Shown here piece by piece: positions 1 to 64,000 of a stretch of 64,000 bases of DNA. Position numbers and translations under genes: made by a program. The notes under the pieces were generated by a model. The model was not told where the DNA came from, searched no databases, and saw only the letters and a program-made list of their open reading frames with translations. How positions within the stretch are numbered: position 1 is the stretch's first letter; each line of letters starts with the position of its first letter. The stretch is from Bacteroidales bacterium (GTDB lineage Bacteria; Bacteroidota; Bacteroidia; Bacteroidales; P3). Location of the stretch: assembly GCA_017451385.1 (NCBI GenBank), contig JAFSPS010000042.1, forward strand, positions 175,524 through 239,523. Direction: 5' to 3'.

Positions 1-70
1 AAACAAGGATTTTGCCCATAGAGAGGACACCCTGTCCTCCAAAACCGGCGATAATTAATTCTTCTGTCAT
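1..70 (-). CDS. korC: 2-oxoacid:ferredoxin oxidoreductase gamma subunit, N-terminus only (cut by window edge)
   Basis: The reverse strand from 70 reads MTEELIIAGFGGQGVLSMGK and runs off the left edge. The glycine-rich IAGFGGQGVLSMG segment is the hallmark start of the gamma domain of 2-oxoacid:ferredoxin oxidoreductases. The gene lies 28 bp downstream of korB and is the last visible member of the korD-A-B-C operon. Only about 23 codons are in the window, so nothing can be said of its C-terminus. Assignment to the 2-oxoglutarate rather than the branched-chain (Vor) enzyme is an inference from family resemblance of the whole operon. Confidence 0.85.
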   Translation of the reverse strand, partial: MTEELIIAGFGGQGVLSMGKILV

Positions 71-98
71 TGCTTATTTGAGTTTTAGAGGATTACTA

Positions 99-935
99 TT
101 ATTGATTGACAACGGTGAGAGGATGGTCAACCACGATGCGGTTGATATCAACATTCTCAACAATCTTGCCATCGACCTTGATGTCGCCGACAGGATAGTT
201 GGGGAACATGTTCTCTTCCATCCACTTGTTGGCTTGTACGGGGGTCATTTTCCATCCGCTGTTGCAGCTGGAGAGGATTTCGATGAAGGAGACACCTTTT
301 TTCAGTTTCTGGTTTTCGAAGCCTTTCTTGATGGCTGCTTTGGCCTTGCGCACTGCTGCGGGAGTGTGTACGGACTGGCGTGTCACGTAGTAGGTGCCGG
401 GTAGAGTGGCGAGGAGCTCGGTGATGCGCAGAGGGTAGCCGTTGCGCTCCACGTTGCGGCCGAAAGGAGTGGTCTGCGACTTCATGCCAATCAGCGTGGT
501 GGGGGCCATCTGACCGCCCGTCATGCCGTAGATACCGTTGTTGATGAACACCATCGTGATATTCTCGCCACGGTTGCAGGCGTGGATGGTCTCGGCGGTT
601 CCGATAGCGGCGAGGTCGCCATCTCCCTGATAGGTGAAGACAAAGAGGTCGGGGTTGAGGCGCTTGACGGCGGTGGCCAGAGCGGGAGCACGACCGTGGG
701 CTGCTTCTTCGAAATCGACGTCAAAATAGTTGTAGGCCAAGACGGAGCATCCCACAGGGGCGATGCCGACAGTCTTGTCTTGTATGCCGAGTTCGTCGAT
801 AACTTCGGCTACGATGCGGTGCGTGGTGCCATGGCCGCAACCAGGGCAGTAGTGCATGACGGCATCGGTGAGAACTTTGGTCTTGGTGTAAACCAAGTTT
901 TCGGGCTTAACTATATCTTGATTCATTATTGCCAT
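99..935 (-). CDS. korB: 2-oxoglutarate (2-oxoacid):ferredoxin oxidoreductase beta subunit
   Basis: 278 aa, the thiamine-diphosphate subunit. It helps oxidise a 2-oxoacid plus CoA to acyl-CoA and CO2, passing electrons to ferredoxin in the cytoplasm. The sequence shows CPGCGHG near residue 30 and the ThDP/Mg motif GDGDLAAIG near residue 104, followed by the NNGIYGMTGGQ segment typical of the family. The alternative start MNQ lies three codons in and would change little. It sits 8 bp after korA and 28 bp before korC, so the four genes are surely co-transcribed. 2-Oxoglutarate is the likely substrate; 2-oxoisovalerate is possible. Confidence 0.92.
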   Translation of the reverse strand: MAIMNQDIVKPENLVYTKTKVLTDAVMHYCPGCGHGTTHRIVAEVIDELGIQDKTVGIAPVGCSVLAYNYFDVDFEEAAHGRAPALATAVKRLNPDLFVFTYQGDGDLAAIGTAETIHACNRGENITMVFINNGIYGMTGGQMAPTTLIGMKSQTTPFGRNVERNGYPLRITELLATLPGTYYVTRQSVHTPAAVRKAKAAIKKGFENQKLKKGVSFIEILSSCNSGWKMTPVQANKWMEENMFPNYPVGDIKVDGKIVENVDINRIVVDHPLTVVNQ

Positions 936-943
936 GGCGATAC

Positions 944-2026
944 TTATTTAATGATTTGTTTTTCAAGGGCTTCAAGGACTTCTTCGGAGGTGGGGATGAT
1001 GCCACCAAAACGGCCGAAGTGCTCGATGGGGATGCTGCAGTTGGCAGCGAGTTTGACGTCCTCAATCATCTGGCCGGCGCTCATTTCAACGCAGAGCATG
1101 CCTTTGACGTGTTTAGCGAGGTCGTTGATTTCCTTCTTTGGGAAGGGGAAGAGGGTGATGAGGCGGAAGACGCCAATCTTCAGACCCTTCTCACGACCGA
1201 GTTGCATGGCCTTCATGGCAATACGCGAGGAGGTGCCGTAGGCTACGAGCACATAGTCGGCATCGTCGCAGTTGAGGGCTTCGTAGCGCACCTCTTTCTG
1301 CTCCATTTCGCGGTATTTGGCTTGCAATTTGAGGTTGAACACCTCCTGGCGGGAGGACTCGAGTTCGAGGGATGTCACTACGTTGTGACCGCGTGTGGCG
1401 GGTTTGCCCCAGCAGCCCCACGGTGCGTTCTTGCGACGCTCCTCTTCTGTCCAGCGAGGGACGTAGTCGCGCACATAGCATTTCTCCATGCACTGACCGA
1501 TAGCGCCATCGGTGAGGATGAGGACGGGAATGCGATATTTGAAGGCGATGTCCCAAGCGTCGAATACGAAGTCGTACATCTCCTGCACGCTGGCGGGAGC
1601 AATGGTGTAGAGCTGATAGTCGCCATGACCACCACCCTTAACGCTCTGGAAATAGTCGCTCTGTGCAGGCTGTATGGTACCGAGGCCGGGGCCGCCGCGC
1701 ATGGCGTTCATGATGAGGCAGGGTACCTCTGCGCCGGCGAGGTAGGTGAGACCTTCCTGCATCAGCGAGATTCCGGGCGACGAAGAAGAGGTGGCAACTT
1801 TTTTGCCGGTGGCGGCACCACCATAGACCATATTGATAGAGGCCAACTCGGACTCGGCCTGCAGGACCACCATGCCGGTAGTCTCCCACGGCTGCTCTGC
1901 CATGAGTGTCTCCATAACTTCCGACTGCGGGGTAATCGGGTAGCCGAAATAGCCGTCCGTACCGCTGGCAATCATTGCGCGGGCAATAGCCTCATTGCCC
2001 TTCATCAGTTTCATTTCTTTTGCCAT
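944..2026 (-). CDS. korA: 2-oxoglutarate (2-oxoacid):ferredoxin oxidoreductase alpha subunit
   Basis: About 360 aa, the alpha (pyrimidine-binding) subunit that pairs with KorB. Near the N-terminus is the conserved GYPITPQSE motif, and the TSSSSPG segment around residue 90 is typical of the alpha subunit. The open frame extends upstream to 2053, overlapping the end of korD, but I prefer the ATG at 2026 (MAKEMKLMKG). That is where homologues begin, and an AGAAG stretch lies just upstream. The gene is the second of the korDABC operon. Length and motifs are complete, with no disruption seen. Confidence 0.92.
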   Translation of the reverse strand: MAKEMKLMKGNEAIARAMIASGTDGYFGYPITPQSEVMETLMAEQPWETTGMVVLQAESELASINMVYGGAATGKKVATSSSSPGISLMQEGLTYLAGAEVPCLIMNAMRGGPGLGTIQPAQSDYFQSVKGGGHGDYQLYTIAPASVQEMYDFVFDAWDIAFKYRIPVLILTDGAIGQCMEKCYVRDYVPRWTEEERRKNAPWGCWGKPATRGHNVVTSLELESSRQEVFNLKLQAKYREMEQKEVRYEALNCDDADYVLVAYGTSSRIAMKAMQLGREKGLKIGVFRLITLFPFPKKEINDLAKHVKGMLCVEMSAGQMIEDVKLAANCSIPIEHFGRFGGIIPTSEEVLEALEKQIIK

Positions 2027-2046
2027 AGTATCTTCTTTTTCGGGGG

Positions 2047-2265
2047 TTAACATTTAACTTTGTAGACAGAGATTACGCCGTCGGGGCATATCAGTGCGCA
2101 GCTGGCGCAGCCGATGCAACCCTCTTTGACGGGCTCGGAATAGTTGTATCCCTTGCCGTTCACGTGTTTCGACAGCTCGATAACATGCATCGGGCATGCC
2201 TCGACGCACAGCCCACAGCCTTTGCAATGGTCAGTGTCGACAACGATTTGTCCTTTAAATGCCAT
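2047..2265 (-). CDS. korD: 4Fe-4S ferredoxin subunit of 2-oxoacid:ferredoxin oxidoreductase
   Basis: 72 aa with two bacterial-ferredoxin cluster motifs, CKGCGLCVEACP near residues 14-25 and CIGCASCALICP near residues 50-61. These should hold two [4Fe-4S] clusters that carry electrons from the ThDP centre to free ferredoxin. It is the first gene of the operon, 20 bp upstream of the chosen korA start. A good promoter candidate lies on the same strand about 100 bp upstream. A stand-alone small ferredoxin leading korA-korB-korC is a common arrangement in Bacteroidales. Confidence 0.92.
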   Translation of the reverse strand: MAFKGQIVVDTDHCKGCGLCVEACPMHVIELSKHVNGKGYNYSEPVKEGCIGCASCALICPDGVISVYKVKC

Positions 2266-2368
2266 AATTTTAGTTTTATAGGTTAATAATTAATGTTTTA
2301 TTTTCTTCTTTGTATTCGAGTAGATATGGAAATAACAAACACTGTTTCCGTATGCTCGAAAACATTTG

Positions 2369-2399
2369 CAAATTTAATCTTTTTTTTTTGATTGGCAAA
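2369..2399 (-). promoter_or_regulatory. Bacteroidota-type promoter of the kor operon
   Basis: On the minus strand, TTTG at 2399-2396 is followed after 19 nt by TAAATTTG (2376-2369), matching the Bacteroides -33 TTTG / -7 TAnnTTTG consensus. The spacer contains a run of ten or more A. Transcription would start about 95 nt before korD. Confidence 0.65.
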
Positions 2400-2434
2400 A
2401 AAAGTATGTTTTTTGTCGTGGTGAGTTTTTTTTG

Positions 2435-2464
2435 TTTGTTTATTGTGAAAAAATAGTACCTTTG
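2435..2464 (+). promoter_or_regulatory. Bacteroidota-type promoter upstream of the DUF1573 gene
   Basis: TTTG at 2435-2438 and TACCTTTG at 2457-2464 with an 18-nt spacer fit the Bacteroides consensus. The leader to the ATG at 2635 would be about 165 nt. Confidence 0.6.
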
Positions 2465-2634
2465 CAGATTGTTTCGTGAGGTTGATGTGTGGTGGCTACT
2501 TGTACGGGGTGATGGAGTATGACGCAATAAAGTGTGTTGAGTGGTCACTAATAGATAAGGACGTGAAATGGTAATTGCAGGTTCGACTCGTTTTGTCAAT
2601 AATAAAAGCTAATAAACAAAAAAACAATAAAGTT

Positions 2635-3075
2635 ATGAAGAAACTCTTTTTTATGGCATTGTTAGCCATCGCTACTCTGGGTGTCGCTAATGCGCAAGTG
2701 GTCTCCGGCAACGAGCAGGCTGCTGACCAGCAGACGGCAAATCTTCCCGGTCCTAAGATTTCTTTTGCCGAGATGGAGCATGACTATGGCACCATTGAGA
2801 AAGGCGGCGACGGCACTTACACTTTCGAGTTCACCAACAACGGCAATGAGCCGCTCATCCTTTCTAATGTGCGTGCCAGTTGTGGATGTACTACTCCGGA
2901 ATGGACGCAGAAACCTATCATGCCCGGCAAGAAGGGTAGCATACAGGTGCGCTATAACACCAACAACGTTGGTTCATTCAATAAGACCGTTACGGTGCAG
3001 AGCAACGCTGTGGATAACGCACGCATTGTGCTGCGCATCAAAGGTAACGTCGTGACTACGGAAGTACAGGAATAA
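2635..3075 (+). CDS. DUF1573 domain exported protein
   Basis: 146 aa. The N-terminus MKKLFFMALLAIATLGVANAQ is a clear signal peptide, so the ATG at 2635 is preferred over the upstream in-frame ATG at 2575. The mature part is a single DUF1573 domain: an Ig-like beta fold with the pattern HDYGTIEKGGDGTYTFEF, then SCGCTTPEW near residue 86, ending in a valine-rich strand. Such proteins are abundant and secreted or periplasmic in Bacteroidota; their exact role is not established. It is monocistronic, with its own promoter and a terminator-like hairpin after the stop. Confidence 0.85.
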   Translation: MKKLFFMALLAIATLGVANAQVVSGNEQAADQQTANLPGPKISFAEMEHDYGTIEKGGDGTYTFEFTNNGNEPLILSNVRASCGCTTPEWTQKPIMPGKKGSIQVRYNTNNVGSFNKTVTVQSNAVDNARIVLRIKGNVVTTEVQE

Positions 3076-3096
3076 TCGTATATTAAAGCGATAGCG

Positions 3097-3152
3097 TTTT
3101 TCGGCTCACCAAGGGACATAATATGTTTTTTGCGAGCCGAAAAATGTTTTTT
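3097..3152 (+). terminator. Probable intrinsic terminator after DUF1573 gene
   Basis: Inverted repeat TTTTTCGGCTC (3097-3107) and GAGCCGAAAAA (3134-3144) encloses a 26-nt loop and is followed by TGTTTTTTG. The loop is long for a terminator, but the arms pair perfectly. Confidence 0.55.
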
Positions 3153-3227
3153 GTGGCATCCTGCATATATGCGTCCGGATGTATAATAAAGGAAAAACAA
3201 ATATAAAATAACAATTACAAATCTATC

Positions 3228-4430
3228 ATGCCTCAGATTTCAAAAAAAGGACTCGAACTGCCGCAGTCGGCAATTCGCAAGCTTGTACCATTCTCCGATG
3301 CTGCCAAACAGCGTGGCATTCACGTCTATCACCTCAATATCGGCCAGCCGGATATAGAGACCCCGAAGGGTGCGTTGCAGACACTTGCAGACACCAAAAT
3401 TGGTGTTTTGGCCTACAGTCACAGCGCTGGCAATCTCTCCTACCGTAAGAAACTCGTCGAGTACTATGCCAAGCACGATATCCACATTACTCCGGAGCAG
3501 ATAATCGTTACTACGGGTGGCAGTGAGGCTCTGCAGTTTGCCTTCACTGTCTGCCTCAACCCCGGCGACGAAATCCTCATCCCCGAGCCGTACTACACCA
3601 ACTACAACACCTTTGCCAAGCTGTGTGATGCGACTATTAAGACCATCCCCAGCGATATCAAGACGGGGTTCGCCTTGCCTCCTATTGAGGACTTTGAGAA
3701 GGCCATCACGCCGCGCACTCGCGCCATCATGATATGCAACCCCAACAACCCTACGGGCTACCTCTACACTAAGGAAGAGCTCCTGAAGGTGGCTGAGATA
3801 GTGAAGAAGCACGACCTCTTCCTCTTTGCTGACGAGGTCTATCGTGAGTTCTGCTATGACGGCCACGAGCATTTCAGCGTCATGCAACTCGATGGGCTGG
3901 AGAAGAACGTGGTGCTATTTGACTCCGTTTCCAAGCGTTATAGTGCCTGTGGAGCCCGTATAGGCTGCATGGTGACCAAAAACGAGGAGGTCTATAGCAT
4001 TGCCATGCGTCTTGCGCAGGCTCGCCTCTCACCTCCTTCGTTTGGTCAAATATTTGGTGAAGCAGCTGTCGATACCCCGCAGGAGTATTTTGATGCAGTC
4101 AGCAAGGAGTACGTGGCGCGTCGTAACGTCATCGTAGAGGGAATAAACAAAATACCCGGATGCTTCTGCCCCAACCCCAAGGGTGCTTTCTACACTGTCG
4201 TAGAGTTGCCCGTTGACGACAGCGACAAGTTCTGCCAGTGGTTGCTCACTGATTTCAACTATAATGGCGAGACGCTGATGATGGCTCCAGCCACCGGTTT
4301 CTATGCTGACCCCGAAAAGGGTCGTCATCAGGCTCGCATCACTTATTGCCTATGCATAGAAGACCTGAAACACGCCGTGAAGTGCCTCGAAGAGGCTCTG
4401 AAGGTATATCCGGGTCGTATAGCCAAATAA
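3228..4430 (+). CDS. PLP-dependent class I/II aminotransferase (aspartate aminotransferase-like)
   Basis: 400 aa, fold-type I aminotransferase of the cytoplasm, transferring an amino group between an amino acid and a 2-oxoacid. Visible motifs are NIGQPD near residue 37, NPNNPTG (171-177), the ADEVY segment, and SVSKRYS with the PLP-binding Lys236, followed by the ARIG phosphate-binding arginine region. It resembles the aspartate/aromatic aminotransferase branch, but the substrate cannot be fixed from sequence alone. Length is normal and the gene is complete. It stands alone, closed by a very strong terminator at 4452-4488. Confidence 0.88.
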   Translation: MPQISKKGLELPQSAIRKLVPFSDAAKQRGIHVYHLNIGQPDIETPKGALQTLADTKIGVLAYSHSAGNLSYRKKLVEYYAKHDIHITPEQIIVTTGGSEALQFAFTVCLNPGDEILIPEPYYTNYNTFAKLCDATIKTIPSDIKTGFALPPIEDFEKAITPRTRAIMICNPNNPTGYLYTKEELLKVAEIVKKHDLFLFADEVYREFCYDGHEHFSVMQLDGLEKNVVLFDSVSKRYSACGARIGCMVTKNEEVYSIAMRLAQARLSPPSFGQIFGEAAVDTPQEYFDAVSKEYVARRNVIVEGINKIPGCFCPNPKGAFYTVVELPVDDSDKFCQWLLTDFNYNGETLMMAPATGFYADPEKGRHQARITYCLCIEDLKHAVKCLEEALKVYPGRIAK

Positions 4431-4451
4431 GCATTATCCACTATACAATAG

Positions 4452-4488
4452 GCGACCATGACCGTGGTGGTCATGGTCGCTTTTTTTT
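4452..4488 (+). terminator. Strong intrinsic terminator
   Basis: A perfect 12-bp stem GCGACCATGACC (4452-4463) / GGTCATGGTCGC (4469-4480) with a 5-nt loop is followed by eight T. It ends the aminotransferase transcript. Confidence 0.92.
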
Positions 4489-4564
4489 AATTTGTTTTGT
4501 GGTTTAGTCAAGGGTTGGCGTGTTTGTCATGGAGTGAAGCAGATACAGACAAAAGAACATAAAG

Positions 4565-5029
4565 ATGAAAAAAAGTATGGACAAGAAAGAACAGCGACAG
4601 AAAGTGGTGGCTGCCTGCATAGCGCAGCAGCAGCATATAGCCGACATAGCCAAACAGGAGATGGACTCGGCGCAGCAACAGAGCAACGACTACGGTGCCA
4701 ACGTGGACCGTTACGACTCTTTCCGTACCAAGATGATGCGTTCGCGCGATATGTATGCCAAGCAGCTCAGCAACGCCCTCGGCGGCATACGCTATCTGCA
4801 AGAGCTACTCAAAATGCCTCCATTCGAGACGGCTGAACATGGAGCCTGTGTGCGTACTGACAAGCAGAACTTTCTGCTAAGCATAGGTGCCGGAAAGTTC
4901 ATGGTGGGACATGAGGTATGGTTTGCTATAAGTGCGCAGACACCCATCTATGCGGCTTTGAAAGGATGCGGAGTGGGCGATGAGATAGTGTTCAACGGTT
5001 TGCGGCAGGTTATCAAAGAGATATATTGA
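4565..5029 (+). CDS. GreA/GreB-like small protein (hypothetical)
   Basis: 154 aa. Residues 1-90 are charged, Gln-rich and probably form a helical hairpin or coiled coil. The last 60 residues (GACVRTDKQNFLLSIGAGKF to the end) look like the compact C-terminal FKBP-like domain of GreA/GreB-type transcript-cleavage factors. Overall length is close to GreA (about 158 aa). Homologues in Bacteroidota are usually hypothetical, and I cannot see the acidic tip residues that would prove cleavage-factor activity. The ATG at 4577 is an alternative start. The gene stands alone between a terminator and a long gap. Confidence 0.6.
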   Translation: MKKSMDKKEQRQKVVAACIAQQQHIADIAKQEMDSAQQQSNDYGANVDRYDSFRTKMMRSRDMYAKQLSNALGGIRYLQELLKMPPFETAEHGACVRTDKQNFLLSIGAGKFMVGHEVWFAISAQTPIYAALKGCGVGDEIVFNGLRQVIKEIY

Positions 5030-5487
5030 TTGCCGCAGGCTGAGCGAAACCTAATGTGGGCGCAGTCATATAAAGATGAAAAATAGAACTGCGATAAGTC
5101 GGAATGATGTTATCGAGCCTGCTACACGACTGGCAATGCGGATGCCGCTATAATTGCGGAGACGTTTAATGATGCAAACCTTGTGAGGCCAACGAGGCGG
5201 TTTCGGTGTATATGGATAAAAGGTGAGTTTTTCTATTCGTTTTATCTCGTATTGTTTTTTTTTGTATTTTTGTAGATTGCTACGACGACAAAAATGATGG
5301 ATGCGGGCTTAGGCTGTGGGGCATGGAGTTGCGGGGCATGGAGTTCTGTTTTTGTCCATATTTTGTCGTAGGGAAGCATGGTCGGTAATTTGTTATCAGA
5401 GAATAGCATGATAAGCAAATTCAATGTCAAGAGGATATATATTAATGCTATAATTGGCATGTGCTAAAAAAATAAATACTAATCAAT
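5030..5487. other. 458-bp intergenic region upstream of pepP
   Basis: No convincing gene. A -7-like TATTTTTG box lies at 5265-5272 without a good -33 partner. A short tandem repeat of GGGGCATGGAGTT occurs at 5318-5330 and 5333-5345. A minus-strand frame of 72 codons (5460-5242) shows a hydrophobic start but no recognisable family and is not called. Confidence 0.6.
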
Positions 5488-6879
5488 ATGTTCAGTAAAG
5501 AAACTTATATCGCTCGTCGGGCGCAACTATGTCGCGACCTCGGTAGCGGACTCATCCTCATTCAGGGTAACAACGAAGCTCCATGCAACTATGTTGACAA
5601 CACCTACTGGTTCCGTCAGGATAGTACGTTCCTTTATTTCTTCGGCATACAGCGTGAAGGCTTGGTCGGCGTCATAGACTGCGACAACGGCAAGGAGTAT
5701 CTTTTCGGCAACGACTACGACATAGAGGATGTCGTATGGACGGGTCCGTTGCCAACGGTATGTGAGTTGGCAAAGAGTGTCGGTGTGGACAACAGTGGAG
5801 ACATGAGAGCCTTGCAGACCCTTTGCACAAAGACTATAGGCGAGGCGCGCAAGATACATTACATCTCGCCTTATCGTTCGGACAACCAGCGTCAGCTCAG
5901 TGTGCTGCTGGGTATCAAGTATGATGCTGTGTTGCGCTACGGCTCTCTCGACCTAATTAAGGCCTGTGTCAAGCAACGTAGTATCAAGAGCGACGAAGAG
6001 GTGGCAGAGATAGAGAAAGCCATTGATACGGCGTACAATATGCATGTAGGAGCCATGAAGATGGCTGTGGCTGGTCGCTACGAGTACGAACTGGCTGGAT
6101 TCATGGAAGGCGAGGCTCGCAAAGGAAATGGCCCCGTGTCGTTCCCCGTAATTATGACTATACATGGCGAGACGCTCCACAACCATAACCACAGCAACCA
6201 GTTGAGCGAGGGTCGAATGTTGGTGATGGATGCGGGGTGTGAGACGGCTATGAACTACTGCTCCGACATTACACGTTCGGTGCCTGTGGGGGGCAGATTC
6301 AATGACCGCCAGCGCACTATATATGAGATAGTCCTTGCGGCGCAGATGGAGACGATACGTCTGAGTCGGCCTGGCATCACCTATCAGGAGGTGCATACCG
6401 CTATCAGCAAGGTGCTTGCCGAAGGCTACCGCTCTCTCGGCATTCTCAAAGGTAACACAGATGACATCGTGGCGGCAGGTGCTCACAGTCTGCTGATGCC
6501 TCATGGTCTTGGCCACATGATGGGCCTTGACGTGCATGATATGGAGAACTACGGACAGATATATGTGGGCTACGATGAGGAGACACGTCCCAGCAACCAG
6601 TTCGGCCTTGCCAGCCTGCGCTGTGGCCGCCGTTTGGAGAAGGGGTTTGTGGTTACCGACGAGCCGGGATGCTACTTCATACCGGCACTGATAGACAAAT
6701 GGAACGCCGAGGGCTTGCATCGCGATTTCATAAACTACGATGAGTTGGAGCATTGGAAAGACTTTGGCGGCATACGCATAGAGGACGACATCCTGATAAC
6801 GGACAATGGCTGCCGCGTGCTGGGCAAGCCCATCCCCAAGACAGTGGCAGAGATAGAGTCAACAATGGCTGGCTGCTGA
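5488..6879 (+). CDS. pepP: Xaa-Pro aminopeptidase (M24 metallopeptidase, aminopeptidase P family)
   Basis: 463 aa, cytoplasmic. It removes N-terminal residues that precede proline. The N-terminal non-catalytic domain (about 1-170) starts SKETYIARRAQL. The pita-bread C-terminal domain carries the five dinuclear-metal ligands: Asp248, Asp260, His343 (HGLGHMMGLDVHD), Glu392 (TDEPGCY) and Glu432 (RIEDD). Length matches aminopeptidase P. No partner gene is evident; the next gene is 150 bp downstream. Confidence 0.92.
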   Translation: MFSKETYIARRAQLCRDLGSGLILIQGNNEAPCNYVDNTYWFRQDSTFLYFFGIQREGLVGVIDCDNGKEYLFGNDYDIEDVVWTGPLPTVCELAKSVGVDNSGDMRALQTLCTKTIGEARKIHYISPYRSDNQRQLSVLLGIKYDAVLRYGSLDLIKACVKQRSIKSDEEVAEIEKAIDTAYNMHVGAMKMAVAGRYEYELAGFMEGEARKGNGPVSFPVIMTIHGETLHNHNHSNQLSEGRMLVMDAGCETAMNYCSDITRSVPVGGRFNDRQRTIYEIVLAAQMETIRLSRPGITYQEVHTAISKVLAEGYRSLGILKGNTDDIVAAGAHSLLMPHGLGHMMGLDVHDMENYGQIYVGYDEETRPSNQFGLASLRCGRRLEKGFVVTDEPGCYFIPALIDKWNAEGLHRDFINYDELEHWKDFGGIRIEDDILITDNGCRVLGKPIPKTVAEIESTMAGC

Positions 6880-7029
6880 CACATGTTGCTATCCTCAGTC
6901 TTATAGCAATGCTGCTTACTAAAACAATAATGACGAAGTGAGGGTGAGACCAGATTTTTCTTGGTAGATGCTGTGAGAATGACGGCAAGTCATCAGATAA
7001 CCCAATACATCAGATAAAACAAGAACATC

Positions 7030-8688
7030 ATGCAAAAAAAAATAGAAGTAACGATAGTAAATACAGGAGAAAAAAAACTCGTGACGCCAGGGACGCCACT
7101 TTCGTCGCTGGCCCCCAAGAGCAAGAAACCTATCCTCGGAGCTTTGGTCAATAATCGTGCGCAAGCACTATCCTACTGCATCTACCGTCCAAAGACCATA
7201 CAGTTTTTCGACCTCGGACACAGGCAGGGCTGGTTTGCCTATGAGAGTTCGCTATGCTTCATGCTACACAAGGCGGTGCGCGACTGTTTCCCCAATGCAC
7301 GCCTTCATGTGGAGCACACTATGATTGTTGGTTTTTTCTGTCGCATCATTCCCAAAGACAGTGAGAGCGCCCCGTTGCCTGACCAGGCTACCATAGTCAG
7401 CACCATAAAGCGGCGCATGCAGGTGTTGCAGCAGCGTGATATGCCTTTTGAGATAAAGACAATGTGTAAGGACGAGGCCTTGCAGATGCTTGAGCAGGCA
7501 GACCTGCCTAAGACGCAGATGTTGCTGGAACACATGAACAAACTCTATGTAGATATGTGTTTTCTCGACGACACGATGCACGTGCTGAACACTATACCGG
7601 TGCCATCCACAGGATGCTTGACAAACTGGGATTTTGAAGCCTACGAGACAGGATTTCTGCTGCGCTGCTATGAGGACAAGCCAGAACCTGTCAATGCGCC
7701 AGTTAAGCTGTTTGAAGTCTTTCAGGAGCACCGCAAGTGGGTGCGCTTGTTGCATCTGCCGACTATTACGGAACTCAACCGCATAGTGCGTGACAAAGGG
7801 GCCAACCATCTTATCCAAGTTTCGGAGGCACTCCACGAGAAGAAATATGCCGAGATAGCAGACACAATCTATCAGCGCAAGGGCGATGTGAAGATGGTGC
7901 TGCTGGCAGGTCCATCGTCCTCGGGCAAGACAACATCGTGCCGTCGCTTGAGCGTTCAGCTGAGCGTGCTTGGTTTTGATGTGCAGCAAATATCTCTTGA
8001 CGATTATTTCGTATGTCGTGCGCGTACTCCTAAGCTGCCCAATGGCGAGTATGACTTTGAGAGTGTGAGGGCACTTGACATCCCGCTACTCAATGAGCAC
8101 CTGTTGCGTCTCTTCCGTGGTGAGCGCGTTGAAATACCGACGTTTGATTTCATCAAAGGTGACCCATACTATACGGGCAAGAGCATACAGATGCGCGCTG
8201 ATAGCATCCTCGTGGTAGAAGGCATTCACGCCCTCAATCCCGAGCTGACCAAAGAGATAGACGATAGTCTGAAATTTCGCGTCTATGTCAATGCCATAAC
8301 GCAGATAGCCATAGACAACCAGACCGTCATGCACAGCAGCGACAATCGCTTGATACGTCGCATAGTGCGCGACAATAATTTCCGCGGATGGGATGCCTTC
8401 AACACATTGCACCGGTGGGACGAGGTGCGCAATGGAGAACTAAAGCACATCTTTCCATTTCAGAAATATGCCGACGTGATGTTCAATTCCGCCCTGCTCT
8501 ATGAACTTGGGGTGTTGCGCAACTATGCAGAACCGCAACTGAAGCATGTTGCTGAGACTGTGGAAGAGTATGCCGAGGCCAAACGATTGCTTTCACTGCT
8601 TGAATATGTTGATCCAATCGACGCTAAGTATGTGCCACCGACATCGATAATGCGTGAGTTCCTTGGCGGAAGCAGTTTTGAGTATTGA
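7030..8688 (+). CDS. Fused TGS-like / uridine kinase-type nucleoside kinase
   Basis: 552 aa. Residues 1-70 resemble a TGS domain, and residues to about 230 look like the threonyl-tRNA synthetase second additional domain (with HVEHTMIVGFF). From about 285 a P-loop kinase of the uridine kinase/phosphoribulokinase family begins, with GPSSSGKTTS at 294-303 and SLDDYFV shortly after. This fusion is widespread in Bacteroidota and is annotated as a nucleoside kinase; uridine or cytidine phosphorylation in pyrimidine salvage is the likely activity. The role of the synthetase-like half is unknown. Confidence 0.88.
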   Translation: MQKKIEVTIVNTGEKKLVTPGTPLSSLAPKSKKPILGALVNNRAQALSYCIYRPKTIQFFDLGHRQGWFAYESSLCFMLHKAVRDCFPNARLHVEHTMIVGFFCRIIPKDSESAPLPDQATIVSTIKRRMQVLQQRDMPFEIKTMCKDEALQMLEQADLPKTQMLLEHMNKLYVDMCFLDDTMHVLNTIPVPSTGCLTNWDFEAYETGFLLRCYEDKPEPVNAPVKLFEVFQEHRKWVRLLHLPTITELNRIVRDKGANHLIQVSEALHEKKYAEIADTIYQRKGDVKMVLLAGPSSSGKTTSCRRLSVQLSVLGFDVQQISLDDYFVCRARTPKLPNGEYDFESVRALDIPLLNEHLLRLFRGERVEIPTFDFIKGDPYYTGKSIQMRADSILVVEGIHALNPELTKEIDDSLKFRVYVNAITQIAIDNQTVMHSSDNRLIRRIVRDNNFRGWDAFNTLHRWDEVRNGELKHIFPFQKYADVMFNSALLYELGVLRNYAEPQLKHVAETVEEYAEAKRLLSLLEYVDPIDAKYVPPTSIMREFLGGSSFEY

Positions 8689-8733
8689 TGAATACTGTTC
8701 ATGCTTAAGAGAATGGTGAGAAGTGCTTTATTA

Positions 8734-8762
8734 TTGAAAAGTTAAAAAAAAGATTATTTTTG
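8734..8762 (+). promoter_or_regulatory. Promoter of the Rpn-like gene, giving a very short leader
   Basis: TTG at 8734-8736 and TATTTTTG at 8755-8762 are separated by 18 nt, with an A8 run in the spacer. The -7 box ends only 13 nt before the ATG, so the mRNA would be nearly leaderless. Confidence 0.65.
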
Positions 8763-8775
8763 CAAAAAAAATGTT

Positions 8776-9756
8776 ATGACGACTATAGGACGATACATAA
8801 GATTTGACTGGGCAATGAAGCGTCTGTTGCGCGACAAGGCTAATTTTGGCATCATCGAGGGACTGCTGACCACGTTGCTCGGCGAGAAGATAAAAATAAA
8901 GGAGATGCTGGAGAGCGAGAGCAATCCCGAGTCTGAGTATAGCAAGCAGAACCGCGTGGACGTGCTGGCAGAAGGCGAAAATGGCGAACTGTACCTCATA
9001 GAGGTGCAGAATAATAACGACATAGCGTACTTCCAGCGTATGCTCTTTGGCACATCACAACTCGTTACGCAGTATCTTCACCGCGGTGAGAGCTATCAGA
9101 GCATAAGGAAGATCTACAGCGTGAACATCGTATATTTCCATCTCGGCAACGGCAGCGACTATGTGTATCATGGCACTACGGAGTTTCGTGGCATACACAA
9201 CAACGATATACTCAACCTATCGCGCTATCAGATGCAACGTTTCCAGACGGATACGGTGTCAGGTCTTTTCCCAGAGTACTATATCTTGAAGGTAAACGAC
9301 TTCAATATTGTGGCGCGCACACCGTTGGAGGAGTGGATATCGTTCTTACGTTCAGGCGAGATACCTGAGAATGCGTCGGCACCTGGACTTGACGTGGCTC
9401 GCGAGAGGCTGAACGTTATGAACATGAGTGACGAGGAACGCAGAGCCTATTATAAGCAGGTTGACGACCTCGTAGTCTTGCAGAACAATATTGAGACCGA
9501 GAGGGCAGAGAGTCGTGCGGAAGGTCGAGCGGAAGGTCGAGCGGAAGGTCGAGCAGAAGGTCGAGCAGAAGGTCGAGCAGAAGGTCGTGCGGAAGGTCGT
9601 GCGGAAGGTCGTGCGGAAGGTCGTGCGGAAGGTCGTGCAGAAGGCATAGCAGATATGATAAAAGCGATGTATAAAAATGGTATGTCTATAGAACAGATAT
9701 CAAATATATCACAACTGACGTTTGATGAAGTTAATAGAATTATAGCAGAACAGTAA
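8776..9756 (+). CDS. PD-(D/E)XK nuclease family (Rpn/PDDEXK_2-like) protein with AEGR repeat tail
   Basis: 326 aa. The N-terminal 240 residues match the Rpn/YhgA-like PDDEXK_2 family: an FDWAMKRLLRDK start, then NRVDVLAEGENGELYLIEVQNNN with the probable catalytic Asp and E-x-Q pair around residues 58-76. Residues 248-290 are ten perfect AEGR tetrapeptides plus AEGI. A short helical segment follows, with MYKNGMSIEQISNISQLTFDEV, a helix-turn-helix-like end common in this family. Rpn proteins are recombination-promoting nucleases. The gene is flanked by its own promoter and a bidirectional terminator. Confidence 0.88.
   Translation: MTTIGRYIRFDWAMKRLLRDKANFGIIEGLLTTLLGEKIKIKEMLESESNPESEYSKQNRVDVLAEGENGELYLIEVQNNNDIAYFQRMLFGTSQLVTQYLHRGESYQSIRKIYSVNIVYFHLGNGSDYVYHGTTEFRGIHNNDILNLSRYQMQRFQTDTVSGLFPEYYILKVNDFNIVARTPLEEWISFLRSGEIPENASAPGLDVARERLNVMNMSDEERRAYYKQVDDLVVLQNNIETERAESRAEGRAEGRAEGRAEGRAEGRAEGRAEGRAEGRAEGRAEGRAEGIADMIKAMYKNGMSIEQISNISQLTFDEVNRIIAEQ
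9517..9645 (+). repeat. In-frame 12-bp tandem repeat (AEGR x10 + AEG)
   Basis: Ten 12-bp units, GC(G/A)GAAGGTCG(A/T), followed by a partial eleventh. Blocks of identical silent variants (GCG...CGA, GCA...CGA, GCG...CGT) show recent expansion by slippage or unequal exchange. Confidence 0.97.
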
Positions 9757-9781
9757 AACAGTATCTATTTGTCACTAAAAG

Positions 9782-9819
9782 AAAACCTCCACACGTTGCT
9801 TCCGCACGGTGGAGGTTTT
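9782..9819. terminator. Bidirectional intrinsic terminator between convergent genes
   Basis: Arms AAAACCTCCAC (9782-9792) and GTGGAGGTTTT (9809-9819) pair perfectly. T-rich ends appear in both directions (GGTTTTCCCC rightward, GGTTTTCTTTT leftward), so it serves the gene ending at 9756 and the one ending at 9895. Confidence 0.85.
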
Positions 9820-9894
9820 CCCCTTTATAACCAACAAAAACTTACAAGGGTCTTATTTTTGAGAGTTTTTTGCTATACAATAGTATGAAGGCTC

Positions 9895-12519
9895 TTATTC
9901 GCTTGTGGAGGAAGAAGTATCGCTCTCAATACCTTCGGCTTTGCGTTCAAGTTCCATCTTACCGAAGCGGAATGTCAGTCCGGCGCTGATGAAGCGACTG
10001 TTGACGGTCTTGCTCGTAACATCTGTGATATAAAGTGGGTTGGTGTTTTTTGAGCCACTGCCAATGTTTTTCCCCCAGTTGAAGATGTCTTGGATATTGA
10101 TGAATGCCGTCATTTTGCGTTTGAAGAAATCGGCGCGCACACCAAAGTTAATGTTATAGTTCTCCTTGCGTTCGGATGCAAGAGCTATGGTTGGCGACGT
10201 ATATCCGCCAGAGATATAGAACTGGTATTTGTTGAACACCTTAGCCCAGATATTGAGACGTATGCTGTATGACAGTTTGCTGTTTTCCAGTACCGTGCCG
10301 TTAGGACGCTCCATGCGGTAGCCGTAATCGTAGATGTTGCTGTAAAGGCGGATGTTGATGAATCCCGAAGGGCGATAGGTCATGTGGATGGTGCCGCCCA
10401 GTCGGTAGGATGACCCCATGTTGTAGGGAGTGGAGTAGTTGATGATGCGTTGCAGGTAGAAGTCCTCCTCATCGCTGCTCTCTGTCAGAGAGCTGATTTC
10501 GTTGACGGAGTAGCGCCCATAGCCTTCAATGCCAACAGAACCGAAGGATTCGAAGAACTTAGTCCATCCGGCTTCCATAGAGTGCGTTGTTGACGATTTC
10601 AGGCTGCTGTTGCCAGTAGAGTATGCTGTCTCGCTGTATTTCTTGAAAGAGGTTAGTTGAGCTTCGGTAGGATTGCTCATGCGCATGGAGTAGTTGAGCT
10701 TGAAGTTATGCATGTCCTCGGTGCGATAGCTTGTATGTATGGACGGGTTGAGCGTGAAGAAGTTGAAGGTCTGTTCGTCACTGAAGCCTTTCATTTCGCT
10801 GATGTAGTTGAAGTAAATGTTGTCGTAGCGTCCGCCTAATCCGAGTTCGAGAGTGAAGCCGCCCCAGCGGTGTGTCCAATTGACATCGGCATTGATGCGC
10901 GAGTCGTTGCCCTTGAATTCGTAGGCACGCAGGATGTCGTTCATAGAGTATCTGTCGGGCAGGGTATCATAGAGACGGCTGTAGATGTTGTGGCTGTTAG
11001 AACGACTTGCTCCTAATCCGTAACTCATCTCGCCTTGTTCGCCGTAGGGACGATTGTAGCGAGCGTTGAGGCTATAGCTCTGCTTGGAGGTCGTGTTTTC
11101 GTAGTATTTGTATTCATCGCCAAACACATTGTCATATATGCGAGTCATGTAGTTATCAACGTTGCCGTTGTTGAAGTTGCCGTCAAAGGTGACGCGCAGG
11201 TTGTGTCCCTTGTTGTCAAATTTGTGCGTGATATTAGCACCAAACATACCGAAACGCCCCTTGTTGTCGTTGTCTGTTGTGTCAAAGAGGTTATAGGTGT
11301 AAGGGTTATCAACGATAAAGTGTTGGTCGTACCACTCGTGTGATGATGAGATGGCTTTGTTGCGGTTGATATTGAACATGCCGTGCACGTTGAGGTCTGT
11401 CATCGAGTCGATAGCATAGTCTATATGTGCGCCTATATTGCCGCTGAGTCGTTTGCTCTCTGACTCGCTGTCGTTGGTTGCCATAGACGTTGTGTCGTAA
11501 TCTTGAGTGGTGCCGTATTTGCGCGAGATGGCGCTGCTGTGCGAGTTAGTCTCGCTGTAGTTGTAGCGTCCGCCGGCGTGGATGTTGATAGACAGCCGTT
11601 CGTTGGCCCACATATATGAAAGCCACGGGCCTATGGATGGCTGTGAAGAGCCAAAGAGCCCGAAGCTGATGAAATGGTTGCTCTTGATGTGTGCCGATGT
11701 TACAATGTTAATCACCGCTTCGGCATCTGTGGCATACTTGGCTGACGGATTGGTGATTGTCTCTATACGTGCCAGAGCGTTTGCAGGCAGCGTTTCCAAA
11801 TAAGTTTTTAGGTTCTCCTCTGTGAGTTTCGAGGGTTTGTCGTTAATCCAAATTTCTACGCTTGTGACGCCACGCAGCGTGATGTTGCCCTCCACATCAA
11901 CCTCCACGCCGGGTGCATTTTGCAAGGCATCGTTGGTTGTGCCAGTTTGTATGCTGGGGTCATCACTTACGTTGTATATCGTCTTCTCTCCATCCATAGC
12001 ATAGAGCGGCTTAGCTGCAGTCACAACTACTTCGTTGAGAGTTGTGGCTCCTTGTTTGAGTCGTATGGTGCCGAGGGCTGTGTTATTGCTTACATGGAAT
12101 GGGATAAAAACATTCTGGTAGCCTATGGCAGATACACGCAGTAAGAATCCGCCAGCGGGAATCTCGCTGACCTCGAAATATCCATCGCCGTTGGTGGCGG
12201 CACCTTTCACAAAAGTGCTGTCCACGCTGTCCAGCACGCTTACATTGACGAATGGCAGAAATTCGCCCGTGGTGCTGTCGCGCAATGACCCCACGACCTT
12301 AAAGGTTGAACCGTCTGTGACGCGTTTTTTCTTTTTCACGGTAGTTGCCTTGCTGTCATCGGCGCTGTTGTTAAATCTTGGTGTGCCAGTCTGGTTGTAT
12401 GGACGTCCCCCTCCCGGGGGTGGACCCATAGGTCCACGTCCGCCAAATCCACCAGGCTGTGCTATTGCGCAAACAGCAAACATTAACGAGATGAGTAATA
12501 AAATGATAGAGTGTCGCAT
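9895..12519 (-). CDS. Outer-membrane beta-barrel receptor, TonB-dependent receptor-like (OMP_b-brl_3)
   Basis: 874 aa. A signal peptide (MRHSIILLLISLMFAVCAIAQ) is followed by a Gly/Pro-rich stretch (GGFGGRGPMGPPPGGGRP). A CarboxypepD_reg-like Ig domain follows at about 73-155 (SLRDSTTGEFLPFVNVSVLD). A plug-like region lies at about 160-280 (TTLNEVVVTAAKPLY, VEIWINDKPSKL), then a long beta-barrel with alternating aromatic strands to the end. It should sit in the outer membrane; the ligand is unknown. No SusD partner is adjacent, so it is not a classical PUL pair. Its own promoter lies about 80 bp upstream. Confidence 0.88.
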   Translation of the reverse strand: MRHSIILLLISLMFAVCAIAQPGGFGGRGPMGPPPGGGRPYNQTGTPRFNNSADDSKATTVKKKKRVTDGSTFKVVGSLRDSTTGEFLPFVNVSVLDSVDSTFVKGAATNGDGYFEVSEIPAGGFLLRVSAIGYQNVFIPFHVSNNTALGTIRLKQGATTLNEVVVTAAKPLYAMDGEKTIYNVSDDPSIQTGTTNDALQNAPGVEVDVEGNITLRGVTSVEIWINDKPSKLTEENLKTYLETLPANALARIETITNPSAKYATDAEAVINIVTSAHIKSNHFISFGLFGSSQPSIGPWLSYMWANERLSINIHAGGRYNYSETNSHSSAISRKYGTTQDYDTTSMATNDSESESKRLSGNIGAHIDYAIDSMTDLNVHGMFNINRNKAISSSHEWYDQHFIVDNPYTYNLFDTTDNDNKGRFGMFGANITHKFDNKGHNLRVTFDGNFNNGNVDNYMTRIYDNVFGDEYKYYENTTSKQSYSLNARYNRPYGEQGEMSYGLGASRSNSHNIYSRLYDTLPDRYSMNDILRAYEFKGNDSRINADVNWTHRWGGFTLELGLGGRYDNIYFNYISEMKGFSDEQTFNFFTLNPSIHTSYRTEDMHNFKLNYSMRMSNPTEAQLTSFKKYSETAYSTGNSSLKSSTTHSMEAGWTKFFESFGSVGIEGYGRYSVNEISSLTESSDEEDFYLQRIINYSTPYNMGSSYRLGGTIHMTYRPSGFINIRLYSNIYDYGYRMERPNGTVLENSKLSYSIRLNIWAKVFNKYQFYISGGYTSPTIALASERKENYNINFGVRADFFKRKMTAFINIQDIFNWGKNIGSGSKNTNPLYITDVTSKTVNSRFISAGLTFRFGKMELERKAEGIESDTSSSTSE

Positions 12520-12595
12520 GGTTCAGTTTTAAAAAGATAAGACAAAATTTAGTATGAAAAAAACGTCTTTTATTGCACTTCGATTTATGATTTTG

Positions 12596-12626
12596 CAAAA
12601 ATAGTGTTATAGATGTTTTCCACAAA
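12596..12626 (-). promoter_or_regulatory. Promoter of the beta-barrel receptor
   Basis: On the minus strand, TTTG (12626-12623) and TATTTTTG (12603-12596) are separated by 19 nt, a near-perfect Bacteroides promoter. Confidence 0.7.
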
Positions 12627-12644
12627 TGTTACAGATGTTTATTG

Positions 12645-12668
12645 AAAAAAACAAACGCTTGTCGTTTG
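12645..12668 (-). terminator. Minus-strand terminator-like hairpin
   Basis: CAAACG (12652-12657) and CGTTTG (12663-12668) pair around a 5-nt loop, and on the minus strand the stem is followed by seven T. No minus-strand gene feeds it, so it may insulate the receptor gene or end a small RNA. Confidence 0.4.
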
Positions 12669-12750
12669 CCATACATTCCATGTAATATACAAGATGCTGA
12701 GTTTTGAATTGTTAGATGTTTGTATGCAGTATTTGGTTTATATGAAACAC

Positions 12751-12790
12751 AAAAAAACGTGTGCGGTTTTCAAAAAAAAAGTATTTTTGC
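12751..12790 (+). repeat. 40-bp direct repeat, left copy, containing a -7 promoter box
   Basis: A7, then CGTGTGCGGTTTTC, A9, then GTATTTTTGC. It is identical over 40 nt to 30797-30836. TATTTTTG at 12782-12789 is a standard -7 box; no TTG lies at the expected -33 position. It is the likely promoter of the cluster, giving a leader of over 300 nt. Confidence 0.85.
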
Positions 12791-12846
12791 AAAATCTTTC
12801 GATAGTTAGAAAGATTAAGAGAAAGTGCGTTTCTCTATTCCGCAGA

Positions 12847-13028
12847 CGTGAACTTGGACACTTCACGAAGGTACTAAAAACGGAATAAGGATAGTGCTTG
12901 CTTGGATTGTATTCGTTTAGGCGATTTACACCAAGTGGAGTCACGTAGTAAAACCTTATCTTTTTTAGTACCAAAATAAAAGGGAGTCCAAGCCCTGCGT
13001 CTGAGATAGGGAAAAGATGGCTCCACTT
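12847..13028 (+). promoter_or_regulatory. Potentially structured 5' leader of the FHA/EssC-like cluster
   Basis: GGTACTAAAAA (12870-12880) pairs with TTTTTAGTACC (12962-12972), extended by ATAAGG (12885-12890) with CCTTAT (12954-12959): 17 pairs in all. CGTGAA/TTCACG (12847-12852/12862-12867) forms a local hairpin whose loop CTTGGAC can pair with GTCCAAG (12986-12992). AAGTGGAG (12933-12940) can pair with CTCCACTT (13021-13028). Some pairings exclude others, as in attenuators or riboswitches. No known riboswitch class is recognised. Confidence 0.45.
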
Positions 13029-13112
13029 TCATCTTAAGATTTTATTGTTTGGTATTGGGCCGTACCTCTTTGAAAAGCAGTCGCAACACTGATGATTGTT
13101 GCATAATAAGGT

Positions 13113-13781
13113 ATGTCGGATTACAAACAATGTCCCAATGGACATTATTATCAAGGAGATCAATGTCCGTATTGCAAAAAGACACAAGTTACTGGTAGGG
13201 GTAATGACGATATCAATAAACGTGAAACTGAACTTTTTGGAAACAGTGCAAATGCGGAGACACAAGGACCGTATAGACCAACCAAACCAATTCCAGAATC
13301 GGAGACATTTGGTGCAAAGAAGACTACGGTCCTCGATAACAACGCAAATGGAGGTGCGAACTACACTCGTCCACAAGGACCATCAACATCGAGCCGTACT
13401 GTCTTTGGCGATGATGATGGGTTGGAAGCGGAGTTCCATGGCGGAGATGGAATGCAACGAACATTCCGTGAGACTCGCAAATTTGTGGGTTGGTTGGTGA
13501 GTTATACGCTTGACCCTATGGGAGTAGATTTCAAACTCTATGAAGGGCGTAACATTATTGGTCGTGACATGGATTGTAACATTACTGTTAATGACAATTG
13601 GGTATCTTCAAAGCATGCTGTACTGTTGTTTCGTTCGGGAAAGTATTCTATTACTGACAGCCAATCGTCTCATGGCACATTTGTTAACGAGTCGGATATC
13701 GAACTGGAGCCATACTACCTGCAAGATGGCGATATAATCAGAGTCGGACAAACCGTATTTAAGTTTCGTTCTTCGCTATAA
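13113..13781 (+). CDS. FHA-domain protein with N-terminal zinc ribbon
   Basis: 222 aa, soluble. Residues 7-21 hold Cys7, His11, Cys18 and Cys21 (CPNGHYY...CPYC), a likely zinc ribbon. A polar disordered linker follows to about residue 125. The C-terminal FHA domain (about 130-222) shows GRNIIGRDMDCNI, SSKHAVL and SHGTFVNES, the Gly-Arg, Ser-x-x-His and Asn residues that bind phosphothreonine. It is the first gene of the co-directional cluster, 24 bp before the vWA/FHA gene. It probably reads the phosphorylation state set by the cluster's kinases and phosphatase; this is inference. Confidence 0.85.
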   Translation: MSDYKQCPNGHYYQGDQCPYCKKTQVTGRGNDDINKRETELFGNSANAETQGPYRPTKPIPESETFGAKKTTVLDNNANGGANYTRPQGPSTSSRTVFGDDDGLEAEFHGGDGMQRTFRETRKFVGWLVSYTLDPMGVDFKLYEGRNIIGRDMDCNITVNDNWVSSKHAVLLFRSGKYSITDSQSSHGTFVNESDIELEPYYLQDGDIIRVGQTVFKFRSSL

Positions 13782-13805
13782 TATGTAGAGTAACAACGTG
13801 TCGTT

Positions 13806-15365
13806 ATGAAGAGATACGCTCTTATATTTTGGTTGCTGATATTGACCATACCACTTTCAGCCCAAATGAAACGGGGATTGAAGGGCTCTTACGATGTGGA
13901 TAGTTTTCCCACGATATCCTTTGTGTGGAACTCACCAAATCCAGATGTTCTGAATGCTTCACAATTTGTCATAATAGAAAAAGATAGTGCAATAGATTTC
14001 AAACTATCGGTTTTGCCTATTGACAAAAACAAGATTGTTGAGAAAAGCATACTTATCTTATGGGAGGATATGGCGAGTCATGGTGGACAAAGCAATTTCA
14101 CCCGAGAGGTGTTGCTTCGTTTTTTCAACGAGACGAGTCTTGACACGTCAGATCGTTTTGAGGTGGCGGTGTTCGACCGCAAGAGAAACGACACGCCGCT
14201 CCTTACTCCTCTTGTGGGACAGTTTACGGGGGACGTAAGTCGTCTGACAGATGCCATAGAGGCTCATAGAAATAATGGTTACCAATATGCCTCTTTCTCG
14301 CAATCAAGTGATCTCTATCTTGCCATAAATGATGGTCTTGACCTTCTTAAGAAAGAACCTGTCGAGCGTGTTGGGGTTATAGTGGTTGTTACAGCAGGGC
14401 TAAACATGAAGGCTGCTGGTGCAAGTACCGAGATGGAGACCGTCCGACAGTATGCCATTCGGGCAGGTATCCCCATCTATGTGTTAAAATACCCGCTATC
14501 GGGGAATACTCCAGAAGTCAATATGTTGGCTACGAGTACGTTTGGTCTCTCGTCCTCGACTATGGAAGTTGCGACAGCGTTGGAAAACCTAACGCAGCAA
14601 TACAAAAGCATGGATGACCGTCTGCGAGGATGCGACTACAGGTTCACCTTTACGACTACTGTCGAGCGAGACGGCAAGTTGCATCCATTGCAGTTAATGG
14701 AAAACAGAACACGCCGAAACTTGCCTCCCTTCGAATCGCCCCAAATGTCTTTCGCCCAATGGCTGTCTATATATTGGTGGATAGTGGTACTGGGTGTGTT
14801 GCTGGTTGCGGGTGGTATTGTAGGCGTAGTGCTGTTAGTGAAGAAGAAACTAAAGGAGCGTGATGAGTCGGCTCGAACAGTGCAAGAGCAGATGATGCGA
14901 GAACATGAGGAAAGCGAGCGTCGTAACCGTGAGATGGTAGAGGGTCTGATGCGTGAGCAGGAGTCTAAGCAGGAGGCTCAAGAACGAGCCGCCCGTGAGG
15001 CTGAATTGATGGCAGAAGAAGCACGCCTTACAAAACTAATGCAAACAAAACATCTCTATCCACGCTTACAATGTAAGGCGGGAGACGTTGGATTTGCCTA
15101 TTCTATAGATAAGGTCCGAACTACTATAGGTAGAAATGCTGATAACGATGTTGCATTTGCAGAAAGCAATGAGCATTTTGATAATTCTACTGTATCGGGC
15201 TATCATGCTGAAATAATATTCAATGGAGCAGCCTTCGAGGTTGTCAATGTCAGTCGTTCCTATACGCAGGGTATTATCGTCAATGGGCAGTTATGCCAGC
15301 GAGCAGCACTCCGTAGCGGCGACATGATTGGACTTGGCGAAGCCATAATTACTTTTTATGTCTAA
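13806..15365 (+). CDS. Membrane protein: exported vWA-like domain, TM helix, coiled coil, C-terminal FHA
   Basis: 519 aa. A signal peptide (MKRYALIFWLLILTIPLSAQ) is followed by an exported region of about 300 residues. This resembles a von Willebrand A fold (ILILWEDMASHGG, then VGVIVVVTAGLNMKA), but the metal site DxSxS is degraded to DMASH and TDG to TAG. A transmembrane helix lies at about 320-347. A charged heptad-like helix (about 350-418) follows. The C-terminal FHA domain (about 425-519) has TIGRNADNDVAF and SGYHAEI. Topology should be vWA outside, FHA inside. Such vWA, kinase and PP2C neighbours recall phospho-signalling modules such as the TerY-P triad, but no Ter gene is present. Confidence 0.8.
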   Translation: MKRYALIFWLLILTIPLSAQMKRGLKGSYDVDSFPTISFVWNSPNPDVLNASQFVIIEKDSAIDFKLSVLPIDKNKIVEKSILILWEDMASHGGQSNFTREVLLRFFNETSLDTSDRFEVAVFDRKRNDTPLLTPLVGQFTGDVSRLTDAIEAHRNNGYQYASFSQSSDLYLAINDGLDLLKKEPVERVGVIVVVTAGLNMKAAGASTEMETVRQYAIRAGIPIYVLKYPLSGNTPEVNMLATSTFGLSSSTMEVATALENLTQQYKSMDDRLRGCDYRFTFTTTVERDGKLHPLQLMENRTRRNLPPFESPQMSFAQWLSIYWWIVVLGVLLVAGGIVGVVLLVKKKLKERDESARTVQEQMMREHEESERRNREMVEGLMREQESKQEAQERAAREAELMAEEARLTKLMQTKHLYPRLQCKAGDVGFAYSIDKVRTTIGRNADNDVAFAESNEHFDNSTVSGYHAEIIFNGAAFEVVNVSRSYTQGIIVNGQLCQRAALRSGDMIGLGEAIITFYV

Positions 15366-15381
15366 TAAATAATAAAAAATT

Positions 15382-16209
15382 ATGAAAGTCATAACTATTG
15401 GAAGAAGTGAGGATAACGATAAGGTTGTGTATGACCCTTATGCTTCAGGTCATCACCTGCAAATAATACAGCATGATGATGGTCATTTCAGTCTGTCCGA
15501 CTTTGGCAGTACTAACGGTACGTTTGTCAATGGTAGGAAAATCTCTGGCAATGTGGTTTTGAATGATATGGATATTGTCCGCATTGGCAATACCACGATT
15601 CCTTGGCGTATGTATTTTGATGAGGTTGATGATTCGGGATATAGGATGCAACCTAATGAAGAAGTGTTCCCTAACTCTGCCGTGCAAGGTGATAGTCCTT
15701 CGACGCCTGTTCGTAAAGAGGGTGTCAACGAGAAAGAACGTCATGGTTTTGTGACTTTTTGGCTGGGACTATGTATGATTGGCAGTATCGGCAGTATCAT
15801 TTCCTCTTTTAATTCCACATCTGAAATAATGTCAAAAGTAGATGAATTAAAGAGGCAATTTACTGCTGCTGGCATTGATGCAACACAGTTTAGCGAGACA
15901 ATAAATACGCACCTATATATTCTGCTATTGTCCTCTGTCGTATTTGGTATTACGCTTTTGGTTTTCTATGTCATGTTGTTGCGCTATAAGAAGATAGGTT
16001 TTTGGGGAGTGATGGGCACTCAAGTTGTCTCTGGAATAGTCAGCGCAGTAATGATAACCCTTATGGAGCAAGACTTTAGTATGATAGGTGTTCTCGTCAA
16101 AATGAAGCCGCTAATGTCCTTGTGTATGGCCTCAGTCTCCGTTCTCATTCTTTGGGGTGTTCTGCAAATCAAGAAGAACGGCATTAGTTGTTGGAAACTG
16201 TTAGAATAA
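15382..16209 (+). CDS. FHA-domain integral membrane protein
   Basis: 275 aa. An N-terminal FHA domain (about 1-75) has TIGRSEDNDKVV, SGHHLQI and STNGTFVNGRKI. After a linker come four hydrophobic segments: about 125-145 (FWLGLCMIGSIGSI), 173-193 (LYILLLSSVVFGITLLVFYV), 203-223 and 232-250. The FHA is expected in the cytoplasm. It is 16 bp after the vWA/FHA gene and clearly in the same operon. No further family is recognised. Confidence 0.82.
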   Translation: MKVITIGRSEDNDKVVYDPYASGHHLQIIQHDDGHFSLSDFGSTNGTFVNGRKISGNVVLNDMDIVRIGNTTIPWRMYFDEVDDSGYRMQPNEEVFPNSAVQGDSPSTPVRKEGVNEKERHGFVTFWLGLCMIGSIGSIISSFNSTSEIMSKVDELKRQFTAAGIDATQFSETINTHLYILLLSSVVFGITLLVFYVMLLRYKKIGFWGVMGTQVVSGIVSAVMITLMEQDFSMIGVLVKMKPLMSLCMASVSVLILWGVLQIKKNGISCWKLLE

Positions 16210-16326
16210 TGTGGTTAGAATAGGTGGCGATAATGTTGTATCTCATCCTTGCAACATGACTACTTTTAAAACCTATGACCTGTGATTATGGATTAATTGC
16301 TTATAAAGAATCTAATAAATAATAAT

Positions 16327-17586
16327 ATGAGTCTAATAAAAAGTAACGACAACAATATATTCGCCAAGGGCGTTATTGGCAATGTGCGTACTGCACAAGA
16401 AGATTGTCATGGTTTTGAATTAGGGACACCAAACGGAGATCTTTTCGTAGTTTGTGATGGCATGGGAGGTCACGTGGGAGGGGCTATGGCTTCGCGCTTG
16501 GCGGTGGACAGCATTATCGGATATATCAGCAAAGAGAGATATGCTACGCCGATAGAGGCCCTCAATGGTGCGTTGCAATTTGCCAATATGCAAATACTGG
16601 GCTATGCCGATGCTCATTCGGAATACAAAGGCATGGGAACAACAGCGTGTATCGTGTTGATGCAGGAGAGTGGTGTATGGATAGCTCATGTAGGCGATAG
16701 TCGTATCTATCTTTACTTGGGCAAAGAAAAACGGCTGTTCCGTATCACCAAAGACCACTCTTATGTGCAGTCGCTTGTTGATGGAGGGGTTATTACAGAT
16801 GAGGAGGCAGAGCATCATCCTCAAAAAAACCGGATAATGAAAGCCCTCGGCATCAAGCTTGAATTGTCCCCGTCATTTAACTTCGAGAACCGTGCTATTC
16901 ATCCTAAAAACGGTGATGTCTTTTTAATATGCAGTGACGGCCTATGCGGCATGATATCAGACCACACTATAAAACATGTACTTGGAGAAAGACTGACGCT
17001 ACAGCAGAAAGGCGACCAACTTGTAAATCTCGCTATGGAAGGCGAAATTGTGCAGCCCGGAGGACAGGATAACTGCACTTTGGAACTCATAGAGATAGAT
17101 AATAGTCCGTATAATACCAGTGAGTTCAAAAGTTACAACCCTGAGGGAGCGGATGAGATGGTGGCAGCAGCACCTATTTCAAACAATGAGCGTAGTGCCG
17201 ATAGTGTTAGAGACAATGTCGATGGCAAAAAACCAAAGATTGTAAAGTACATCGTAGCTGCATTAGTTTTGCTTGTGATAGTGGGCATTGTGTGTACCTG
17301 TTTGTTCATAATCCCTAAACATCGTAAAGATAATACCAATAGTAAGGATGAGCGAACAGCAGTGCAAGTTTCGGAAACAAACGATAAGGGTTCGGAAGGT
17401 CAAACTATTAGTTCGACAACGGAAATAAATAGTCAAGAAAACGGGAATCAGAAACTTGCTCAAGAAGCGCAGGAAAGGGTTAAGAAGCAGCTTGATAGTT
17501 TACATAAAAGTACTCCGAAAGAAGATGAGGACAAGAAGGGTAACATGGAAACACGCACACAAAGCAATAAAAAACAAAAAAAATAA
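16327..17586 (+). CDS. PP2C-family Ser/Thr phosphatase with C-terminal membrane anchor
   Basis: 419 aa from the ATG at 16327 (a TTG-initiated extension to 16297 exists but lacks support). The catalytic PP2C domain covers about 10-260. Its metal ligands lie in DGMGGH (Asp44), HVGDSR (Asp124), CSDG (Asp204) and GGQDN (Asp248), all intact, so the enzyme should be active on phospho-Ser/Thr. One transmembrane helix lies at about 307-330, followed by a charged, Gln/Lys-rich tail that would be periplasmic. It is the only phosphatase in the cluster and presumably opposes the two kinases; the FHA proteins would sense the balance. Confidence 0.9.
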   Translation: MSLIKSNDNNIFAKGVIGNVRTAQEDCHGFELGTPNGDLFVVCDGMGGHVGGAMASRLAVDSIIGYISKERYATPIEALNGALQFANMQILGYADAHSEYKGMGTTACIVLMQESGVWIAHVGDSRIYLYLGKEKRLFRITKDHSYVQSLVDGGVITDEEAEHHPQKNRIMKALGIKLELSPSFNFENRAIHPKNGDVFLICSDGLCGMISDHTIKHVLGERLTLQQKGDQLVNLAMEGEIVQPGGQDNCTLELIEIDNSPYNTSEFKSYNPEGADEMVAAAPISNNERSADSVRDNVDGKKPKIVKYIVAALVLLVIVGIVCTCLFIIPKHRKDNTNSKDERTAVQVSETNDKGSEGQTISSTTEINSQENGNQKLAQEAQERVKKQLDSLHKSTPKEDEDKKGNMETRTQSNKKQKK

Positions 17587-17592
17587 AACGAT

Positions 17593-18717
17593 ATGATAGT
17601 CAAGACTGTTGGCCGTGGCCAAGAGAATAGTATCGTCATCAATGATGACAAAGTGAGCCGCACGCATCTGCAAATAGTGCAAGATGACAATGGAAATATT
17701 TCTGTTGTTGATTTAGGTTCATCCAATGGTACTTATGTTAATGGCAGACGTATTGTTAGTGAGGCTCGATTGAAGAAGGGTGATGAGGTGCGAATAGGGG
17801 ATACTATTTTGCATTGGGAGAATTATTTGTCCCCACACCCCCCACAGACGCATAAAACACAATCAGCAGTCTCAAATTCGGCACAGCAATCCAAAGCGAC
17901 TTTGAATAAGAAGTGGTTGTACGCCGCTGGTGCGGTGGTGACGCTTGTAATCATCGGCGGTATAATCTTATTGGTTAGAAATTCTAAAGATGCGGAAAGA
18001 AAGCAGCAGGAATTGATGGCAGAAAACGAAATGTATCGTAATAAATCAGCCGAATTGGAAAAGAAACAGCATGAACAGGGCATCTTTCATGATGAATATG
18101 AAAAAGCTGTGAGCGAAGCTTTCGAGACACAGTCGGCTAAAGAGAAAAAAATAATCAAGGATATGGCAGATTCACTGGACAAAGCACGGAAAAGAAGTAA
18201 TGCTGAACTTGAAAGAACAAAACAACAAAATGATAGTAAAGTCAGGGAGGAACGGGAAAAAGCGGAGAAAGCTAAAAAAGAAGCTCAACAAAAACTGGAA
18301 GCTGCAAATGTTGAAAAGGATGCAGCTATTAAATCTGCCAATGATAAAGCAACAGAAGAAATGGCGAAGGCAAGGCTTTCCGAACGCAAGTTGCAACTAA
18401 CATATACATTCGATGATGTGCTAAATAAGGCCAAGAAAGACGGGACATTAAATCTGATTTGCAAAGTTTTGTTTCCGGACAAAAAGTTAAAAAATGAAGA
18501 TGACCGTTATAATGCTATCAAAGATGAATTTAAAAAAAGGATAAATGCATCGGATACAAATACATGTAATGAGATAATAGATATAGTAAAGAAGCCTAAA
18601 CAAAAATTGGAAAAAATGGCAAAGGAACGTAATTCTCCGATACTTAATAAAACTGCCAAATCGGGAGACAAAGGCGGTATTAATCCTAACGATACTATTA
18701 CGGCAAAACAGAAATGA
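17593..18717 (+). CDS. FHA-domain membrane protein with long coiled coil
   Basis: 374 aa. The N-terminal FHA (about 1-78) has TVGRGQENSIVI, SRTHLQI and SSNGTYVNGRRI. A single transmembrane helix (about 103-127, LYAAGAVVTLVIIGGIILLV) is followed by about 120 residues of Lys/Glu-rich heptad-like coiled coil. A small helical segment and a basic tail end the protein. The FHA would be cytoplasmic and the coiled coil periplasmic. The gene is noticeably A-rich. It starts 6 bp after the phosphatase gene, and its stop overlaps the kinase start by 4 bp (ATGA), so the three are translationally coupled. Confidence 0.83.
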   Translation: MIVKTVGRGQENSIVINDDKVSRTHLQIVQDDNGNISVVDLGSSNGTYVNGRRIVSEARLKKGDEVRIGDTILHWENYLSPHPPQTHKTQSAVSNSAQQSKATLNKKWLYAAGAVVTLVIIGGIILLVRNSKDAERKQQELMAENEMYRNKSAELEKKQHEQGIFHDEYEKAVSEAFETQSAKEKKIIKDMADSLDKARKRSNAELERTKQQNDSKVREEREKAEKAKKEAQQKLEAANVEKDAAIKSANDKATEEMAKARLSERKLQLTYTFDDVLNKAKKDGTLNLICKVLFPDKKLKNEDDRYNAIKDEFKKRINASDTNTCNEIIDIVKKPKQKLEKMAKERNSPILNKTAKSGDKGGINPNDTITAKQK

Positions 18718-19583
18718 ACGACTTGCCACGTTTAGATAATTATGATGTGGTCCGCCTTGTTGCGGAGGGTGGCACTGCTCGTGTCTATTGGGGTATAGAC
18801 AAGCGTAGCGGATATGCTGTAGCCATCAAAGAGCTAAAATTGCGACACATGAGCAATGCTGCGGTGCGTGATAAATTTCGCAATATGGAGACTCAGTTGA
18901 TGCTGTACGCTCAGCATCCAAATATTCCCCGGCTGGTGGACTTCATAGACTTGCCAATGCAAAACCAGATGTTTCTCGTGATGGAGTTTATAGAGGGACG
19001 CAGTTTGGAACATTATATATACCGTGAAATGGGACTCATTCCAGAACAACGGGCGTTGCCCATGTTTTTGGAGCTTCTGGATACCGTAGCCTTCCTTCAT
19101 AATCTGCGAATACCCCACATGGGAATTAATGATGGTGTTTTGCATCTTGACATCAAGTCTAATAATGTAATGCTCATGCCTAATGGGAAAATAAAACTCA
19201 TAGACCTTGGTATAGCATCACGTATAGGTGCTGACGATAGCACGGGATTTGGCACGCCGGCCTATATGCCTCCAGAACAGTCAAATGGTGGACGCATAGG
19301 CAAATATACAGACATTTTTGCGTTAGGGGTTATGCTTTTCGAGATGCTGACAGGCAGGCTGCCGTTCACTTCGGATAGACCCAATCCTCGCGACTATAGG
19401 CATGAAATCAGAAACAAGATACAGTATGAGCCTACACCGCTGATGAAAAAGTTTTACCCTCCAATTACAGACAACTTGCAACATATAGTTGACCTTGCTT
19501 TGGCGAAAGACCCTGCACAACGCTTTCAGAGATGCGAGGATTTTGCTGATAGCATAAAGACATATATGAGAGAAAGAAGATAG
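18714..19583 (+). CDS. Ser/Thr protein kinase (soluble, Hanks type)
   Basis: 289 aa, a bare kinase domain. It has the glycine loop AEGGTARVYWG (17-27), Lys39 (AIKELK), catalytic HLDIKSNN with Asp146, DLG at 164-166 in place of DFG, and GTPAYMPPEQ near residue 182. HRD is HLD, so it is a non-RD kinase that probably does not need activation-loop phosphorylation. There is no transmembrane segment or PASTA domain. It overlaps the preceding FHA gene by 4 bp and precedes the ATPase gene by 5 bp. It probably phosphorylates Thr residues recognised by the FHA proteins, including the ATPase's own FHA domain. Confidence 0.9.
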   Translation: MNDLPRLDNYDVVRLVAEGGTARVYWGIDKRSGYAVAIKELKLRHMSNAAVRDKFRNMETQLMLYAQHPNIPRLVDFIDLPMQNQMFLVMEFIEGRSLEHYIYREMGLIPEQRALPMFLELLDTVAFLHNLRIPHMGINDGVLHLDIKSNNVMLMPNGKIKLIDLGIASRIGADDSTGFGTPAYMPPEQSNGGRIGKYTDIFALGVMLFEMLTGRLPFTSDRPNPRDYRHEIRNKIQYEPTPLMKKFYPPITDNLQHIVDLALAKDPAQRFQRCEDFADSIKTYMRERR

Positions 19584-19588
19584 TAAAA

Positions 19589-22500
19589 ATGAAAGAGATT
19601 ACCATAGGAAAACTTCCGGACAATAATATCGTCATCGATAATCCGAAGGTCAGCAGGCACCATGCAAAAATAGTCATGGATAAGCTTGGTATTTATACAC
19701 TGGTGGACCTTCAAAGCACTAATGGCTCGTATGTGAATGGGCGCAAAGTCAAAGGCTCGCAAACTATCAAGCCCGGAGATAGGATAATGTTGGCTAATGC
19801 TCCCATAACGGCTAATTGGGCGGCGCTGATGGAACAAACACCAGATTCAGATGCTAAACCGGCACCTGTGGTACAGCCATCTACTCCAACTAGAACAATG
19901 CCGCCATCGTCAGTGCTCTACGATTTTGATAAAGATGTGGATGCCTTGTTCTCGATTCATAGTGGACGGTTGAAACAGATTATTGCAGACTTTAAGAGTA
20001 TGCAACTCCCAATAAGACGTCGTTTTACGGTGCGGCATTTCTCCGAGGATGTGCTTGACCTTCTCATAGAACGTTATGATTTTGTAGGCATACAATTATC
20101 TACTTTCCTAAAAAAGCTGGAGCGCGAGTGTGCTGCCTTTCAGGCTGAGTACGACTCCGACATGAAGAAATTAGATATCACCTACCAGTACCGTTTGAGC
20201 AATAGTGCTAATGATGACGAACTTGCCAATGGCTTGAGCGAGGTGGATAACAGACGTGGCGAGATGAAGCGTAATTATGAGGCGATGAGTAAGAGCGTGA
20301 TGCCGATGGTGAGTTCTCTCATGGGTGAATATTATACGAGTAATCCGCCGCTATTTACCGAACGTATGGCACTGGCACCAGCAGACTCGCCTATATGGAA
20401 GACCCTTGTACGCCAGGACGATGAGGTTCAGAAGACGTTCTACATGGGCGAAGAAGTGGGCCGGTATGCAATTCTGCAAGAAACTGTAGAGTTGAAAAAA
20501 CGCGTATATGTACAAAGCCTTTATGGTGGAAATCTTATCTACAAATACTCCAAGAAACAGAGGTCGTTGTGCTTTGATGTTGTCAATACGTTGATAGGCC
20601 GCATGCTGGCAGCTGCACCAAATGGGAATATGCGCATAGTGATGGTGGACTTAAACGAGATGGAGGGCACCAGTAGCACTTTCAAGGCTTTAAATAAGAA
20701 CATATACAAAGTCGTTTCTCGATATGACGAATTCGTCACGCTCTTAAATGCCGAAGTTTCGCGAACGGAGAGCATCATACAAAATCTGTTGCAAGGCGAC
20801 ATAACCAATATAGCAGAATACAACCATAACAAGACAGAAAAAGTTGCATACAATATATGGGTTCTAAAGGATATCCCTGTGGGATATGGCAATGACCTTG
20901 GGACGAGGTTGTCCAAGATTGTTCGCGGTGGTCCACGAGCAGGTGTTTCGGTTATTGCGTTAATTGACGATGATGAGGTGAGTCGTTCGGAGGAAGCGCA
21001 GAAAAACTTTCAGCAATTTCAGAATGTCTTAAATGTGGATTCTTGTGAAACCTACGATTTCACAAGAGCTGATGATGCGGAGTCGTTGAAATCTTCTTCA
21101 AGGGTTCTTTATGAGTCGTTTCCAGATAGCATAATCTCGTCTATCGTTAGGAAGGTCAACAAGGGTTTGGAAACGAAAGAAGAGACGATATTGAAATTCA
21201 CCGAGTACATGTTGCCGAAAAACGACTGGTGGACTGGGCAGAGTGCCAATCGTATAGACCTTCCATTCGGACTAACAAAGGAGATGAGGACCACAGCTCT
21301 GCAGATTACACAGGAAAGTGGGCAGAACACGGCTGTGGTAATAGGTATTCCGGGCTCTGGCAAGAGTGTTTTCTTGCACACAATCATAGCAAGTGCTATC
21401 ACACGCTATTCGCCTGTCGAATTACAGGTCTATCTGCTTGACTTCTCGGGTGTGGAATTCAACGTTTATGCCAAACATAAATTACCTCATGCTCGTGTCA
21501 TTGCCCCCGAGGCGGAACGTGAATTTGGACTAAGTATATTGCGCGAGGTGTTTGAGGAGGGCAATCGACGTATGGCTCTTTGCAGGGAAAATGGTGTTAC
21601 CAACATCGTAGAGCTGAAGCGTGTTAATTCTGAGCTGATAGTGCCGCGCTTGCTTATAATTATTGATGAGTTCCAAAAGATATTCGAAATAGAGAATGAC
21701 AACATAAGCAAGGATGCTAATGCTAAGATACATGCTATAATCCAAGAGTATCGCAAGTTTGGCATCAATCTTATCCTTGCCACACAAAAGCTACCAGCCA
21801 AAAGTACTGTTCCTTACGACTTGATAGCAAACCGTGTGGTATTCAAGAGCGACCCGAATGATTTTAACAACCTGATAAAATGGTCTAATTCTGTTCCTCA
21901 GCCGCGTTTCCAGACTGGAACCTGCGTGTATAACAACGAGTCGGGAGCTGAAGTTGCCAATTGCTTTACCCGTTCCTATTTCATCAATGCTTCAAAAGAG
22001 TTGGAAACGCTCTTGGATGAGGTGTCTGAATTTGCTAACATGCATTCCGAGAAGATGGATGAACATGAACTCCGCATTTTCCGCAGCGATGAGTTGCCGA
22101 GGTTCTCCAAGCGTGTCCTTGCCTCACGCCACCTCAAAACAGCGGACAAACCTCGTGAAGTGGGTGTGTATTTGGGCGAAAGCATTGCCATTGCGCCATG
22201 TCATGTGTATGTGCCGCTTACCAAGGATAGCAACAACAATATCTTGATAATAGGCGGCGAACCAAAGGTTGCCAAGGGAATAGCGTATCATTCTATGTTG
22301 TCGGAAATCTCGGCACATACGGAAAAGACCTGCAATGTTATTCTGATGAATTTTATGATGGAGGATGACCCTATGCAAGGATTATTCAAGAGCGATATGT
22401 TTGCCTCCGTAACTGAGTATTGCAATATAAAAGAAGTCAAGGGCGCGGACGACGTGGAGGACTATTTACGTTTCGTAAAAGACAATGTGATAGACGCTCG

Positions 22501-22900
22501 CAAAAATGACCCATCTTTGCCTTTGGGGCATTTCTACATCAACATTTTTGAGTTCCAACGCGGACGTATGTTTGATGGTACAGGAAGTCGTGGCGACATG
22601 GAGTCAGAATGTGCAATCCTGTTGGAGTATATTTTAAAGAACGGTCCAATGGTGGGGGTGTTCACTATACTTCATGTGGATAATTTGTCCAATCTTGGAC
22701 GATTGGGTTACAATGCACAACAGATGTTCTGTCATCGCATCGCCTTACAGATGCCAGAACGTGATTCCGACAAGATAGTAGGCAATTCTGCGGCAAACAA
22801 ATTGTTGGTTCTCAATCGTCCGGCATCTATTTACCGTGCGCTATACTACAACAATGTCAATAACTCCGTTACGAAATTCAAACCATACGGCTTGAAATAA
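19589..22900 (+). CDS. FHA-FtsK/SpoIIIE ATPase, EssC/EccC-like
   Basis: 1103 aa. The N-terminal FHA (1-80) has TIGKLPDNNIVI, SRHHAKI and STNGSYVNGRKV. A helical middle region runs from about 110 to 550. The main P-loop ATPase core has Walker A GIPGSGKS (586-593) and Walker B LLIIIDEFQ (Asp693-Glu694), with LILATQKLPAK after it as in FtsK/EssC proteins. A second C-terminal ATPase-like unit (about 865-1103) has a decayed P-loop GGEPKVAKG (889-897) and no acidic Walker B pair (INIFEFQ). An FHA-FtsK order with degenerate downstream ATPase units is characteristic of EssC of type VII secretion. Unlike EssC, no clear transmembrane pair is visible. It is followed directly by WXG100-like genes. Alternative: a DNA-pumping FtsK relative. 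Confidence 0.8.
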   Translation: MKEITIGKLPDNNIVIDNPKVSRHHAKIVMDKLGIYTLVDLQSTNGSYVNGRKVKGSQTIKPGDRIMLANAPITANWAALMEQTPDSDAKPAPVVQPSTPTRTMPPSSVLYDFDKDVDALFSIHSGRLKQIIADFKSMQLPIRRRFTVRHFSEDVLDLLIERYDFVGIQLSTFLKKLERECAAFQAEYDSDMKKLDITYQYRLSNSANDDELANGLSEVDNRRGEMKRNYEAMSKSVMPMVSSLMGEYYTSNPPLFTERMALAPADSPIWKTLVRQDDEVQKTFYMGEEVGRYAILQETVELKKRVYVQSLYGGNLIYKYSKKQRSLCFDVVNTLIGRMLAAAPNGNMRIVMVDLNEMEGTSSTFKALNKNIYKVVSRYDEFVTLLNAEVSRTESIIQNLLQGDITNIAEYNHNKTEKVAYNIWVLKDIPVGYGNDLGTRLSKIVRGGPRAGVSVIALIDDDEVSRSEEAQKNFQQFQNVLNVDSCETYDFTRADDAESLKSSSRVLYESFPDSIISSIVRKVNKGLETKEETILKFTEYMLPKNDWWTGQSANRIDLPFGLTKEMRTTALQITQESGQNTAVVIGIPGSGKSVFLHTIIASAITRYSPVELQVYLLDFSGVEFNVYAKHKLPHARVIAPEAEREFGLSILREVFEEGNRRMALCRENGVTNIVELKRVNSELIVPRLLIIIDEFQKIFEIENDNISKDANAKIHAIIQEYRKFGINLILATQKLPAKSTVPYDLIANRVVFKSDPNDFNNLIKWSNSVPQPRFQTGTCVYNNESGAEVANCFTRSYFINASKELETLLDEVSEFANMHSEKMDEHELRIFRSDELPRFSKRVLASRHLKTADKPREVGVYLGESIAIAPCHVYVPLTKDSNNNILIIGGEPKVAKGIAYHSMLSEISAHTEKTCNVILMNFMMEDDPMQGLFKSDMFASVTEYCNIKEVKGADDVEDYLRFVKDNVIDARKNDPSLPLGHFYINIFEFQRGRMFDGTGSRGDMESECAILLEYILKNGPMVGVFTILHVDNLSNLGRLGYNAQQMFCHRIALQMPERDSDKIVGNSAANKLLVLNRPASIYRALYYNNVNNSVTKFKPYGLK

Positions 22901-22962
22901 CCAACTATAAACAATAATATAATTAATTATTTTTTTATTAACCAAACCCAAAATTTATCATT

Positions 22963-23250
22963 ATGGCATCAACAGTTATTAATGACCATGAGTCTATCCA
23001 TGCCTATCGTGGAAAGATTAGCAATGCTATTGAGAAATTGGAAAAACAGCTTCGTAAAACGGAAATGGCTGTTGAAACGGTATCTGCCAGTTGGCAAGAT
23101 AGCAACTTTCAGGAATTTCGAACCAATTTCGAGGCGGACAAGGAGCCAATAAGGCAACTTTGTAATATATTGCGCAACTATGAGGGCAATCTCCTCTATC
23201 AATTGGAGGAGAAGCTAAAAGTGTATAAAAGCGGACCCACTCATTTGTAG
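22963..23250 (+). CDS. WXG100-like small helical protein (WQD variant)
   Basis: 95 aa, no signal peptide and highly helical. The motif SWQDSNFQEF puts Trp44-Gln45-Asp46 at the predicted turn between two long helices, with Phe52 eight residues after the Trp. Canonical WXG100 (EsxA/ESAT-6) proteins are about 100 aa with W-x-G near residue 43 and an aromatic at the same distance. The Gly position is Asp here, shared by all related proteins in this cluster. No YxxxD/E export signal is obvious near the C-terminus. It follows the EssC-like ATPase by 62 bp. It is likely an ESX-type substrate or chaperone; unproven. Confidence 0.65.
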   Translation: MASTVINDHESIHAYRGKISNAIEKLEKQLRKTEMAVETVSASWQDSNFQEFRTNFEADKEPIRQLCNILRNYEGNLLYQLEEKLKVYKSGPTHL

Positions 23251-23270
23251 AAAACAAATAGACTGCTATT

Positions 23271-23978
23271 ATGACTAATTCAGGTGCTTATATAAGCGAT
23301 GTCCATTTGTTGGAAGAACTAAACAACGTGATAGTCTCCTCCAGCGAATCAATGTCGAACATAGACGCGAATGTCGGTAGCTACATCAACGGGGTCAAGG
23401 AGAGTCTATGTCGCCAACTTGACTTCATACAGACCAAACTGACGGAAGCCGAAAACGCATTGAGTGATGCGGAAACAAACCTGAACATGTGCCAGTCAGC
23501 ACAAGCATTGGCTTCGGCTATGGGCACAGTTGGCCCAAGCTGTGCGATGGAGGAATGTGCTGTACAAACGGCAAGAGCAGAGGTGGAGAAATGGAGAATG
23601 AGATACGAGCAGGGACAACAAATTGTTGGAGAATGTGAACGCGAAATAGCGGAGTATAACGGCCCTGCTGGCGGTCATGCACTAATCCGCACCTTGTGTG
23701 AGCAACAGACTCCCGATGCTTCACGTTATCTCAATGTCTGTATTGAAAGGCTCAATGACATTTTGGCTACCGATATGGGGAGCAATGTTGGAATGATTGA
23801 TGGTGGTATTGAAAAAAGACAAATCCACCCAACTGCTGACAATAACCATTCCGATACTTCTCGAATAACCTTTGGACCGACTGTTGCAGATGCCAACGGT
23901 GATTCCAAACAATTGGAATGTTGTCCTAATTGCGGAAGGCCACTTCTGTTATGCACCTGTATGAATGACCATGTATAA
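23271..23978 (+). CDS. Helical protein with C-terminal cysteine (zinc-ribbon-like) motif
   Basis: 235 aa, no signal peptide or transmembrane segment. Residues 1-150 are predominantly helical and coiled-coil-like, with Ala/Glu/Gln-rich heptads. A central segment (about 125-180) is followed by a polar linker. The extreme C-terminus has CCPNCGRPLLLCTC, a possible zinc knuckle. No known family is recognised. Position between two WQD-type genes (20 bp on each side) suggests a partner, chaperone or substrate of the same system, comparable in size to LXG-type N-terminal domains, though no LXG motif is seen. Confidence 0.55.
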   Translation: MTNSGAYISDVHLLEELNNVIVSSSESMSNIDANVGSYINGVKESLCRQLDFIQTKLTEAENALSDAETNLNMCQSAQALASAMGTVGPSCAMEECAVQTARAEVEKWRMRYEQGQQIVGECEREIAEYNGPAGGHALIRTLCEQQTPDASRYLNVCIERLNDILATDMGSNVGMIDGGIEKRQIHPTADNNHSDTSRITFGPTVADANGDSKQLECCPNCGRPLLLCTCMNDHV

Positions 23979-23998
23979 TGGCGTAAAAAAAGAAGATT

Positions 23999-24247
23999 AT
24001 GAGTAATTGTCCAGATTTTGTACATCAAGTGCAAGAAGTCGAACGGAGGTTTTCGTCCGAGTGGCAAATAGTTCAAAACGGTTGGCAAGACAGTGTTGCT
24101 GAGCGATTTCATCAGGAGGCTGTTGAATCTATTACCCGGAGTCTTTCGCAATACATAAGTGGAATAGGTTTAAGTGGTTACGGCCTCGAACGGTTATTGC
24201 TGCAGATGGACAGCCATTTGCAGCAGATGGAGTCTCTAACTCAGTAA
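23999..24247 (+). CDS. Short WXG100-like helical protein (WQD variant)
   Basis: 82 aa. GWQDSVAERF places Trp29-Gln30-Asp31 with Phe37 eight residues later, the same W-Q-D-x5-F pattern as in the 22963 and 24370 proteins. The N-terminal helix is shorter than in typical WXG100 proteins. The C-terminal half is a Leu/Gln-rich amphipathic helix. No signal peptide. It is 20 bp after the preceding gene. Given its size it could be the small partner of a heterodimer with a longer WQD protein, as EsxA/EsxB pairs are; this is inference. Confidence 0.58.
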   Translation: MSNCPDFVHQVQEVERRFSSEWQIVQNGWQDSVAERFHQEAVESITRSLSQYISGIGLSGYGLERLLLQMDSHLQQMESLTQ

Positions 24248-24369
24248 AAAAATGTTTCATGGCATTGAGACTGTCTTGTTGAATCGTAACCATCATAGAA
24301 CGCATAGAATATGCTAATGCAAATTATGCAATAATAAAAAATGATAATATCCTATTTAATGGTAAAAAT

Positions 24370-24654
24370 ATGAGTAGTAATGCTATAACGAGTTCAGCCG
24401 CTTTGATTGAACTCCAAAATGACTTGACACAATTGTCAGCATCCCTGCATAACATTTTCGACCTGATGAATACCGATATGAAACAGGTTGGCACAGCATG
24501 GCAGGATGGCAAATACGAAGAATTCGTAAACGGATACAAGCCACAGATCAACAAATGCGAGGAGATATCTGTTCGGTATTCTGAGTGGTGCAAAAAGGTC
24601 CTTGCACCGACAATCGAAAATGTTATCGCTGTGGAGAATACAGATGTCGTAGGA
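24370..24654 (+). repeat. Direct repeat encoding the shared N-terminal module, copy 1
   Basis: About 285 bp coding for residues 1-95; nearly identical to 25105-25389. Most of the base differences are silent, so the protein sequence has been kept by selection or gene conversion. Confidence 0.92.
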
Positions 24655-25080
24655 AATGGAGGAGGAACTGTTGGTGCTGTCGCTGGCGGTGCAGTAGCTA
24701 CTGTAGGTGTGGCCAGTGGATTTAACATTGATGGAAAAAACGACATCATTGGGAAATCATCGAAAAATAAAAGTTCTAATCTGAATTCTTCTGTTCGTAG
24801 CAATGTAAAAAATGGTTTAGCAAATGAACATTGCGAAGAAATGTATGGGGAAGGATATCATGCAGAGTCTCTGAAACAAGGAGAAACCGCACACGAACAT
24901 TTGGCGTATAGTGTCACAACCAATGGCGAAACTACGAAAGGTTCTGTCGATGCGGATCTCAATGCCAAAATATTGGGGTTTGGAGGTGAAATTAAATCCA
25001 AAATGGAGTATGATAGTGGTGGACAATCTAAAAAGATTGATGCCAGTTCGAGTTTCAACTGTGTCCCAGATAATGAATAA
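24370..25080 (+). CDS. WQD-type WXG100-like N-terminal domain with long variable C-terminal region (copy 1)
   Basis: 236 aa. Residues 1-95 form a WXG100-like unit (TAWQDGKYEEFVNGY; Trp44, Asp46, Phe52). A Gly/Ala/Val-rich stretch (about 95-120) follows, then a polar, repeat-poor tail of about 115 residues with no recognised enzyme fold. The first 95 residues differ from those of the next gene at only three positions (28, 42, 57), while the tails are unrelated. A WXG100-like delivery module joined to different C-terminal payloads is how polymorphic toxin or effector families look; here no catalytic motif or immunity gene could be identified. Confidence 0.65.
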   Translation: MSSNAITSSAALIELQNDLTQLSASLHNIFDLMNTDMKQVGTAWQDGKYEEFVNGYKPQINKCEEISVRYSEWCKKVLAPTIENVIAVENTDVVGNGGGTVGAVAGGAVATVGVASGFNIDGKNDIIGKSSKNKSSNLNSSVRSNVKNGLANEHCEEMYGEGYHAESLKQGETAHEHLAYSVTTNGETTKGSVDADLNAKILGFGGEIKSKMEYDSGGQSKKIDASSSFNCVPDNE

Positions 25081-25104
25081 AAAACACTAAAAAAACTAAT
25101 AAAT

Positions 25105-25389
25105 ATGAGTAGTAATGCTATAACGAGTTCAGCCGCTTTGATTGAACTCCAAAATGATTTGACACAATTGTCAGCATCCTTGCATATCATTTTCGACCTG
25201 ATGAATACCGATATGAAGCAGGTCGGCGCAGCATGGCAGGATGGCAAATACGAAGAATTCGTAAACGGATACAGACCGCAAATCAACAAATGTGAGGAGA
25301 TATCTGTTCGGTATTCTGAGTGGTGTAAAAAAGTCCTTGCTCCGACAATCGAAAATGTCATCGCTGTGGAGAATACAGATGTTGTTGGA
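25105..25389 (+). repeat. Direct repeat encoding the shared N-terminal module, copy 2
   Basis: Second copy of the block at 24370-24654, in tandem and in the same orientation. Similarity drops sharply after codon 95. Confidence 0.92.
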
Positions 25390-25500
25390 GCCGGAGCAGG
25401 CGTTGGTGCTGCCAGCATAGGTGATACATCGACGGGCGGCGGAAGCACTGTTGCTTCTGGCGGTGTCGGTGACAAATTCAGCGAATTTAATCTCGGCTGA
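25105..25500 (+). CDS. WQD-type WXG100-like protein, copy 2 with short tail
   Basis: 131 aa. Residues 1-95 repeat the module of the preceding gene with substitutions N28I, T42A and K57R. The remaining 36 residues are Gly/Ala/Ser-rich and end in DKFSEFNLG. It starts 24 bp after copy 1. It may be a stand-alone, near-canonical WXG100-size partner of copy 1, or a cassette that lost its effector tail. There is no signal peptide. Confidence 0.65.
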   Translation: MSSNAITSSAALIELQNDLTQLSASLHIIFDLMNTDMKQVGAAWQDGKYEEFVNGYRPQINKCEEISVRYSEWCKKVLAPTIENVIAVENTDVVGAGAGVGAASIGDTSTGGGSTVASGGVGDKFSEFNLG

Positions 25501-25563
25501 TACGACAATCCGAATATATCGATTAATAGATTTTCGGATGGAATAACTTAGATTCACCTATTT

Positions 25564-25592
25564 GTAGAGACATCAAGTTGTGATGTCTCTAC
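25564..25592 (+). repeat. Perfect 12-bp inverted repeat (hairpin) inside the cluster
   Basis: GTAGAGACATCA (25564-25575), loop AGTTG, TGATGTCTCTAC (25581-25592). No T-run follows, so it is more likely an mRNA processing or stability hairpin, or a weak terminator, than a classical one. Its presence argues for the downstream start at 25642. Confidence 0.8.
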
Positions 25593-25641
25593 TATGGGTG
25601 TTATCAATGTTGGAATATTATTACAAACAACATCCAATATT

Positions 25642-26622
25642 ATGAATGGATTTTTTAAACTGGTATGTATTGCGCTTTTATTTTTTCCCGCAATAACTGT
25701 GTGTGGTCAGAGCCGATACACCTGTCCAAAATGTAAAGGGGAAAAATATGTGCCCAAACCTTGTCCTGCTGTTGGATGTCATAAGGGCACTATTCTTTGT
25801 ACAGAATGCAATGGGTCTGGTGCTATAGAACATAGTTGCAGTTCCTGCAATGGTAGTGGCACAATTACAAAAAGCAGACATTTGCCTTGTAGCCATTGTC
25901 ATGGGAAGGGAGGTGAAATGAAGCGGGGGCAGATTCCATGTACGAATGCTCGGTGCAAAGGTGGAAAAATATATACTAAAAGTCGTATTCCTGGCACCCA
26001 CGGACGAGATTCTGAAAAAAAGGCTTGGTATAAGTGTACTACATGTGATGGGACAGGATATGTTAATGGCACATCTAAAATAGCGTGTCGCTATTGCGGG
26101 GGAACTGGTGAGGAGAAAGAGACATCAACCTATTTTGATGGGACAGAAACTCGCACGGTTTATACTCCAATCAGTAAGACAGAAAACTATACAGTAAAAT
26201 GTGAAAGCTGTGATGGTAGCGGCGGTATCAAAGAAAAATGCTCAAAATGTGAAGGTAGTGGCAACTATTTGTGTACAAGATGTGACGGATATGCTAATGT
26301 GAGGGAGGTCTGCTCACGGTGCAATGGAAATGGTGTGATAGATACCTACGATGCACCACAGACACAAAACATCACGTCCTCACAGCCAGAATCTGGCACG
26401 TCGCAAACACAAAAAAGTACGCCATCACAACCGTCGAGTAGCACTAACTCGGGGCAACAAAAGGTATGCACTAATCCGCAGTGTCATGGGGGCAGCATCT
26501 ATTGCGATGATTGCGACTATACTGGCTTTATCTATAGCAACGGAAAGAAAGAGAAATGCCCAAAATGTAAAGGAATTGGTAAATATGTTTGCTCAAGCTG
26601 TGGTGGAAAAGGTGCGTTATAG
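25642..26622 (+). CDS. Exported cysteine-rich DnaJ-type zinc-finger repeat protein
   Basis: 326 aa from the ATG at 25642, which gives a proper signal peptide (NGFFKLVCIALLFFPAITVCGQ). The start at 25594 would bury it and abuts a hairpin. The mature protein is packed with about ten CxxCxGxG-like knuckles (CPKCKGEKY, CTECNGSGA, CSSCNGSGT, CSHCHGKGG, CTTCDGTGY, CRYCGGTGE, CESCDGSGG, CSKCEGSGN, CSRCNGNGV, CPKCKGIGK), the DnaJ cysteine-rich module. It also has a Ser/Thr/Gln linker near residues 230-270. There is no J domain. A secreted or periplasmic zinc-binding scaffold or chaperone-like protein is likely. Confidence 0.8.
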   Translation: MNGFFKLVCIALLFFPAITVCGQSRYTCPKCKGEKYVPKPCPAVGCHKGTILCTECNGSGAIEHSCSSCNGSGTITKSRHLPCSHCHGKGGEMKRGQIPCTNARCKGGKIYTKSRIPGTHGRDSEKKAWYKCTTCDGTGYVNGTSKIACRYCGGTGEEKETSTYFDGTETRTVYTPISKTENYTVKCESCDGSGGIKEKCSKCEGSGNYLCTRCDGYANVREVCSRCNGNGVIDTYDAPQTQNITSSQPESGTSQTQKSTPSQPSSSTNSGQQKVCTNPQCHGGSIYCDDCDYTGFIYSNGKKEKCPKCKGIGKYVCSSCGGKGAL

Positions 26623-26736
26623 TATGAATGTGTTTAGCCGTGTCATGAGAAAGCCAAATCACACAAGGCCACTTTTATCCAAGCAGGGGAAAAACTTCAT
26701 TATGGATTTGAACAAATATTAAAAGTCATAAAATCT

Positions 26737-27573
26737 ATGGACGTCGAAATAAAAATTGGTAGAGATGTTGAAGGTGCGAATGTATGTCGCGTGTCGCCCT
26801 CCTACTCAAAGGTAAGTCGCCTTCACGCCATTTTGCATTGGCACGATGGAGTTGCCATTCTTGAGGATAGGTCGTCAAATGGTACCTATGTTAATGGCAT
26901 CCGAATCACCCGAACCCAAGTTCGGGAAAATGATTTGGTATATCTTGGCGGCAATGGAACAGGTGAGAGTTATCTGCTTGACTTAAGGAGGCTCATCGCC
27001 TACTGCCGTGATGTTGATAAAAAAAATAGAGTTGGAAATCAAGAAGAGGCATTTCGTCCTGTTGCTTATCCTTCAGGGAGAGACGGCTCTCAGCGGTCAG
27101 CCAGCCCTCAGCAATCGGGAGGCATTGGCGTTCCATCCCATGATGCTGCTAACGCCCAGCGGACAGACTATTCTAAAGAATTTGAGCGCGTCAAGCAGGC
27201 ATATATTGACTATAATAAAGAATTGTCGGCATTGACGAAAAAGGCAAACCTTCGGATGTCGCTGCCACGGGTTTTATTGTCGCTAATTCCCACGGTGCTG
27301 GGTCTCGTTGTTATGCTTATCGCCACGGATATGATGGTTAGAATTATTGCGATGTCGGCTGGTGGAGTGCTTAGTGGTCTGATAGGAACGCTTACCATGG
27401 GGCGTGGCAGTTCGAAGAAAGAGAAATTGCAAGAAGATATGTTGGACTTGAAACTCAAGTACCAGAAGGAATATAGATGTCCAAAGTGCGGAAAAGAATT
27501 TAATCTGGGATTACATTGGAAAGAGTTGCAGGCGGCAGGGAAGTGTCCCTACGGCTGTGGTGCAAAGTTCTAA
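26737..27573 (+). CDS. FHA-domain membrane protein with C-terminal zinc ribbon
   Basis: 278 aa. The N-terminal FHA (about 1-85) has KIGRDVEGANVC, SRLHAIL and SSNGTYVNGIRIT. A polar linker and a helical segment lead to two closely spaced transmembrane helices (about 178-222, SLIPTVLGLVVMLIA and AMSAGGVLSGLIGTL). After a charged helix, the C-terminus has CPKCGKEFNLG...CPYGCG, a zinc ribbon. Both ends should be cytoplasmic. It is the sixth FHA protein of the cluster. Confidence 0.82.
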   Translation: MDVEIKIGRDVEGANVCRVSPSYSKVSRLHAILHWHDGVAILEDRSSNGTYVNGIRITRTQVRENDLVYLGGNGTGESYLLDLRRLIAYCRDVDKKNRVGNQEEAFRPVAYPSGRDGSQRSASPQQSGGIGVPSHDAANAQRTDYSKEFERVKQAYIDYNKELSALTKKANLRMSLPRVLLSLIPTVLGLVVMLIATDMMVRIIAMSAGGVLSGLIGTLTMGRGSSKKEKLQEDMLDLKLKYQKEYRCPKCGKEFNLGLHWKELQAAGKCPYGCGAKF

Positions 27574-27733
27574 TGTCCTATTGTTTTCAATCGTGATGAA
27601 ACATATACTATTCCTCTTTTCTCTATATTATTGAATGTGGAAAACAATAGCTTATCCTATTATGTGCCATTTTAAGGAACATTGGCATATATACCCAATG
27701 TAAAATATTTTATCTCAAAATAAACATCCAACA

Positions 27734-29215
27734 ATGGAAGACAATAATAATGTAATCTACAAAGGCCTGCAGCCTGGCACGGGGTTGTTGAATGGCAAGT
27801 ATGTCATTGAGAAGATGATTGGCGAAGGTGGTTTTGGCATCACCTATAGGGCTACTCAAACTGGATTGAACCGTGCCGTGTGTGTCAAGGAGTACTTTCT
27901 TGCGGGTGGGTGTATCCGCGATACTTATGCTAAGACCATACATCTTCAAGGTATGGATGAGTCTAAGTTCGAGCGTTTCCGCAAGAGCTTTGTCAAGGAG
28001 GCTCAGACGCTGGCAGCCATGCACCATCAGGGTATTGTGGAGGTGATTGATATTTTCGACGAGAACAACACCTCTTATATGGTCATGCCGTTCATTGAGG
28101 GCCGTAGCCTTCAGAGTATTGTTGAAAAAAATGGTCCGTTGGCGTTTCCTGATGCAGTAAACTACATAGCGCAGGTGTCCAATGCCGTAGGCTATATCCA
28201 TGAGCGTCACATCCTGCACCGCGACATCAAGCCGGACAACATCATGATTACGTCCGACAACAAGGCTGTGCTTATAGATTTCGGCTCGGCACGAGAGTTT
28301 GAAGAGGATAAGACCCAATCTCATACTACGATGGTGACGCATGGCTATGCGCCTACGGAGCAGTACAGCCGTACAAGCCGCAAAGGAGCATATACCGACA
28401 TCTATGCCATCGGCGCAACGATGTATTTCATCCTTACTGGGCGGGTGCCCATCGAAGCGGCAGCGCGCGTCACGGAGCCGATGCCAGAACCGAAAGAGCT
28501 CAACCCCAACATTCCAGATGCGGCTAATCGTACTATAATGAAGGCCTTGCAGTTGAAGTCGCAGGACCGTCATCAGTCTATCTCAGAATTTATGGACGAT
28601 TTGCTCAACGTCAAACCGTCAGGGCAACAGCCCGAAGCATCTACCGGTACCACAGTCTTAATGCCAGAGACCCCCAGCCAGCCGAAAACAAATCCAACAG
28701 CTACCCTTAAAACAGCTTCGGAGGATAGCCCTGCGGGGATAGCGGAAAAGAAAAGTGGAAATGTGAAGATTGTTGCTTTGATTGTCTCTATTGTGTTGGT
28801 GCTTGGCGTTGCTGCCTATTTCATGTTTCTGGGTGAGTCATCGACGCACCGCGAGGCGCGCGAGTTTGTACCAAAGTATGAAAAAATGGTGGATAGGTGC
28901 AAGGTTTTGATTTCGCATGGAAGCGGAGCGAATCCCGAAAAACTGCTTGAGGCAAAAAAACTATTTAGAGAAATACTTGATGCAGAGAAGAAGTATTCCG
29001 TCGAAATGCCAGATGTCTATTGCCATTTGTCTGAGGTGGGAGCCTTGATGGACCCCAAGTTAAAAGAGGCTGCACACGACTGGTCTGAGCAGGCCTATAT
29101 GGAGGCCTCGGTACTACAAGACACTTCTATGGCGTGCAAGTCATATCAGATGTCGCTCAGCCTTTTCGATGATGCTTCGGTAAGACTTGAATCACAAATG
29201 TGTGGTTGTGAGTAA
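27734..29215 (+). CDS. Transmembrane Ser/Thr protein kinase (Hanks type)
   Basis: 493 aa. The cytoplasmic kinase domain covers about 22-290: glycine loop IGEGGFGITYRA (29-40), Lys52, catalytic HRDIKPDN with Asp164, DFG at 182-184, and an activation-loop end APTEQYS. A Pro/Thr-rich juxtamembrane linker (TPSQPKTNPTAT) could be autophosphorylated and serve as an FHA ligand. One transmembrane helix lies at about 345-366. The periplasmic tail is helical and TPR-like, with no PASTA repeats. All catalytic residues are intact. The preceding 160-bp gap shows no clear promoter. Confidence 0.92.
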   Translation: MEDNNNVIYKGLQPGTGLLNGKYVIEKMIGEGGFGITYRATQTGLNRAVCVKEYFLAGGCIRDTYAKTIHLQGMDESKFERFRKSFVKEAQTLAAMHHQGIVEVIDIFDENNTSYMVMPFIEGRSLQSIVEKNGPLAFPDAVNYIAQVSNAVGYIHERHILHRDIKPDNIMITSDNKAVLIDFGSAREFEEDKTQSHTTMVTHGYAPTEQYSRTSRKGAYTDIYAIGATMYFILTGRVPIEAAARVTEPMPEPKELNPNIPDAANRTIMKALQLKSQDRHQSISEFMDDLLNVKPSGQQPEASTGTTVLMPETPSQPKTNPTATLKTASEDSPAGIAEKKSGNVKIVALIVSIVLVLGVAAYFMFLGESSTHREAREFVPKYEKMVDRCKVLISHGSGANPEKLLEAKKLFREILDAEKKYSVEMPDVYCHLSEVGALMDPKLKEAAHDWSEQAYMEASVLQDTSMACKSYQMSLSLFDDASVRLESQMCGCE

Positions 29216-29231
29216 TTAAAAAAATATACAA

Positions 29232-30662
29232 ATGAGAAAATTTTGTTTTTTCCTTTCCCTCTTTGCTATTGTCTCTATTGTCGAGGCTCAGGATTTTGAT
29301 TGTTATATAAAAGCCCGTGCAAAAGGTATCGAGGCCTATAATCAGAAGAATTATAGCAAGGCAAAAGAGATGTTCAGCGTCGCCAAACGGTGTGCCACGC
29401 TTCCTAAACATGTTGATATTGATAATTGGATTGCGAAATGCGACCAAGGCATGAAGGCGAAAATAGAGAGAGTCAGTCAGCCCAATACACAGAAGAAAGA
29501 AGGAAGGATTATATGTACCAATGTCACGTCACGTACGACATGCTCCTCGAACCTTATGGGGCTTGAGATTACGGCTTCTTTCAATGTCGAGAACATGAAG
29601 GGGCAGGCAATGGAAAGTTTCTGTTATCTTTATCCGGAATATGAATATGTTGAATTCCGAATAGATGATGAATGGGATAATATACAATACAGACTTGACG
29701 ATTTTAAGGAAAGGGGGATGCATAAAAAAGTTACCGAGTCCTATGCTAATACGCCGTATAACGTGAATGGCGTTCCGGGGCAAACCGGCAAAGTGATTGA
29801 AATAGAGCGTGATTTTGAACAAATCACCGAAACATATTTTATCCCCTTTGGGGCAATGAACATCCTTACGTTTGACAAGCAGGTATTCGAAACTATGGTT
29901 GTAGCCTACAAGAGTAGCAAATCTTCGGATGTGCAAAAGGATATGCAGAAAAACGAGAATTACGAATATACGCCTCGTTTAGATACTGTCATGACCGAGA
30001 CATTCATCTTCACTCCTATTAACCTTGAGATTGAAAATAGTTCTAATGATAAAGAGATTACATTGAGTTATGGAGGGGGGAGTTTGGATTTGCGCATCAA
30101 AGTTTGTGGCGAGATAATATGGGAGGACCTTCCTTCATGGCTGCATGCTCGACAATCATCGGCAACCATTATTGTGGATGAGAACGAGTCTACTACGCCA
30201 CGTTACGCAACAGTGGTGGTTAGACCTGCCGATGGCAGTAACCCCGTAAAACTTCACATCACGCAAGAGGCAGCACCTGAGTTAATCCCTGCCACAATCA
30301 ATAGAGTGCGAACAGAATATAATGTGGGACCGGACAACAACAAGCAAACGGTGTTTCATGTGGATTTAGATGTAGAAGGTCAGAAGAACAAAAATGTCAG
30401 GGTCTATGCCGTATTCTATAATGTTGACGACAGGACTCCATTGCTGGATTCTTCTGGCAATCCGATAGATGCTTTTAGTTACGGCACTCCGACGAACAAC
30501 AGTGTTAATTTCCCAGATTTCAAAATTCCAATAAGCAATATCAGATTTATGTCTGCGGCAAATCTCCAACAAAAGGAGGTTAAGGTCTATGTCAAAGTGT
30601 CGTTAGATAAGGGAGATAGCTTTGTTACGGAAGATGGGCCATACACGATTAAGTGGGAGTAA
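29232..30662 (+). CDS. Exported protein with TPR-like start and BACON domain
   Basis: 476 aa. A signal peptide (MRKFCFFLSLFAIVSIVEAQ) is followed by a TPR-like pair of helices (GIEAYNQKNYSKAKEMFSVA), which echoes the helical tail of the preceding kinase. The middle part is beta-rich and unrecognised. A BACON-type domain lies around 265-345 (LSYGGGSLDLRI, PSWLHARQ, VKLHITQEA), followed by a final beta domain. BACON domains are Bacteroidota-typical binding modules. It is 16 bp after the kinase gene and ends the cluster; it may be a periplasmic or surface partner. Confidence 0.72.
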   Translation: MRKFCFFLSLFAIVSIVEAQDFDCYIKARAKGIEAYNQKNYSKAKEMFSVAKRCATLPKHVDIDNWIAKCDQGMKAKIERVSQPNTQKKEGRIICTNVTSRTTCSSNLMGLEITASFNVENMKGQAMESFCYLYPEYEYVEFRIDDEWDNIQYRLDDFKERGMHKKVTESYANTPYNVNGVPGQTGKVIEIERDFEQITETYFIPFGAMNILTFDKQVFETMVVAYKSSKSSDVQKDMQKNENYEYTPRLDTVMTETFIFTPINLEIENSSNDKEITLSYGGGSLDLRIKVCGEIIWEDLPSWLHARQSSATIIVDENESTTPRYATVVVRPADGSNPVKLHITQEAAPELIPATINRVRTEYNVGPDNNKQTVFHVDLDVEGQKNKNVRVYAVFYNVDDRTPLLDSSGNPIDAFSYGTPTNNSVNFPDFKIPISNIRFMSAANLQQKEVKVYVKVSLDKGDSFVTEDGPYTIKWE

Positions 30663-30796
30663 GTGCGGGCAGCTGTATTGTTCTTGATTGTTGAATCTAT
30701 GGCCGAGAAAGTTGCTGGATTTTGACACGCCGAAAAACAAATTTTTGCTACTTTTGCACAAAAGTGTTGCAATTGGTGGTTGAATCTACGTGGTGA

Positions 30797-30836
30797 AAAA
30801 AAACGTGTGCGGTTTTCAAAAAAAAAGTATTTTTGC
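30797..30836 (+). repeat. 40-bp direct repeat, right copy, containing the rpsA promoter -7 box
   Basis: Identical to 12751-12790 over 40 nt. TATTTTTG at 30828-30835 is the probable rpsA -7 box, giving a leader of about 100 nt. Together with the left copy it brackets the whole FHA/EssC-like cluster. Confidence 0.85.
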
Positions 30837-30939
30837 TGTCTTATGTCTGAGTGGCGAGTTCCTGCCAATTCGATAACATTCAGGCTTATATGTTATGTTT
30901 AACCCGTCGGGCAGGCGACACAAAACAAAATAAAACAAA

Positions 30940-32721
30940 ATGAATTACAAAGACGTACAGCCGGATCCTAATTTTGATTGGGGTGCAATCGACAAGAAAG
31001 AGGTCGTAAAGGACGAGTCGATGGACAAGGCTTATGAGGAGACTTTCAAATCGCTCACCGAGCAGGAGGTTATCGAGGGTACTATCGTGTCCATCAACGA
31101 GCGTGAGGCTGTGGTGAACATCGGCTACAAGAGCGATGGTGTTATCCCCGCTTCCGAGTTGCGCTACAATCCCGAGTTGAAGGCTGGCGACAAAATCGAG
31201 GTCTATGTGGAGAGCAAAGAGGACAGCAACGGTCAGCTGCAGCTCAGCCACAAGAAAGCCCGCATCCTCAAGTCATGGGAGCGCGTCAATGAGGCTTACG
31301 ACAATCAGGAGATTATCAAGGGCTATGTCAAGAGTCGCACGAAGGGTGGTCTCATCGTTACTATCTACGACAATATCGAGGCTTTCCTGCCCGGCAGCCA
31401 GATAGATGTGCGTCCTATCAAGGACTACGATGTCTATGTGGATAAGGAGATGGAGTTCAAGGTTGTTAAAATCAACCATGAATATAAGAATGTCGTTGTT
31501 AGCCACAAGGCTCTCATCGAGGATGAAATCGAGGCTCAGAAGTCCGAGATTATCTCCAAGCTCGAGAAGGGGCAGGTGCTCGAAGGCACTGTCAAGAACA
31601 TCATGGGCTACGGCGCTTTCGTGGACCTTGGTGGCGTGGACGGTCTTATCCACATCACCGACCTCAGCTGGGGCCGTATCAATCATCCCGACGAGGTGGT
31701 CCATCTGGACGAGAAACTCAATGTCGTTATCCTTGATTTCGACGAGGCCAAACATCGTATCCAGCTCGGTCTCAAGCAGCTCACGCCTCACCCGTGGAGC
31801 AACCTCGACCCCGACCTCAAGGAGGGCGACCATGTGAAGGGCAAGGTGGTTCTCATCACCGACTACGGCGCATTCGTAGAGATTATCCCCGGCGTGGAAG
31901 GTCTTATCCATGTCTCCGAGATGAGCTGGGGCCAGCATCTGCGCAGCCCTCAGGATTTCTTAGAGGTTGGCCAGGAGGTGGAGTCCGTCATCCTCAGCCT
32001 CAACCGCGAGGAGCACAAGATGAGCCTCGGCCTCAAGCAACTTATGCCCGACCCATGGTTGAATGTCACCGAGAAATATCCTATTGGCAGCAAGCATACC
32101 GCCACGGTGCGCAACTTCACCAGCTTCGGCATCTTCGTGGAGCTTGAGGAAGGTGTTGATGGTCTTATCCATATCAGCGACCTCAGCTGGAGCAAAAAGA
32201 TTAAGCACCCTGCCGAGTTCACCAAGATTGGCGAGAAGCTCGATGTCATCGTGCTTGATGTTGATGCCAACGCCCGTCGTCTGAGCCTCGGTCACAAGCA
32301 GCTCGAGGAGAATCCTTGGGATGTTTATGAGACGGTATTCCCCGTTGGTTCTGTCCATCAGGGTACCATCACCTCTATGAACGAGAAGGGGGCCGTAGTT
32401 ACTCTGCCTTATGGTGTTGAAGCTTTCGCTTACTCCCGTCAGCTTGAGAAAGCCGACAAGAGCAAGGCTCGCGTTGACGAGACCCTTGATTTCAAGGTTG
32501 TTGAGTTCAACAAGGACAACAAGCGCATCGTTGTCTCTCATACCCGCACCTTCCAGGATGCTGAGGATGAGGCTCGTGCCAAAGCCGAGAACGAGGAGGC
32601 AAAGAAAGACCGCGCCGCCAAGAAGAGCGTGAAGAAGATTAACGAACAGCTCGAGAAGACCACTCTCGGTGATGTGTTCGGTAACCTTCTGAACGAGCAG
32701 CTTGATAAGAAAGACGAATAA
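30940..32721 (+). CDS. rpsA: 30S ribosomal protein S1
   Basis: 593 aa with six S1 RNA-binding domains, recognisable by GTIVSINEREAVVNIG, GYVKSRTKGGLIV, GTVKNIMGYGAFVDLG, GKVVLITDYGAFVEI, ATVRNFTSFGIFVEL and GTITSMNEKGAVVTL. The C-terminal tail is rich in Lys and Glu. S1 binds mRNA at the small subunit and helps start translation, which matters in Bacteroidota where Shine-Dalgarno sites are weak. It has its own promoter and a strong terminator at 32747-32786. Length is normal. Confidence 0.96.
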   Translation: MNYKDVQPDPNFDWGAIDKKEVVKDESMDKAYEETFKSLTEQEVIEGTIVSINEREAVVNIGYKSDGVIPASELRYNPELKAGDKIEVYVESKEDSNGQLQLSHKKARILKSWERVNEAYDNQEIIKGYVKSRTKGGLIVTIYDNIEAFLPGSQIDVRPIKDYDVYVDKEMEFKVVKINHEYKNVVVSHKALIEDEIEAQKSEIISKLEKGQVLEGTVKNIMGYGAFVDLGGVDGLIHITDLSWGRINHPDEVVHLDEKLNVVILDFDEAKHRIQLGLKQLTPHPWSNLDPDLKEGDHVKGKVVLITDYGAFVEIIPGVEGLIHVSEMSWGQHLRSPQDFLEVGQEVESVILSLNREEHKMSLGLKQLMPDPWLNVTEKYPIGSKHTATVRNFTSFGIFVELEEGVDGLIHISDLSWSKKIKHPAEFTKIGEKLDVIVLDVDANARRLSLGHKQLEENPWDVYETVFPVGSVHQGTITSMNEKGAVVTLPYGVEAFAYSRQLEKADKSKARVDETLDFKVVEFNKDNKRIVVSHTRTFQDAEDEARAKAENEEAKKDRAAKKSVKKINEQLEKTTLGDVFGNLLNEQLDKKDE

Positions 32722-32746
32722 TCGTCAGACAATTTGATTGTTAGAT

Positions 32747-32786
32747 AATGGAGTGTCGCAGTCTTGCGGCACTCCATTTTGTTTTT
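32747..32786 (+). terminator. Intrinsic terminator of rpsA
   Basis: A 14-bp stem AATGGAGTGTCGCA (32747-32760) / TGCGGCACTCCATT (32765-32778), with one T-G pair and a 4-nt loop, is followed by TTGTTTTTTC. Confidence 0.9.
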
Positions 32787-32790
32787 TCTT

Positions 32791-32820
32791 TTGGGATAAA
32801 ACAAAAAAATGTTATCTTTG
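32791..32820 (+). promoter_or_regulatory. Promoter of the CHU_C-domain gene
   Basis: TTG (32791-32793) and TATCTTTG (32813-32820) are separated by 19 nt, with an A7 run in the spacer. The leader is about 55 nt. Confidence 0.65.
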
Positions 32821-32879
32821 CACTTTGCAAATGTTGTGTGCTGTGGTTTCATGCACTCAAACTATTCAGAAATAAGAAT

Positions 32880-34268
32880 ATGAAAAAGATATTGTTGGTA
32901 ATATTTGCTTTGATGGCGTTTGCGCTGTCTGCCGAGGCGCAGATGGGTGTCGCTAAGCTGTCTATGAATAAGAAGCATGCCTGCATGGGGGAGCGCATAC
33001 AGTTTAGCGATTTGACACCACGAACGGAGAACGTCACGGGCCGACAGTGGGCTGTGGGCGACTCTATCGTCTTTGGTGACGGCATAGGAGAAAGCATTAC
33101 GGTCTATCGTGCATTCGAAACCGACAGCAATATTATAGAGTTGTATGTATTTCTCGCTACGCCAGATACTATTGTAGGTCCTGAGAATGATACCACGTTC
33201 TCTGTCTATTATGATACTCTCTATGCCTACGACACGCTCTTTGTCTTTATCCCTGAGCCAATACTTACCTCTGGCGATAGCGTTGCGTGTGTTGGCGACT
33301 ATGCCGACATCAAGATTGACAACACCACAGAGGGCATTAGCTATCGGTGGTATGAGAGTAAAGCAAGAGATGCCGAAGAGGTGGTCTTTGGTTCTGCGTT
33401 GCGTGTGAAACCATATGCGGCAGAGGCATTATACTATGTAAAAATGGCTGACGCATACGGATGCTATGCATGGGATAGCACGATGCTTTACATTCTGGAC
33501 AACACTCTCAACACCATGCCTTCGGACGGTGTTATATGTGAGGGCGATGAGGCTGTCCTGATGGCAGGCAAGGCAGACCACTATAAGTGGGAGTCAGTTC
33601 CGGCTGATACGACGCTGGATAGCCTTTACAACCAGCGTTACATCACTGTTTCGCCAACAAAAAAAACAGTCTATGCAGTAACACCATACGGTTCTAACGG
33701 CTGCGAAGGCGAGCGCGTTATTGCAACCATCACTGTCCATCAGAAGCCTACGCTTGACATATCCTATTCTCCTACCATAATAGACCCTGACGACCCGATT
33801 TTGACGTTTACCAACAGTACTCCGCGTAGTGAGCATAGTTTTTGGACATTTGGTCGTCGTGAGACTGCCGAGGGCTCGTCCGTTGAGCATATCTTCCTCA
33901 ATCTCTATAATGATTCCGCCATTGTGAGTCTCCGCAATACTGACGACCTCGGATGCCAGACCGATTCCACATTCAAGATTCCTGTTCAGCGTTTCACGCC
34001 GTGGTTTCCTACTGCGTTTACGCCTAATCGTTCGGAGAACAGTACATTCTCAATGCGATGCATCAGTGCCGTTGACCATTTCTCAATAAATATCTACAAC
34101 CGCGAAGGATTGTTGGTTTTTGAGTCTGAGGACCCCAATTTTGTCTGGGACGGCTCGCACAATGGTACAGACTGTCCACAAGGAGTTTATGTCTATATTT
34201 GCCGCAGCCGTCGCATCAATTCCACCAACCTTGAGAACAATACTGGCACGGTGTTGTTGCTGCGTTAA
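32880..34268 (+). CDS. Secreted protein with gliding-motility-type C-terminal (CHU_C, T9SS type B) sorting domain
   Basis: 462 aa from the ATG at 32880, which begins a clear signal peptide (KKILLVIFALMAFALSAEAQ); the frame extends upstream without support. The middle holds PKD/Ig-like beta domains. The last 90 residues match the CHU_C domain: WFPTAFTPNRSENS, FSINIYNREGLLVFES, WDGSHNGTDCPQGVYVY. This is the type IX secretion sorting signal of type B, so the protein is probably moved across the outer membrane by T9SS. Function is otherwise unknown. It is separate from rpsA by a terminator and has its own promoter. Confidence 0.82.
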   Translation: MKKILLVIFALMAFALSAEAQMGVAKLSMNKKHACMGERIQFSDLTPRTENVTGRQWAVGDSIVFGDGIGESITVYRAFETDSNIIELYVFLATPDTIVGPENDTTFSVYYDTLYAYDTLFVFIPEPILTSGDSVACVGDYADIKIDNTTEGISYRWYESKARDAEEVVFGSALRVKPYAAEALYYVKMADAYGCYAWDSTMLYILDNTLNTMPSDGVICEGDEAVLMAGKADHYKWESVPADTTLDSLYNQRYITVSPTKKTVYAVTPYGSNGCEGERVIATITVHQKPTLDISYSPTIIDPDDPILTFTNSTPRSEHSFWTFGRRETAEGSSVEHIFLNLYNDSAIVSLRNTDDLGCQTDSTFKIPVQRFTPWFPTAFTPNRSENSTFSMRCISAVDHFSINIYNREGLLVFESEDPNFVWDGSHNGTDCPQGVYVYICRSRRINSTNLENNTGTVLLLR

Positions 34269-34297
34269 TAGTTAGCAAACATATAATTACTACGTCT

Positions 34298-36208
34298 TTG
34301 TCTCCTCTTGACATATTGAAACGCTATTGGGGGCACGAGACGTTCCGTCCGTTGCAGTCAGAGGCTATAGCGTCTGTGCTTGAGGGTCATGATACTCTTG
34401 TCCTTATGCCTACGGGTGGCGGCAAGTCGTTGTGCTACCAGATTCCAGCCCTGCTGATGGATGGCGTGGCTATCGTGGTGTCGCCACTCATTGCGCTGAT
34501 GAAAGACCAGGTGCAGCAGCTGCGCGACCGAGGCGTCAAAGCCGCCTGTCTTGTTGGCGGAATGACCATGCAGGAGGAGGAGACGGTGCTCAACAATGTG
34601 CTATATGGCGATGTCAAATTGCTTTACGTATCGCCAGAACGCATCAAGCAACGTCTGTTCCAGAACCAGCTGACTCGCATGAAGGTGAGTCTCTATGCTA
34701 TTGACGAAGCGCATTGTATTTCGCAGTGGGGTTATGATTTTCGCCCTTCCTATTTGGAACTTGGCAATCTGAGGACGCTGCATCCGACGGTGCCTATCAT
34801 TGCTCTTACAGCCTCAGCCACACCAGAGGTGAGTGATGATATATGTAGGCAGCTGCTTTTTAAGGATGGCAGCCGTCGTTTCTGTGGCACGTTTGTTAGA
34901 GCTAATCTTGCATATATGGCCTTCAAGGAGCCAGATAAGATGGGGCGTCTTTTACGCATCATTTCCAATGTCGGAGGGTCGGGCATCGTCTATGTGCGTT
35001 CTCGACGACGTTCGCACGAGGTGGCTATGGCGTTGCAGGGGCATGGTGTGAGTGCCGAGTACTACCATGCAGGACGCAAACCGCGCGAGCGCGACCTCTG
35101 TCAGAAGCTGTGGAGTGAGAACAAGGTGCGTGTGATTGTGGCTACCAATGCCTTCGGTATGGGTATAGATAAGGCTGATGTGCGTTTTGTGGTGCATCTT
35201 GATGCCCCAGAGAGTCTTGAGGCCTACTATCAGGAGGCAGGGCGTGCGGGACGCGATGGACAACGAGCCTATTGCGTGGCATTGTATGATGATGGTGACA
35301 TAGACAAACTTCATCATTACGCTGCGGACAATATCCCTACGCCAAAGATGCTGCGTAGCATCTACAATGGGCTTTGCAATTTCTATCGTCTTCCGCTCGG
35401 CAGTGGCGAGGGAGTCTCATTCTCCCTCAAGATGGAGGAGTTATGCAAAAACTACAATCTGTCGCCGTCAATGCTCTATAGTGCATTACTGCATCTTGAA
35501 CGCGAAGGTCTAATATCGTTGCCGCCTGAGGATTCGCTCGAGTCGCATCTGCATGCGACGGCCGACCGTGAAACATTTTATGCCTTCCAGTTGCGCAACC
35601 CGCAATATGCTCTATTGCTTGGCACCATCTTTAGGCTTTATGGTGGTCTGTTCTCGGACTTTATCGTCGTGAGCGAGAGTGAGATAGGACGACGGTGTGC
35701 TATGCACGAGCAGGAGGTCATCAAGGCTTTGACACGTCTTGCCAAGCTTGGCCTTTTCGATTACACGCCACGGGTAGCGGGTGCAGCTATATGTTTCTCT
35801 TCTGCGCGTGTAGATGCCGCTACGCTTTTCTTTGACGAGGGATTCTATCGTCGTCTGATGGATGCTACGGAGCAGCGTTGCCGCTCGATGGTGTCGTATC
35901 TTACAGCCAGCGATGGTTGTCGAAGCCAGCTGATTGCAGCCTATTTTGGCGAAACAGACACGTCATGTTGCCATGTGTGCGATTTGTGTATAGCGCATCA
36001 TAAGAAGCCGTCTGTTGATTGGCGCGCGGCTATACGTGCCGAATTGCAGCGTGGTGCCATGTTGGTGCTAGACCTTGTGGCTCGCCTGTCGCATGGGGCG
36101 GAAACGGATGCTGCAACGGTTGAAAATACTGTTCGCGAGATGGTTGATACTCGAGAGATAGCTATAGATGCCGACTTCCGCCTGCATTTGAATAAGCATT
36201 TCTTTTAG
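34298..36208 (+). CDS. recQ: ATP-dependent DNA helicase RecQ family
   Basis: 636 aa. The start is a TTG at 34298, chosen because the protein then begins SPLDILKRYWGHETFRPLQ, where RecQ homologues begin; no ATG is available nearby. Superfamily 2 motifs are visible: FRPLQ (motif 0), MPTGGGKS (I), DEAH (II), SATP (III), FGMGIDK and QEAGRAGRDG (V/VI). A zinc-binding CHVCDLC-type segment near residue 560 is followed by a short helical C-terminus. No clear HRDC domain is seen. It unwinds DNA in recombination and repair. Confidence 0.92.
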   Translation: MSPLDILKRYWGHETFRPLQSEAIASVLEGHDTLVLMPTGGGKSLCYQIPALLMDGVAIVVSPLIALMKDQVQQLRDRGVKAACLVGGMTMQEEETVLNNVLYGDVKLLYVSPERIKQRLFQNQLTRMKVSLYAIDEAHCISQWGYDFRPSYLELGNLRTLHPTVPIIALTASATPEVSDDICRQLLFKDGSRRFCGTFVRANLAYMAFKEPDKMGRLLRIISNVGGSGIVYVRSRRRSHEVAMALQGHGVSAEYYHAGRKPRERDLCQKLWSENKVRVIVATNAFGMGIDKADVRFVVHLDAPESLEAYYQEAGRAGRDGQRAYCVALYDDGDIDKLHHYAADNIPTPKMLRSIYNGLCNFYRLPLGSGEGVSFSLKMEELCKNYNLSPSMLYSALLHLEREGLISLPPEDSLESHLHATADRETFYAFQLRNPQYALLLGTIFRLYGGLFSDFIVVSESEIGRRCAMHEQEVIKALTRLAKLGLFDYTPRVAGAAICFSSARVDAATLFFDEGFYRRLMDATEQRCRSMVSYLTASDGCRSQLIAAYFGETDTSCCHVCDLCIAHHKKPSVDWRAAIRAELQRGAMLVLDLVARLSHGAETDAATVENTVREMVDTREIAIDADFRLHLNKHFF

Positions 36209-36371
36209 CCTATACACACTTTTGGTCCGTTGTGCCGCAGCCGCTGAGGCCAGTGCGTGTGTTTGCAAGGTTTTTGTTACGAGACTTTGCTTGTTGTGGC
36301 GGAGACTTATTGCTGTGGCGTCAGCAACGCAAAAGAGATAAGAGGGGGCAGAAGCAACTTGATGGTTGTGC

Positions 36372-37370
36372 CTATTTGGGCCATTTGAAAATGAATCTCA
36401 ATCCAGCAGTCTGGAACAGCTGCCAGTGCCCGTATTGGCCTATTCCGGCGTAGTCGGTGTCGTATTTCAAGTTGAGCGATGCCGAGAGGTGCAGGAATGA
36501 ACGCAGTTTGTAATTGATGGTCATCTCAAAGTTGACATCAGTCTCTCGCGACATGGCTTTCGTCACGCGTTTGTAGTATTTGTCGTAGTTGCCCTCTATT
36601 TCGTCCCAGTTCATCAGGTGCGGTTTGCGGTAGTCGTAGAACAGCTCTATTCGGGTGTAAAGATTGAAGTCTTTGAAAATGTCTTTCTTGAAATAGAATC
36701 TGACATAGGCACCAAAGGCGTTGTATATGCGCTTGCCATCGGCCGTATCAACGCCATAGAGCTGTCCGGCCTCGATAACCTCTTCGGATAGGACCATTGT
36801 CGATTTGCCGCTCAAGGGAGATACCGATACGTTCCACGCATCCTCTTTATGCTCGAAACCGAGAGAAAGCGTAATATATCCGGGAGCCATAAATTTCGAT
36901 ACGAGAGTGCCATCGTCGTTACCTGGACCGGTAAAGTTCCAGCCATCGGCAAACTGTGTCTTGTAGTTTAACGAGATGTTTACGTTAGCCCAAGAGATGG
37001 CTTTGTATGATAGTGTCGAGGTGAGGTCAATCTTGTCTTCAGTCTTTCGTCGCGATTCGAGATGTCTGTTAGCATCAAGGTCTTGCATATCTGTGCCATA
37101 CCCCAGTTTTACCACGTTATCCAAGATGTAATGGTCGTGGGTGTATTTGTATGTGCCGTCAAAGTTGGCCACAATAGAGAGTAGCGAGTTGCCTGCGGCA
37201 GACCAGTTGTTGTACAGCTTCTCGTTGATAAGGATTGATGGTGACGTTGAGTGGGTCCAAACACCGCGAGGTTTCTTTGGCGTTGTGTCGTTGTCGTCAA
37301 TCTTCAATGCCTGAGCTGGTATGCATAGGGCTAAAACAGATAGTATAAAAAAAATATGCTGCCGTATCAT
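36372..37370 (-). CDS. DUF3078 outer-membrane-type protein
   Basis: 332 aa with a signal peptide (MIRQHIFFILSVLALCIPAQA). The sequence has the DUF3078 signature: a start around WTHSTSPSILINEKLYNNW, repeated amphipathic beta strands, and a C-terminal aromatic strand ending in RFIFKWPK, suggesting a small outer-membrane beta barrel. Function is unknown. Its start overlaps the end of recX by 4 bp (ATGA), so the two are co-translated, although no functional link is known. Confidence 0.85.
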   Translation of the reverse strand: MIRQHIFFILSVLALCIPAQALKIDDNDTTPKKPRGVWTHSTSPSILINEKLYNNWSAAGNSLLSIVANFDGTYKYTHDHYILDNVVKLGYGTDMQDLDANRHLESRRKTEDKIDLTSTLSYKAISWANVNISLNYKTQFADGWNFTGPGNDDGTLVSKFMAPGYITLSLGFEHKEDAWNVSVSPLSGKSTMVLSEEVIEAGQLYGVDTADGKRIYNAFGAYVRFYFKKDIFKDFNLYTRIELFYDYRKPHLMNWDEIEGNYDKYYKRVTKAMSRETDVNFEMTINYKLRSFLHLSASLNLKYDTDYAGIGQYGHWQLFQTAGLRFIFKWPK

Positions 37371-37867
37371 ATTTCGTTCTTAGAGATTGTCATGTTGTCT
37401 AATGTGGTGATGATGAGTTCGTATTCAAAGCCTCGCGAGGTGAGGAAAGAAATCATCTTGTTGCGTTGTTCGTCGCTTTCATCGTGCATGGTACGTGCCT
37501 TTGCGGTGGCTGTGTCTGCCAGCGCCTGCAGATAAATTTTTTCGTCGATGTCTCGTAGTGCCTGCTGTATGATGGCGTTGTCTATGCCTTTGCTGCGCAG
37601 CTGATATTCAATTTTTTTGCGTCCCCAATGCTGATAGCGCACCTTGCTTTCTGCGTAAGTTTTAGCGTAGCGTTCCTCGTTGATGTATCCCTCAGTTTGT
37701 AGCCAGTCTGCTATCTCGTCAGCCTCGTCATGTGTTGCACCCCAGCCGGTGAGTTTCTGTCTCGCCTGCTGCCTGCACGTCTCGTTGGCGGCACAGTATC
37801 TGGCGGCCATGAGACGGAGCTCATCACGTGTATGTTCTTTGTCGCGACGCATCAAGAAAGGAGGCAA
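37367..37867 (-). CDS. recX: Regulatory protein RecX
   Basis: 166 aa, all helical, with the three-helix repeats of RecX: EADEIADWLQTEGYINEERYAKTY and RYQHWGRKKIEYQLRSKGID. RecX binds and limits RecA filaments. Translation may start at 37867 or at 37852 (MRRDKEHTRDE); the promoter box is so close that the later start is equally reasonable. First gene of a two-gene operon with the DUF3078 gene. Confidence 0.88.
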   Translation of the reverse strand: MPPFLMRRDKEHTRDELRLMAARYCAANETCRQQARQKLTGWGATHDEADEIADWLQTEGYINEERYAKTYAESKVRYQHWGRKKIEYQLRSKGIDNAIIQQALRDIDEKIYLQALADTATAKARTMHDESDEQRNKMISFLTSRGFEYELIITTLDNMTISKNEI

Positions 37868-37889
37868 CTAACTTTCGTTATCAAAAGTG

Positions 37890-37918
37890 CAAAAATACAA
37901 AAAAAAGCAAAAGTCAAA
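37890..37918 (-). promoter_or_regulatory. Promoter of recX
   Basis: On the minus strand TTTG (37918-37915) and TATTTTTG (37897-37890) are separated by 17 nt. The leader is short (about 15-30 nt). Confidence 0.55.
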
Positions 37919-37927
37919 AAAAATAAG

Positions 37928-37935
37928 TACCTTTG
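37928..37935 (+). promoter_or_regulatory. -7 box of the GT5-like gene
   Basis: TACCTTTG preceded by an A8 run; no TTG at the usual -33 position. It lies 27 nt before the ATG at 37963 and is back to back with the recX promoter. Confidence 0.5.
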
Positions 37936-37962
37936 CAACGTAGGAATAATATGCGATAAAAA

Positions 37963-38793
37963 ATGGCTAAAGGAAGAATTCTTTTTGTTAATCAAGAGAT
38001 TATGCCGTTCGTACCTGAGAATGAGAGGTCTGTTTTCGGGCGTTATCTGCCTGCCCGCTGCCAGGAACTCGGGCGCGACATACGTGTTTTTATGCCGCGC
38101 TACAGTTTTGTCAGCGAGAGGAAGAATCAGCTCCATGAGGTTATTCGTCTTTCGGGCATGAACCTGATAATAAACAACTGCGACCACCAGTTGATTATCA
38201 AAGTGGGGTCTATACCTGCTGCGCGTATGCAGGTCTATTTTATAGACAATGAAGAGTATTTCTCCAAGAGTGGTGCACCGCTCGACGAGCATGGAGTACT
38301 GCAGGCTGATGCCGATGAGCGTATGCTTTTCTTTGGTCGTGGTACCCTTGAGGCAGTGCGCAAGTTGGCATGGCAGCCACATTTGGTGCATTTTTCGGGA
38401 TGGTTCAGTAGCATGGTGCCGTTCTATATGCGTCGCATCAATAAGGAGGATGCCTTCTTCAAAGATACCAAGACTGTTTTCACCATCAGCGACGATGCTT
38501 TCGAGGGGCATTTTGTGGACGAGATGCTGAAGAAGATGAAGACAGACGGTGCAACCGCCAAGGATGTTCGCCTGTTTGAGTCTCTTGATTATATGGGGCT
38601 GTGCAAGGCTGCCATCACCTACGCAAGCGGTGTTGTGGTGGGCTCGCCCAACGCCAATCCGGAGCTTGTGGCTTTTGCCAAAGAGTGCAAGAACGCCAAA
38701 TTCGTACTGGACTATAACGACAACCAGTCCGAATTTTTCGGACAGATAAATCGTCTCTACGATGTGCTAATCGGTAGCAGTATCAACAACTGA
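37963..38793 (+). CDS. Glycogen/starch synthase N-terminal (GT5 Rossmann) domain protein
   Basis: 276 aa. It matches the N-terminal half of GT5 glycogen/starch synthases: ILFVNQEIMPFVPENERSVF, LPARCQELGRDIRVFMPRY, and PHLVHFSGWFSSMVPFYM. The C-terminal GT1-like half that completes a real synthase is absent. Many Bacteroidales carry this half-length protein next to a DUF4270 gene, as here. It lacks the full nucleotide-sugar site, so catalysis is doubtful; a regulatory or structural role in glycogen metabolism is possible. Confidence 0.8.
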   Translation: MAKGRILFVNQEIMPFVPENERSVFGRYLPARCQELGRDIRVFMPRYSFVSERKNQLHEVIRLSGMNLIINNCDHQLIIKVGSIPAARMQVYFIDNEEYFSKSGAPLDEHGVLQADADERMLFFGRGTLEAVRKLAWQPHLVHFSGWFSSMVPFYMRRINKEDAFFKDTKTVFTISDDAFEGHFVDEMLKKMKTDGATAKDVRLFESLDYMGLCKAAITYASGVVVGSPNANPELVAFAKECKNAKFVLDYNDNQSEFFGQINRLYDVLIGSSINN

Positions 38794-38853
38794 TAAAACG
38801 ACAGATATCGTAGAATAATATTTTGACTTAACACTTTACATCAAACAAAAGAG

Positions 38854-40152
38854 ATGAAGCTATCACGTCTTTTCTCTATATTGGCTATTGTCGCTCTGAT
38901 TCTTTTTGTAGCTACTTCGTGTAGCGATGAGGAGTCGTCTATTGGTGACAGCTTGCAAGACCCATCAACGCTCTATAACGGAACCTTTGACACTATCAAG
39001 GGCTCCGACCTCTATGTGGCAACATTGCACGAGGATTCCTTGCTTACCTCCTCGCAACTTACAGCTATGGTAGGCCGCACTCAGGATGATGTCTTTGGTG
39101 GTGTCACGGCGCAGGTATATACGCAGGTCGCTACTTCCACGGGTAACGGTATCGACTTCTCAGATGTCTCCGACGGAGCCTATATTATTGACTCTGTCAC
39201 ACTCTCTCTGTTTGTTGGCGACGTCTATGGCGATACTCTCAATGTTAAGTCGCTCCATTTCTTGGTGCACCAACTGGCAGAACCGCTGACGGACAGTTTT
39301 TATTATGCTATAGACAGTAAGCCTGTGACGACACTCTTTGCCGACACTGTCATCTCTTGTGTCTTTAAGCCTTATAACACGTTACGTTTGAAACTCAACG
39401 ACCAGTTCGGAGCACTCATGAAGCAGCGTTATGGCTCGGCAGAGCAGTTTACCGAGGCTATCAAGGGTTTGCGTATTTCTGTGACCGACGACAGCGACCC
39501 TTTGATGCTCACGCTCGGCTTCTCTAACAGCAATACGATGCTGAAGGTGCACTATACCCATGAGACTGCCACTACCACACGCGACAGTGTCAATTTCATC
39601 TTAGGCTACAATAGCTCCACGGCAACTACACAGCATTTCACATCGTTTGTCCATGACTATAGTGGCACTGCGCTTGCCGATTTTTCGTCTTCCGATAGTC
39701 TGCTTGACCGTACCACGCTCTACCTTCAACCTATGGGCGGCACTTATGTCTATGTGTGTTTTGACGGGTGGGTGCGTCGCTTTCATGCGCAGCATCCCAA
39801 CGCCGTTATTAACTATGCCGAGCTGCTGCTGCCGCTTTCTGACAAGGCACCGGCCTCTAAACCAGAGCAGCTTATGCTCTACAAACGCTTCACCTACAGT
39901 GGCCATTTGCTCTCTACCACAATCAATGACGCTTCGTCGACCTATACCTATCGCGGCTTTGACGGCACATGCCATGACGATGCCTACTACAGGGTGCGGG
40001 TGCCGCTCCATCTGCAGGAGCGGCTGCGTCAGGGCTCAGACCTCGGTATGCTCATCAACATCTACAACCGTACAGCTACGGCGAGAAGCACCGTCCTCAA
40101 TGGCCCCGAGGCTGCCGAACCGATGCAGATAGTAATAGTCTATTCGGAATAG
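38854..40152 (+). CDS. DUF4270 family lipoprotein
   Basis: 432 aa. The N-terminus is a lipoprotein signal peptide with lipobox ATSC (Cys near residue 23), then acidic residues DEE, which favour surface export of lipoproteins in Bacteroidota. The rest is beta-rich with many Ser/Thr/Asp and matches DUF4270 (LQDPSTLYNGTFDTI start region, repeated VYTQVATSTG-like strands). Function is not known. It follows the GT5-like gene by 60 bp. Confidence 0.82.
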   Translation: MKLSRLFSILAIVALILFVATSCSDEESSIGDSLQDPSTLYNGTFDTIKGSDLYVATLHEDSLLTSSQLTAMVGRTQDDVFGGVTAQVYTQVATSTGNGIDFSDVSDGAYIIDSVTLSLFVGDVYGDTLNVKSLHFLVHQLAEPLTDSFYYAIDSKPVTTLFADTVISCVFKPYNTLRLKLNDQFGALMKQRYGSAEQFTEAIKGLRISVTDDSDPLMLTLGFSNSNTMLKVHYTHETATTTRDSVNFILGYNSSTATTQHFTSFVHDYSGTALADFSSSDSLLDRTTLYLQPMGGTYVYVCFDGWVRRFHAQHPNAVINYAELLLPLSDKAPASKPEQLMLYKRFTYSGHLLSTTINDASSTYTYRGFDGTCHDDAYYRVRVPLHLQERLRQGSDLGMLINIYNRTATARSTVLNGPEAAEPMQIVIVYSE

Positions 40153-40248
40153 TGACAGAGGCATATAACGCGTACACGGCGTTTTGTCGGTCCTCGTAAG
40201 CGAGATGATATTTCAAAAAAAGATACTCACGATAATAAACATAATCAC

Positions 40249-41439
40249 ATGAAAAGACTTTTTCTATCCCTTTTTCTGCTGATGCTTATATCGTTGTCAG
40301 CCAATAGCCAGACGCTCTATCATCGCTATTATGATTTCCATAAGAAGCATCTATCGGTAGAAGGTATGCTCAATGCCGACAGTCTCTGCATAGGCAAATG
40401 GACATGGTGGTATCGTTCGGGCAAGCTCTACAAGCAGGGCAGCTATGACGAGCAGGGGCGCAAGACAGGGCTCTGGAAAGTCTATTATGAGGATGGTAGC
40501 CGCCTTGCCGAGGAGTGCTATTCTGGCAACGGCTACAACCGTTCGTGGTTCGAGAATGGCAACTTGCAGAGCGAGGTTGAAGTGGTGGATGGTAAGCAGC
40601 AGGGCACCTACACTTCGTGGTATGCCAACGGCAAGAAAAAGGAGGAAGCCGTCTATCGCGATGGGCAGCGTCAGGGACGCACGCAGGAGTGGCATGAGAA
40701 TGGACAGCTCAAGATGGAGGGCACTTTCGTTGATGGAGCCCTGCAGGGGCATGCCACATGGTGGACGGCAGACGGCAAGAAGGATATGGAAGGCAACCTC
40801 GAAGCTGGTGAGCAGGAGGGCGAATGGCTATTCTATTGGCGCACTAACGAGCAGATAGGCATCCGTGGCACCTACCATGCTGGTGCCGAGATAGGCACAT
40901 GGACATACTACTATGAGACTGGCGAACGTTGGCGCGAAGGCGAGTATCGCAACGGCGACCGGACAGGCGTATGGACAACATGGTATGAGAGTGGAAAAAA
41001 ACTACATGAGGGCAAGTACGTTAACGGCAAGGAGGATGGTGAGTGGACGGCATGGTATGAGGATGGACGTATAGACTATGTGGGCTCCTTCAAGGGCGGC
41101 AAGAAGGAAGGCGAATGGAAAGGATACTACGAGAACAACGGCGTGCGCTATGTTATGCACTACAGCAACGACGAACTCGATGGGCAGAACATACACTACT
41201 ATCCTAACGGCAAGGTGGAGAGCGTAGAGAACTATCGTCGCGGTGTGCGTCATGGCAAGTATGAGCGGTTCAACGAAGCTGGCAAGCCCGAAGAAAAGGG
41301 ACAGTTTGTGCAGGGCGACAAGGACGGTAAGTGGATATGGTATGACGAGTTTGGCAAAGAGGGTGTTGTTGTAGAGTTCAAGGCTGGCAAGATGGTTACC
41401 AAACAAGACTATATCCCTGCTAAAAAATCCAGAAAATAA
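40249..41439 (+). CDS. Exported MORN/YwqK-type repeat protein
   Basis: 396 aa with a signal peptide (MKRLFLSLFLLMLISLSANS). The mature protein is about 14 imperfect 23-residue repeats of the type W-x-x-W-Y-x-x-G-x-x-x-x-x-G-x-Y-x-x-G-x-x-x-G, for example GLWKVYYEDGSRLAEE and GVWTTWYESGKKLHEG. This is the MORN-like repeat found in YwqK antitoxin-like proteins of Bacteroidota. It should fold as a flat beta solenoid; partner and function are unknown. The aromatic and Gly content is unusually high. Confidence 0.85.
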   Translation: MKRLFLSLFLLMLISLSANSQTLYHRYYDFHKKHLSVEGMLNADSLCIGKWTWWYRSGKLYKQGSYDEQGRKTGLWKVYYEDGSRLAEECYSGNGYNRSWFENGNLQSEVEVVDGKQQGTYTSWYANGKKKEEAVYRDGQRQGRTQEWHENGQLKMEGTFVDGALQGHATWWTADGKKDMEGNLEAGEQEGEWLFYWRTNEQIGIRGTYHAGAEIGTWTYYYETGERWREGEYRNGDRTGVWTTWYESGKKLHEGKYVNGKEDGEWTAWYEDGRIDYVGSFKGGKKEGEWKGYYENNGVRYVMHYSNDELDGQNIHYYPNGKVESVENYRRGVRHGKYERFNEAGKPEEKGQFVQGDKDGKWIWYDEFGKEGVVVEFKAGKMVTKQDYIPAKKSRK

Positions 41440-41571
41440 AAGTTTTGAAATAAAGATAGGCCACTGATATTGAAACACACACACCTCAACTGTTATCTTT
41501 AGGCTTTGGTTATAGTATCTGCCATTAGAATAACCATAACATAGTCAATCACTACTATAATCCATACTATT

Positions 41572-42138
41572 GTGCGACTAATACTTGCTTCCAAATCGCC
41601 ACGGCGCAGACAGCTTATCAGTCAGCTTGGTTTTGATGTCACTATTGCCGACCTCTCTGTAGATGAGACCATTGACCCCGCCACGCCTATCGCTATGGTG
41701 GCGGAGACGATAGCGCGACGTAAGGCGTCGGCATATCCTGTCGCATCGCTTGCTGCGGACGAGGTGCTGGTGACTGCCGATACTGTAGTGGCTCTTGACG
41801 GGCAGAAACTTGGCAAGCCGCAAGACCGCAACGAGGCCATCCTTATGCTGCAGCGATTGTCGGGACGAGGCCATCAGGTCTATTCGGGTGTATGCCTATG
41901 CGATGGGGAGGTGTCACGTTTTTTTACAGAGACAACAGATGTGTATTTCAGAAACCTGCGGCATGAGGAGATTGAGCATTATGTTGATACCTATCGTCCT
42001 TTCGACAAAGCAGGAGCTTATGGCATACAGGAATGGATAGGCATGGTAGGCATAGAACGTATAGATGGCGACTACTACAATGTCGTAGGACTGCCGTTGT
42101 TCGCTCTCTATCGTGAGTTGGCATCGTTCCGCAAATAA
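41572..42138 (+). CDS. maf: Maf-family nucleoside triphosphate pyrophosphatase
   Basis: 188 aa, starting with GTG at 41572 so that the protein begins MRLILASKSPRRRQLI, the invariant Maf start. Other family residues: VDET near 26, TADTVV near 67 and GKPQD near 82, then GRGHQVYSGVC, and KAGAYGIQEW near 149. Maf proteins hydrolyse non-canonical or surplus nucleotides, typically dTTP/UTP. Normal length. Confidence 0.92.
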   Translation: MRLILASKSPRRRQLISQLGFDVTIADLSVDETIDPATPIAMVAETIARRKASAYPVASLAADEVLVTADTVVALDGQKLGKPQDRNEAILMLQRLSGRGHQVYSGVCLCDGEVSRFFTETTDVYFRNLRHEEIEHYVDTYRPFDKAGAYGIQEWIGMVGIERIDGDYYNVVGLPLFALYRELASFRK

Positions 42139-42275
42139 TCGTTTAATTATTATTCAACCATTTGTTAATCATCGTTTAGATGGTGGTTGGAACTAAGTGT
42201 TTGTTGTTTGTGCCGGTCTTGTTAATGAAGACTTCTATGAGTACCACGACAGGGAGCTCATGCAATGATAAATGC

Positions 42276-42357
42276 CAGATATTCAAGATTACAACGCATT
42301 GAGATTCCTACCAGCTTATTTATAGAAACTGTCTAAATTAGATGGCATCGTTGTAAT
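42276..42357. repeat. Intergenic element with inverted repeat, related to 59642-59704
   Basis: CAGATATTCA (42276-42285) and ATTTATAGAAACTGTCTA (42318-42335) recur, with a different middle, at 59642-59704. Overlapping it, ATTACAACG (42288-42296) and CGTTGTAAT (42349-42357) form a 9-bp inverted repeat with a 52-nt loop, lying between convergent genes. Confidence 0.5.
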
Positions 42358-42368
42358 ATTTGTTTCTT

Positions 42369-43160
42369 TTACTTAAAAGTAACAGTGAGCATCTCTTTTA
42401 CCCTTAGGGCGAAAAGACGGCTGGCGTTTTCCGTGGCCTGTGATATTGTGAGCATCAGGTGCCCGGTTGAAGCAACGGTCAGGAGCAGTTCAACATTCTC
42501 GGACTTCTTTTGGATGTCTTGTGTTGAGGTGATAGTTGTTATAGGCTCCTGACGTACCATGAGTTCAAATGAGCGTCCGGCGCGGATATTTTCAAATTCG
42601 CTGTGCGTTATGCCGAGATAGGCGTTGCCGTAGGAGTCAATGTATGTGATATACAGTTTGAGACGTCCTTCTACATCGGCATAGCTGTAGGGTAAGGCCT
42701 GCTGCAACTGCGTGCATGGACTGCCGAGTTCGGCGAGGTCAGTGCCACCAGCAATCCGCATGGCAAGGTGGCAGTAGAGGTCATAAGCAAGGAATGCTCC
42801 ATGCTGGGGCACGGTGTTTTTCTCCACTTTTACGGCACGTGAAAATGTTGTGCCGAACACCATGTTCGGCAGCCCGTTGTCGAGGAGTATGTAGTATTGC
42901 CCGTTGGCTTCAACGATTACCACATCATCATTGGAACGCAGACCTGCCGCATCTATGATATGAATGGTGCCTGCTGGAAATTCGCGACAGGCATTACTCA
43001 CCACAAAAGCGGCGGTTATTCGGTCGGCAACGGGCAGATTATGGTTGATATCTACTACACGCACATCGGGTATCATGGAGTACAGACGCCCTTTGACACG
43101 ACCAGCATAATAGTCGGAAGCCGACCAGTCGGTGGTGAGTGTGACAATTGGTGTGTCCAT
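42369..43160 (-). CDS. SAM hydroxide adenosyltransferase family protein (DUF62)
   Basis: About 263 aa from ATG 43160 (MDTPIVTLTTDWSASDYY); the frame extends to ATG 43205, only some 10 nt from the promoter box. Homologues begin near TLTTDWGxxDxYVG, which favours 43160. The N-terminal domain has TLTTDW with the SAM-binding Asp, HNLPVADRITAAFVV and GTIHIIDA. The C-terminal beta-barrel domain carries YIDSYGNAYLGI. The family converts S-adenosylmethionine and water or hydroxide to adenosine and methionine; chlorinases and fluorinases are rare relatives. Hydrolase activity is the likely one. Confidence 0.85.
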   Translation of the reverse strand: MDTPIVTLTTDWSASDYYAGRVKGRLYSMIPDVRVVDINHNLPVADRITAAFVVSNACREFPAGTIHIIDAAGLRSNDDVVIVEANGQYYILLDNGLPNMVFGTTFSRAVKVEKNTVPQHGAFLAYDLYCHLAMRIAGGTDLAELGSPCTQLQQALPYSYADVEGRLKLYITYIDSYGNAYLGITHSEFENIRAGRSFELMVRQEPITTITSTQDIQKKSENVELLLTVASTGHLMLTISQATENASRLFALRVKEMLTVTFK

Positions 43161-43215
43161 GTCTTTCAGTGGGTTAGTGCGTATATCAATGCCTTGCATT
43201 GGCATATTAAACTAA

Positions 43216-43223
43216 CAAAGGTA
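43216..43223 (-). promoter_or_regulatory. -7 box of the SAM hydroxide adenosyltransferase gene
   Basis: TACCTTTG on the minus strand, 55 nt before the preferred start at 43160. The spacer is A/T-rich, with no clear -33 TTG. Confidence 0.5.
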
Positions 43224-43433
43224 GTTTTTTTTTCTAAAAGCCGAAAACTTTTTTTTATTGTGTCAGTATTTGCATTGTGATGCAGTTCTGTGTTTAGATT
43301 TAGGTCGAGATAGCTGCTGTATTTAGACACTCCTAAAACGTGCTATTGCTTTTTTTGCATAAAAGTGCTACACTTGATTGATGATTCTACGATATTAGCA
43401 TTGGTTAGGGGCATCCTATTTGTCAAAAAAATG

Positions 43434-43441
43434 TAACTTTG
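43434..43441 (+). promoter_or_regulatory. -7 box of the sufC operon
   Basis: TAACTTTG directly preceded by GTCAAAAAAATG. A TTTG at 43419-43422 is too close (11 nt) for a standard -33. The leader to sufC is about 80 nt. Confidence 0.5.
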
Positions 43442-43527
43442 CAGTTGGTATTGTTGTTGTGTTGATGAGCAACAGCAATAGTACCAATTTTTTAGACAAA
43501 ACAAAAACAGTAATAATAGCAAAACAG

Positions 43528-44289
43528 ATGTCACTTTTATCAATACGCAATCTTCATGCTTATATTGGCGAGCGAGAGATACTAAAAGGTGTGAACCTTG
43601 ACGTGGAACGTGGCGAGGTCCATTCAATAATGGGGCCTAACGGCAATGGTAAGAGCACGTTGGCTGGCGTCATAGCTGGCAATCCGAAATATACCGTCAC
43701 GGAGGGCGAAGTAATCTACAATGGCAAGAATATCTTGGATATGCCTGTTGATGTTCGTGCTTCCGAAGGTATATTCCTCGGATTCCAATATCCCGTGGAG
43801 ATACCAGGCGTGAGCATCACCAACTTTATGCGTACGGCAGTCAACGAGCAGCGCAAATATCGCGGTCTTGACCCGCTCGGTGCCGCCGAATTTCTACGTC
43901 TGATGGAGGAGAAGAAGAAGATTGTAGAGATGACGACCAAACTTGCCAACCGTTCGGTGAACGAGGGGTTCAGCGGTGGCGAGAAGAAGAAGAACGAGAT
44001 ATTCCAGATGGCTATGCTTGAGCCTACATTGGCCATCCTTGACGAGACCGACTCGGGGCTCGACATCGATGCCCTGCGCATCGTTGCATCGGGCGTCAAC
44101 CAGCTGCGGCGTCCCGACAATGCGACGATAGTCATCACGCACTATCAGCGTCTGCTCGACTACATAGTGCCCGACTTTGTGCATATCCTCTATGAGGGAC
44201 GCATTGTGAAGACAGGTCCTAAGGAGCTTGCGCTGCGATTGGAACACGAGGGCTACGACTGGATACGTCACGAGATAGACCAACAATAA
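43528..44289 (+). CDS. sufC: Fe-S cluster assembly ATPase SufC
   Basis: 253 aa from ATG 43528 (MSLLSIRNLHAYIGEREIL). It is an ABC-type ATPase with Walker A GPNGNGKST (about 36-44), Q-loop FLGFQYPVEIPGV, the SufC-typical signature FSGGEKKKNEIFQ, Walker B LAILDETDSGLD and an H-loop ITHYQRLL. SufC powers the SufBCD scaffold that builds Fe-S clusters. It is followed 15 bp later by sufD. SufB, usually upstream in Bacteroidota suf operons, is not next to it here. Confidence 0.95.
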   Translation: MSLLSIRNLHAYIGEREILKGVNLDVERGEVHSIMGPNGNGKSTLAGVIAGNPKYTVTEGEVIYNGKNILDMPVDVRASEGIFLGFQYPVEIPGVSITNFMRTAVNEQRKYRGLDPLGAAEFLRLMEEKKKIVEMTTKLANRSVNEGFSGGEKKKNEIFQMAMLEPTLAILDETDSGLDIDALRIVASGVNQLRRPDNATIVITHYQRLLDYIVPDFVHILYEGRIVKTGPKELALRLEHEGYDWIRHEIDQQ

Positions 44290-44304
44290 CCAAACGCCAC
44301 AGAG

Positions 44305-45591
44305 ATGGATGAGTTGATACAACAATTTGGACAGCTGCGACAGCAGCTGAAGAAAAACGAGGTGTGGCGTAATGTCGATTTCGGTACGGTGCTGACGGAT
44401 TCCATGCGTCTGCCGCATGCCGACGAGGGGGGCAAATACTCGTTTCATTGTCGTGTGCCAAATATCGATAGTTATTGCGTCATTACCGAGAATGGCTATT
44501 GTCATCAGTCGCTTATGGAGACCTCCGAGGGGATTGTCTATGGCAGTCTGCGTGCTGCCAAGGAGCAGCGAGCCGACCTTGTGGCTCTCGTGATGGGGCG
44601 GGGGAGCGGTAGCGACAACCCGTACCGCCGTATGAATGACGCAGGGTATAGCGATGGCGTTTTTATCTATGTCCCGCAGGGCTGCCACCCTGCCAAGCCG
44701 TTGCAGCTGCTCTCGCTTCATACTGCCGAGGCATCGCTATTCATGCAGTGCCGCAATGCAATCTATCTGGGCGATGGCAGCGATGTGACCATCATACACT
44801 GCGACGACTCCACCAACCAGCACACCGGAATGTCCAATAATGTCACAGAGATGGTGATGGGTAGCAATGCGGTGGCAGACTATTACAAGCTGCAGAATAT
44901 CAACGACAATAGTGGACTGCTCAACCACACTTATGTCACTCTTGCCGCTGGGGCTCACCTGCTTTCTGTGGGCATCACTCTCAACGGTGGCACGATACGT
45001 AACCATAGCGAGGTGTCAATGATGGGCGAAGGATGCGATGTGGAGGCCGACGGCCTTTATATCAACGACCATATTCAGCAGGTTGACAACTATATATATG
45101 TTGACCACCTTCATCCCAGCTGCCACAGTCGAGCATTGTATAAAGGCATACTTGATGATGCGGCGCACGCCACATTCAACGGTCATGTGATGGTGCGCGA
45201 GGGTGCCGCAAAGACAGAGGCCTACCAGACCAACCGCAACATACTGCTTACTGACAAAGCAACGGTTGCCACCAAGCCGTTTCTTGAGATATATAATGAT
45301 GACGTGAAATGTTCGCATGGCAGCAGCATAGGACAGATTGACGACGATGCGATGTTCTACTTGCGCAGTCGTGGCATCAGCGAGAAGTCGGCACGCACAT
45401 TGCTACTCTATGCGTTCTGCGATGAAGTAGTGGGGCGCATACGCCTTGAGCCTCTGCGTCAGCGTCTGAGCGACCTCATCAAGCAGCGTCTGCATGGCGA
45501 GCTTGTCGTCTGTGCCGAGTGTGCCTTGGCATGCAACTCCCACTGCGGATGCAGCGACAGCGAGTTCACCATAGACCCGACTCTGCTGTAG
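44305..45591 (+). CDS. sufD: Fe-S cluster assembly scaffold protein SufD
   Basis: 428 aa. The helical N-terminal part is followed by the right-handed beta-helix SufBD core and the C-terminal helical end with EIYNDDVKCSHGSSIGQIDDDAMFYLRSRGIS, the invariant SufB/SufD segment. Length fits SufD rather than SufB (about 480). The last 25 residues hold five cysteines, C-x2-C-x3-C-x3-C-x-C (about 403-416), after the usual end of the conserved core. It sits between sufC (15 bp) and the ABC exporter (27 bp), and all are probably one operon. Confidence 0.92.
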   Translation: MDELIQQFGQLRQQLKKNEVWRNVDFGTVLTDSMRLPHADEGGKYSFHCRVPNIDSYCVITENGYCHQSLMETSEGIVYGSLRAAKEQRADLVALVMGRGSGSDNPYRRMNDAGYSDGVFIYVPQGCHPAKPLQLLSLHTAEASLFMQCRNAIYLGDGSDVTIIHCDDSTNQHTGMSNNVTEMVMGSNAVADYYKLQNINDNSGLLNHTYVTLAAGAHLLSVGITLNGGTIRNHSEVSMMGEGCDVEADGLYINDHIQQVDNYIYVDHLHPSCHSRALYKGILDDAAHATFNGHVMVREGAAKTEAYQTNRNILLTDKATVATKPFLEIYNDDVKCSHGSSIGQIDDDAMFYLRSRGISEKSARTLLLYAFCDEVVGRIRLEPLRQRLSDLIKQRLHGELVVCAECALACNSHCGCSDSEFTIDPTLL

Positions 45592-45618
45592 CCTGCCACC
45601 CATTAAACCAACAGAGCT

Positions 45619-47451
45619 ATGAAACCCATCTGGCGCGTATTCGGCTACCTGAAACACTATGTCGTGCAGCTCGTTCTGCATGTTGTGGCCACGTTGCTGC
45701 ATGTGGTATTCAACCTCTCTTCCTATGTGTTGATAATCCCGTTTCTTGAACTGATTTTCGGTCTCACCACCCCACCTTCGACACCACCCGAATTATCGTT
45801 AGACATGCAGAGCCTGTCGGCCTATATGTTATGGCATCTCTATGATATGAAGGCGACTATGGGCGTATGGAACTGTCTGCTCGTCATCTCGGCAGCCTAT
45901 CTCGCTATGTCGCTGCTCTCCAATCTCTTCCGTTTCCTCGCACAACTCTTTGTGGTACCCATACGCAATGGCATAATCGAGCGGTTGCGCAACGATGTAT
46001 ATCAGAAAATTACCATACTGCCAATCTCTTATTTCAACTCGCGCCGTCGCGGCGACCTGTTGAGCCGCATGAGCAACGACCTTGCCGAGGTAGAGTGGTG
46101 CGTGGTGGTCACCATAGTTCAGTTCATCAAGGACCCGCTCAACATCCTTGTATTTCTTGCCACGCTGCTGGTTATCAGTCCTAAGTTGCTCGTATGCCTT
46201 CTTCTAATTGCGCCGTTGGCGGTATGGCTTATCGGCAAGATTGGTGGTAGCTTGAAGCGCAACGCAATGCGTGGTCAGGCCACGCTGGGCAGCCTCTTCG
46301 CCATCATCGAAGAGGGTCTGGGTGGCATACGCGCCATCAAGTCGTTCGGGCGTGAGGCCGACCGTCAGCAGATGATGGAGGCTGCCAACGAAGACTATAC
46401 TCGTCGCATGAGCCGCGTGGTAGTCCGTCGTGAGCTGAGCGGTCCGCTATCAGAGATTCTTGCCACGCTGGTGTTGGCAGCTGTGCTTATCTATGGCGGA
46501 TACCTTGTGACGAGTGGCGAGATGCTCTCGTCGGTATTCATCTTTTTTGTCCTCATCTTCCTCCGCCTTATAGCGCCGGTGCAATCGTTAGTGCATGCCT
46601 ACAATGCGTTGCAGAAAGGCAACGCCTCGGCGGCACGCTTCTTTCAGATTCTTGATGCCGACGAGCGCATCCTGCAGGCTCCTGACGCTGTGGCCATCGA
46701 GAATTTTGGTGATGCGGTGGAGTATAAGGATGTCTCTTTTGCCTACACTACCAATGGCGACGAACAACGCTCCGTCACCGTCCTCAACCATATCAATTTG
46801 CGGATTCCGCAAGGTGTCAGCATTGCCATAGTGGGACCTTCGGGTGCTGGCAAGACTACGCTGGTGGATTTGCTGCCACGCTTCTATGACTGCACCGAGG
46901 GAGAGATTGCTATTGACGGACATCCCGTCAAGACGCTCGATATCAACTCGCTGCGTCGTCTCTTCGGCGAGGTGTCGCAGCAGTGTATATTGTTCAACGA
47001 CACGGTGGCTAACAATATTGCCTTCGGACATTCTGAGTACAGCCGCGAGCAGATAGAGGCTGCCGCGCGTATGGCTTTTGCCGACGATTTCATCCGCGAA
47101 CTCCCCGACGGCTACGACACTATAGTTGGCGACCGCGGCATGACGCTCTCCGGAGGACAGCGGCAACGCATCAGCATAGCGCGTGCCATACTGAAAAATC
47201 CACCCATTCTCATCTTTGACGAAGCCACGTCGGCACTCGATGCCGAGTCGGAACGCGCCGTGCAGCATGCCCTCGACAGCCTCAAGGCAGGGCGTACTAC
47301 AATAATGATAGCTCACCGCCTCTCCACCATCCAGAATGCCGATGAGATTATCGTTATGGACAAGGGCTCCATCGTAGAACGTGGCACCCATTCGGAGTTG
47401 ATAGCGCAAGGTGGCCTCTATAAGCATCTCGTTGACACGCAGATGTTATAG
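45619..47451 (+). CDS. ABC transporter, fused permease and ATPase (MsbA/lipid exporter-like)
   Basis: 610 aa half-transporter. About six transmembrane helices occupy residues 15-340 (LVLHVVATLLHVVFNL, LVISAAYLAMSLL, ILVFLATLLVI, LLLIAPLAVWLIG, ILATLVLAAVLIYGGYLV). The nucleotide-binding domain has Walker A GPSGAGKTT (about 405-413), Q-loop VSQQ, signature LSGGQRQR, Walker B ILIFDEATSALD and the H-loop AHRLST. It resembles the MsbA family of lipid flippases and multidrug exporters; the substrate cannot be set. Co-transcription with sufCD is likely positional rather than functional. Confidence 0.9.
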   Translation: MKPIWRVFGYLKHYVVQLVLHVVATLLHVVFNLSSYVLIIPFLELIFGLTTPPSTPPELSLDMQSLSAYMLWHLYDMKATMGVWNCLLVISAAYLAMSLLSNLFRFLAQLFVVPIRNGIIERLRNDVYQKITILPISYFNSRRRGDLLSRMSNDLAEVEWCVVVTIVQFIKDPLNILVFLATLLVISPKLLVCLLLIAPLAVWLIGKIGGSLKRNAMRGQATLGSLFAIIEEGLGGIRAIKSFGREADRQQMMEAANEDYTRRMSRVVVRRELSGPLSEILATLVLAAVLIYGGYLVTSGEMLSSVFIFFVLIFLRLIAPVQSLVHAYNALQKGNASAARFFQILDADERILQAPDAVAIENFGDAVEYKDVSFAYTTNGDEQRSVTVLNHINLRIPQGVSIAIVGPSGAGKTTLVDLLPRFYDCTEGEIAIDGHPVKTLDINSLRRLFGEVSQQCILFNDTVANNIAFGHSEYSREQIEAAARMAFADDFIRELPDGYDTIVGDRGMTLSGGQRQRISIARAILKNPPILIFDEATSALDAESERAVQHALDSLKAGRTTIMIAHRLSTIQNADEIIVMDKGSIVERGTHSELIAQGGLYKHLVDTQML

Positions 47452-47774
47452 CATCGCCTGACGGGAGTCATCCTTTGGCGGTATTTTGCTCATAGACGAT
47501 TGCGTTTTACCACGAGGTTGGTTTCGACCTATTGTTTTCTCTTATAAACAATGGCTATAATGTATCGAGTCATTCTTGTTTGGTGTCTCGCTTTATGCTG
47601 AGATTAGTGGTTGAAATGCTTTTTTGAGGTATCAGCAAAAAAATGTATATTTGCAGACTATTTGCAAAGTGGCGCCTATTTGCTAATTATTGTTAATTAG
47701 TAGAATAGGGCGTTGCTGATTGTAAATATTGGATATTGTAAAAAAAACAGAAGACAACAAATAATTATAACTAT
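47452..47774. other. 323-bp intergenic region upstream of the GH2 gene
   Basis: No gene seen. It contains the GH2 promoter (47623-47653) and, at about 47602-47617, GATTAGTGGTTGAAAT, resembling part of the motif at 30752-30790. Confidence 0.65.
47623..47653 (+). promoter_or_regulatory. Promoter of the GH2 gene
   Basis: TTTG (47623-47626) and TATATTTG (47646-47653), spacer 19 nt with an A7 run. The leader is about 115 nt. Confidence 0.7.
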
Positions 47775-49589
47775 ATGAAGAAGATATTTATAGCTTTGGT
47801 ATGTATGTCGATTGCTGTAATCGGCATGGCGCAGTGGCAACCTGCCGGCGACAAGATTAAGACACGATGGACCTCGCAGGTGAATGTGCAGAATGTGTTG
47901 CCCGAATACCCGCGTCCTATTCTTCAACGTTCAGAATGGCAGAACCTCAATGGTTTATGGGACTATGCCATCCTCGACCGCGGCAAGGTGGAGCCTTCGC
48001 AGTATGACGGCAAGATTCTCGTCCCTTTCTGTGTTGAGTCGTCTTTGTCCGGCGTGCAGAAAAGCGTGAGCGATAAACAAGAGCTATGGTATCACCGCGA
48101 GTTCTCTGTGCCTAAGGCATGGAATGGCAAACATGTGATGCTACACTTCGGTGCTGTGGATTGGGAGGCGGATGTCTTTGTTAATGATGTACTTGTTGGC
48201 AGCCATCGTGGCGGCTATGCAGGTTTCTCGTTCGACATCACGCCGTTTCTTAATGCCAAAGGCATGCAGAAGCTGGTGGTACGCGTATGGGACCCGACCG
48301 ATGCGGGCTATCAGCCTATTGGCAAGCAGACGCAGAACCCGCGCAGCATCTGGTACACTGCTGTGACGGGAATCTGGCAGACGGTGTGGATGGAGCCCGT
48401 GGAGGAGAATCATATCAATCACATCAACGCGGTGGCTGATATTGATAACGGCACTCTGACGATATGTGCAGGCGTTGCTTGCGAGCGTAGTCGCGACATA
48501 GTGGAGGCTACGGTGCTGGATGGCACACGCGTGGTGGGTAGCGCCAAGGGCGTAGCAGGCGGCAAGCTGCGCATAGCGGTGCCAAACGCCAAACTGTGGA
48601 GTCCAGAGAATCCGTACCTTTATAATGTGAAACTCAGACTGCTGCGTGGTGGTAAGCCTATTGACGAAGTGATGTCGTATGCCGCCATGCGCACGATAGG
48701 TTATGCACGAGATGAGAACGGAGTGATGCGTATGCAGCTCAACGGCAAGAACTATTTTCACTATGGTCCGCTTGATCAGGGATGGTTCCCTGACGGCCTA
48801 TATACAGCACCTACTGACGAAGCAATGCTTTACGATATCAAGAAAACCAAAGAGTTGGGATTTAATATGATTCGCAAACATGTGAAGGTGGAGCCAGACC
48901 GCTGGTACTACCATTGCGACCGCGAGGGCATCGTAGTGTGGCAGGATATGCCGAGTGGCGATATGGGCAACCGTTGGGAGCCTCAAGTCTATGGTGGTGG
49001 CACCGACCGCAAGCGCAGCGCTGCCTCGGTGGAAAACTACTATCATGAGTGGGGCGAGATAATAGACCTATGCAGCCAGCATCCCAGCGTGGTGGTGTGG
49101 ACTCCTTTTAACGAGGCATGGGGACAGTTTGCTACCGAAGAGGTCGTGGCGTGGACCAACGAGCGCGACCCATCGCGTCTGATAAACACTGCATCAGGGG
49201 GCAACCATCGCAACTGTGGCGACATCATAGACTTGCATAACTACCCGGGTCCTGCCATGTATCTTAGCGACCCCAACCGTGTCAATGTCCTTGGCGAATA
49301 TGGTGGCATCGGCTTTGCTATGGACGGTCACCTGTGGTGGGACAAGAAGAACTGGGGCTACATTCAGTTCAAGAGCAAAGAAGAGGTCACGGACGAATAT
49401 GTAAAGTATGCAGAGCAACTGAAAAGCTTTGTCCGTCGTGGCTTCTCGGCAGCAGTATATACCCAGACCACCGATGTTGAGGGTGAGGTCAACGGACTGA
49501 TGACCTACGACCGCGAAGAGGTGAAGGTTGATGCTGCTCGTGTGCGCAAAGTCAACCAAGAAGTCATTGCCGAAGGTTCGGCTAAGTAG
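47775..49589 (+). CDS. Exported glycoside hydrolase family 2 (beta-galactosidase/glucuronidase-like)
   Basis: 604 aa with a signal peptide (MKKIFIALVCMSIAVIGMAQ). The jelly-roll sugar-binding domain (about 45-190, LNGLWDYAI, LWYHREFSVPKAWNGK), Ig-like domain (about 190-300) and TIM barrel (about 310-590) of GH2 are present. Catalytic acid/base is Glu447 in TPFNEAWGQF and the probable nucleophile is Glu508 in VLGEYGG. It is shorter than LacZ and lacks the C-terminal domain, like the compact GH2 enzymes of Bacteroidales. Periplasmic glycan breakdown is likely; no SusCD pair is adjacent. Confidence 0.88.
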   Translation: MKKIFIALVCMSIAVIGMAQWQPAGDKIKTRWTSQVNVQNVLPEYPRPILQRSEWQNLNGLWDYAILDRGKVEPSQYDGKILVPFCVESSLSGVQKSVSDKQELWYHREFSVPKAWNGKHVMLHFGAVDWEADVFVNDVLVGSHRGGYAGFSFDITPFLNAKGMQKLVVRVWDPTDAGYQPIGKQTQNPRSIWYTAVTGIWQTVWMEPVEENHINHINAVADIDNGTLTICAGVACERSRDIVEATVLDGTRVVGSAKGVAGGKLRIAVPNAKLWSPENPYLYNVKLRLLRGGKPIDEVMSYAAMRTIGYARDENGVMRMQLNGKNYFHYGPLDQGWFPDGLYTAPTDEAMLYDIKKTKELGFNMIRKHVKVEPDRWYYHCDREGIVVWQDMPSGDMGNRWEPQVYGGGTDRKRSAASVENYYHEWGEIIDLCSQHPSVVVWTPFNEAWGQFATEEVVAWTNERDPSRLINTASGGNHRNCGDIIDLHNYPGPAMYLSDPNRVNVLGEYGGIGFAMDGHLWWDKKNWGYIQFKSKEEVTDEYVKYAEQLKSFVRRGFSAAVYTQTTDVEGEVNGLMTYDREEVKVDAARVRKVNQEVIAEGSAK

Positions 49590-49619
49590 TTTGCCTTTAT
49601 CATAATTCACATACAATAA

Positions 49620-52600
49620 ATGAAATATCAAGAATATAAACAGTTAGACCTTACCCGCATAGGCGAGGAGATACGTAAATATTGGGAAGAGAATAAGGCC
49701 TTTGAGAAAGGGCAGCAGCTCTCTGAGGGGCATCCGTCGTATGTATTCTATGATGGCCCGCCGTCGGCCAACGGCAAGCCGGGCATCCATCACGTTATGG
49801 CGCGTACTATCAAGGACCTCTTCTGTCGCTACAAGGCACAGAAAGGTTTTCATGTGGACCGCAAGGCTGGATGGGACACCCACGGATTGCCCGTAGAGTT
49901 GGGTGTAGAGAAAAGTCTCGGCATCACCAAAGAGGATATAGGCAAGAAGATATCTGTGGACGAGTACAACCGTGCTTGTCGTACCGAAGTGTTGAAATAT
50001 AAGGATTTGTGGGATGAACTGACCAAGCAGATGGGCTATTGGGTTGACCTTGACAACCCCTATATCACCTTCGAGAACGAATATATAGAGAGTCTGTGGT
50101 TCCTGTTGAAGAAGCTCTACGACAAAGGCTTGCTGTATAAAGGCTACACCATACAGCCTTTCTCGCCTGCCGCTGGCACGGGTCTCAGCAGCCACGAACT
50201 CAACCTGCCCGGGTGCTACCGTGATGTGAAGGACACCACCTGCGTGGCGATGTTCCGTCTGACGGACAGCGAAGACACCATCAATTCAAAGTTCAAAAAA
50301 CTTGATGCTGCGACCGATATTCCCACATACGCTATAGCATGGACCACTACGCCTTGGACCTTGCCGTCCAATACGGCTCTCTGCGTAGGTCCTTCGATAG
50401 ACTATGTGTTGCTACGCAGTGTCAATCCATATACTGCTGCGCCGTGTCGTCTCGTCATGGCCAAGGCTTTGCTGGGCTCGTTCTTCAAGGAGAATGACAC
50501 ACCTATGGAGGAACGTTTCGCCTCCTTCAAGGCTGGCGACAAGGAACTGCCTTACGAGGTGCTGGGCGAGTGCAAAGGACGCGACCTCGAAGGATTGCGC
50601 TATGAACAACTTATCCCGTGGGTGAAGCCTACGGGCAACGATGCTTTCCGCATCATCCTTGGTGATTACGTGACTACGGAGGACGGAACGGGTATTGTCC
50701 ACATAGCTCCTACTTTTGGTGCCGACGATGCCCGCGTGGCTAAGAAGGCCGGCATCGGCGAGTTGCTCCTCTTTGACCGCGACGGCAAGCAGATGCCTAT
50801 GGTGGACCGTTCAGGCCGTTTCGCACGCGTGGAGGACCTCGACCCAGCATGGGTGAAGGCGAATGTCAACCTCGACCTCTATGCACCATACGCCGGCAAA
50901 TATGTGAAGAACGCATACGATAGCACTAAGAGCGACAAGGACATCAGTCTTGATATTGAGATTGTGGTGATGCTCAAAGGCGAGGGCAAACTCTTCAAGA
51001 GTGAGAAACATACGCACAGCTATCCCCATTGCTGGCGCACCGACAAGCCCGTGCTTTACTACCCGCTCGACAGCTGGTTCATCCGCACTACGGCTGTCAA
51101 GGAGCGTCTGATAGAGCTCAATAAGACCATCAACTGGAAGCCCGAGGCCACGGGTAGCGGACGCTTCGGCAACTGGCTGGAAAACATTGTCGATTGGAAC
51201 CTCAGCCGTAGCCGCTACTGGGGCACGCCACTGCCCATCTGGCGCACAGAGGATGGCAAAGAGGAGATATGTATAGGTAGCGTAGAGCAGCTGCGCAGCG
51301 AGATTGATAAGGCTGTGGCGGCAGGCTTCATGAGTGAGAATCCCTACAAGAGTGACGACTACAAGGCGTTTGACCTCCACCGCCCATATATTGACGGTGT
51401 GGTGCTGGTGTCGCCTACGGGCAAGCGAATGATGCGCGAACCCGATTTGATTGACGTATGGTTCGACAGTGGCGCAATGCCTTACGCCCAGATACATTAC
51501 ATGGGCAAGGAAGGACAGCTGACGGACAAGAATTTCCCTGCCGACTTCATAGCCGAAGGTGTGGACCAGACGCGTGGATGGTTCTACACCCTGCATGCCC
51601 TTGCCACCATGTGCTTCGACAGTGTGGCGTTCAAGAACGTCATCAGCAACGGCCTCGTGCTCGACAAGAACGGCAACAAGATGTCCAAACGCCTCGGCAA
51701 CGCCGTGGACCCCTTCGAGACGTTGAAGAAATATGGCCCCGACGCAACGCGCTGGTATATGATAACCAATTCGCAACCGTGGGACAACCTGAAATTTGAT
51801 GTTGAGGGGGTTGACGAAGTACGCCGCAAGCTCTTCGGCACGCTCTATAATACCTATAGCTTTTTCGCTCTCTATGCCAATATCGACGGCTTTGAATACA
51901 AGGAGGCAGACCTGCCCATGGAGCAGCGTCCGGAGATAGACCGCTGGATACTCAGTCAGCTCAATACGCTGATAAAGGATGTCGATGCCGCTTTCGACGA
52001 CTACGAGCCTACGCGTGCCGGCCGCGCTATTCAGGAGTTTGTCGATGCCTTCCTGAGCAACTGGTATGTGCGCCTCTGCCGTCGTCGTTTCTGGAAAGGC
52101 GACTACAGTGCCGACAAGATTTCTGCCTATCAGACGCTCTACACCTGCTTGGAGACCCTTGCACGCCTCATGGCTCCCATAGCGCCGTTCTTTAGCGAGC
52201 GCATGTTCTGCGACCTCAACGCCGTGACCCATCGTTTCGATGTTATGTCGGTGCATCACTGTGCCTTCCCCGAGGTCCGCGAAGAGCTGATAGACAAAGA
52301 CCTTGAGGAGCGGATGCAGATGGCGCAGCAGATATGCTCCATGGGGCTTTCGCTCCGCAAGAAGAGCAACCTCCGTGTGCGTCAGCCGTTGGCAAAGATT
52401 ACCATCCCCGTGCGCGACGAGCACCAGCAGAAACAGATAGAGGCTGTGGCACATCTAATCTGCTCTGAACTCAACGTAAAAAGCGTCGATTTCCTCACTG
52501 CCGACAACACGTTGCTGGTGAAGAAGGCAAAGGCCAACTTCAAGACCCTCGGACCGCGCTATGGCAAGATAATGAAAGTCTTAGGCAACATCATCGCTGC

Positions 52601-53048
52601 TTTTGAACAGCAGCAGATAGCAGCCCTCGAAACTGCTGGCACCCTGTCGCTGACCGTTGAGGGACAGCCCGTAGAGCTCTCGCTTGCCGATGTGGAGATT
52701 ACCACACAGGACATCCCCGGCTGGGTCGTTGCCAACGAAGGCAGCATCACCGTGGCTCTCGACATCACGCTGACCGACGAACTCCGTGAGGAAGGCATGG
52801 CACGCGAGATTGTCAATCGCATACAGAACATCCGCAAGGAAGGCTTCGACGTGACAGACCGTATCATCGTGGCTTTGCAGAGCGGCGAGTGGGACAGTGC
52901 CGTAGAGCATTATCGTTCATATATATGCAACGAAATCCTCGCCACAGAATTTATGCTGGTGGACCACATAACCCACGCCGACGAGCATTGTCAGAAGATA
53001 GAGATAGTGGAAGGTCAGCCTGTATATATCCTTGTGCAGAAAGCGTGA
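49620..53048 (+). CDS. ileS: Isoleucyl-tRNA synthetase
   Basis: 1142 aa, the long type of IleRS. The class I HIGH motif appears as GIHH (55-58), in PSANGKPGIHHVM, and KMSKR at 687-691 followed by LGNAVDP. The editing domain (about 190-410) with WTTTPWTLPSN is present, and the anticodon-binding and C-terminal domains run to the end. It charges tRNA-Ile with isoleucine. The gene starts 30 bp after the GH2 stop, without a visible promoter. Complete, no disruption. Confidence 0.96.
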   Translation: MKYQEYKQLDLTRIGEEIRKYWEENKAFEKGQQLSEGHPSYVFYDGPPSANGKPGIHHVMARTIKDLFCRYKAQKGFHVDRKAGWDTHGLPVELGVEKSLGITKEDIGKKISVDEYNRACRTEVLKYKDLWDELTKQMGYWVDLDNPYITFENEYIESLWFLLKKLYDKGLLYKGYTIQPFSPAAGTGLSSHELNLPGCYRDVKDTTCVAMFRLTDSEDTINSKFKKLDAATDIPTYAIAWTTTPWTLPSNTALCVGPSIDYVLLRSVNPYTAAPCRLVMAKALLGSFFKENDTPMEERFASFKAGDKELPYEVLGECKGRDLEGLRYEQLIPWVKPTGNDAFRIILGDYVTTEDGTGIVHIAPTFGADDARVAKKAGIGELLLFDRDGKQMPMVDRSGRFARVEDLDPAWVKANVNLDLYAPYAGKYVKNAYDSTKSDKDISLDIEIVVMLKGEGKLFKSEKHTHSYPHCWRTDKPVLYYPLDSWFIRTTAVKERLIELNKTINWKPEATGSGRFGNWLENIVDWNLSRSRYWGTPLPIWRTEDGKEEICIGSVEQLRSEIDKAVAAGFMSENPYKSDDYKAFDLHRPYIDGVVLVSPTGKRMMREPDLIDVWFDSGAMPYAQIHYMGKEGQLTDKNFPADFIAEGVDQTRGWFYTLHALATMCFDSVAFKNVISNGLVLDKNGNKMSKRLGNAVDPFETLKKYGPDATRWYMITNSQPWDNLKFDVEGVDEVRRKLFGTLYNTYSFFALYANIDGFEYKEADLPMEQRPEIDRWILSQLNTLIKDVDAAFDDYEPTRAGRAIQEFVDAFLSNWYVRLCRRRFWKGDYSADKISAYQTLYTCLETLARLMAPIAPFFSERMFCDLNAVTHRFDVMSVHHCAFPEVREELIDKDLEERMQMAQQICSMGLSLRKKSNLRVRQPLAKITIPVRDEHQQKQIEAVAHLICSELNVKSVDFLTADNTLLVKKAKANFKTLGPRYGKIMKVLGNIIAAFEQQQIAALETAGTLSLTVEGQPVELSLADVEITTQDIPGWVVANEGSITVALDITLTDELREEGMAREIVNRIQNIRKEGFDVTDRIIVALQSGEWDSAVEHYRSYICNEILATEFMLVDHITHADEHCQKIEIVEGQPVYILVQKA

Positions 53049-53114
53049 GTAGGGTACAAGATAATCAGACAATCAATCCAAAGATTACTAATCAAGGATT
53101 ACTGATTTCGCAGT

Positions 53115-54524
53115 ATGAAAAAAACAAAGATTGTAACAAGCATAGGTCCTGCCAGCAACCAGCCTGACGTATTCGAGCAGATGGTGCTGGCTGGCGCCAA
53201 TGTGGCGCGCATCAACTTCTCCCACGCTACCGCCGAGGAGAAGCAGCAGGCTGTGGCAACGGTCAAGGAGGTGCGCCGCAGGACGGGCAAGACCATAGCC
53301 ATCATGTATGACACCAAGGGCCCGGAGCTGCGTGGCGGCAGGATGGTGGATGGCGGCGCCGTACTGGTGGAGGGTGCCACGATAAGGATTGTGCGGCAGG
53401 ATGTCGTGGGGGATGCCTCGCGCTTCTCGCTCAACCATTCGCAAGCCCTCGACAATGTGCAGCTGCACAACGTCATCCTGTTGGAGAATGGCCTTATGGA
53501 GCTGGAAGTGGAGAGCATAGAGACCGACGGGATAACATGCCGTGTGGTGAAAGGAGGCACGTTCGAGAGCCATAAGAGCATCAGCGTGCCGGGTGTCTGC
53601 CTCAATCTGCCATTCATCTCCGACATAGACCGCGAGGACATACGCTATTCCTGTCACCATGATGGCGATTTCCTCGCCTGCTCATTTGTCTCTACCGCCG
53701 ACGATATACGTCAGGTGCGTCAGCTGCTGGCAGAGGAAGAGAGAGCCGATATGCGTATCATCGCCAAGATAGAAAACCTCAAAGGCATAGAAAACCTTGA
53801 GGAGATAACTGCCGAGGCCGATGGCATCATGGTGGCGCGTGGCGACCTGGGCGTGGAGGCTCCTATGGAGGACCTGCCTATCTATCAGAAGCGTATTGTG
53901 AGCATTTGCCGCAAGTATGGCAAGGTGTGCATCATAGCCACCGAGATGCTGGAAAGCATGAAACACAATATGCGTCCTACGCGTGCCGAGGTGACGGATA
54001 TAGCCAACGCCGTCTATCTGGGTGCCGATGCCGTGATGCTCTCTGGTGAGACCACCACGGGCGAATACCCAGTGGAGGCTGTGCGCTATATGGCGCGCAT
54101 CTGCGAACACATAGAGGAATCGCACCAGTACAGCAACAAGTTCGCCAAGCCCAAGGCCACCACCATCGCCGAGGCAATGTGCTATAATGTAGCAGATAGT
54201 GCCAACGAGCTGGGCGCCAAGGTGATAATAGTGCCTACGAAACGTGGCGTGAGTGCTCGGCTGATAAGCAACCTCGAGCCTATATGCCCTATCATAGCCC
54301 TGACCTTTGACGAGGCCACGGCGCAAGGCTTGACACTCAACTATGGTGTATATACCATCTGCGTCAAGGAGTTCTACACCCTCGACCACCTGCTGGAGAT
54401 GAGCAAGAAGACTGCCGCAGAATGGCTGGACCTGAAACAGGGAGATATAGTGATAATCACTGGTGGCTTCCATGCTCGTCCCGTGGGTGCTGAGACCAAT
54501 TTTATGAAAATAGACGTAGTTTGA
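53115..54524 (+). CDS. pyk: Pyruvate kinase
   Basis: 469 aa. It begins KKTKIVTSIGPAS, the standard pyruvate kinase start. MYDTKGPELRGG, the catalytic Lys region IIAKIENLKGIEN, and the substrate/metal motif DGIMVARGDLGVE are all visible. So is TRAEVTDIANAV, with GADAVMLSGETTTGEYP. The C-terminal domain is complete. It makes pyruvate and ATP from phosphoenolpyruvate and ADP. Position 66 bp after ileS suggests co-transcription or a weak promoter not recognised here. Confidence 0.95.
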   Translation: MKKTKIVTSIGPASNQPDVFEQMVLAGANVARINFSHATAEEKQQAVATVKEVRRRTGKTIAIMYDTKGPELRGGRMVDGGAVLVEGATIRIVRQDVVGDASRFSLNHSQALDNVQLHNVILLENGLMELEVESIETDGITCRVVKGGTFESHKSISVPGVCLNLPFISDIDREDIRYSCHHDGDFLACSFVSTADDIRQVRQLLAEEERADMRIIAKIENLKGIENLEEITAEADGIMVARGDLGVEAPMEDLPIYQKRIVSICRKYGKVCIIATEMLESMKHNMRPTRAEVTDIANAVYLGADAVMLSGETTTGEYPVEAVRYMARICEHIEESHQYSNKFAKPKATTIAEAMCYNVADSANELGAKVIIVPTKRGVSARLISNLEPICPIIALTFDEATAQGLTLNYGVYTICVKEFYTLDHLLEMSKKTAAEWLDLKQGDIVIITGGFHARPVGAETNFMKIDVV

Positions 54525-54546
54525 AATAAACAGAGAGGATAGAAAG

Positions 54547-55743
54547 ATGCTTGAACAGATAAAACAACTGGCACATGACCAGTTTGAGCAAGTGATAGAG
54601 TGGCGACGCTACTTGCATCGGCATCCCGAGCTTTCACAACAAGAATACGGCACCATGCGCTATGTCGCCGACCGGCTGCGCGAGATGGGGCTGCAACCCC
54701 GCGAGGGCGTCGGCGGGACGGGGGTCATGGCTATGATACGCGGTGCCATAGAGCCCGACAGCTACTGTGTGGCATTGCGTGCCGACTATGACGCTCTGCC
54801 TCTCAAGGAGTGCACGGGGCTTCCTTTTGCGTCAGAGAACGAGGGCGTGATGCACGCCTGCGGACACGATATGCACACCTCGTCGCTGCTGGGTGCTGCG
54901 CGTATACTCACTAAGCTGAAAGACCAGATGCGTGGCAGCGTGATGCTCATCTTCGAGCCGTCGGAAGAGATGTACCCTGGCGGCGCACGCATGATGATGG
55001 ACGATGGTCTGTTCAACGAAGTGATGCCTAATGAGATATATGCCTTCCACTGCCTGCCCGAGATGGACTATGGGCGCATAGGTATGCGCAAAGGCAAATA
55101 TATGGCCTCTACTGACGAACTCTACTGGACAGTGAAGGGACAGGGTGGTCATGGCGCTACGCCGCACCGCAGCATAGACCCCATACTGATAGCGTCACAC
55201 ATCGTGGTGGCTCTGCAGCAGATAGTGAGCCGCAATGCCTCCCCGATGATGCCTACCACGTTGTCTTTCGGCAAAATCAACGGCAATGGACGCACCAACA
55301 TCATCCCCGACGAGGTGAAGATGGAAGGCATTATACGCACTTTTGATGAGGAGTGGCGTTTGCAGTGCCACGAGAAGATACGCCGCATCAGCTGCGGAAT
55401 CGCCGAGGCTATGGGAGGCGAGTGCGACCTCTTCATCGACTACGGCTATCCCTATGTGTTCAACGACGACCGTTGTACACAGCAGGTGCATGACCATGCC
55501 GTGGAATATGTGGGGGCTGACAATGTGGAGTGGCTCGAAATGCGTATGACGGCAGAGGATTTTGCCTTCTTCGCTCAGAAAATACCGGCATGCTACTATC
55601 GCATTGGCATCCACACGCCGGGGACACCATTCAGCAACCTGCATCGCCCCGACTTGATGGTCGATGAGCGCAGCATAGAGCTGGCTTCGGGCTTCATAGC
55701 CTACAATGCGTTGAGTGCTCTTATGAAAGGGACGAGAGAGTGA
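54547..55743 (+). CDS. M20 family metallopeptidase / N-acyl-L-amino acid amidohydrolase
   Basis: 398 aa. The first metal-binding part has RADYDALPLKE and HACGHDMHTSSLLGAA. The dinuclear metal site continues with EPSEEMYPGGARMM and the His in AFHCLP. The lid domain (about 185-295) has GQGGHGATPHRSIDPI. The final metal His near GTPFSNLHRPD is present. Family members cleave N-acyl amino acids or N-acetyl-diaminopimelate-like substrates; the actual substrate is unknown. Starts 22 bp after pyk, so probably in the same transcript. Confidence 0.9.
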   Translation: MLEQIKQLAHDQFEQVIEWRRYLHRHPELSQQEYGTMRYVADRLREMGLQPREGVGGTGVMAMIRGAIEPDSYCVALRADYDALPLKECTGLPFASENEGVMHACGHDMHTSSLLGAARILTKLKDQMRGSVMLIFEPSEEMYPGGARMMMDDGLFNEVMPNEIYAFHCLPEMDYGRIGMRKGKYMASTDELYWTVKGQGGHGATPHRSIDPILIASHIVVALQQIVSRNASPMMPTTLSFGKINGNGRTNIIPDEVKMEGIIRTFDEEWRLQCHEKIRRISCGIAEAMGGECDLFIDYGYPYVFNDDRCTQQVHDHAVEYVGADNVEWLEMRMTAEDFAFFAQKIPACYYRIGIHTPGTPFSNLHRPDLMVDERSIELASGFIAYNALSALMKGTRE

Positions 55744-55809
55744 CATGATGATGAGAGTGTTTTTTATGCGTCATTTGTCAATTAACAAATCACAAATCAC
55801 TGAATAACC

Positions 55810-56775
55810 ATGATAGCAATGTTAGGCGATGGCAGTTGGGCTCTGGGGTTGACTCATGTGCTGGTGGACCAGAATGGTCATCGCATAAACTGGTGGGTGC
55901 GTGAAGATGAGCGCATCGATGATTTCCCTGCCACGCCACGCTTGCGCGTCCACAAGGATATACGTAAAGTCATCAATTCGTCGGATGATATCTTTGTTGT
56001 TATCCCGTCGGCATTCCTCAGCACCTCGTTGCTCTCTGTCACGCCCGAGATGTTGGAGGGAAAGAATATCATCTCGGCGGTGAAAGGCTTTGTTCCTGAG
56101 CAGAACACGACGGTATCGCAGTTCTTCCAGCAGCAGTATGGTGTGCCGAAGGACCATATAGCCATCGTCAGTGGGCCGTCGCATGCCGAGGAGGTGGTGC
56201 AGTCCATGCTGACCTATCTCACCGTAGCCTCGTCCAACCGTCAGCTGGCGGAGCGTGTGCGCGATATGTTGGAATGTGATTTCCTCTGCACGTATTATAG
56301 CAATGATGTCCTCGGCATAGAATGTTCCGCCATTATGAAGAACATATATGCTATTGCCGTCGGCATCTGCCATTCGCTCGGCTATGGCGACAATCTTATA
56401 GCGGTGCTCATCGCTGCCGCGCTCAAAGAGCTTTCGACAATTCTCAACGCCTATGTGCCGCTGGACATCCCGCGCGACCTCTCGTCGTACATCTATCTCA
56501 GCGACTTGCTGGCCACCTGCTATTCTAAGCATAGCCGTAACCACACTTTCGGTGAGTTGATAGGGCGTGGCTATAGCCCGCAGCAGGCGCGCATCATGCA
56601 GAAGATGGTCGCTGAGGGCTACTATGCCGTCAAGTCGGTCTATGAGCTGGCTGAGGCTCGGAATGTGCAGCTGCCCATAGTGCAGGCTCTCTATGCCGTC
56701 ATCTATCAAGGGGCTGGCGCCAATCGCGAATTTAACGACTTGGTGCATCAACTCTCGCGACGAAACATTATATAA
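55810..56775 (+). CDS. gpsA: NAD(P)-dependent glycerol-3-phosphate dehydrogenase
   Basis: 321 aa, cytoplasmic. It reduces dihydroxyacetone phosphate to sn-glycerol 3-phosphate for phospholipid synthesis. The Rossmann start is altered, MIAMLGDGSWALG in place of the usual GxGxWGTA, but the glycine pattern holds. Conserved features: FVVIPSAFL, SAVKGF, AIVSGPSHAEEV, LGIECSAIMKNIYAIAVG with the catalytic Lys, and NDLVHQ near the C-terminus. The acyltransferase gene follows 65 bp later, a sensible functional neighbour. Confidence 0.88.
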   Translation: MIAMLGDGSWALGLTHVLVDQNGHRINWWVREDERIDDFPATPRLRVHKDIRKVINSSDDIFVVIPSAFLSTSLLSVTPEMLEGKNIISAVKGFVPEQNTTVSQFFQQQYGVPKDHIAIVSGPSHAEEVVQSMLTYLTVASSNRQLAERVRDMLECDFLCTYYSNDVLGIECSAIMKNIYAIAVGICHSLGYGDNLIAVLIAAALKELSTILNAYVPLDIPRDLSSYIYLSDLLATCYSKHSRNHTFGELIGRGYSPQQARIMQKMVAEGYYAVKSVYELAEARNVQLPIVQALYAVIYQGAGANREFNDLVHQLSRRNII

Positions 56776-56840
56776 TATGCGGAAATAGTAAGAAAAGAAA
56801 GCAATTTTAAGTATTTAGTGTCCACTATCCATATAGAACG

Positions 56841-57977
56841 ATGTCTGAATTACAGGAATATACAGCAATAACGGATGAAGAAATACCTGCCGCCATGGCG
56901 CAAGTCGTGGCGGACCCTCTTTTTGAGTCGGTGGCAGCGTATCTCTATCCGGAGATGAGTCTCGACAAGGTGAAGGCTATGCTTCTCGGCATTAGGTCGG
57001 TGCGTGACTTGCAGTGTAATCTGATGCGTCGCAACCTCGACCGTCTGCTGGAGCGTTCGCAGACGACCTTCGATTATTCGCTTACCCCCCTGCTGCGCCA
57101 TGACCAGCGTTATCTCTTCATCTCCAACCACCGCGACATCATCCTCGACGCTATGCTCCTTCAGTGTGCCTTCATTGATGAGCACTTCGAGACTTCGCGA
57201 ATTATCTATGGCACCAATCTGCTCAGCGTCCCGATGTTTGGCGTCATAAGCCGTGCCAACAAGATGGTGGGCATTGCACGTGGCGGCACGCCGCGCGAGT
57301 TCTACAAGTGCTTGAGCAGCATGTCGCAGTTTATCCGCGAAGCTATCGAGAGCGACACCGACTCGGTGTGGATAGCGCAAGGCAATGGTCGCACTAAGGA
57401 TGGCAACGATATCACGGACCCCGCTATCATCAAGATGTTTGCCATGAGCGACCGCAAGTTGCTCTCTCAGGCTGTCGCCGACTTGCATCCCGTGCCTATC
57501 TCCATATCCTATGAGTTGGAACCGTGCGACGCACAGAAGGTCATAGAACTGACAAAACGACGCATATTCAAACATTATGAGAAGGGCGACGACGAGGATT
57601 TCGAGAGTGTGCTGACGGGCATTACATCCAATAAACGCCATGTACATATCACTGTATGCGACCCTCTGACCGATGCCGAACTCCTTGCCTGTCATGACGA
57701 TGCCTCGGCTGTGGCAGCACTGATAGACAGTAAGATATACAGCGGTTATAAACTCTATCCGTACAACTATGTGGCATACGACCTGCGCTACGGTGGCGGA
57801 CGATTTGCCGCACATTATACGGATGACGCCATGCTATCCTTTATCGACCATCAGCAGCAGGTGATGGCGCAGGTTATGAAGAATGCAGACATAGCCAATG
57901 AGGAAGGTAGGGCGATAGCAGAACAGATATTCCTCGACATATACGCTAACCCTGTGAAGAACATAGAAAAGCTATAA
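56841..57977 (+). CDS. Glycerol-3-phosphate/lysophosphatidate acyltransferase family protein
   Basis: 378 aa. The PlsC-like core has FISNHRDIILDAMLLQ, where the active-site His and Asp are spaced H-x5-D rather than the usual H-x4-D. It continues with FGVISRANKMVGIARGG and WIAQGNGRTKDGND. Further motifs include PVPISISYELEP. Following gpsA, it probably transfers acyl groups to glycerol phosphate or its lyso-form. Bacteroidota have long acyltransferases of this type; its exact acceptor is not clear. No transmembrane helix is obvious. Confidence 0.82.
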   Translation: MSELQEYTAITDEEIPAAMAQVVADPLFESVAAYLYPEMSLDKVKAMLLGIRSVRDLQCNLMRRNLDRLLERSQTTFDYSLTPLLRHDQRYLFISNHRDIILDAMLLQCAFIDEHFETSRIIYGTNLLSVPMFGVISRANKMVGIARGGTPREFYKCLSSMSQFIREAIESDTDSVWIAQGNGRTKDGNDITDPAIIKMFAMSDRKLLSQAVADLHPVPISISYELEPCDAQKVIELTKRRIFKHYEKGDDEDFESVLTGITSNKRHVHITVCDPLTDAELLACHDDASAVAALIDSKIYSGYKLYPYNYVAYDLRYGGGRFAAHYTDDAMLSFIDHQQQVMAQVMKNADIANEEGRAIAEQIFLDIYANPVKNIEKL

Positions 57978-58012
57978 GAAACTTTTGCCACACTCACTAC
58001 CACTACTACAAC

Positions 58013-59545
58013 ATGGATGCAACCAAACAATTAGAGAGCGAGAAGATTCCTAAGCTATTGTGGATATACGCATGGCCGGCGGTGATAAGCCAGATAATCT
58101 CATCTGTCTATAACATCTGCGACCGCGTGTTTCTTGGTCAGAATGTGGGTGCTCTGGCGTTGGCGGGATTGGCTCTCACCATGCCACTGATGAACATCGT
58201 CCATGCTTTCGGTGCTTTGGTAGGTGCCGGTGCCAGTGCACGCATGAGCATAGTTTTGGGACGTAAGGATGTGCGATGGGCGGAGAAGATATTGGGCAAC
58301 AGCGTGGTGCTCACCTTCTTGTTTGGATTCTTGTTCGTTACGGGTGGCTACCTCTTTATGAATCCGTTGCTTGAGATGTTTGGCGCATCGGCAGATACTA
58401 TAGCCTATGCTCGAGAATACATGTATATTGTCCTGCCTGGCATGTTCTTCGTCACACTGACGTTCAACCTTACCGGCTTGATGCGTGCCACGGGCTATCC
58501 CACCAAGGCTATGCTTATCCTTGCCGGTGGTGCGATACTTAACATCCTGCTTGATGCGTTGTTTATCATCGTCTTCGAGTGGGGGATAGCGGGAGCTGCG
58601 TGGGCTACGACGGCATCTATGGTTGTCTCGTCGATATTTGCCGTAGTGCATTTCATTCCGCATCAGCACTACTCCAAGCCGACCAGCAAGGACAACCGAT
58701 TCAACTTTCGTCGCCCCGTGCTTTCCGCCACGCTGGTAACCCCTTCGGGAGGCAGCGGCAAAGCCATGCACGCCAGTGGCAACGATGCATTCATCTGTTT
58801 TCGTCGTCATGCGTGGCGGCCTAAGATGTATATCTTCCGCAACATCCTTGCCATAGGCATCAGCCCCTTCTCTATGAACGTGGCAGGATGCGTGGTGGTG
58901 GCGTTGCTCAACAACCAGCTTATCCGCTATGGCGGCGACCTCGCTATCGGAGCCAACGGCATAGTCAACTCCGCCACGATGATAGTCCTCATGGTGTTTC
59001 TGGGCATCTGCCAAGGCATGCAGCCTATCGCCGGCTACAACTACGGCGCAGGACGCCAAGACCGGCTGAAGGAGATATACCTGCTCACGATGAAGATAAC
59101 TGTAGCCATAGCGGTTGTGGCTACGGCGGTCGCCATGCTCTTTCCCGAGGCCATTCTGCGTTGCTTCACCACGGAGGACGACCTTGTGGCTATAGGCATC
59201 CCAGCCATGCGCTACCTCATAGTGATGTGCCCCTTGATAGGCTATACGGTTGTCAACTCGCAGTTTTTCCAGTCTATTGATAGTCCGTGGATAGCTATCG
59301 TTACCAGCCTCTCGCGTCAGGTGCTCTTCCTCACACCGTTAGTCTATATCGTGCCGCGTCTCTTCGAGGGGTGGGGCTATGACGGGCTGACGGGCGTGTG
59401 GGTCAGCTGTACCATCAGCGATGTGATGGGCGCTATATTATCCACCGTACTGTTGCTCACACAGCTTAAGGTGTTCCGCCCCGGATATGTGGCGCCCGAG
59501 CGCCGTCCGCTCAAGGAGCATGGCCCATCCGATGAAAAACAATAA
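58013..59545 (+). CDS. MATE family efflux transporter
   Basis: 510 aa, about 12 transmembrane helices in two halves. Family motifs: PAVISQIISSVYNICDRVFLG near the start, LALTMPLMNIVHAFGALVGAGAS, and in the second half GICQGMQPIAGYNYGAGR. It should expel organic cations or drugs with Na+ or H+. Between TM6 and TM7 (about residues 225-270) there is an extra hydrophilic loop (RRPVLSATLVTPSGGSGKAM) that makes the protein some 50 residues longer than average. Confidence 0.88.
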   Translation: MDATKQLESEKIPKLLWIYAWPAVISQIISSVYNICDRVFLGQNVGALALAGLALTMPLMNIVHAFGALVGAGASARMSIVLGRKDVRWAEKILGNSVVLTFLFGFLFVTGGYLFMNPLLEMFGASADTIAYAREYMYIVLPGMFFVTLTFNLTGLMRATGYPTKAMLILAGGAILNILLDALFIIVFEWGIAGAAWATTASMVVSSIFAVVHFIPHQHYSKPTSKDNRFNFRRPVLSATLVTPSGGSGKAMHASGNDAFICFRRHAWRPKMYIFRNILAIGISPFSMNVAGCVVVALLNNQLIRYGGDLAIGANGIVNSATMIVLMVFLGICQGMQPIAGYNYGAGRQDRLKEIYLLTMKITVAIAVVATAVAMLFPEAILRCFTTEDDLVAIGIPAMRYLIVMCPLIGYTVVNSQFFQSIDSPWIAIVTSLSRQVLFLTPLVYIVPRLFEGWGYDGLTGVWVSCTISDVMGAILSTVLLLTQLKVFRPGYVAPERRPLKEHGPSDEKQ

Positions 59546-59641
59546 AATGCAGTGCTTCTCGTTTTGTAAAGAGTACAGACAAAATAAAATAGGTGACTTC
59601 AACCAATACACCGTCAGGGATTTTATGTAAACGGTAAATAT

Positions 59642-59704
59642 CAGATATTCAGACTTCTCCCCTCGTAGGGGTTGCATACAAGCCTAATTTATAGAAACAG
59701 CCTA
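59642..59704. repeat. Intergenic element related to 42276-42335
   Basis: CAGATATTCA (59642-59651) and ATTTATAGAAACAGCCTA (59687-59704) match the ends of the element at 42276-42335. The middle carries a CCCCT/AGGGG hairpin around 59660-59672. It may be a remnant of a small mobile or regulatory element. Confidence 0.45.
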
Positions 59705-59768
59705 TAGCAGATTCATCCGCATATCTTTTTTCGGGCAAACCGCAACAAATAAAACAAAAAAAAACGCT

Positions 59769-60455
59769 ATGACAAGTTCGATTTTCTGGATTTTCTTCAT
59801 CGGCCTTACTATCCTTAGTTTTGTGGCCAGCAGAAGTGTAGAATCTAAGTTCAAGAAGTATTCCAAAATACCCACCAACGGTGGCCTCACGGGACGACAG
59901 GTGGCAGAGAAGATGCTTTATGATAACGATATTCATAATGTTACTATCCGTATGGTCAATGGCACACTCACCGACCACTACAACCCTACCGACCGCACTC
60001 TCAACCTCAGTCCCGATGTGTATAACGGGACGAGTGTCGCCGCCGCCGCTGTGGCAGCGCATGAATGTGGCCATGCCGTGCAGCATGCTACGGCCTACAG
60101 CTGGCTGTCGCTGCGCTCGGCGTTGGTGCCCGTGGTGAGCTTCTCCAACCGTTGGGTGTCGTGGGTGCTGCTGGCAGGCGTGTTGCTCATCAACAGGTTC
60201 CCCAGCCTGTTGCTCATAGGCATCATCCTTTTTGCTTTCACCACGCTCTTCTCCCTCGTGACGCTGCCGGTAGAGATTGATGCCTCTAAGCGTGCCCTGG
60301 TATGGCTCAATACGAGCAACATCACTTCGCCAAACACTCATCGCTATGCGGAGAGCGCTCTGCGCAGTGCTGCCTATACTTATATCGTCGCCGCACTCAC
60401 CTCGCTCGCCACACTGCTCTATTATGTGATGATATACATGGGTAGAAGAGATTAG
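59769..60455 (+). CDS. Membrane zinc metallopeptidase (YugP/Zn_peptidase_2 family)
   Basis: 228 aa. A transmembrane helix at the N-terminus, then LTGRQVAEKML and the zinc motif HECGHAVQHAT around residue 98, and two to three further hydrophobic segments (SWVLLAGVLLINRF, LLIGIILFAFTTLFSLV, AALTSLATLLYYVMIYMG). The glutamate-bearing EIDASKRAL near residue 178 is typical. The family is a conserved membrane-embedded neutral zinc protease of unknown substrate. Confidence 0.85.
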   Translation: MTSSIFWIFFIGLTILSFVASRSVESKFKKYSKIPTNGGLTGRQVAEKMLYDNDIHNVTIRMVNGTLTDHYNPTDRTLNLSPDVYNGTSVAAAAVAAHECGHAVQHATAYSWLSLRSALVPVVSFSNRWVSWVLLAGVLLINRFPSLLLIGIILFAFTTLFSLVTLPVEIDASKRALVWLNTSNITSPNTHRYAESALRSAAYTYIVAALTSLATLLYYVMIYMGRRD

Positions 60456-60490
60456 CGAGAGAGGATGGGAAGATTGCTGGATATTAAGAT

Positions 60491-60535
60491 TTTACTCTGA
60501 TTACTCTAATTACTCTGATTACTCCGATTACTCTA
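60491..60535 (+). repeat. 9-bp tandem repeat upstream of mutS
   Basis: Five units of ATTACTC(T/C)(G/A), starting TTTACTCTG, end 35 bp before the mutS start. A simple-sequence array of this kind can change copy number. Confidence 0.85.
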
Positions 60536-60569
60536 AGAAAAAAAATAAAACAAGAATAACACTCCTCCT

Positions 60570-63191
60570 ATGGCTGAAACATCACCTCTCATGCGGCAAC
60601 ACGCAGAAATGAAACGCAGATACCCCGATGCTATGCTTCTCTTCCGCGTGGGTGATTTTTATGAGACTTTTGGTGATGATGCCAAGAAAGCGTCCAACAT
60701 CTTGGGTATCACGCTTACGCGCAAGAGCTGCGGTGGTGGCGAATATACCGAATTGGCAGGCATACCCTATCACGCCCTCGACCAGTATCTGCCGCGTCTG
60801 GTGCGTGCCGGCCTACGAGTGGCTATATGCGACCAGATGGAGGACCCCAAGACTGCCAAAGGCCTTGTGAAGCGTGATGTCACCGAGTTGGTGACCCCCG
60901 GCGTGTCTTACAATGACATGGTGCTCGAGGTCAAGGAGAACAATTTCCTATGCGGATTGCACCTTACCGACCGTGTGCATGGCATCAGCTTCTTGGATGT
61001 CTCTACGGGCGAGTTCTATGTGTCGCAGGGCGACCTGCAATACATCGATAAGCTGCTTCAGAGCTTCCATCCCACCGAGGTGGTGCTGCAACGCAAGAAA
61101 CAGCGCTTCTTTGAAGAGCACTTTCCTGAAAAATACTATACCAACACTTTCGACGACTGGGTGTTCGCTCCAGATTTCGCCAACGACTTGCTGCTAAAAC
61201 AGTTTGGCACCTCGTCGCTGAAAGGCTTCGGCGTGGATGCCTTGCAGGAGGGCCTAATCGCTGCCGGTGCCGCGCTCTACTATATGCAGGCCACGCAGCA
61301 CGACCGCACACAGCATATATGCAAAATCAACCGTTTGGAAGAGGAGCGCTATGTGTGGCTCGACAAGTTCACCGCACGCAATCTCGAGATTGTCCATTCT
61401 CATAACGAGAACGCTAAGACGCTGCTCGATGTTGTTGACCAGACCCTCACACCTATGGGGGCACGCCTCCTCCGGCGCTGGCTGATGATGCCGCTCAAGG
61501 AGGTCGCCGCCATAGAGGAGCGGCTCGCCGTGGTCGATGCCCTCGTGCGGCAGCCCGACCTCATGGCAGAGCTGCAGGAACGGCTGCGGATGGTGGGCGA
61601 TGTGGAGCGTCTGATATCAAAGGTGGCTGTGGCGCGCATCAACCCGCGCGAGATGCTGCAGCTCCATCGCGCCCTCGACGCTATAGGACAGATACGCATG
61701 CTCTGCCTCTCCAGTGGCGACGATGCTATATGCCGCATCGCCGAGCAACTCAACCCGTGCGAGTCGATACGCGACCGCATAGTGCGCGAGATACAGCCCG
61801 ACCCGCCTGTCAAGGTGGAGAAGGGCGGCGTGATTGCGGCAGGCGTGGACAGTGAGCTCGACGAGTTGCGCAACATAGCAGGGTCGGGCAAGGACTACCT
61901 GCAGGCCTTGCAGCAGCGCGAGGTGGAGCGCACGGGCATCCCGTCGCTGAAAGTCGGATTCAACAACGTCTTCGGCTACTATCTGGAAGTCACCAATGCC
62001 CATAAAAGCAAGGTGCCTGAGGAGTGGGTGCGCCGCCAGACACTCACCAACGCCGAACGTTACATCACTCCCGAACTCAAAGAGTATGAGGAGAAAATAC
62101 TTGGTGCCGAAGAGCGTATCATAGCGATAGAGGCACGCCTATATACTGAACTCGTCACTGCCCTTGCCGGCTATGTGCAGCCCATCCAGTATGACGCGCA
62201 GCTCATGGCGCGCCTCGACTGCTTGCAGGGCTTCGTGCAGCTGGCTCTGGCTGGCAACTATTGCCGCCCGCAGTTTGTAGAGGACGACATTATCGACATC
62301 AAGGAGGGCCGTCACCCCGTGATAGAGACACAGCTGCCGCTGGGCGAGCAATATGTGAGCAACAGCGTCTTTCTCGACAGCGCGACGCAGCAGATAATCA
62401 TTATCACGGGTCCCAATATGTCGGGCAAGTCGGCACTACTGCGTCAGACGGCACTCATCGTCCTTCTGGCACAGATAGGATGCTACTGCCCGGCACAGCA
62501 GGTGCGCATGGGTGTGGTGGACAAGATATTCACCCGCGTGGGTGCGTCGGACAATATCTCGTCAGGTGAGAGTACCTTCATGGTGGAGATGAACGAAACG
62601 GCAAGCATCCTCAATAATATATCCAACAGGAGCCTCGTGCTGCTCGACGAGATAGGACGAGGCACCAGCACCTACGACGGCATCTCGATAGCGTGGTCTA
62701 TCACCGAATACCTGCACAACAACAAGAAGGCGCATCCCAAAGTCATGTTTGCCACACACTACCATGAGCTTATAGACATGGCAGACCAGTTTGAGCGCAT
62801 ACAGAACTATCATATCTCTGTCAAGGAGGTGGATGGGCGCGTCATCTTCCTTCGCAAGCTCGCTATGGGAGGCAGCGAACACAGCTTCGGCATCCATGTG
62901 GCGCGGCTGGCGGGGATGCCAAAGGCTGTAATCAATCGCGCCACAGCGATATTGCAGATGCTTGAGGCAAAGAATGAGGGCACGCCTGAAGAGATAACCA
63001 AAGGACGCAAAGAGAAGAAAAAAGAGAGCAAAGAAAGCGATATGGGGCTTCAGCTGAGCTTCATCCAACTGGACGACCCGACGCTCTACGAGATACGCGA
63101 CCGCCTGATAGATATAGATATCGACAGTCTTACGCCCCTCGAAGCCTTATTGAAACTCAATGAGATAAAACGATTAGTGACGAAAAAGTAA
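60570..63191 (+). CDS. mutS: DNA mismatch repair protein MutS
   Basis: 873 aa, full length. The N-terminal mismatch-binding domain has the Phe-x-Glu of GDFYETFGDDA (Phe near 29). The connector, lever and clamp regions follow. The ABC-type ATPase has Walker A GPNMSGKS (614-622), Walker B LLDEIGRGTSTYDG (Asp693-Glu694) and a HYHELID segment. A basic linker (GRKEKKKESKES) precedes the C-terminal dimerisation end. It recognises mispairs and starts repair with MutL. A 9-bp tandem repeat lies just upstream. Confidence 0.96.
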   Translation: MAETSPLMRQHAEMKRRYPDAMLLFRVGDFYETFGDDAKKASNILGITLTRKSCGGGEYTELAGIPYHALDQYLPRLVRAGLRVAICDQMEDPKTAKGLVKRDVTELVTPGVSYNDMVLEVKENNFLCGLHLTDRVHGISFLDVSTGEFYVSQGDLQYIDKLLQSFHPTEVVLQRKKQRFFEEHFPEKYYTNTFDDWVFAPDFANDLLLKQFGTSSLKGFGVDALQEGLIAAGAALYYMQATQHDRTQHICKINRLEEERYVWLDKFTARNLEIVHSHNENAKTLLDVVDQTLTPMGARLLRRWLMMPLKEVAAIEERLAVVDALVRQPDLMAELQERLRMVGDVERLISKVAVARINPREMLQLHRALDAIGQIRMLCLSSGDDAICRIAEQLNPCESIRDRIVREIQPDPPVKVEKGGVIAAGVDSELDELRNIAGSGKDYLQALQQREVERTGIPSLKVGFNNVFGYYLEVTNAHKSKVPEEWVRRQTLTNAERYITPELKEYEEKILGAEERIIAIEARLYTELVTALAGYVQPIQYDAQLMARLDCLQGFVQLALAGNYCRPQFVEDDIIDIKEGRHPVIETQLPLGEQYVSNSVFLDSATQQIIIITGPNMSGKSALLRQTALIVLLAQIGCYCPAQQVRMGVVDKIFTRVGASDNISSGESTFMVEMNETASILNNISNRSLVLLDEIGRGTSTYDGISIAWSITEYLHNNKKAHPKVMFATHYHELIDMADQFERIQNYHISVKEVDGRVIFLRKLAMGGSEHSFGIHVARLAGMPKAVINRATAILQMLEAKNEGTPEEITKGRKEKKKESKESDMGLQLSFIQLDDPTLYEIRDRLIDIDIDSLTPLEALLKLNEIKRLVTKK

Positions 63192-63221
63192 TTTTTTTTC
63201 TTATAATTCAAAAAAAAGATG

Positions 63222-63229
63222 TACTTTTG
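63222..63229 (+). promoter_or_regulatory. -7 box of the tRNA cluster
   Basis: TACTTTTG preceded by TTCAAAAAAAAGATG; no clear -33 TTG. It lies 80 nt before the first tRNA. Confidence 0.5.
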
Positions 63230-63309
63230 CAAACGCTTTTGAGAGATGAGAAGCCTTGAAAAAGCGGAGAGAGTCCTTTGAAAAGTGAGAGCATGATGTA
63301 AAAAGCAAT

Positions 63310-63385
<76 letters not shown>

Positions 63386-63421
63386 TGCAAACCGGTCGCC
63401 ATGCCTCGAAGAGGTAACAAT

Positions 63422-63504
63422 GCTCTGGTGGTGAAATGGTAGACACGAGGGACTTAAAATCCCTTGCCCGCAAGGGCGTGTGGGTTCAAGTCCCACCCGG
63501 AGTA
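63422..63504 (+). tRNA. tRNA-Leu (anticodon TAA)
   Basis: Acceptor GCTCTGG/CCGGAGT with wobble pairs, anticodon loop CTTAAAA, long variable arm (TGCCCGCAAGGGCG), T-arm GTGGG/CCCAC. No encoded CCA. Confidence 0.93.
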
Positions 63505-63548
63505 CAAGGCGGGCCGGATTTTGAGAAATCAAACGGCGTTATGCTAAT

Positions 63549-63621
<73 letters not shown>

Positions 63622-63742
63622 CTTTTTTAGTACTTTGAAATTTCAACACATCGAGAATCATCATCGTCCATGTCAATCCAAACGCTGAAAGGAGAAAGCC
63701 TTTTAGCCATGACGATTCTCGCGCAAGAGCCAAGGAGAGTAT

Positions 63743-63815
<73 letters not shown>

Positions 63816-63823
63816 CTTTTTTA

Positions 63824-63897
63824 CGGGGTGTAGCGCAGTTGGCTAGCGCGCCACGTTCGGGACGTGGAGGCCGGAAGTTCGAGTCTTCTCACCCCGA
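63824..63897 (+). tRNA. tRNA-Pro (anticodon CGG)
   Basis: Acceptor CGGGGTG/CACCCCG, anticodon stem CCACG/CGTGG with loop TTCGGGA, 74 nt. It starts only 8 nt after tRNA-Lys, so both are cut from one transcript. Confidence 0.95.
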
Positions 63898-63949
63898 CAA
63901 AGCAACCTGCGCCAAGCAGTAAGGTCCTCTACCGCGGACACCGCCTCTT

Positions 63950-64000
<51 letters not shown>

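Follow-up and report, generated by a model that had tools for sequence, protein, structure and literature searches.

Type VII secretion system (T7SS) components have been recorded in diderm bacteria. Table 1, footnote 6 of Zhang et al. 2012 (PMC3482391) lists a class with a three-domain YueA-like ATPase and a solo WXG protein as 'mobile versions of T7SS'. The footnote places this class in Bacteroidetes and other diderms and describes only the middle HerA/FtsK domain as active. According to the text of that paper, toxins in T7SS neighbourhoods are limited to Firmicutes, Actinobacteria and Chloroflexi. Gram-positive T7SS variants with a kinase, a phosphatase and an FHA-ATPase are described by Garrett et al. 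2024 (PMC11217815), in the text of which the string 'Bacteroid' is absent. In T7SSa/ESX, the EccC ATPase is membrane-bound (PMC11217815), and in T7SSb, LXG toxins have small helical Lap partners (PMC10730906).

Here, we describe a gene cluster in a 64,000-nucleotide stretch of DNA from a Bacteroidales bacterium, referred to as the window. The region at positions 13113-30662 contains 16 closely packed genes on the + strand, with intergenic gaps of -4 to 160 bases. An initial annotation had correctly read the genes as co-directional and counted 15, because g09 (23271-23978) was missing from its list. The genes are as follows.

g01, 13113..13781, +: N-terminal cysteine zinc-like motif and C-terminal FHA domain (Pfam 3.4e-18); soluble, without transmembrane (TM) helix
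g02, 13806..15365, +: signal peptide, vWA-like extracytoplasmic part, one TM helix (326-344) and cytosolic FHA domain (Pfam 2.8e-10)
g03, 15382..16209, +: FHA domain (Pfam 7e-18) and about four TM helices
g04, 16327..17586, +: PP2C phosphatase (Pfam PP2C_2 1.1e-12), TM helix and tail; a TTG at 16297 opens the reading frame, and the ATG at 16327 agrees with homologues
g05, 17593..18717, +: FHA domain (Pfam 2.6e-20), TM helix and putative coiled coil
g06, 18714..19583, +: soluble Hanks-type kinase (Pfam Pkinase 1.5e-44)
g07, 19589..22900, +: FHA domain (Pfam 6.9e-19), long helices and three RecA-like domains (FtsK_SpoIIIE 2.6e-22)
g08, 22963..23250, +: WXG100 protein with W-x-D turn
g09, 23271..23978, +: putatively long helical protein with C-terminal cysteine zinc-like tail
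g10, 23999..24247, +: short W-x-D protein, by alignment
g11, 24370..25080, +: WQD hairpin, linker and four-strand C-terminal part; effector-like
g12, 25105..25500, +: WQD hairpin and short tail ending in FNLG; solo WXG-type
g13, 25594..26622, +: predicted exported DnaJ-type zinc-finger protein (Pfam DnaJ_CXXCXGXG 5.8e-12) with N-terminal hydrophobic stretch
g14, 26737..27573, +: FHA domain (Pfam 6.9e-14), two TM helices and C-terminal zinc ribbon-like end
g15, 27734..29215, +: Hanks-type kinase (Pfam Pkinase 7.8e-43), TM helix and part past the membrane
g16, 29232..30662, +: predicted exported TPR-like and BACON protein (Pfam BACON 2.9e-7)

Matches above the Pfam cut-offs bear out much of the domain content that the initial annotation had proposed: six FHA proteins (g01, g02, g03, g05, g07 and g14), two Hanks kinases (g06 and g15), one PP2C phosphatase (g04), an FtsK_SpoIIIE domain in g07, and the DnaJ CXXCXGXG zinc and BACON domains of g13 and g16. 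Among the window proteins, no toxin domain scored above a Pfam cut-off, nor does the window contain an evident immunity gene. The coiled coil of g05, the helices of g09 and the vWA-like part of g02 are readings of the sequence only; the annotation of g02 as a vWA-like membrane protein received no profile match, either in Pfam or in a PDB search with a 4-sequence profile.

The profile scores of the ATPase g07 were 2.6e-18 for EccCa, 3.2e-18 for EssC and 0.019 for FtsK. Its nearest solved relatives are EccC/EssC/YukB and not FtsK, and EccC5 was the top solved sequence relative in the PDB profile search. In a phylogenetic tree that contained no HerA protein, g07 branched as a lineage of its own next to EccC/EssC and FtsK, and PADLOC HerA models scored weaker for g07. 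Scores, PDB profile and this HerA-free tree thus all place g07 away from chromosomal FtsK, the grouping that the initial annotation had named as evidence against its reading. A predicted model, of low confidence in its middle part, contains three RecA-like parts (283-528, 545-800 and 858-1098) and leaves no room for a fourth; alignment and model locate intact Walker motifs only in the middle domain (about 545-800). No TM helix was found in g07, nor in 21 of the 22 ATPases of its type by a crude hydropathy test, which did detect TM helices in 3 of 4 annotated EccC/EssC proteins and one Rothia protein of the EccC/EssC kind. The ATPase had been called FHA-FtsK/EssC-like. It does carry an FHA domain and is nearest to EccC/EssC, but it is a three-domain lineage without evident membrane helices, apart from EssC proper.

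The ATPase gene and four small-protein genes form a core that recurs at 12 related loci in Bacteroidales; 11 of these are complete and one (L007) is truncated by a contig end. This recurrence answers the neighbourhood search suggested in the initial annotation. The ATPase, g08-like and g09-like genes occur together in all 12 related loci, which exceeds chance, and a g10-like gene is found in 11, the exception being the truncated L007. Homologues of g01 adjoin the ATPase gene in L005, L008 and L009, which also contain homologues of g02 (49-58% identity). A homologue of g13 is present in L012, and BACON homologues of g16 are found in L010, L012 and L016.

The small proteins had been described as three WQD-type WXG100-like proteins and a shorter relative. 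The W-x-D turn is indeed present in g08, g10, g11 and g12, and in PDB searches with the profiles of two small-protein families, the top matches were known WXG100 proteins. For g08, the match to Pfam WXG100 (E 0.0011) lies below the cut-off, at 19.6 versus 27.3 bits, and the ten best PDB matches of its family profile were all WXG100 proteins. The predicted structure of g11 contains a hairpin (helices 9-43 and 48-91, pLDDT about 94) and C-terminal strands (173-231, pLDDT about 60), and a fold search placed EsxA among its best matches with a non-significant E-value. The g12 hairpin is nearly identical to that of g11 (97% in alignment) and is WXG100-type by PDB profile. In contrast, g10 had no relevant PDB match and matched the g08 profile weakly (46%). 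The g08 and g11/g12 families therefore look like WXG100 hairpins, whereas g10 does so through its W-x-D turn only. Its position and its role as a toxin N-terminus in L012 suggest that g09 may be LXG-like. The C-terminal export motif [FY]xxx[DE] is not conserved, occurring in 2 of 13 members of the g08 family.

Toxin domains were found in relatives of the cluster. In L008 and L012, the same papain-fold toxin is attached to different helical N-termini, that of L012 being a homologue of g09, and a homologous small gene directly follows each toxin gene. These two relatives, as opposed to the window itself, display the polymorphic toxin pattern of a shared N-terminal trafficking domain, a variable C-terminal toxin and an adjacent immunity gene. 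In a Helicobacter relative, a nuclease toxin adjoins a SUKH immunity gene. L018 has a similar toxin arrangement with an unmatched N-terminus, as its nuclease protein does not match the g09 HMM. The toxin fusions with adjacent small or SUKH genes support antibacterial toxin export, and this toxin and immunity-type cargo, absent from the initial annotation, is the strongest support for the inferred secretion.

The catalytic motifs of the two kinases and the phosphatase are intact. The kinase g06 has VAIK, HLD and DLG motifs, g15 has its kinase catalytic motifs, and g04 has the PP2C metal-site motifs. When the DNA examined at each locus was compared with the window's proteins, the phospho-circuit was found in 8 of 13 core loci and was not detected in four; one locus was too short to judge. 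In L011, the core is present without phospho genes, which are thus not essential to the unit. By this similarity measure, the phospho-circuit lies outside the invariant unit. Of the single unit proposed in the initial annotation, the five-gene core is conserved, but the circuit is not invariant.

How does the cluster relate to the described systems? The initial annotation could name no precedent, but the class in the footnote of PMC3482391 and the Gram-positive FHA/kinase/phosphatase variants in PMC11217815 provide one. As in the footnote class, g07 has three HerA/FtsK domains of which the middle alone is active by alignment and model, and solo WXG proteins (here g08 and g12) occur in a diderm. 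Unlike that class, which in the footnote has solo WXG proteins only, the relatives here add toxin and immunity-type genes, and a five-gene core carries an attached phospho-circuit. T7SSe, T7SSd and T7SSj (PMC11217815) share an FHA-bearing EssC-type ATPase, a WXG100 protein and an STPK with our cluster, and T7SSe and T7SSj also a PPM phosphatase and another FHA protein. The window matches T7SSe in STPK, PPM phosphatase, FHA protein and FHA-ATPase as domain content, orthology aside. However, these variants are Gram-positive, have a membrane-bound ATPase with four NTPase domains and mostly include a ubiquitin-like component (PMC11217815).

T7SSb resembles the cluster in having an ATPase of the EssC type and WXG100 proteins, along with toxins whose N-terminal domains are helical and which pair with small helical proteins. 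It differs from it in that here the host is a diderm, no TM helix was found in the ATPase, and EssB and YukD were not found. EssB/YukC (PF10140) and the ubiquitin-like YukD/EsaB (PF08817) were each detected in 0 of 13 host genomes, some of which may be incomplete, at E 0.001, with positive B. subtilis controls. The likeness to T7SSa/ESX lies in EccC5. Among the general T7SS features, the cluster thus has an FtsK-related ATPase of the EccC/EssC kind and a WXG100 helical hairpin protein, and lacks a membrane-anchored ATPase and four NTPase domains; no pore or outer-membrane component was identified. It does not qualify as a canonical T7SS, with no evident ATPase membrane helices, three NTPase-like domains, and YukD and EssB not found. 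Its class is already known but almost undescribed, and the toxin cargo, phospho-circuit and defined core extend the 2012 description.

We consider it probable (about 0.6) that the cluster encodes, in a diderm, a type VII-like exporter of WXG-type proteins and of their toxin-carrying forms, gated by threonine phosphorylation. By analogy with the Lap partners on T7SSb LXG toxins, g08, g10, g12 and g09/g11 may pack into a helical stack, which would be passed to g07 at its active middle domain. As g07 has no evident membrane helices, it would be recruited to the inner membrane through an FHA-phosphothreonine contact, made by its own FHA domain or those of g02, g03, g05 and g14. The phosphothreonines would be written by the kinases g06 and g15 and reset by the phosphatase g04, and the envelope part may consist of the exported g16 and g13 together with the extracytoplasmic region of g02. 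Since relatives encode papain-fold and nuclease toxins next to immunity-type genes, the cargo would be antibacterial. More tentatively, the cluster may represent a distinct, mobile, phosphorylation-gated diderm system, in which an FHA-recruited soluble three-domain motor moves WXG-type/LXG-like polymorphic toxins across two membranes for interbacterial killing among gut Bacteroidota.

Alternatively, the products may form an intracellular conflict or anti-phage complex without secretion, in which a HerA/FtsK-like ring moves DNA or remodels proteins, WXG-type proteins serve as scaffolds and a phospho trigger frees toxins inside the infected cell. The lack of a detected TM helix in the ATPase, the island-like base composition and the rare distribution of this cluster type are consistent with such a complex, as are single-gene PADLOC similarities of the ATPase to mad8 (2.6e-13) and SspH (1.1e-11) and of the kinases to mad6/PD-T4-6. 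ATPase rings from this superfamily are also used in intracellular defence, and a Caballeronia relative lies amid vWA, PP2C, STPK, CARF and AAA genes. However, the kinase matches are unspecific, with 34 and 37 models matching the two kinases, and the best matches of the ATPase are EccC/EssC. WXG100 hairpins, one toxin on two helical N-termini and SUKH/immunity-type neighbours form the arrangement seen with exported polymorphic toxins, and several loci encode predicted exported BACON/TPR proteins and membrane partners. We therefore regard this alternative as rather unlikely.

An envelope stress-signalling platform, whose membrane kinases, FHA proteins and PP2C phosphatase sense extracytoplasmic damage while the ATPase/WXG part builds envelope structures and exports no toxin, would account for the presence of FHA, kinase or PP2C domains in six membrane proteins and for the predicted exported BACON and zinc proteins. 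It is improbable, as the toxin fusions of the relatives are at odds with it and as the four core loci without a detected phospho set retain the ATPase and small proteins, which makes the platform accessory. Least probable by far is a chromosomal-type FtsK/HerA DNA pump beside unrelated FHA and kinase genes. Pfam does name the g07 domain FtsK_SpoIIIE, and FtsK and TcpA folds match the third domain alone as well as EccC, but a separate FtsK is encoded elsewhere in the host genome, FtsK scores fall far below those of EccC/EssC, FtsK stands apart in the tree without HerA, and the same small-protein genes lie beside the ATPase in all 12 related loci.

As toxin and immunity-type pairs lie beside the motor, the export reading is directly testable, and the phospho-circuit is predicted to be a natural on/off handle on the unit. 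If the toxins are exported, the WXG motor must run without membrane helices and the outer membrane must be crossed. Type VII secretion would then reach beyond Gram-positive bacteria and mycobacteria, and Bacteroidota would gain a further weapon besides T6SS.

On the plus strand, from 13113 to 30662 of the window, lie 16 genes (g01–g16), all in one direction and with intergenic gaps of –4 to 160 bases. Pfam searches largely bore out the gene content described in the initial annotation. FHA domains were found in six genes (g01, g02, g03, g05, g07 and g14), kinase domains (Pkinase) in g06 and g15, a PP2C phosphatase domain in g04, FtsK_SpoIIIE in the motor ATPase g07, a DnaJ-type zinc domain in g13 and a BACON domain in g16. 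The catalytic motifs of the kinases and the phosphatase are intact. Simple hydropathy predicted membrane helices in g02, g03, g04, g05, g14 and g15 and, at the N-termini of g13 and g16, stretches of the export type; it found no membrane helix in g07 or the small proteins.

Among the small proteins encoded after the motor, the g08 and g11/g12 families resemble WXG100 proteins. The ten best matches of the g08 family profile in the PDB were all WXG100 proteins (EsxA 8.4e-4, EsxB 1.8e-3, others to 7.4e-3), as were the four best matches (1.8e-3 to 0.022) of the hairpin profile from the WQD proteins g11 and g12, and these two families matched each other with a probability of 93% in profile comparison. 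In the structural model of g11, the WQD turn lies between helices at residues 9–43 and 48–91 (pLDDT near 94), and a low-confidence linker and four low-confidence strands come after them. EsxA chains were among its best matches in a fold search, at E-values that are not significant. The g09 product is longer and apparently helical, with no similarity to the WQD proteins in profile comparison, and g10 is a short W-x-D protein for which the profile evidence is weak. As the hairpins of g11 and g12 (24370–25500) are 97% identical but their tails differ, the sequences suggest a recent tandem duplication in which the C-terminus of one copy was changed or swapped.

Scanning 84,980 species genomes, with sensitivity limited to close relatives, yielded 12 related loci, whose titles name Bacteroidales or groups inside it, many from ruminants. 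In all 12, g08-like and g09-like genes come after the ATPase gene, and in 11 so do g10-like and WQD genes; the remaining locus (L007) is cut by a contig end. Judged by similarity to the window proteins, kinase, PP2C and FHA genes adjoin this core in 8 of the 13 core loci, window included, and none were found within the locus DNA examined of L011, L013, L014 and L015; L007 was too short to score.

Core loci by phospho-signalling genes
Window, L005, L006, L008, L009, L010, L012 and L016: core with kinase, PP2C and FHA genes
L013, 14663–18185: phospho-free core variant
L014: phospho-free core variant
L015, 14680–17478: phospho-free core variant

With the core present and the phospho-signalling genes absent from the DNA examined, L011 reads as a minimal five-gene unit. 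L013–L015 have a different ATPase N-terminus (GYF_2 domains in L013), and their downstream genes also differ in kind: JAB and ThiF (E1-like) genes in L013, and genes similar to these by sequence in L014 and L015. Here, a predicted ubiquitin-like module replaces the phospho-circuit. A small bacterial PH-domain protein is encoded upstream of the ATPase in the viral-collection contig L031 (911–1186; bPH_3 2.3e-6) and in L013 (8729–9001; 4.8e-4, below cut-off). In L010, a gene with an HSP70-type match (15993–16928; 4.9e-13) directly follows the WQD gene.

None of four window flanking genes (rpsA, recQ, a CHU_C gene and an outer-membrane protein gene) was found beside the related loci in the locus DNA examined (BLAST, E 1e-10), so the unit seems to be located at different places. 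The G+C content of the cluster is 0.433, versus 0.488 and 0.513 on its two flanks; together with the non-shared flanks, this makes the cluster look like an island. A PDDEXK_2 family transposase-type nuclease is encoded upstream (8776–9756; 3.7e-21), and the product of a downstream gene (32748–34268) has a CHU_C type IX secretion signal domain (3.1e-13).

The distribution of the motor is rare and patchy. Within the family, 9 of 190 genomes had the ATPase or a variant of it at 1e-25, and in six of these it was the full-length core type. The WQD domain was found in the same six and in 0 of 184 others, of which only the absence is informative, because the alignments were built from those six genomes. 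All 27 WQD-profile matches in the 13 host genomes lie at the locus (coordinates checked). Counting the window's own genome, the motor was present in 6 of 393 genomes drawn from the order at 1e-18 (3 of 393 at 1e-40) and in 1 of 395 drawn from the phylum at 1e-40.

Among 12 more distant loci (Caballeronia, Helicobacter and Rhodococcus plasmids, one viral-collection contig and eight Bacteroidales loci), 11 have one or more matches to the small-protein HMMs among the genes close to the ATPase, some of them weak (weakest best E-value 4e-4, in small ORF sets); L039, on a 6.4 kb contig, has none. The Caballeronia locus contains an annotated WXG100 target over the Pfam cut-off (3.6e-7), as well as PP2C and kinase genes. 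On this plasmid, the WXG100 gene and this type of ATPase lie among vWA, CARF, PP2C, kinase and AAA genes. In L031 (5050–13667), the core cassette sits immediately upstream of the gene for a phage head maturation protease (phrog_94, 1.3e-34), perhaps at a prophage boundary.

A domain scan of selected proteins of the loci revealed toxin domains in relatives. Gln_amidase, a papain-fold toxin, is attached to a WQD N-terminus in L008 (8.3e-18) and to a g09-type N-terminus in L012 (2.9e-11). The toxin parts share 46% identity; the small genes that come after the two toxin genes, 52% identical over 75 aa, have no other match among the locus proteins compared. The two loci thus have one cassette, a toxin with a probable immunity gene, on two different helical carriers. 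The Helicobacter plasmid encodes a protein with a WHH/colicin-DNase nuclease (1.1e-11, 9.8e-9) at its C-terminal end; its N-terminal part is long, apparently helical and has no match to the g09 HMM, and its gene stands between a WXG-type gene upstream and a SUKH immunity-type gene (1.6e-6) downstream. Weaker cases are a lipase-like protein in L037 (5.4e-4) and a GNAT-like protein in L040 (7.9e-4), both below cut-off, and a C-terminal part common to L009 and L037 (34% over 68 aa), which has no Pfam match and contains a phospholipase A2-like motif, CxxHDxCY. Of 13 tailed WQD carriers, 10 have a short FN[MLI] motif downstream of the hairpin (shuffled mean 0.46, maximum 3; significance overstated, as the carriers are related). 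The motif also precedes the toxin in the g09-type L012 carrier and may mark a module junction. In the window's g11, no toxin domain exceeds a Pfam cut-off, and an immunity gene is not evident.

T7SSb systems have YukD and EssB, whereas neither was matched in any of the 13 host genomes (B. subtilis control positive). With, in addition, a motor in which no membrane anchor was found, the system does not qualify as canonical T7SSb. The type VII-like interpretation in the initial annotation was right in kind but needs corrections. The window system fits a class described by Zhang et al. 2012 (PMC3482391), with a three-domain ATPase and solo WXG proteins, and the toxin-bearing relatives go beyond it. 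We recognised no later description of this class in Bacteroidota in the open-licence PMC literature, subscription papers being outside this scope. The kind of system is already known but barely described, and the window system is a variant with new features.

An EccC/EssC-related motor, WXG100 hairpins, small partners, carriers with swappable toxins and immunity-type genes fit type VII export of antibacterial toxins: WXG-type proteins and toxin-bearing helical carriers would be exported in type VII fashion against other bacteria. The kinase, FHA and PP2C genes attached to the core are consistent with control by phosphorylation, a possibility that PMC11217815 raises for some Gram-positive T7SS variants. 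As no transmembrane segment was found in the motor, it may be recruited in an FHA-dependent manner to the membrane FHA and kinase proteins. The toxin and immunity-type genes make type VII-like secretion in diderm bacteria directly testable, hence the high interest of this system.
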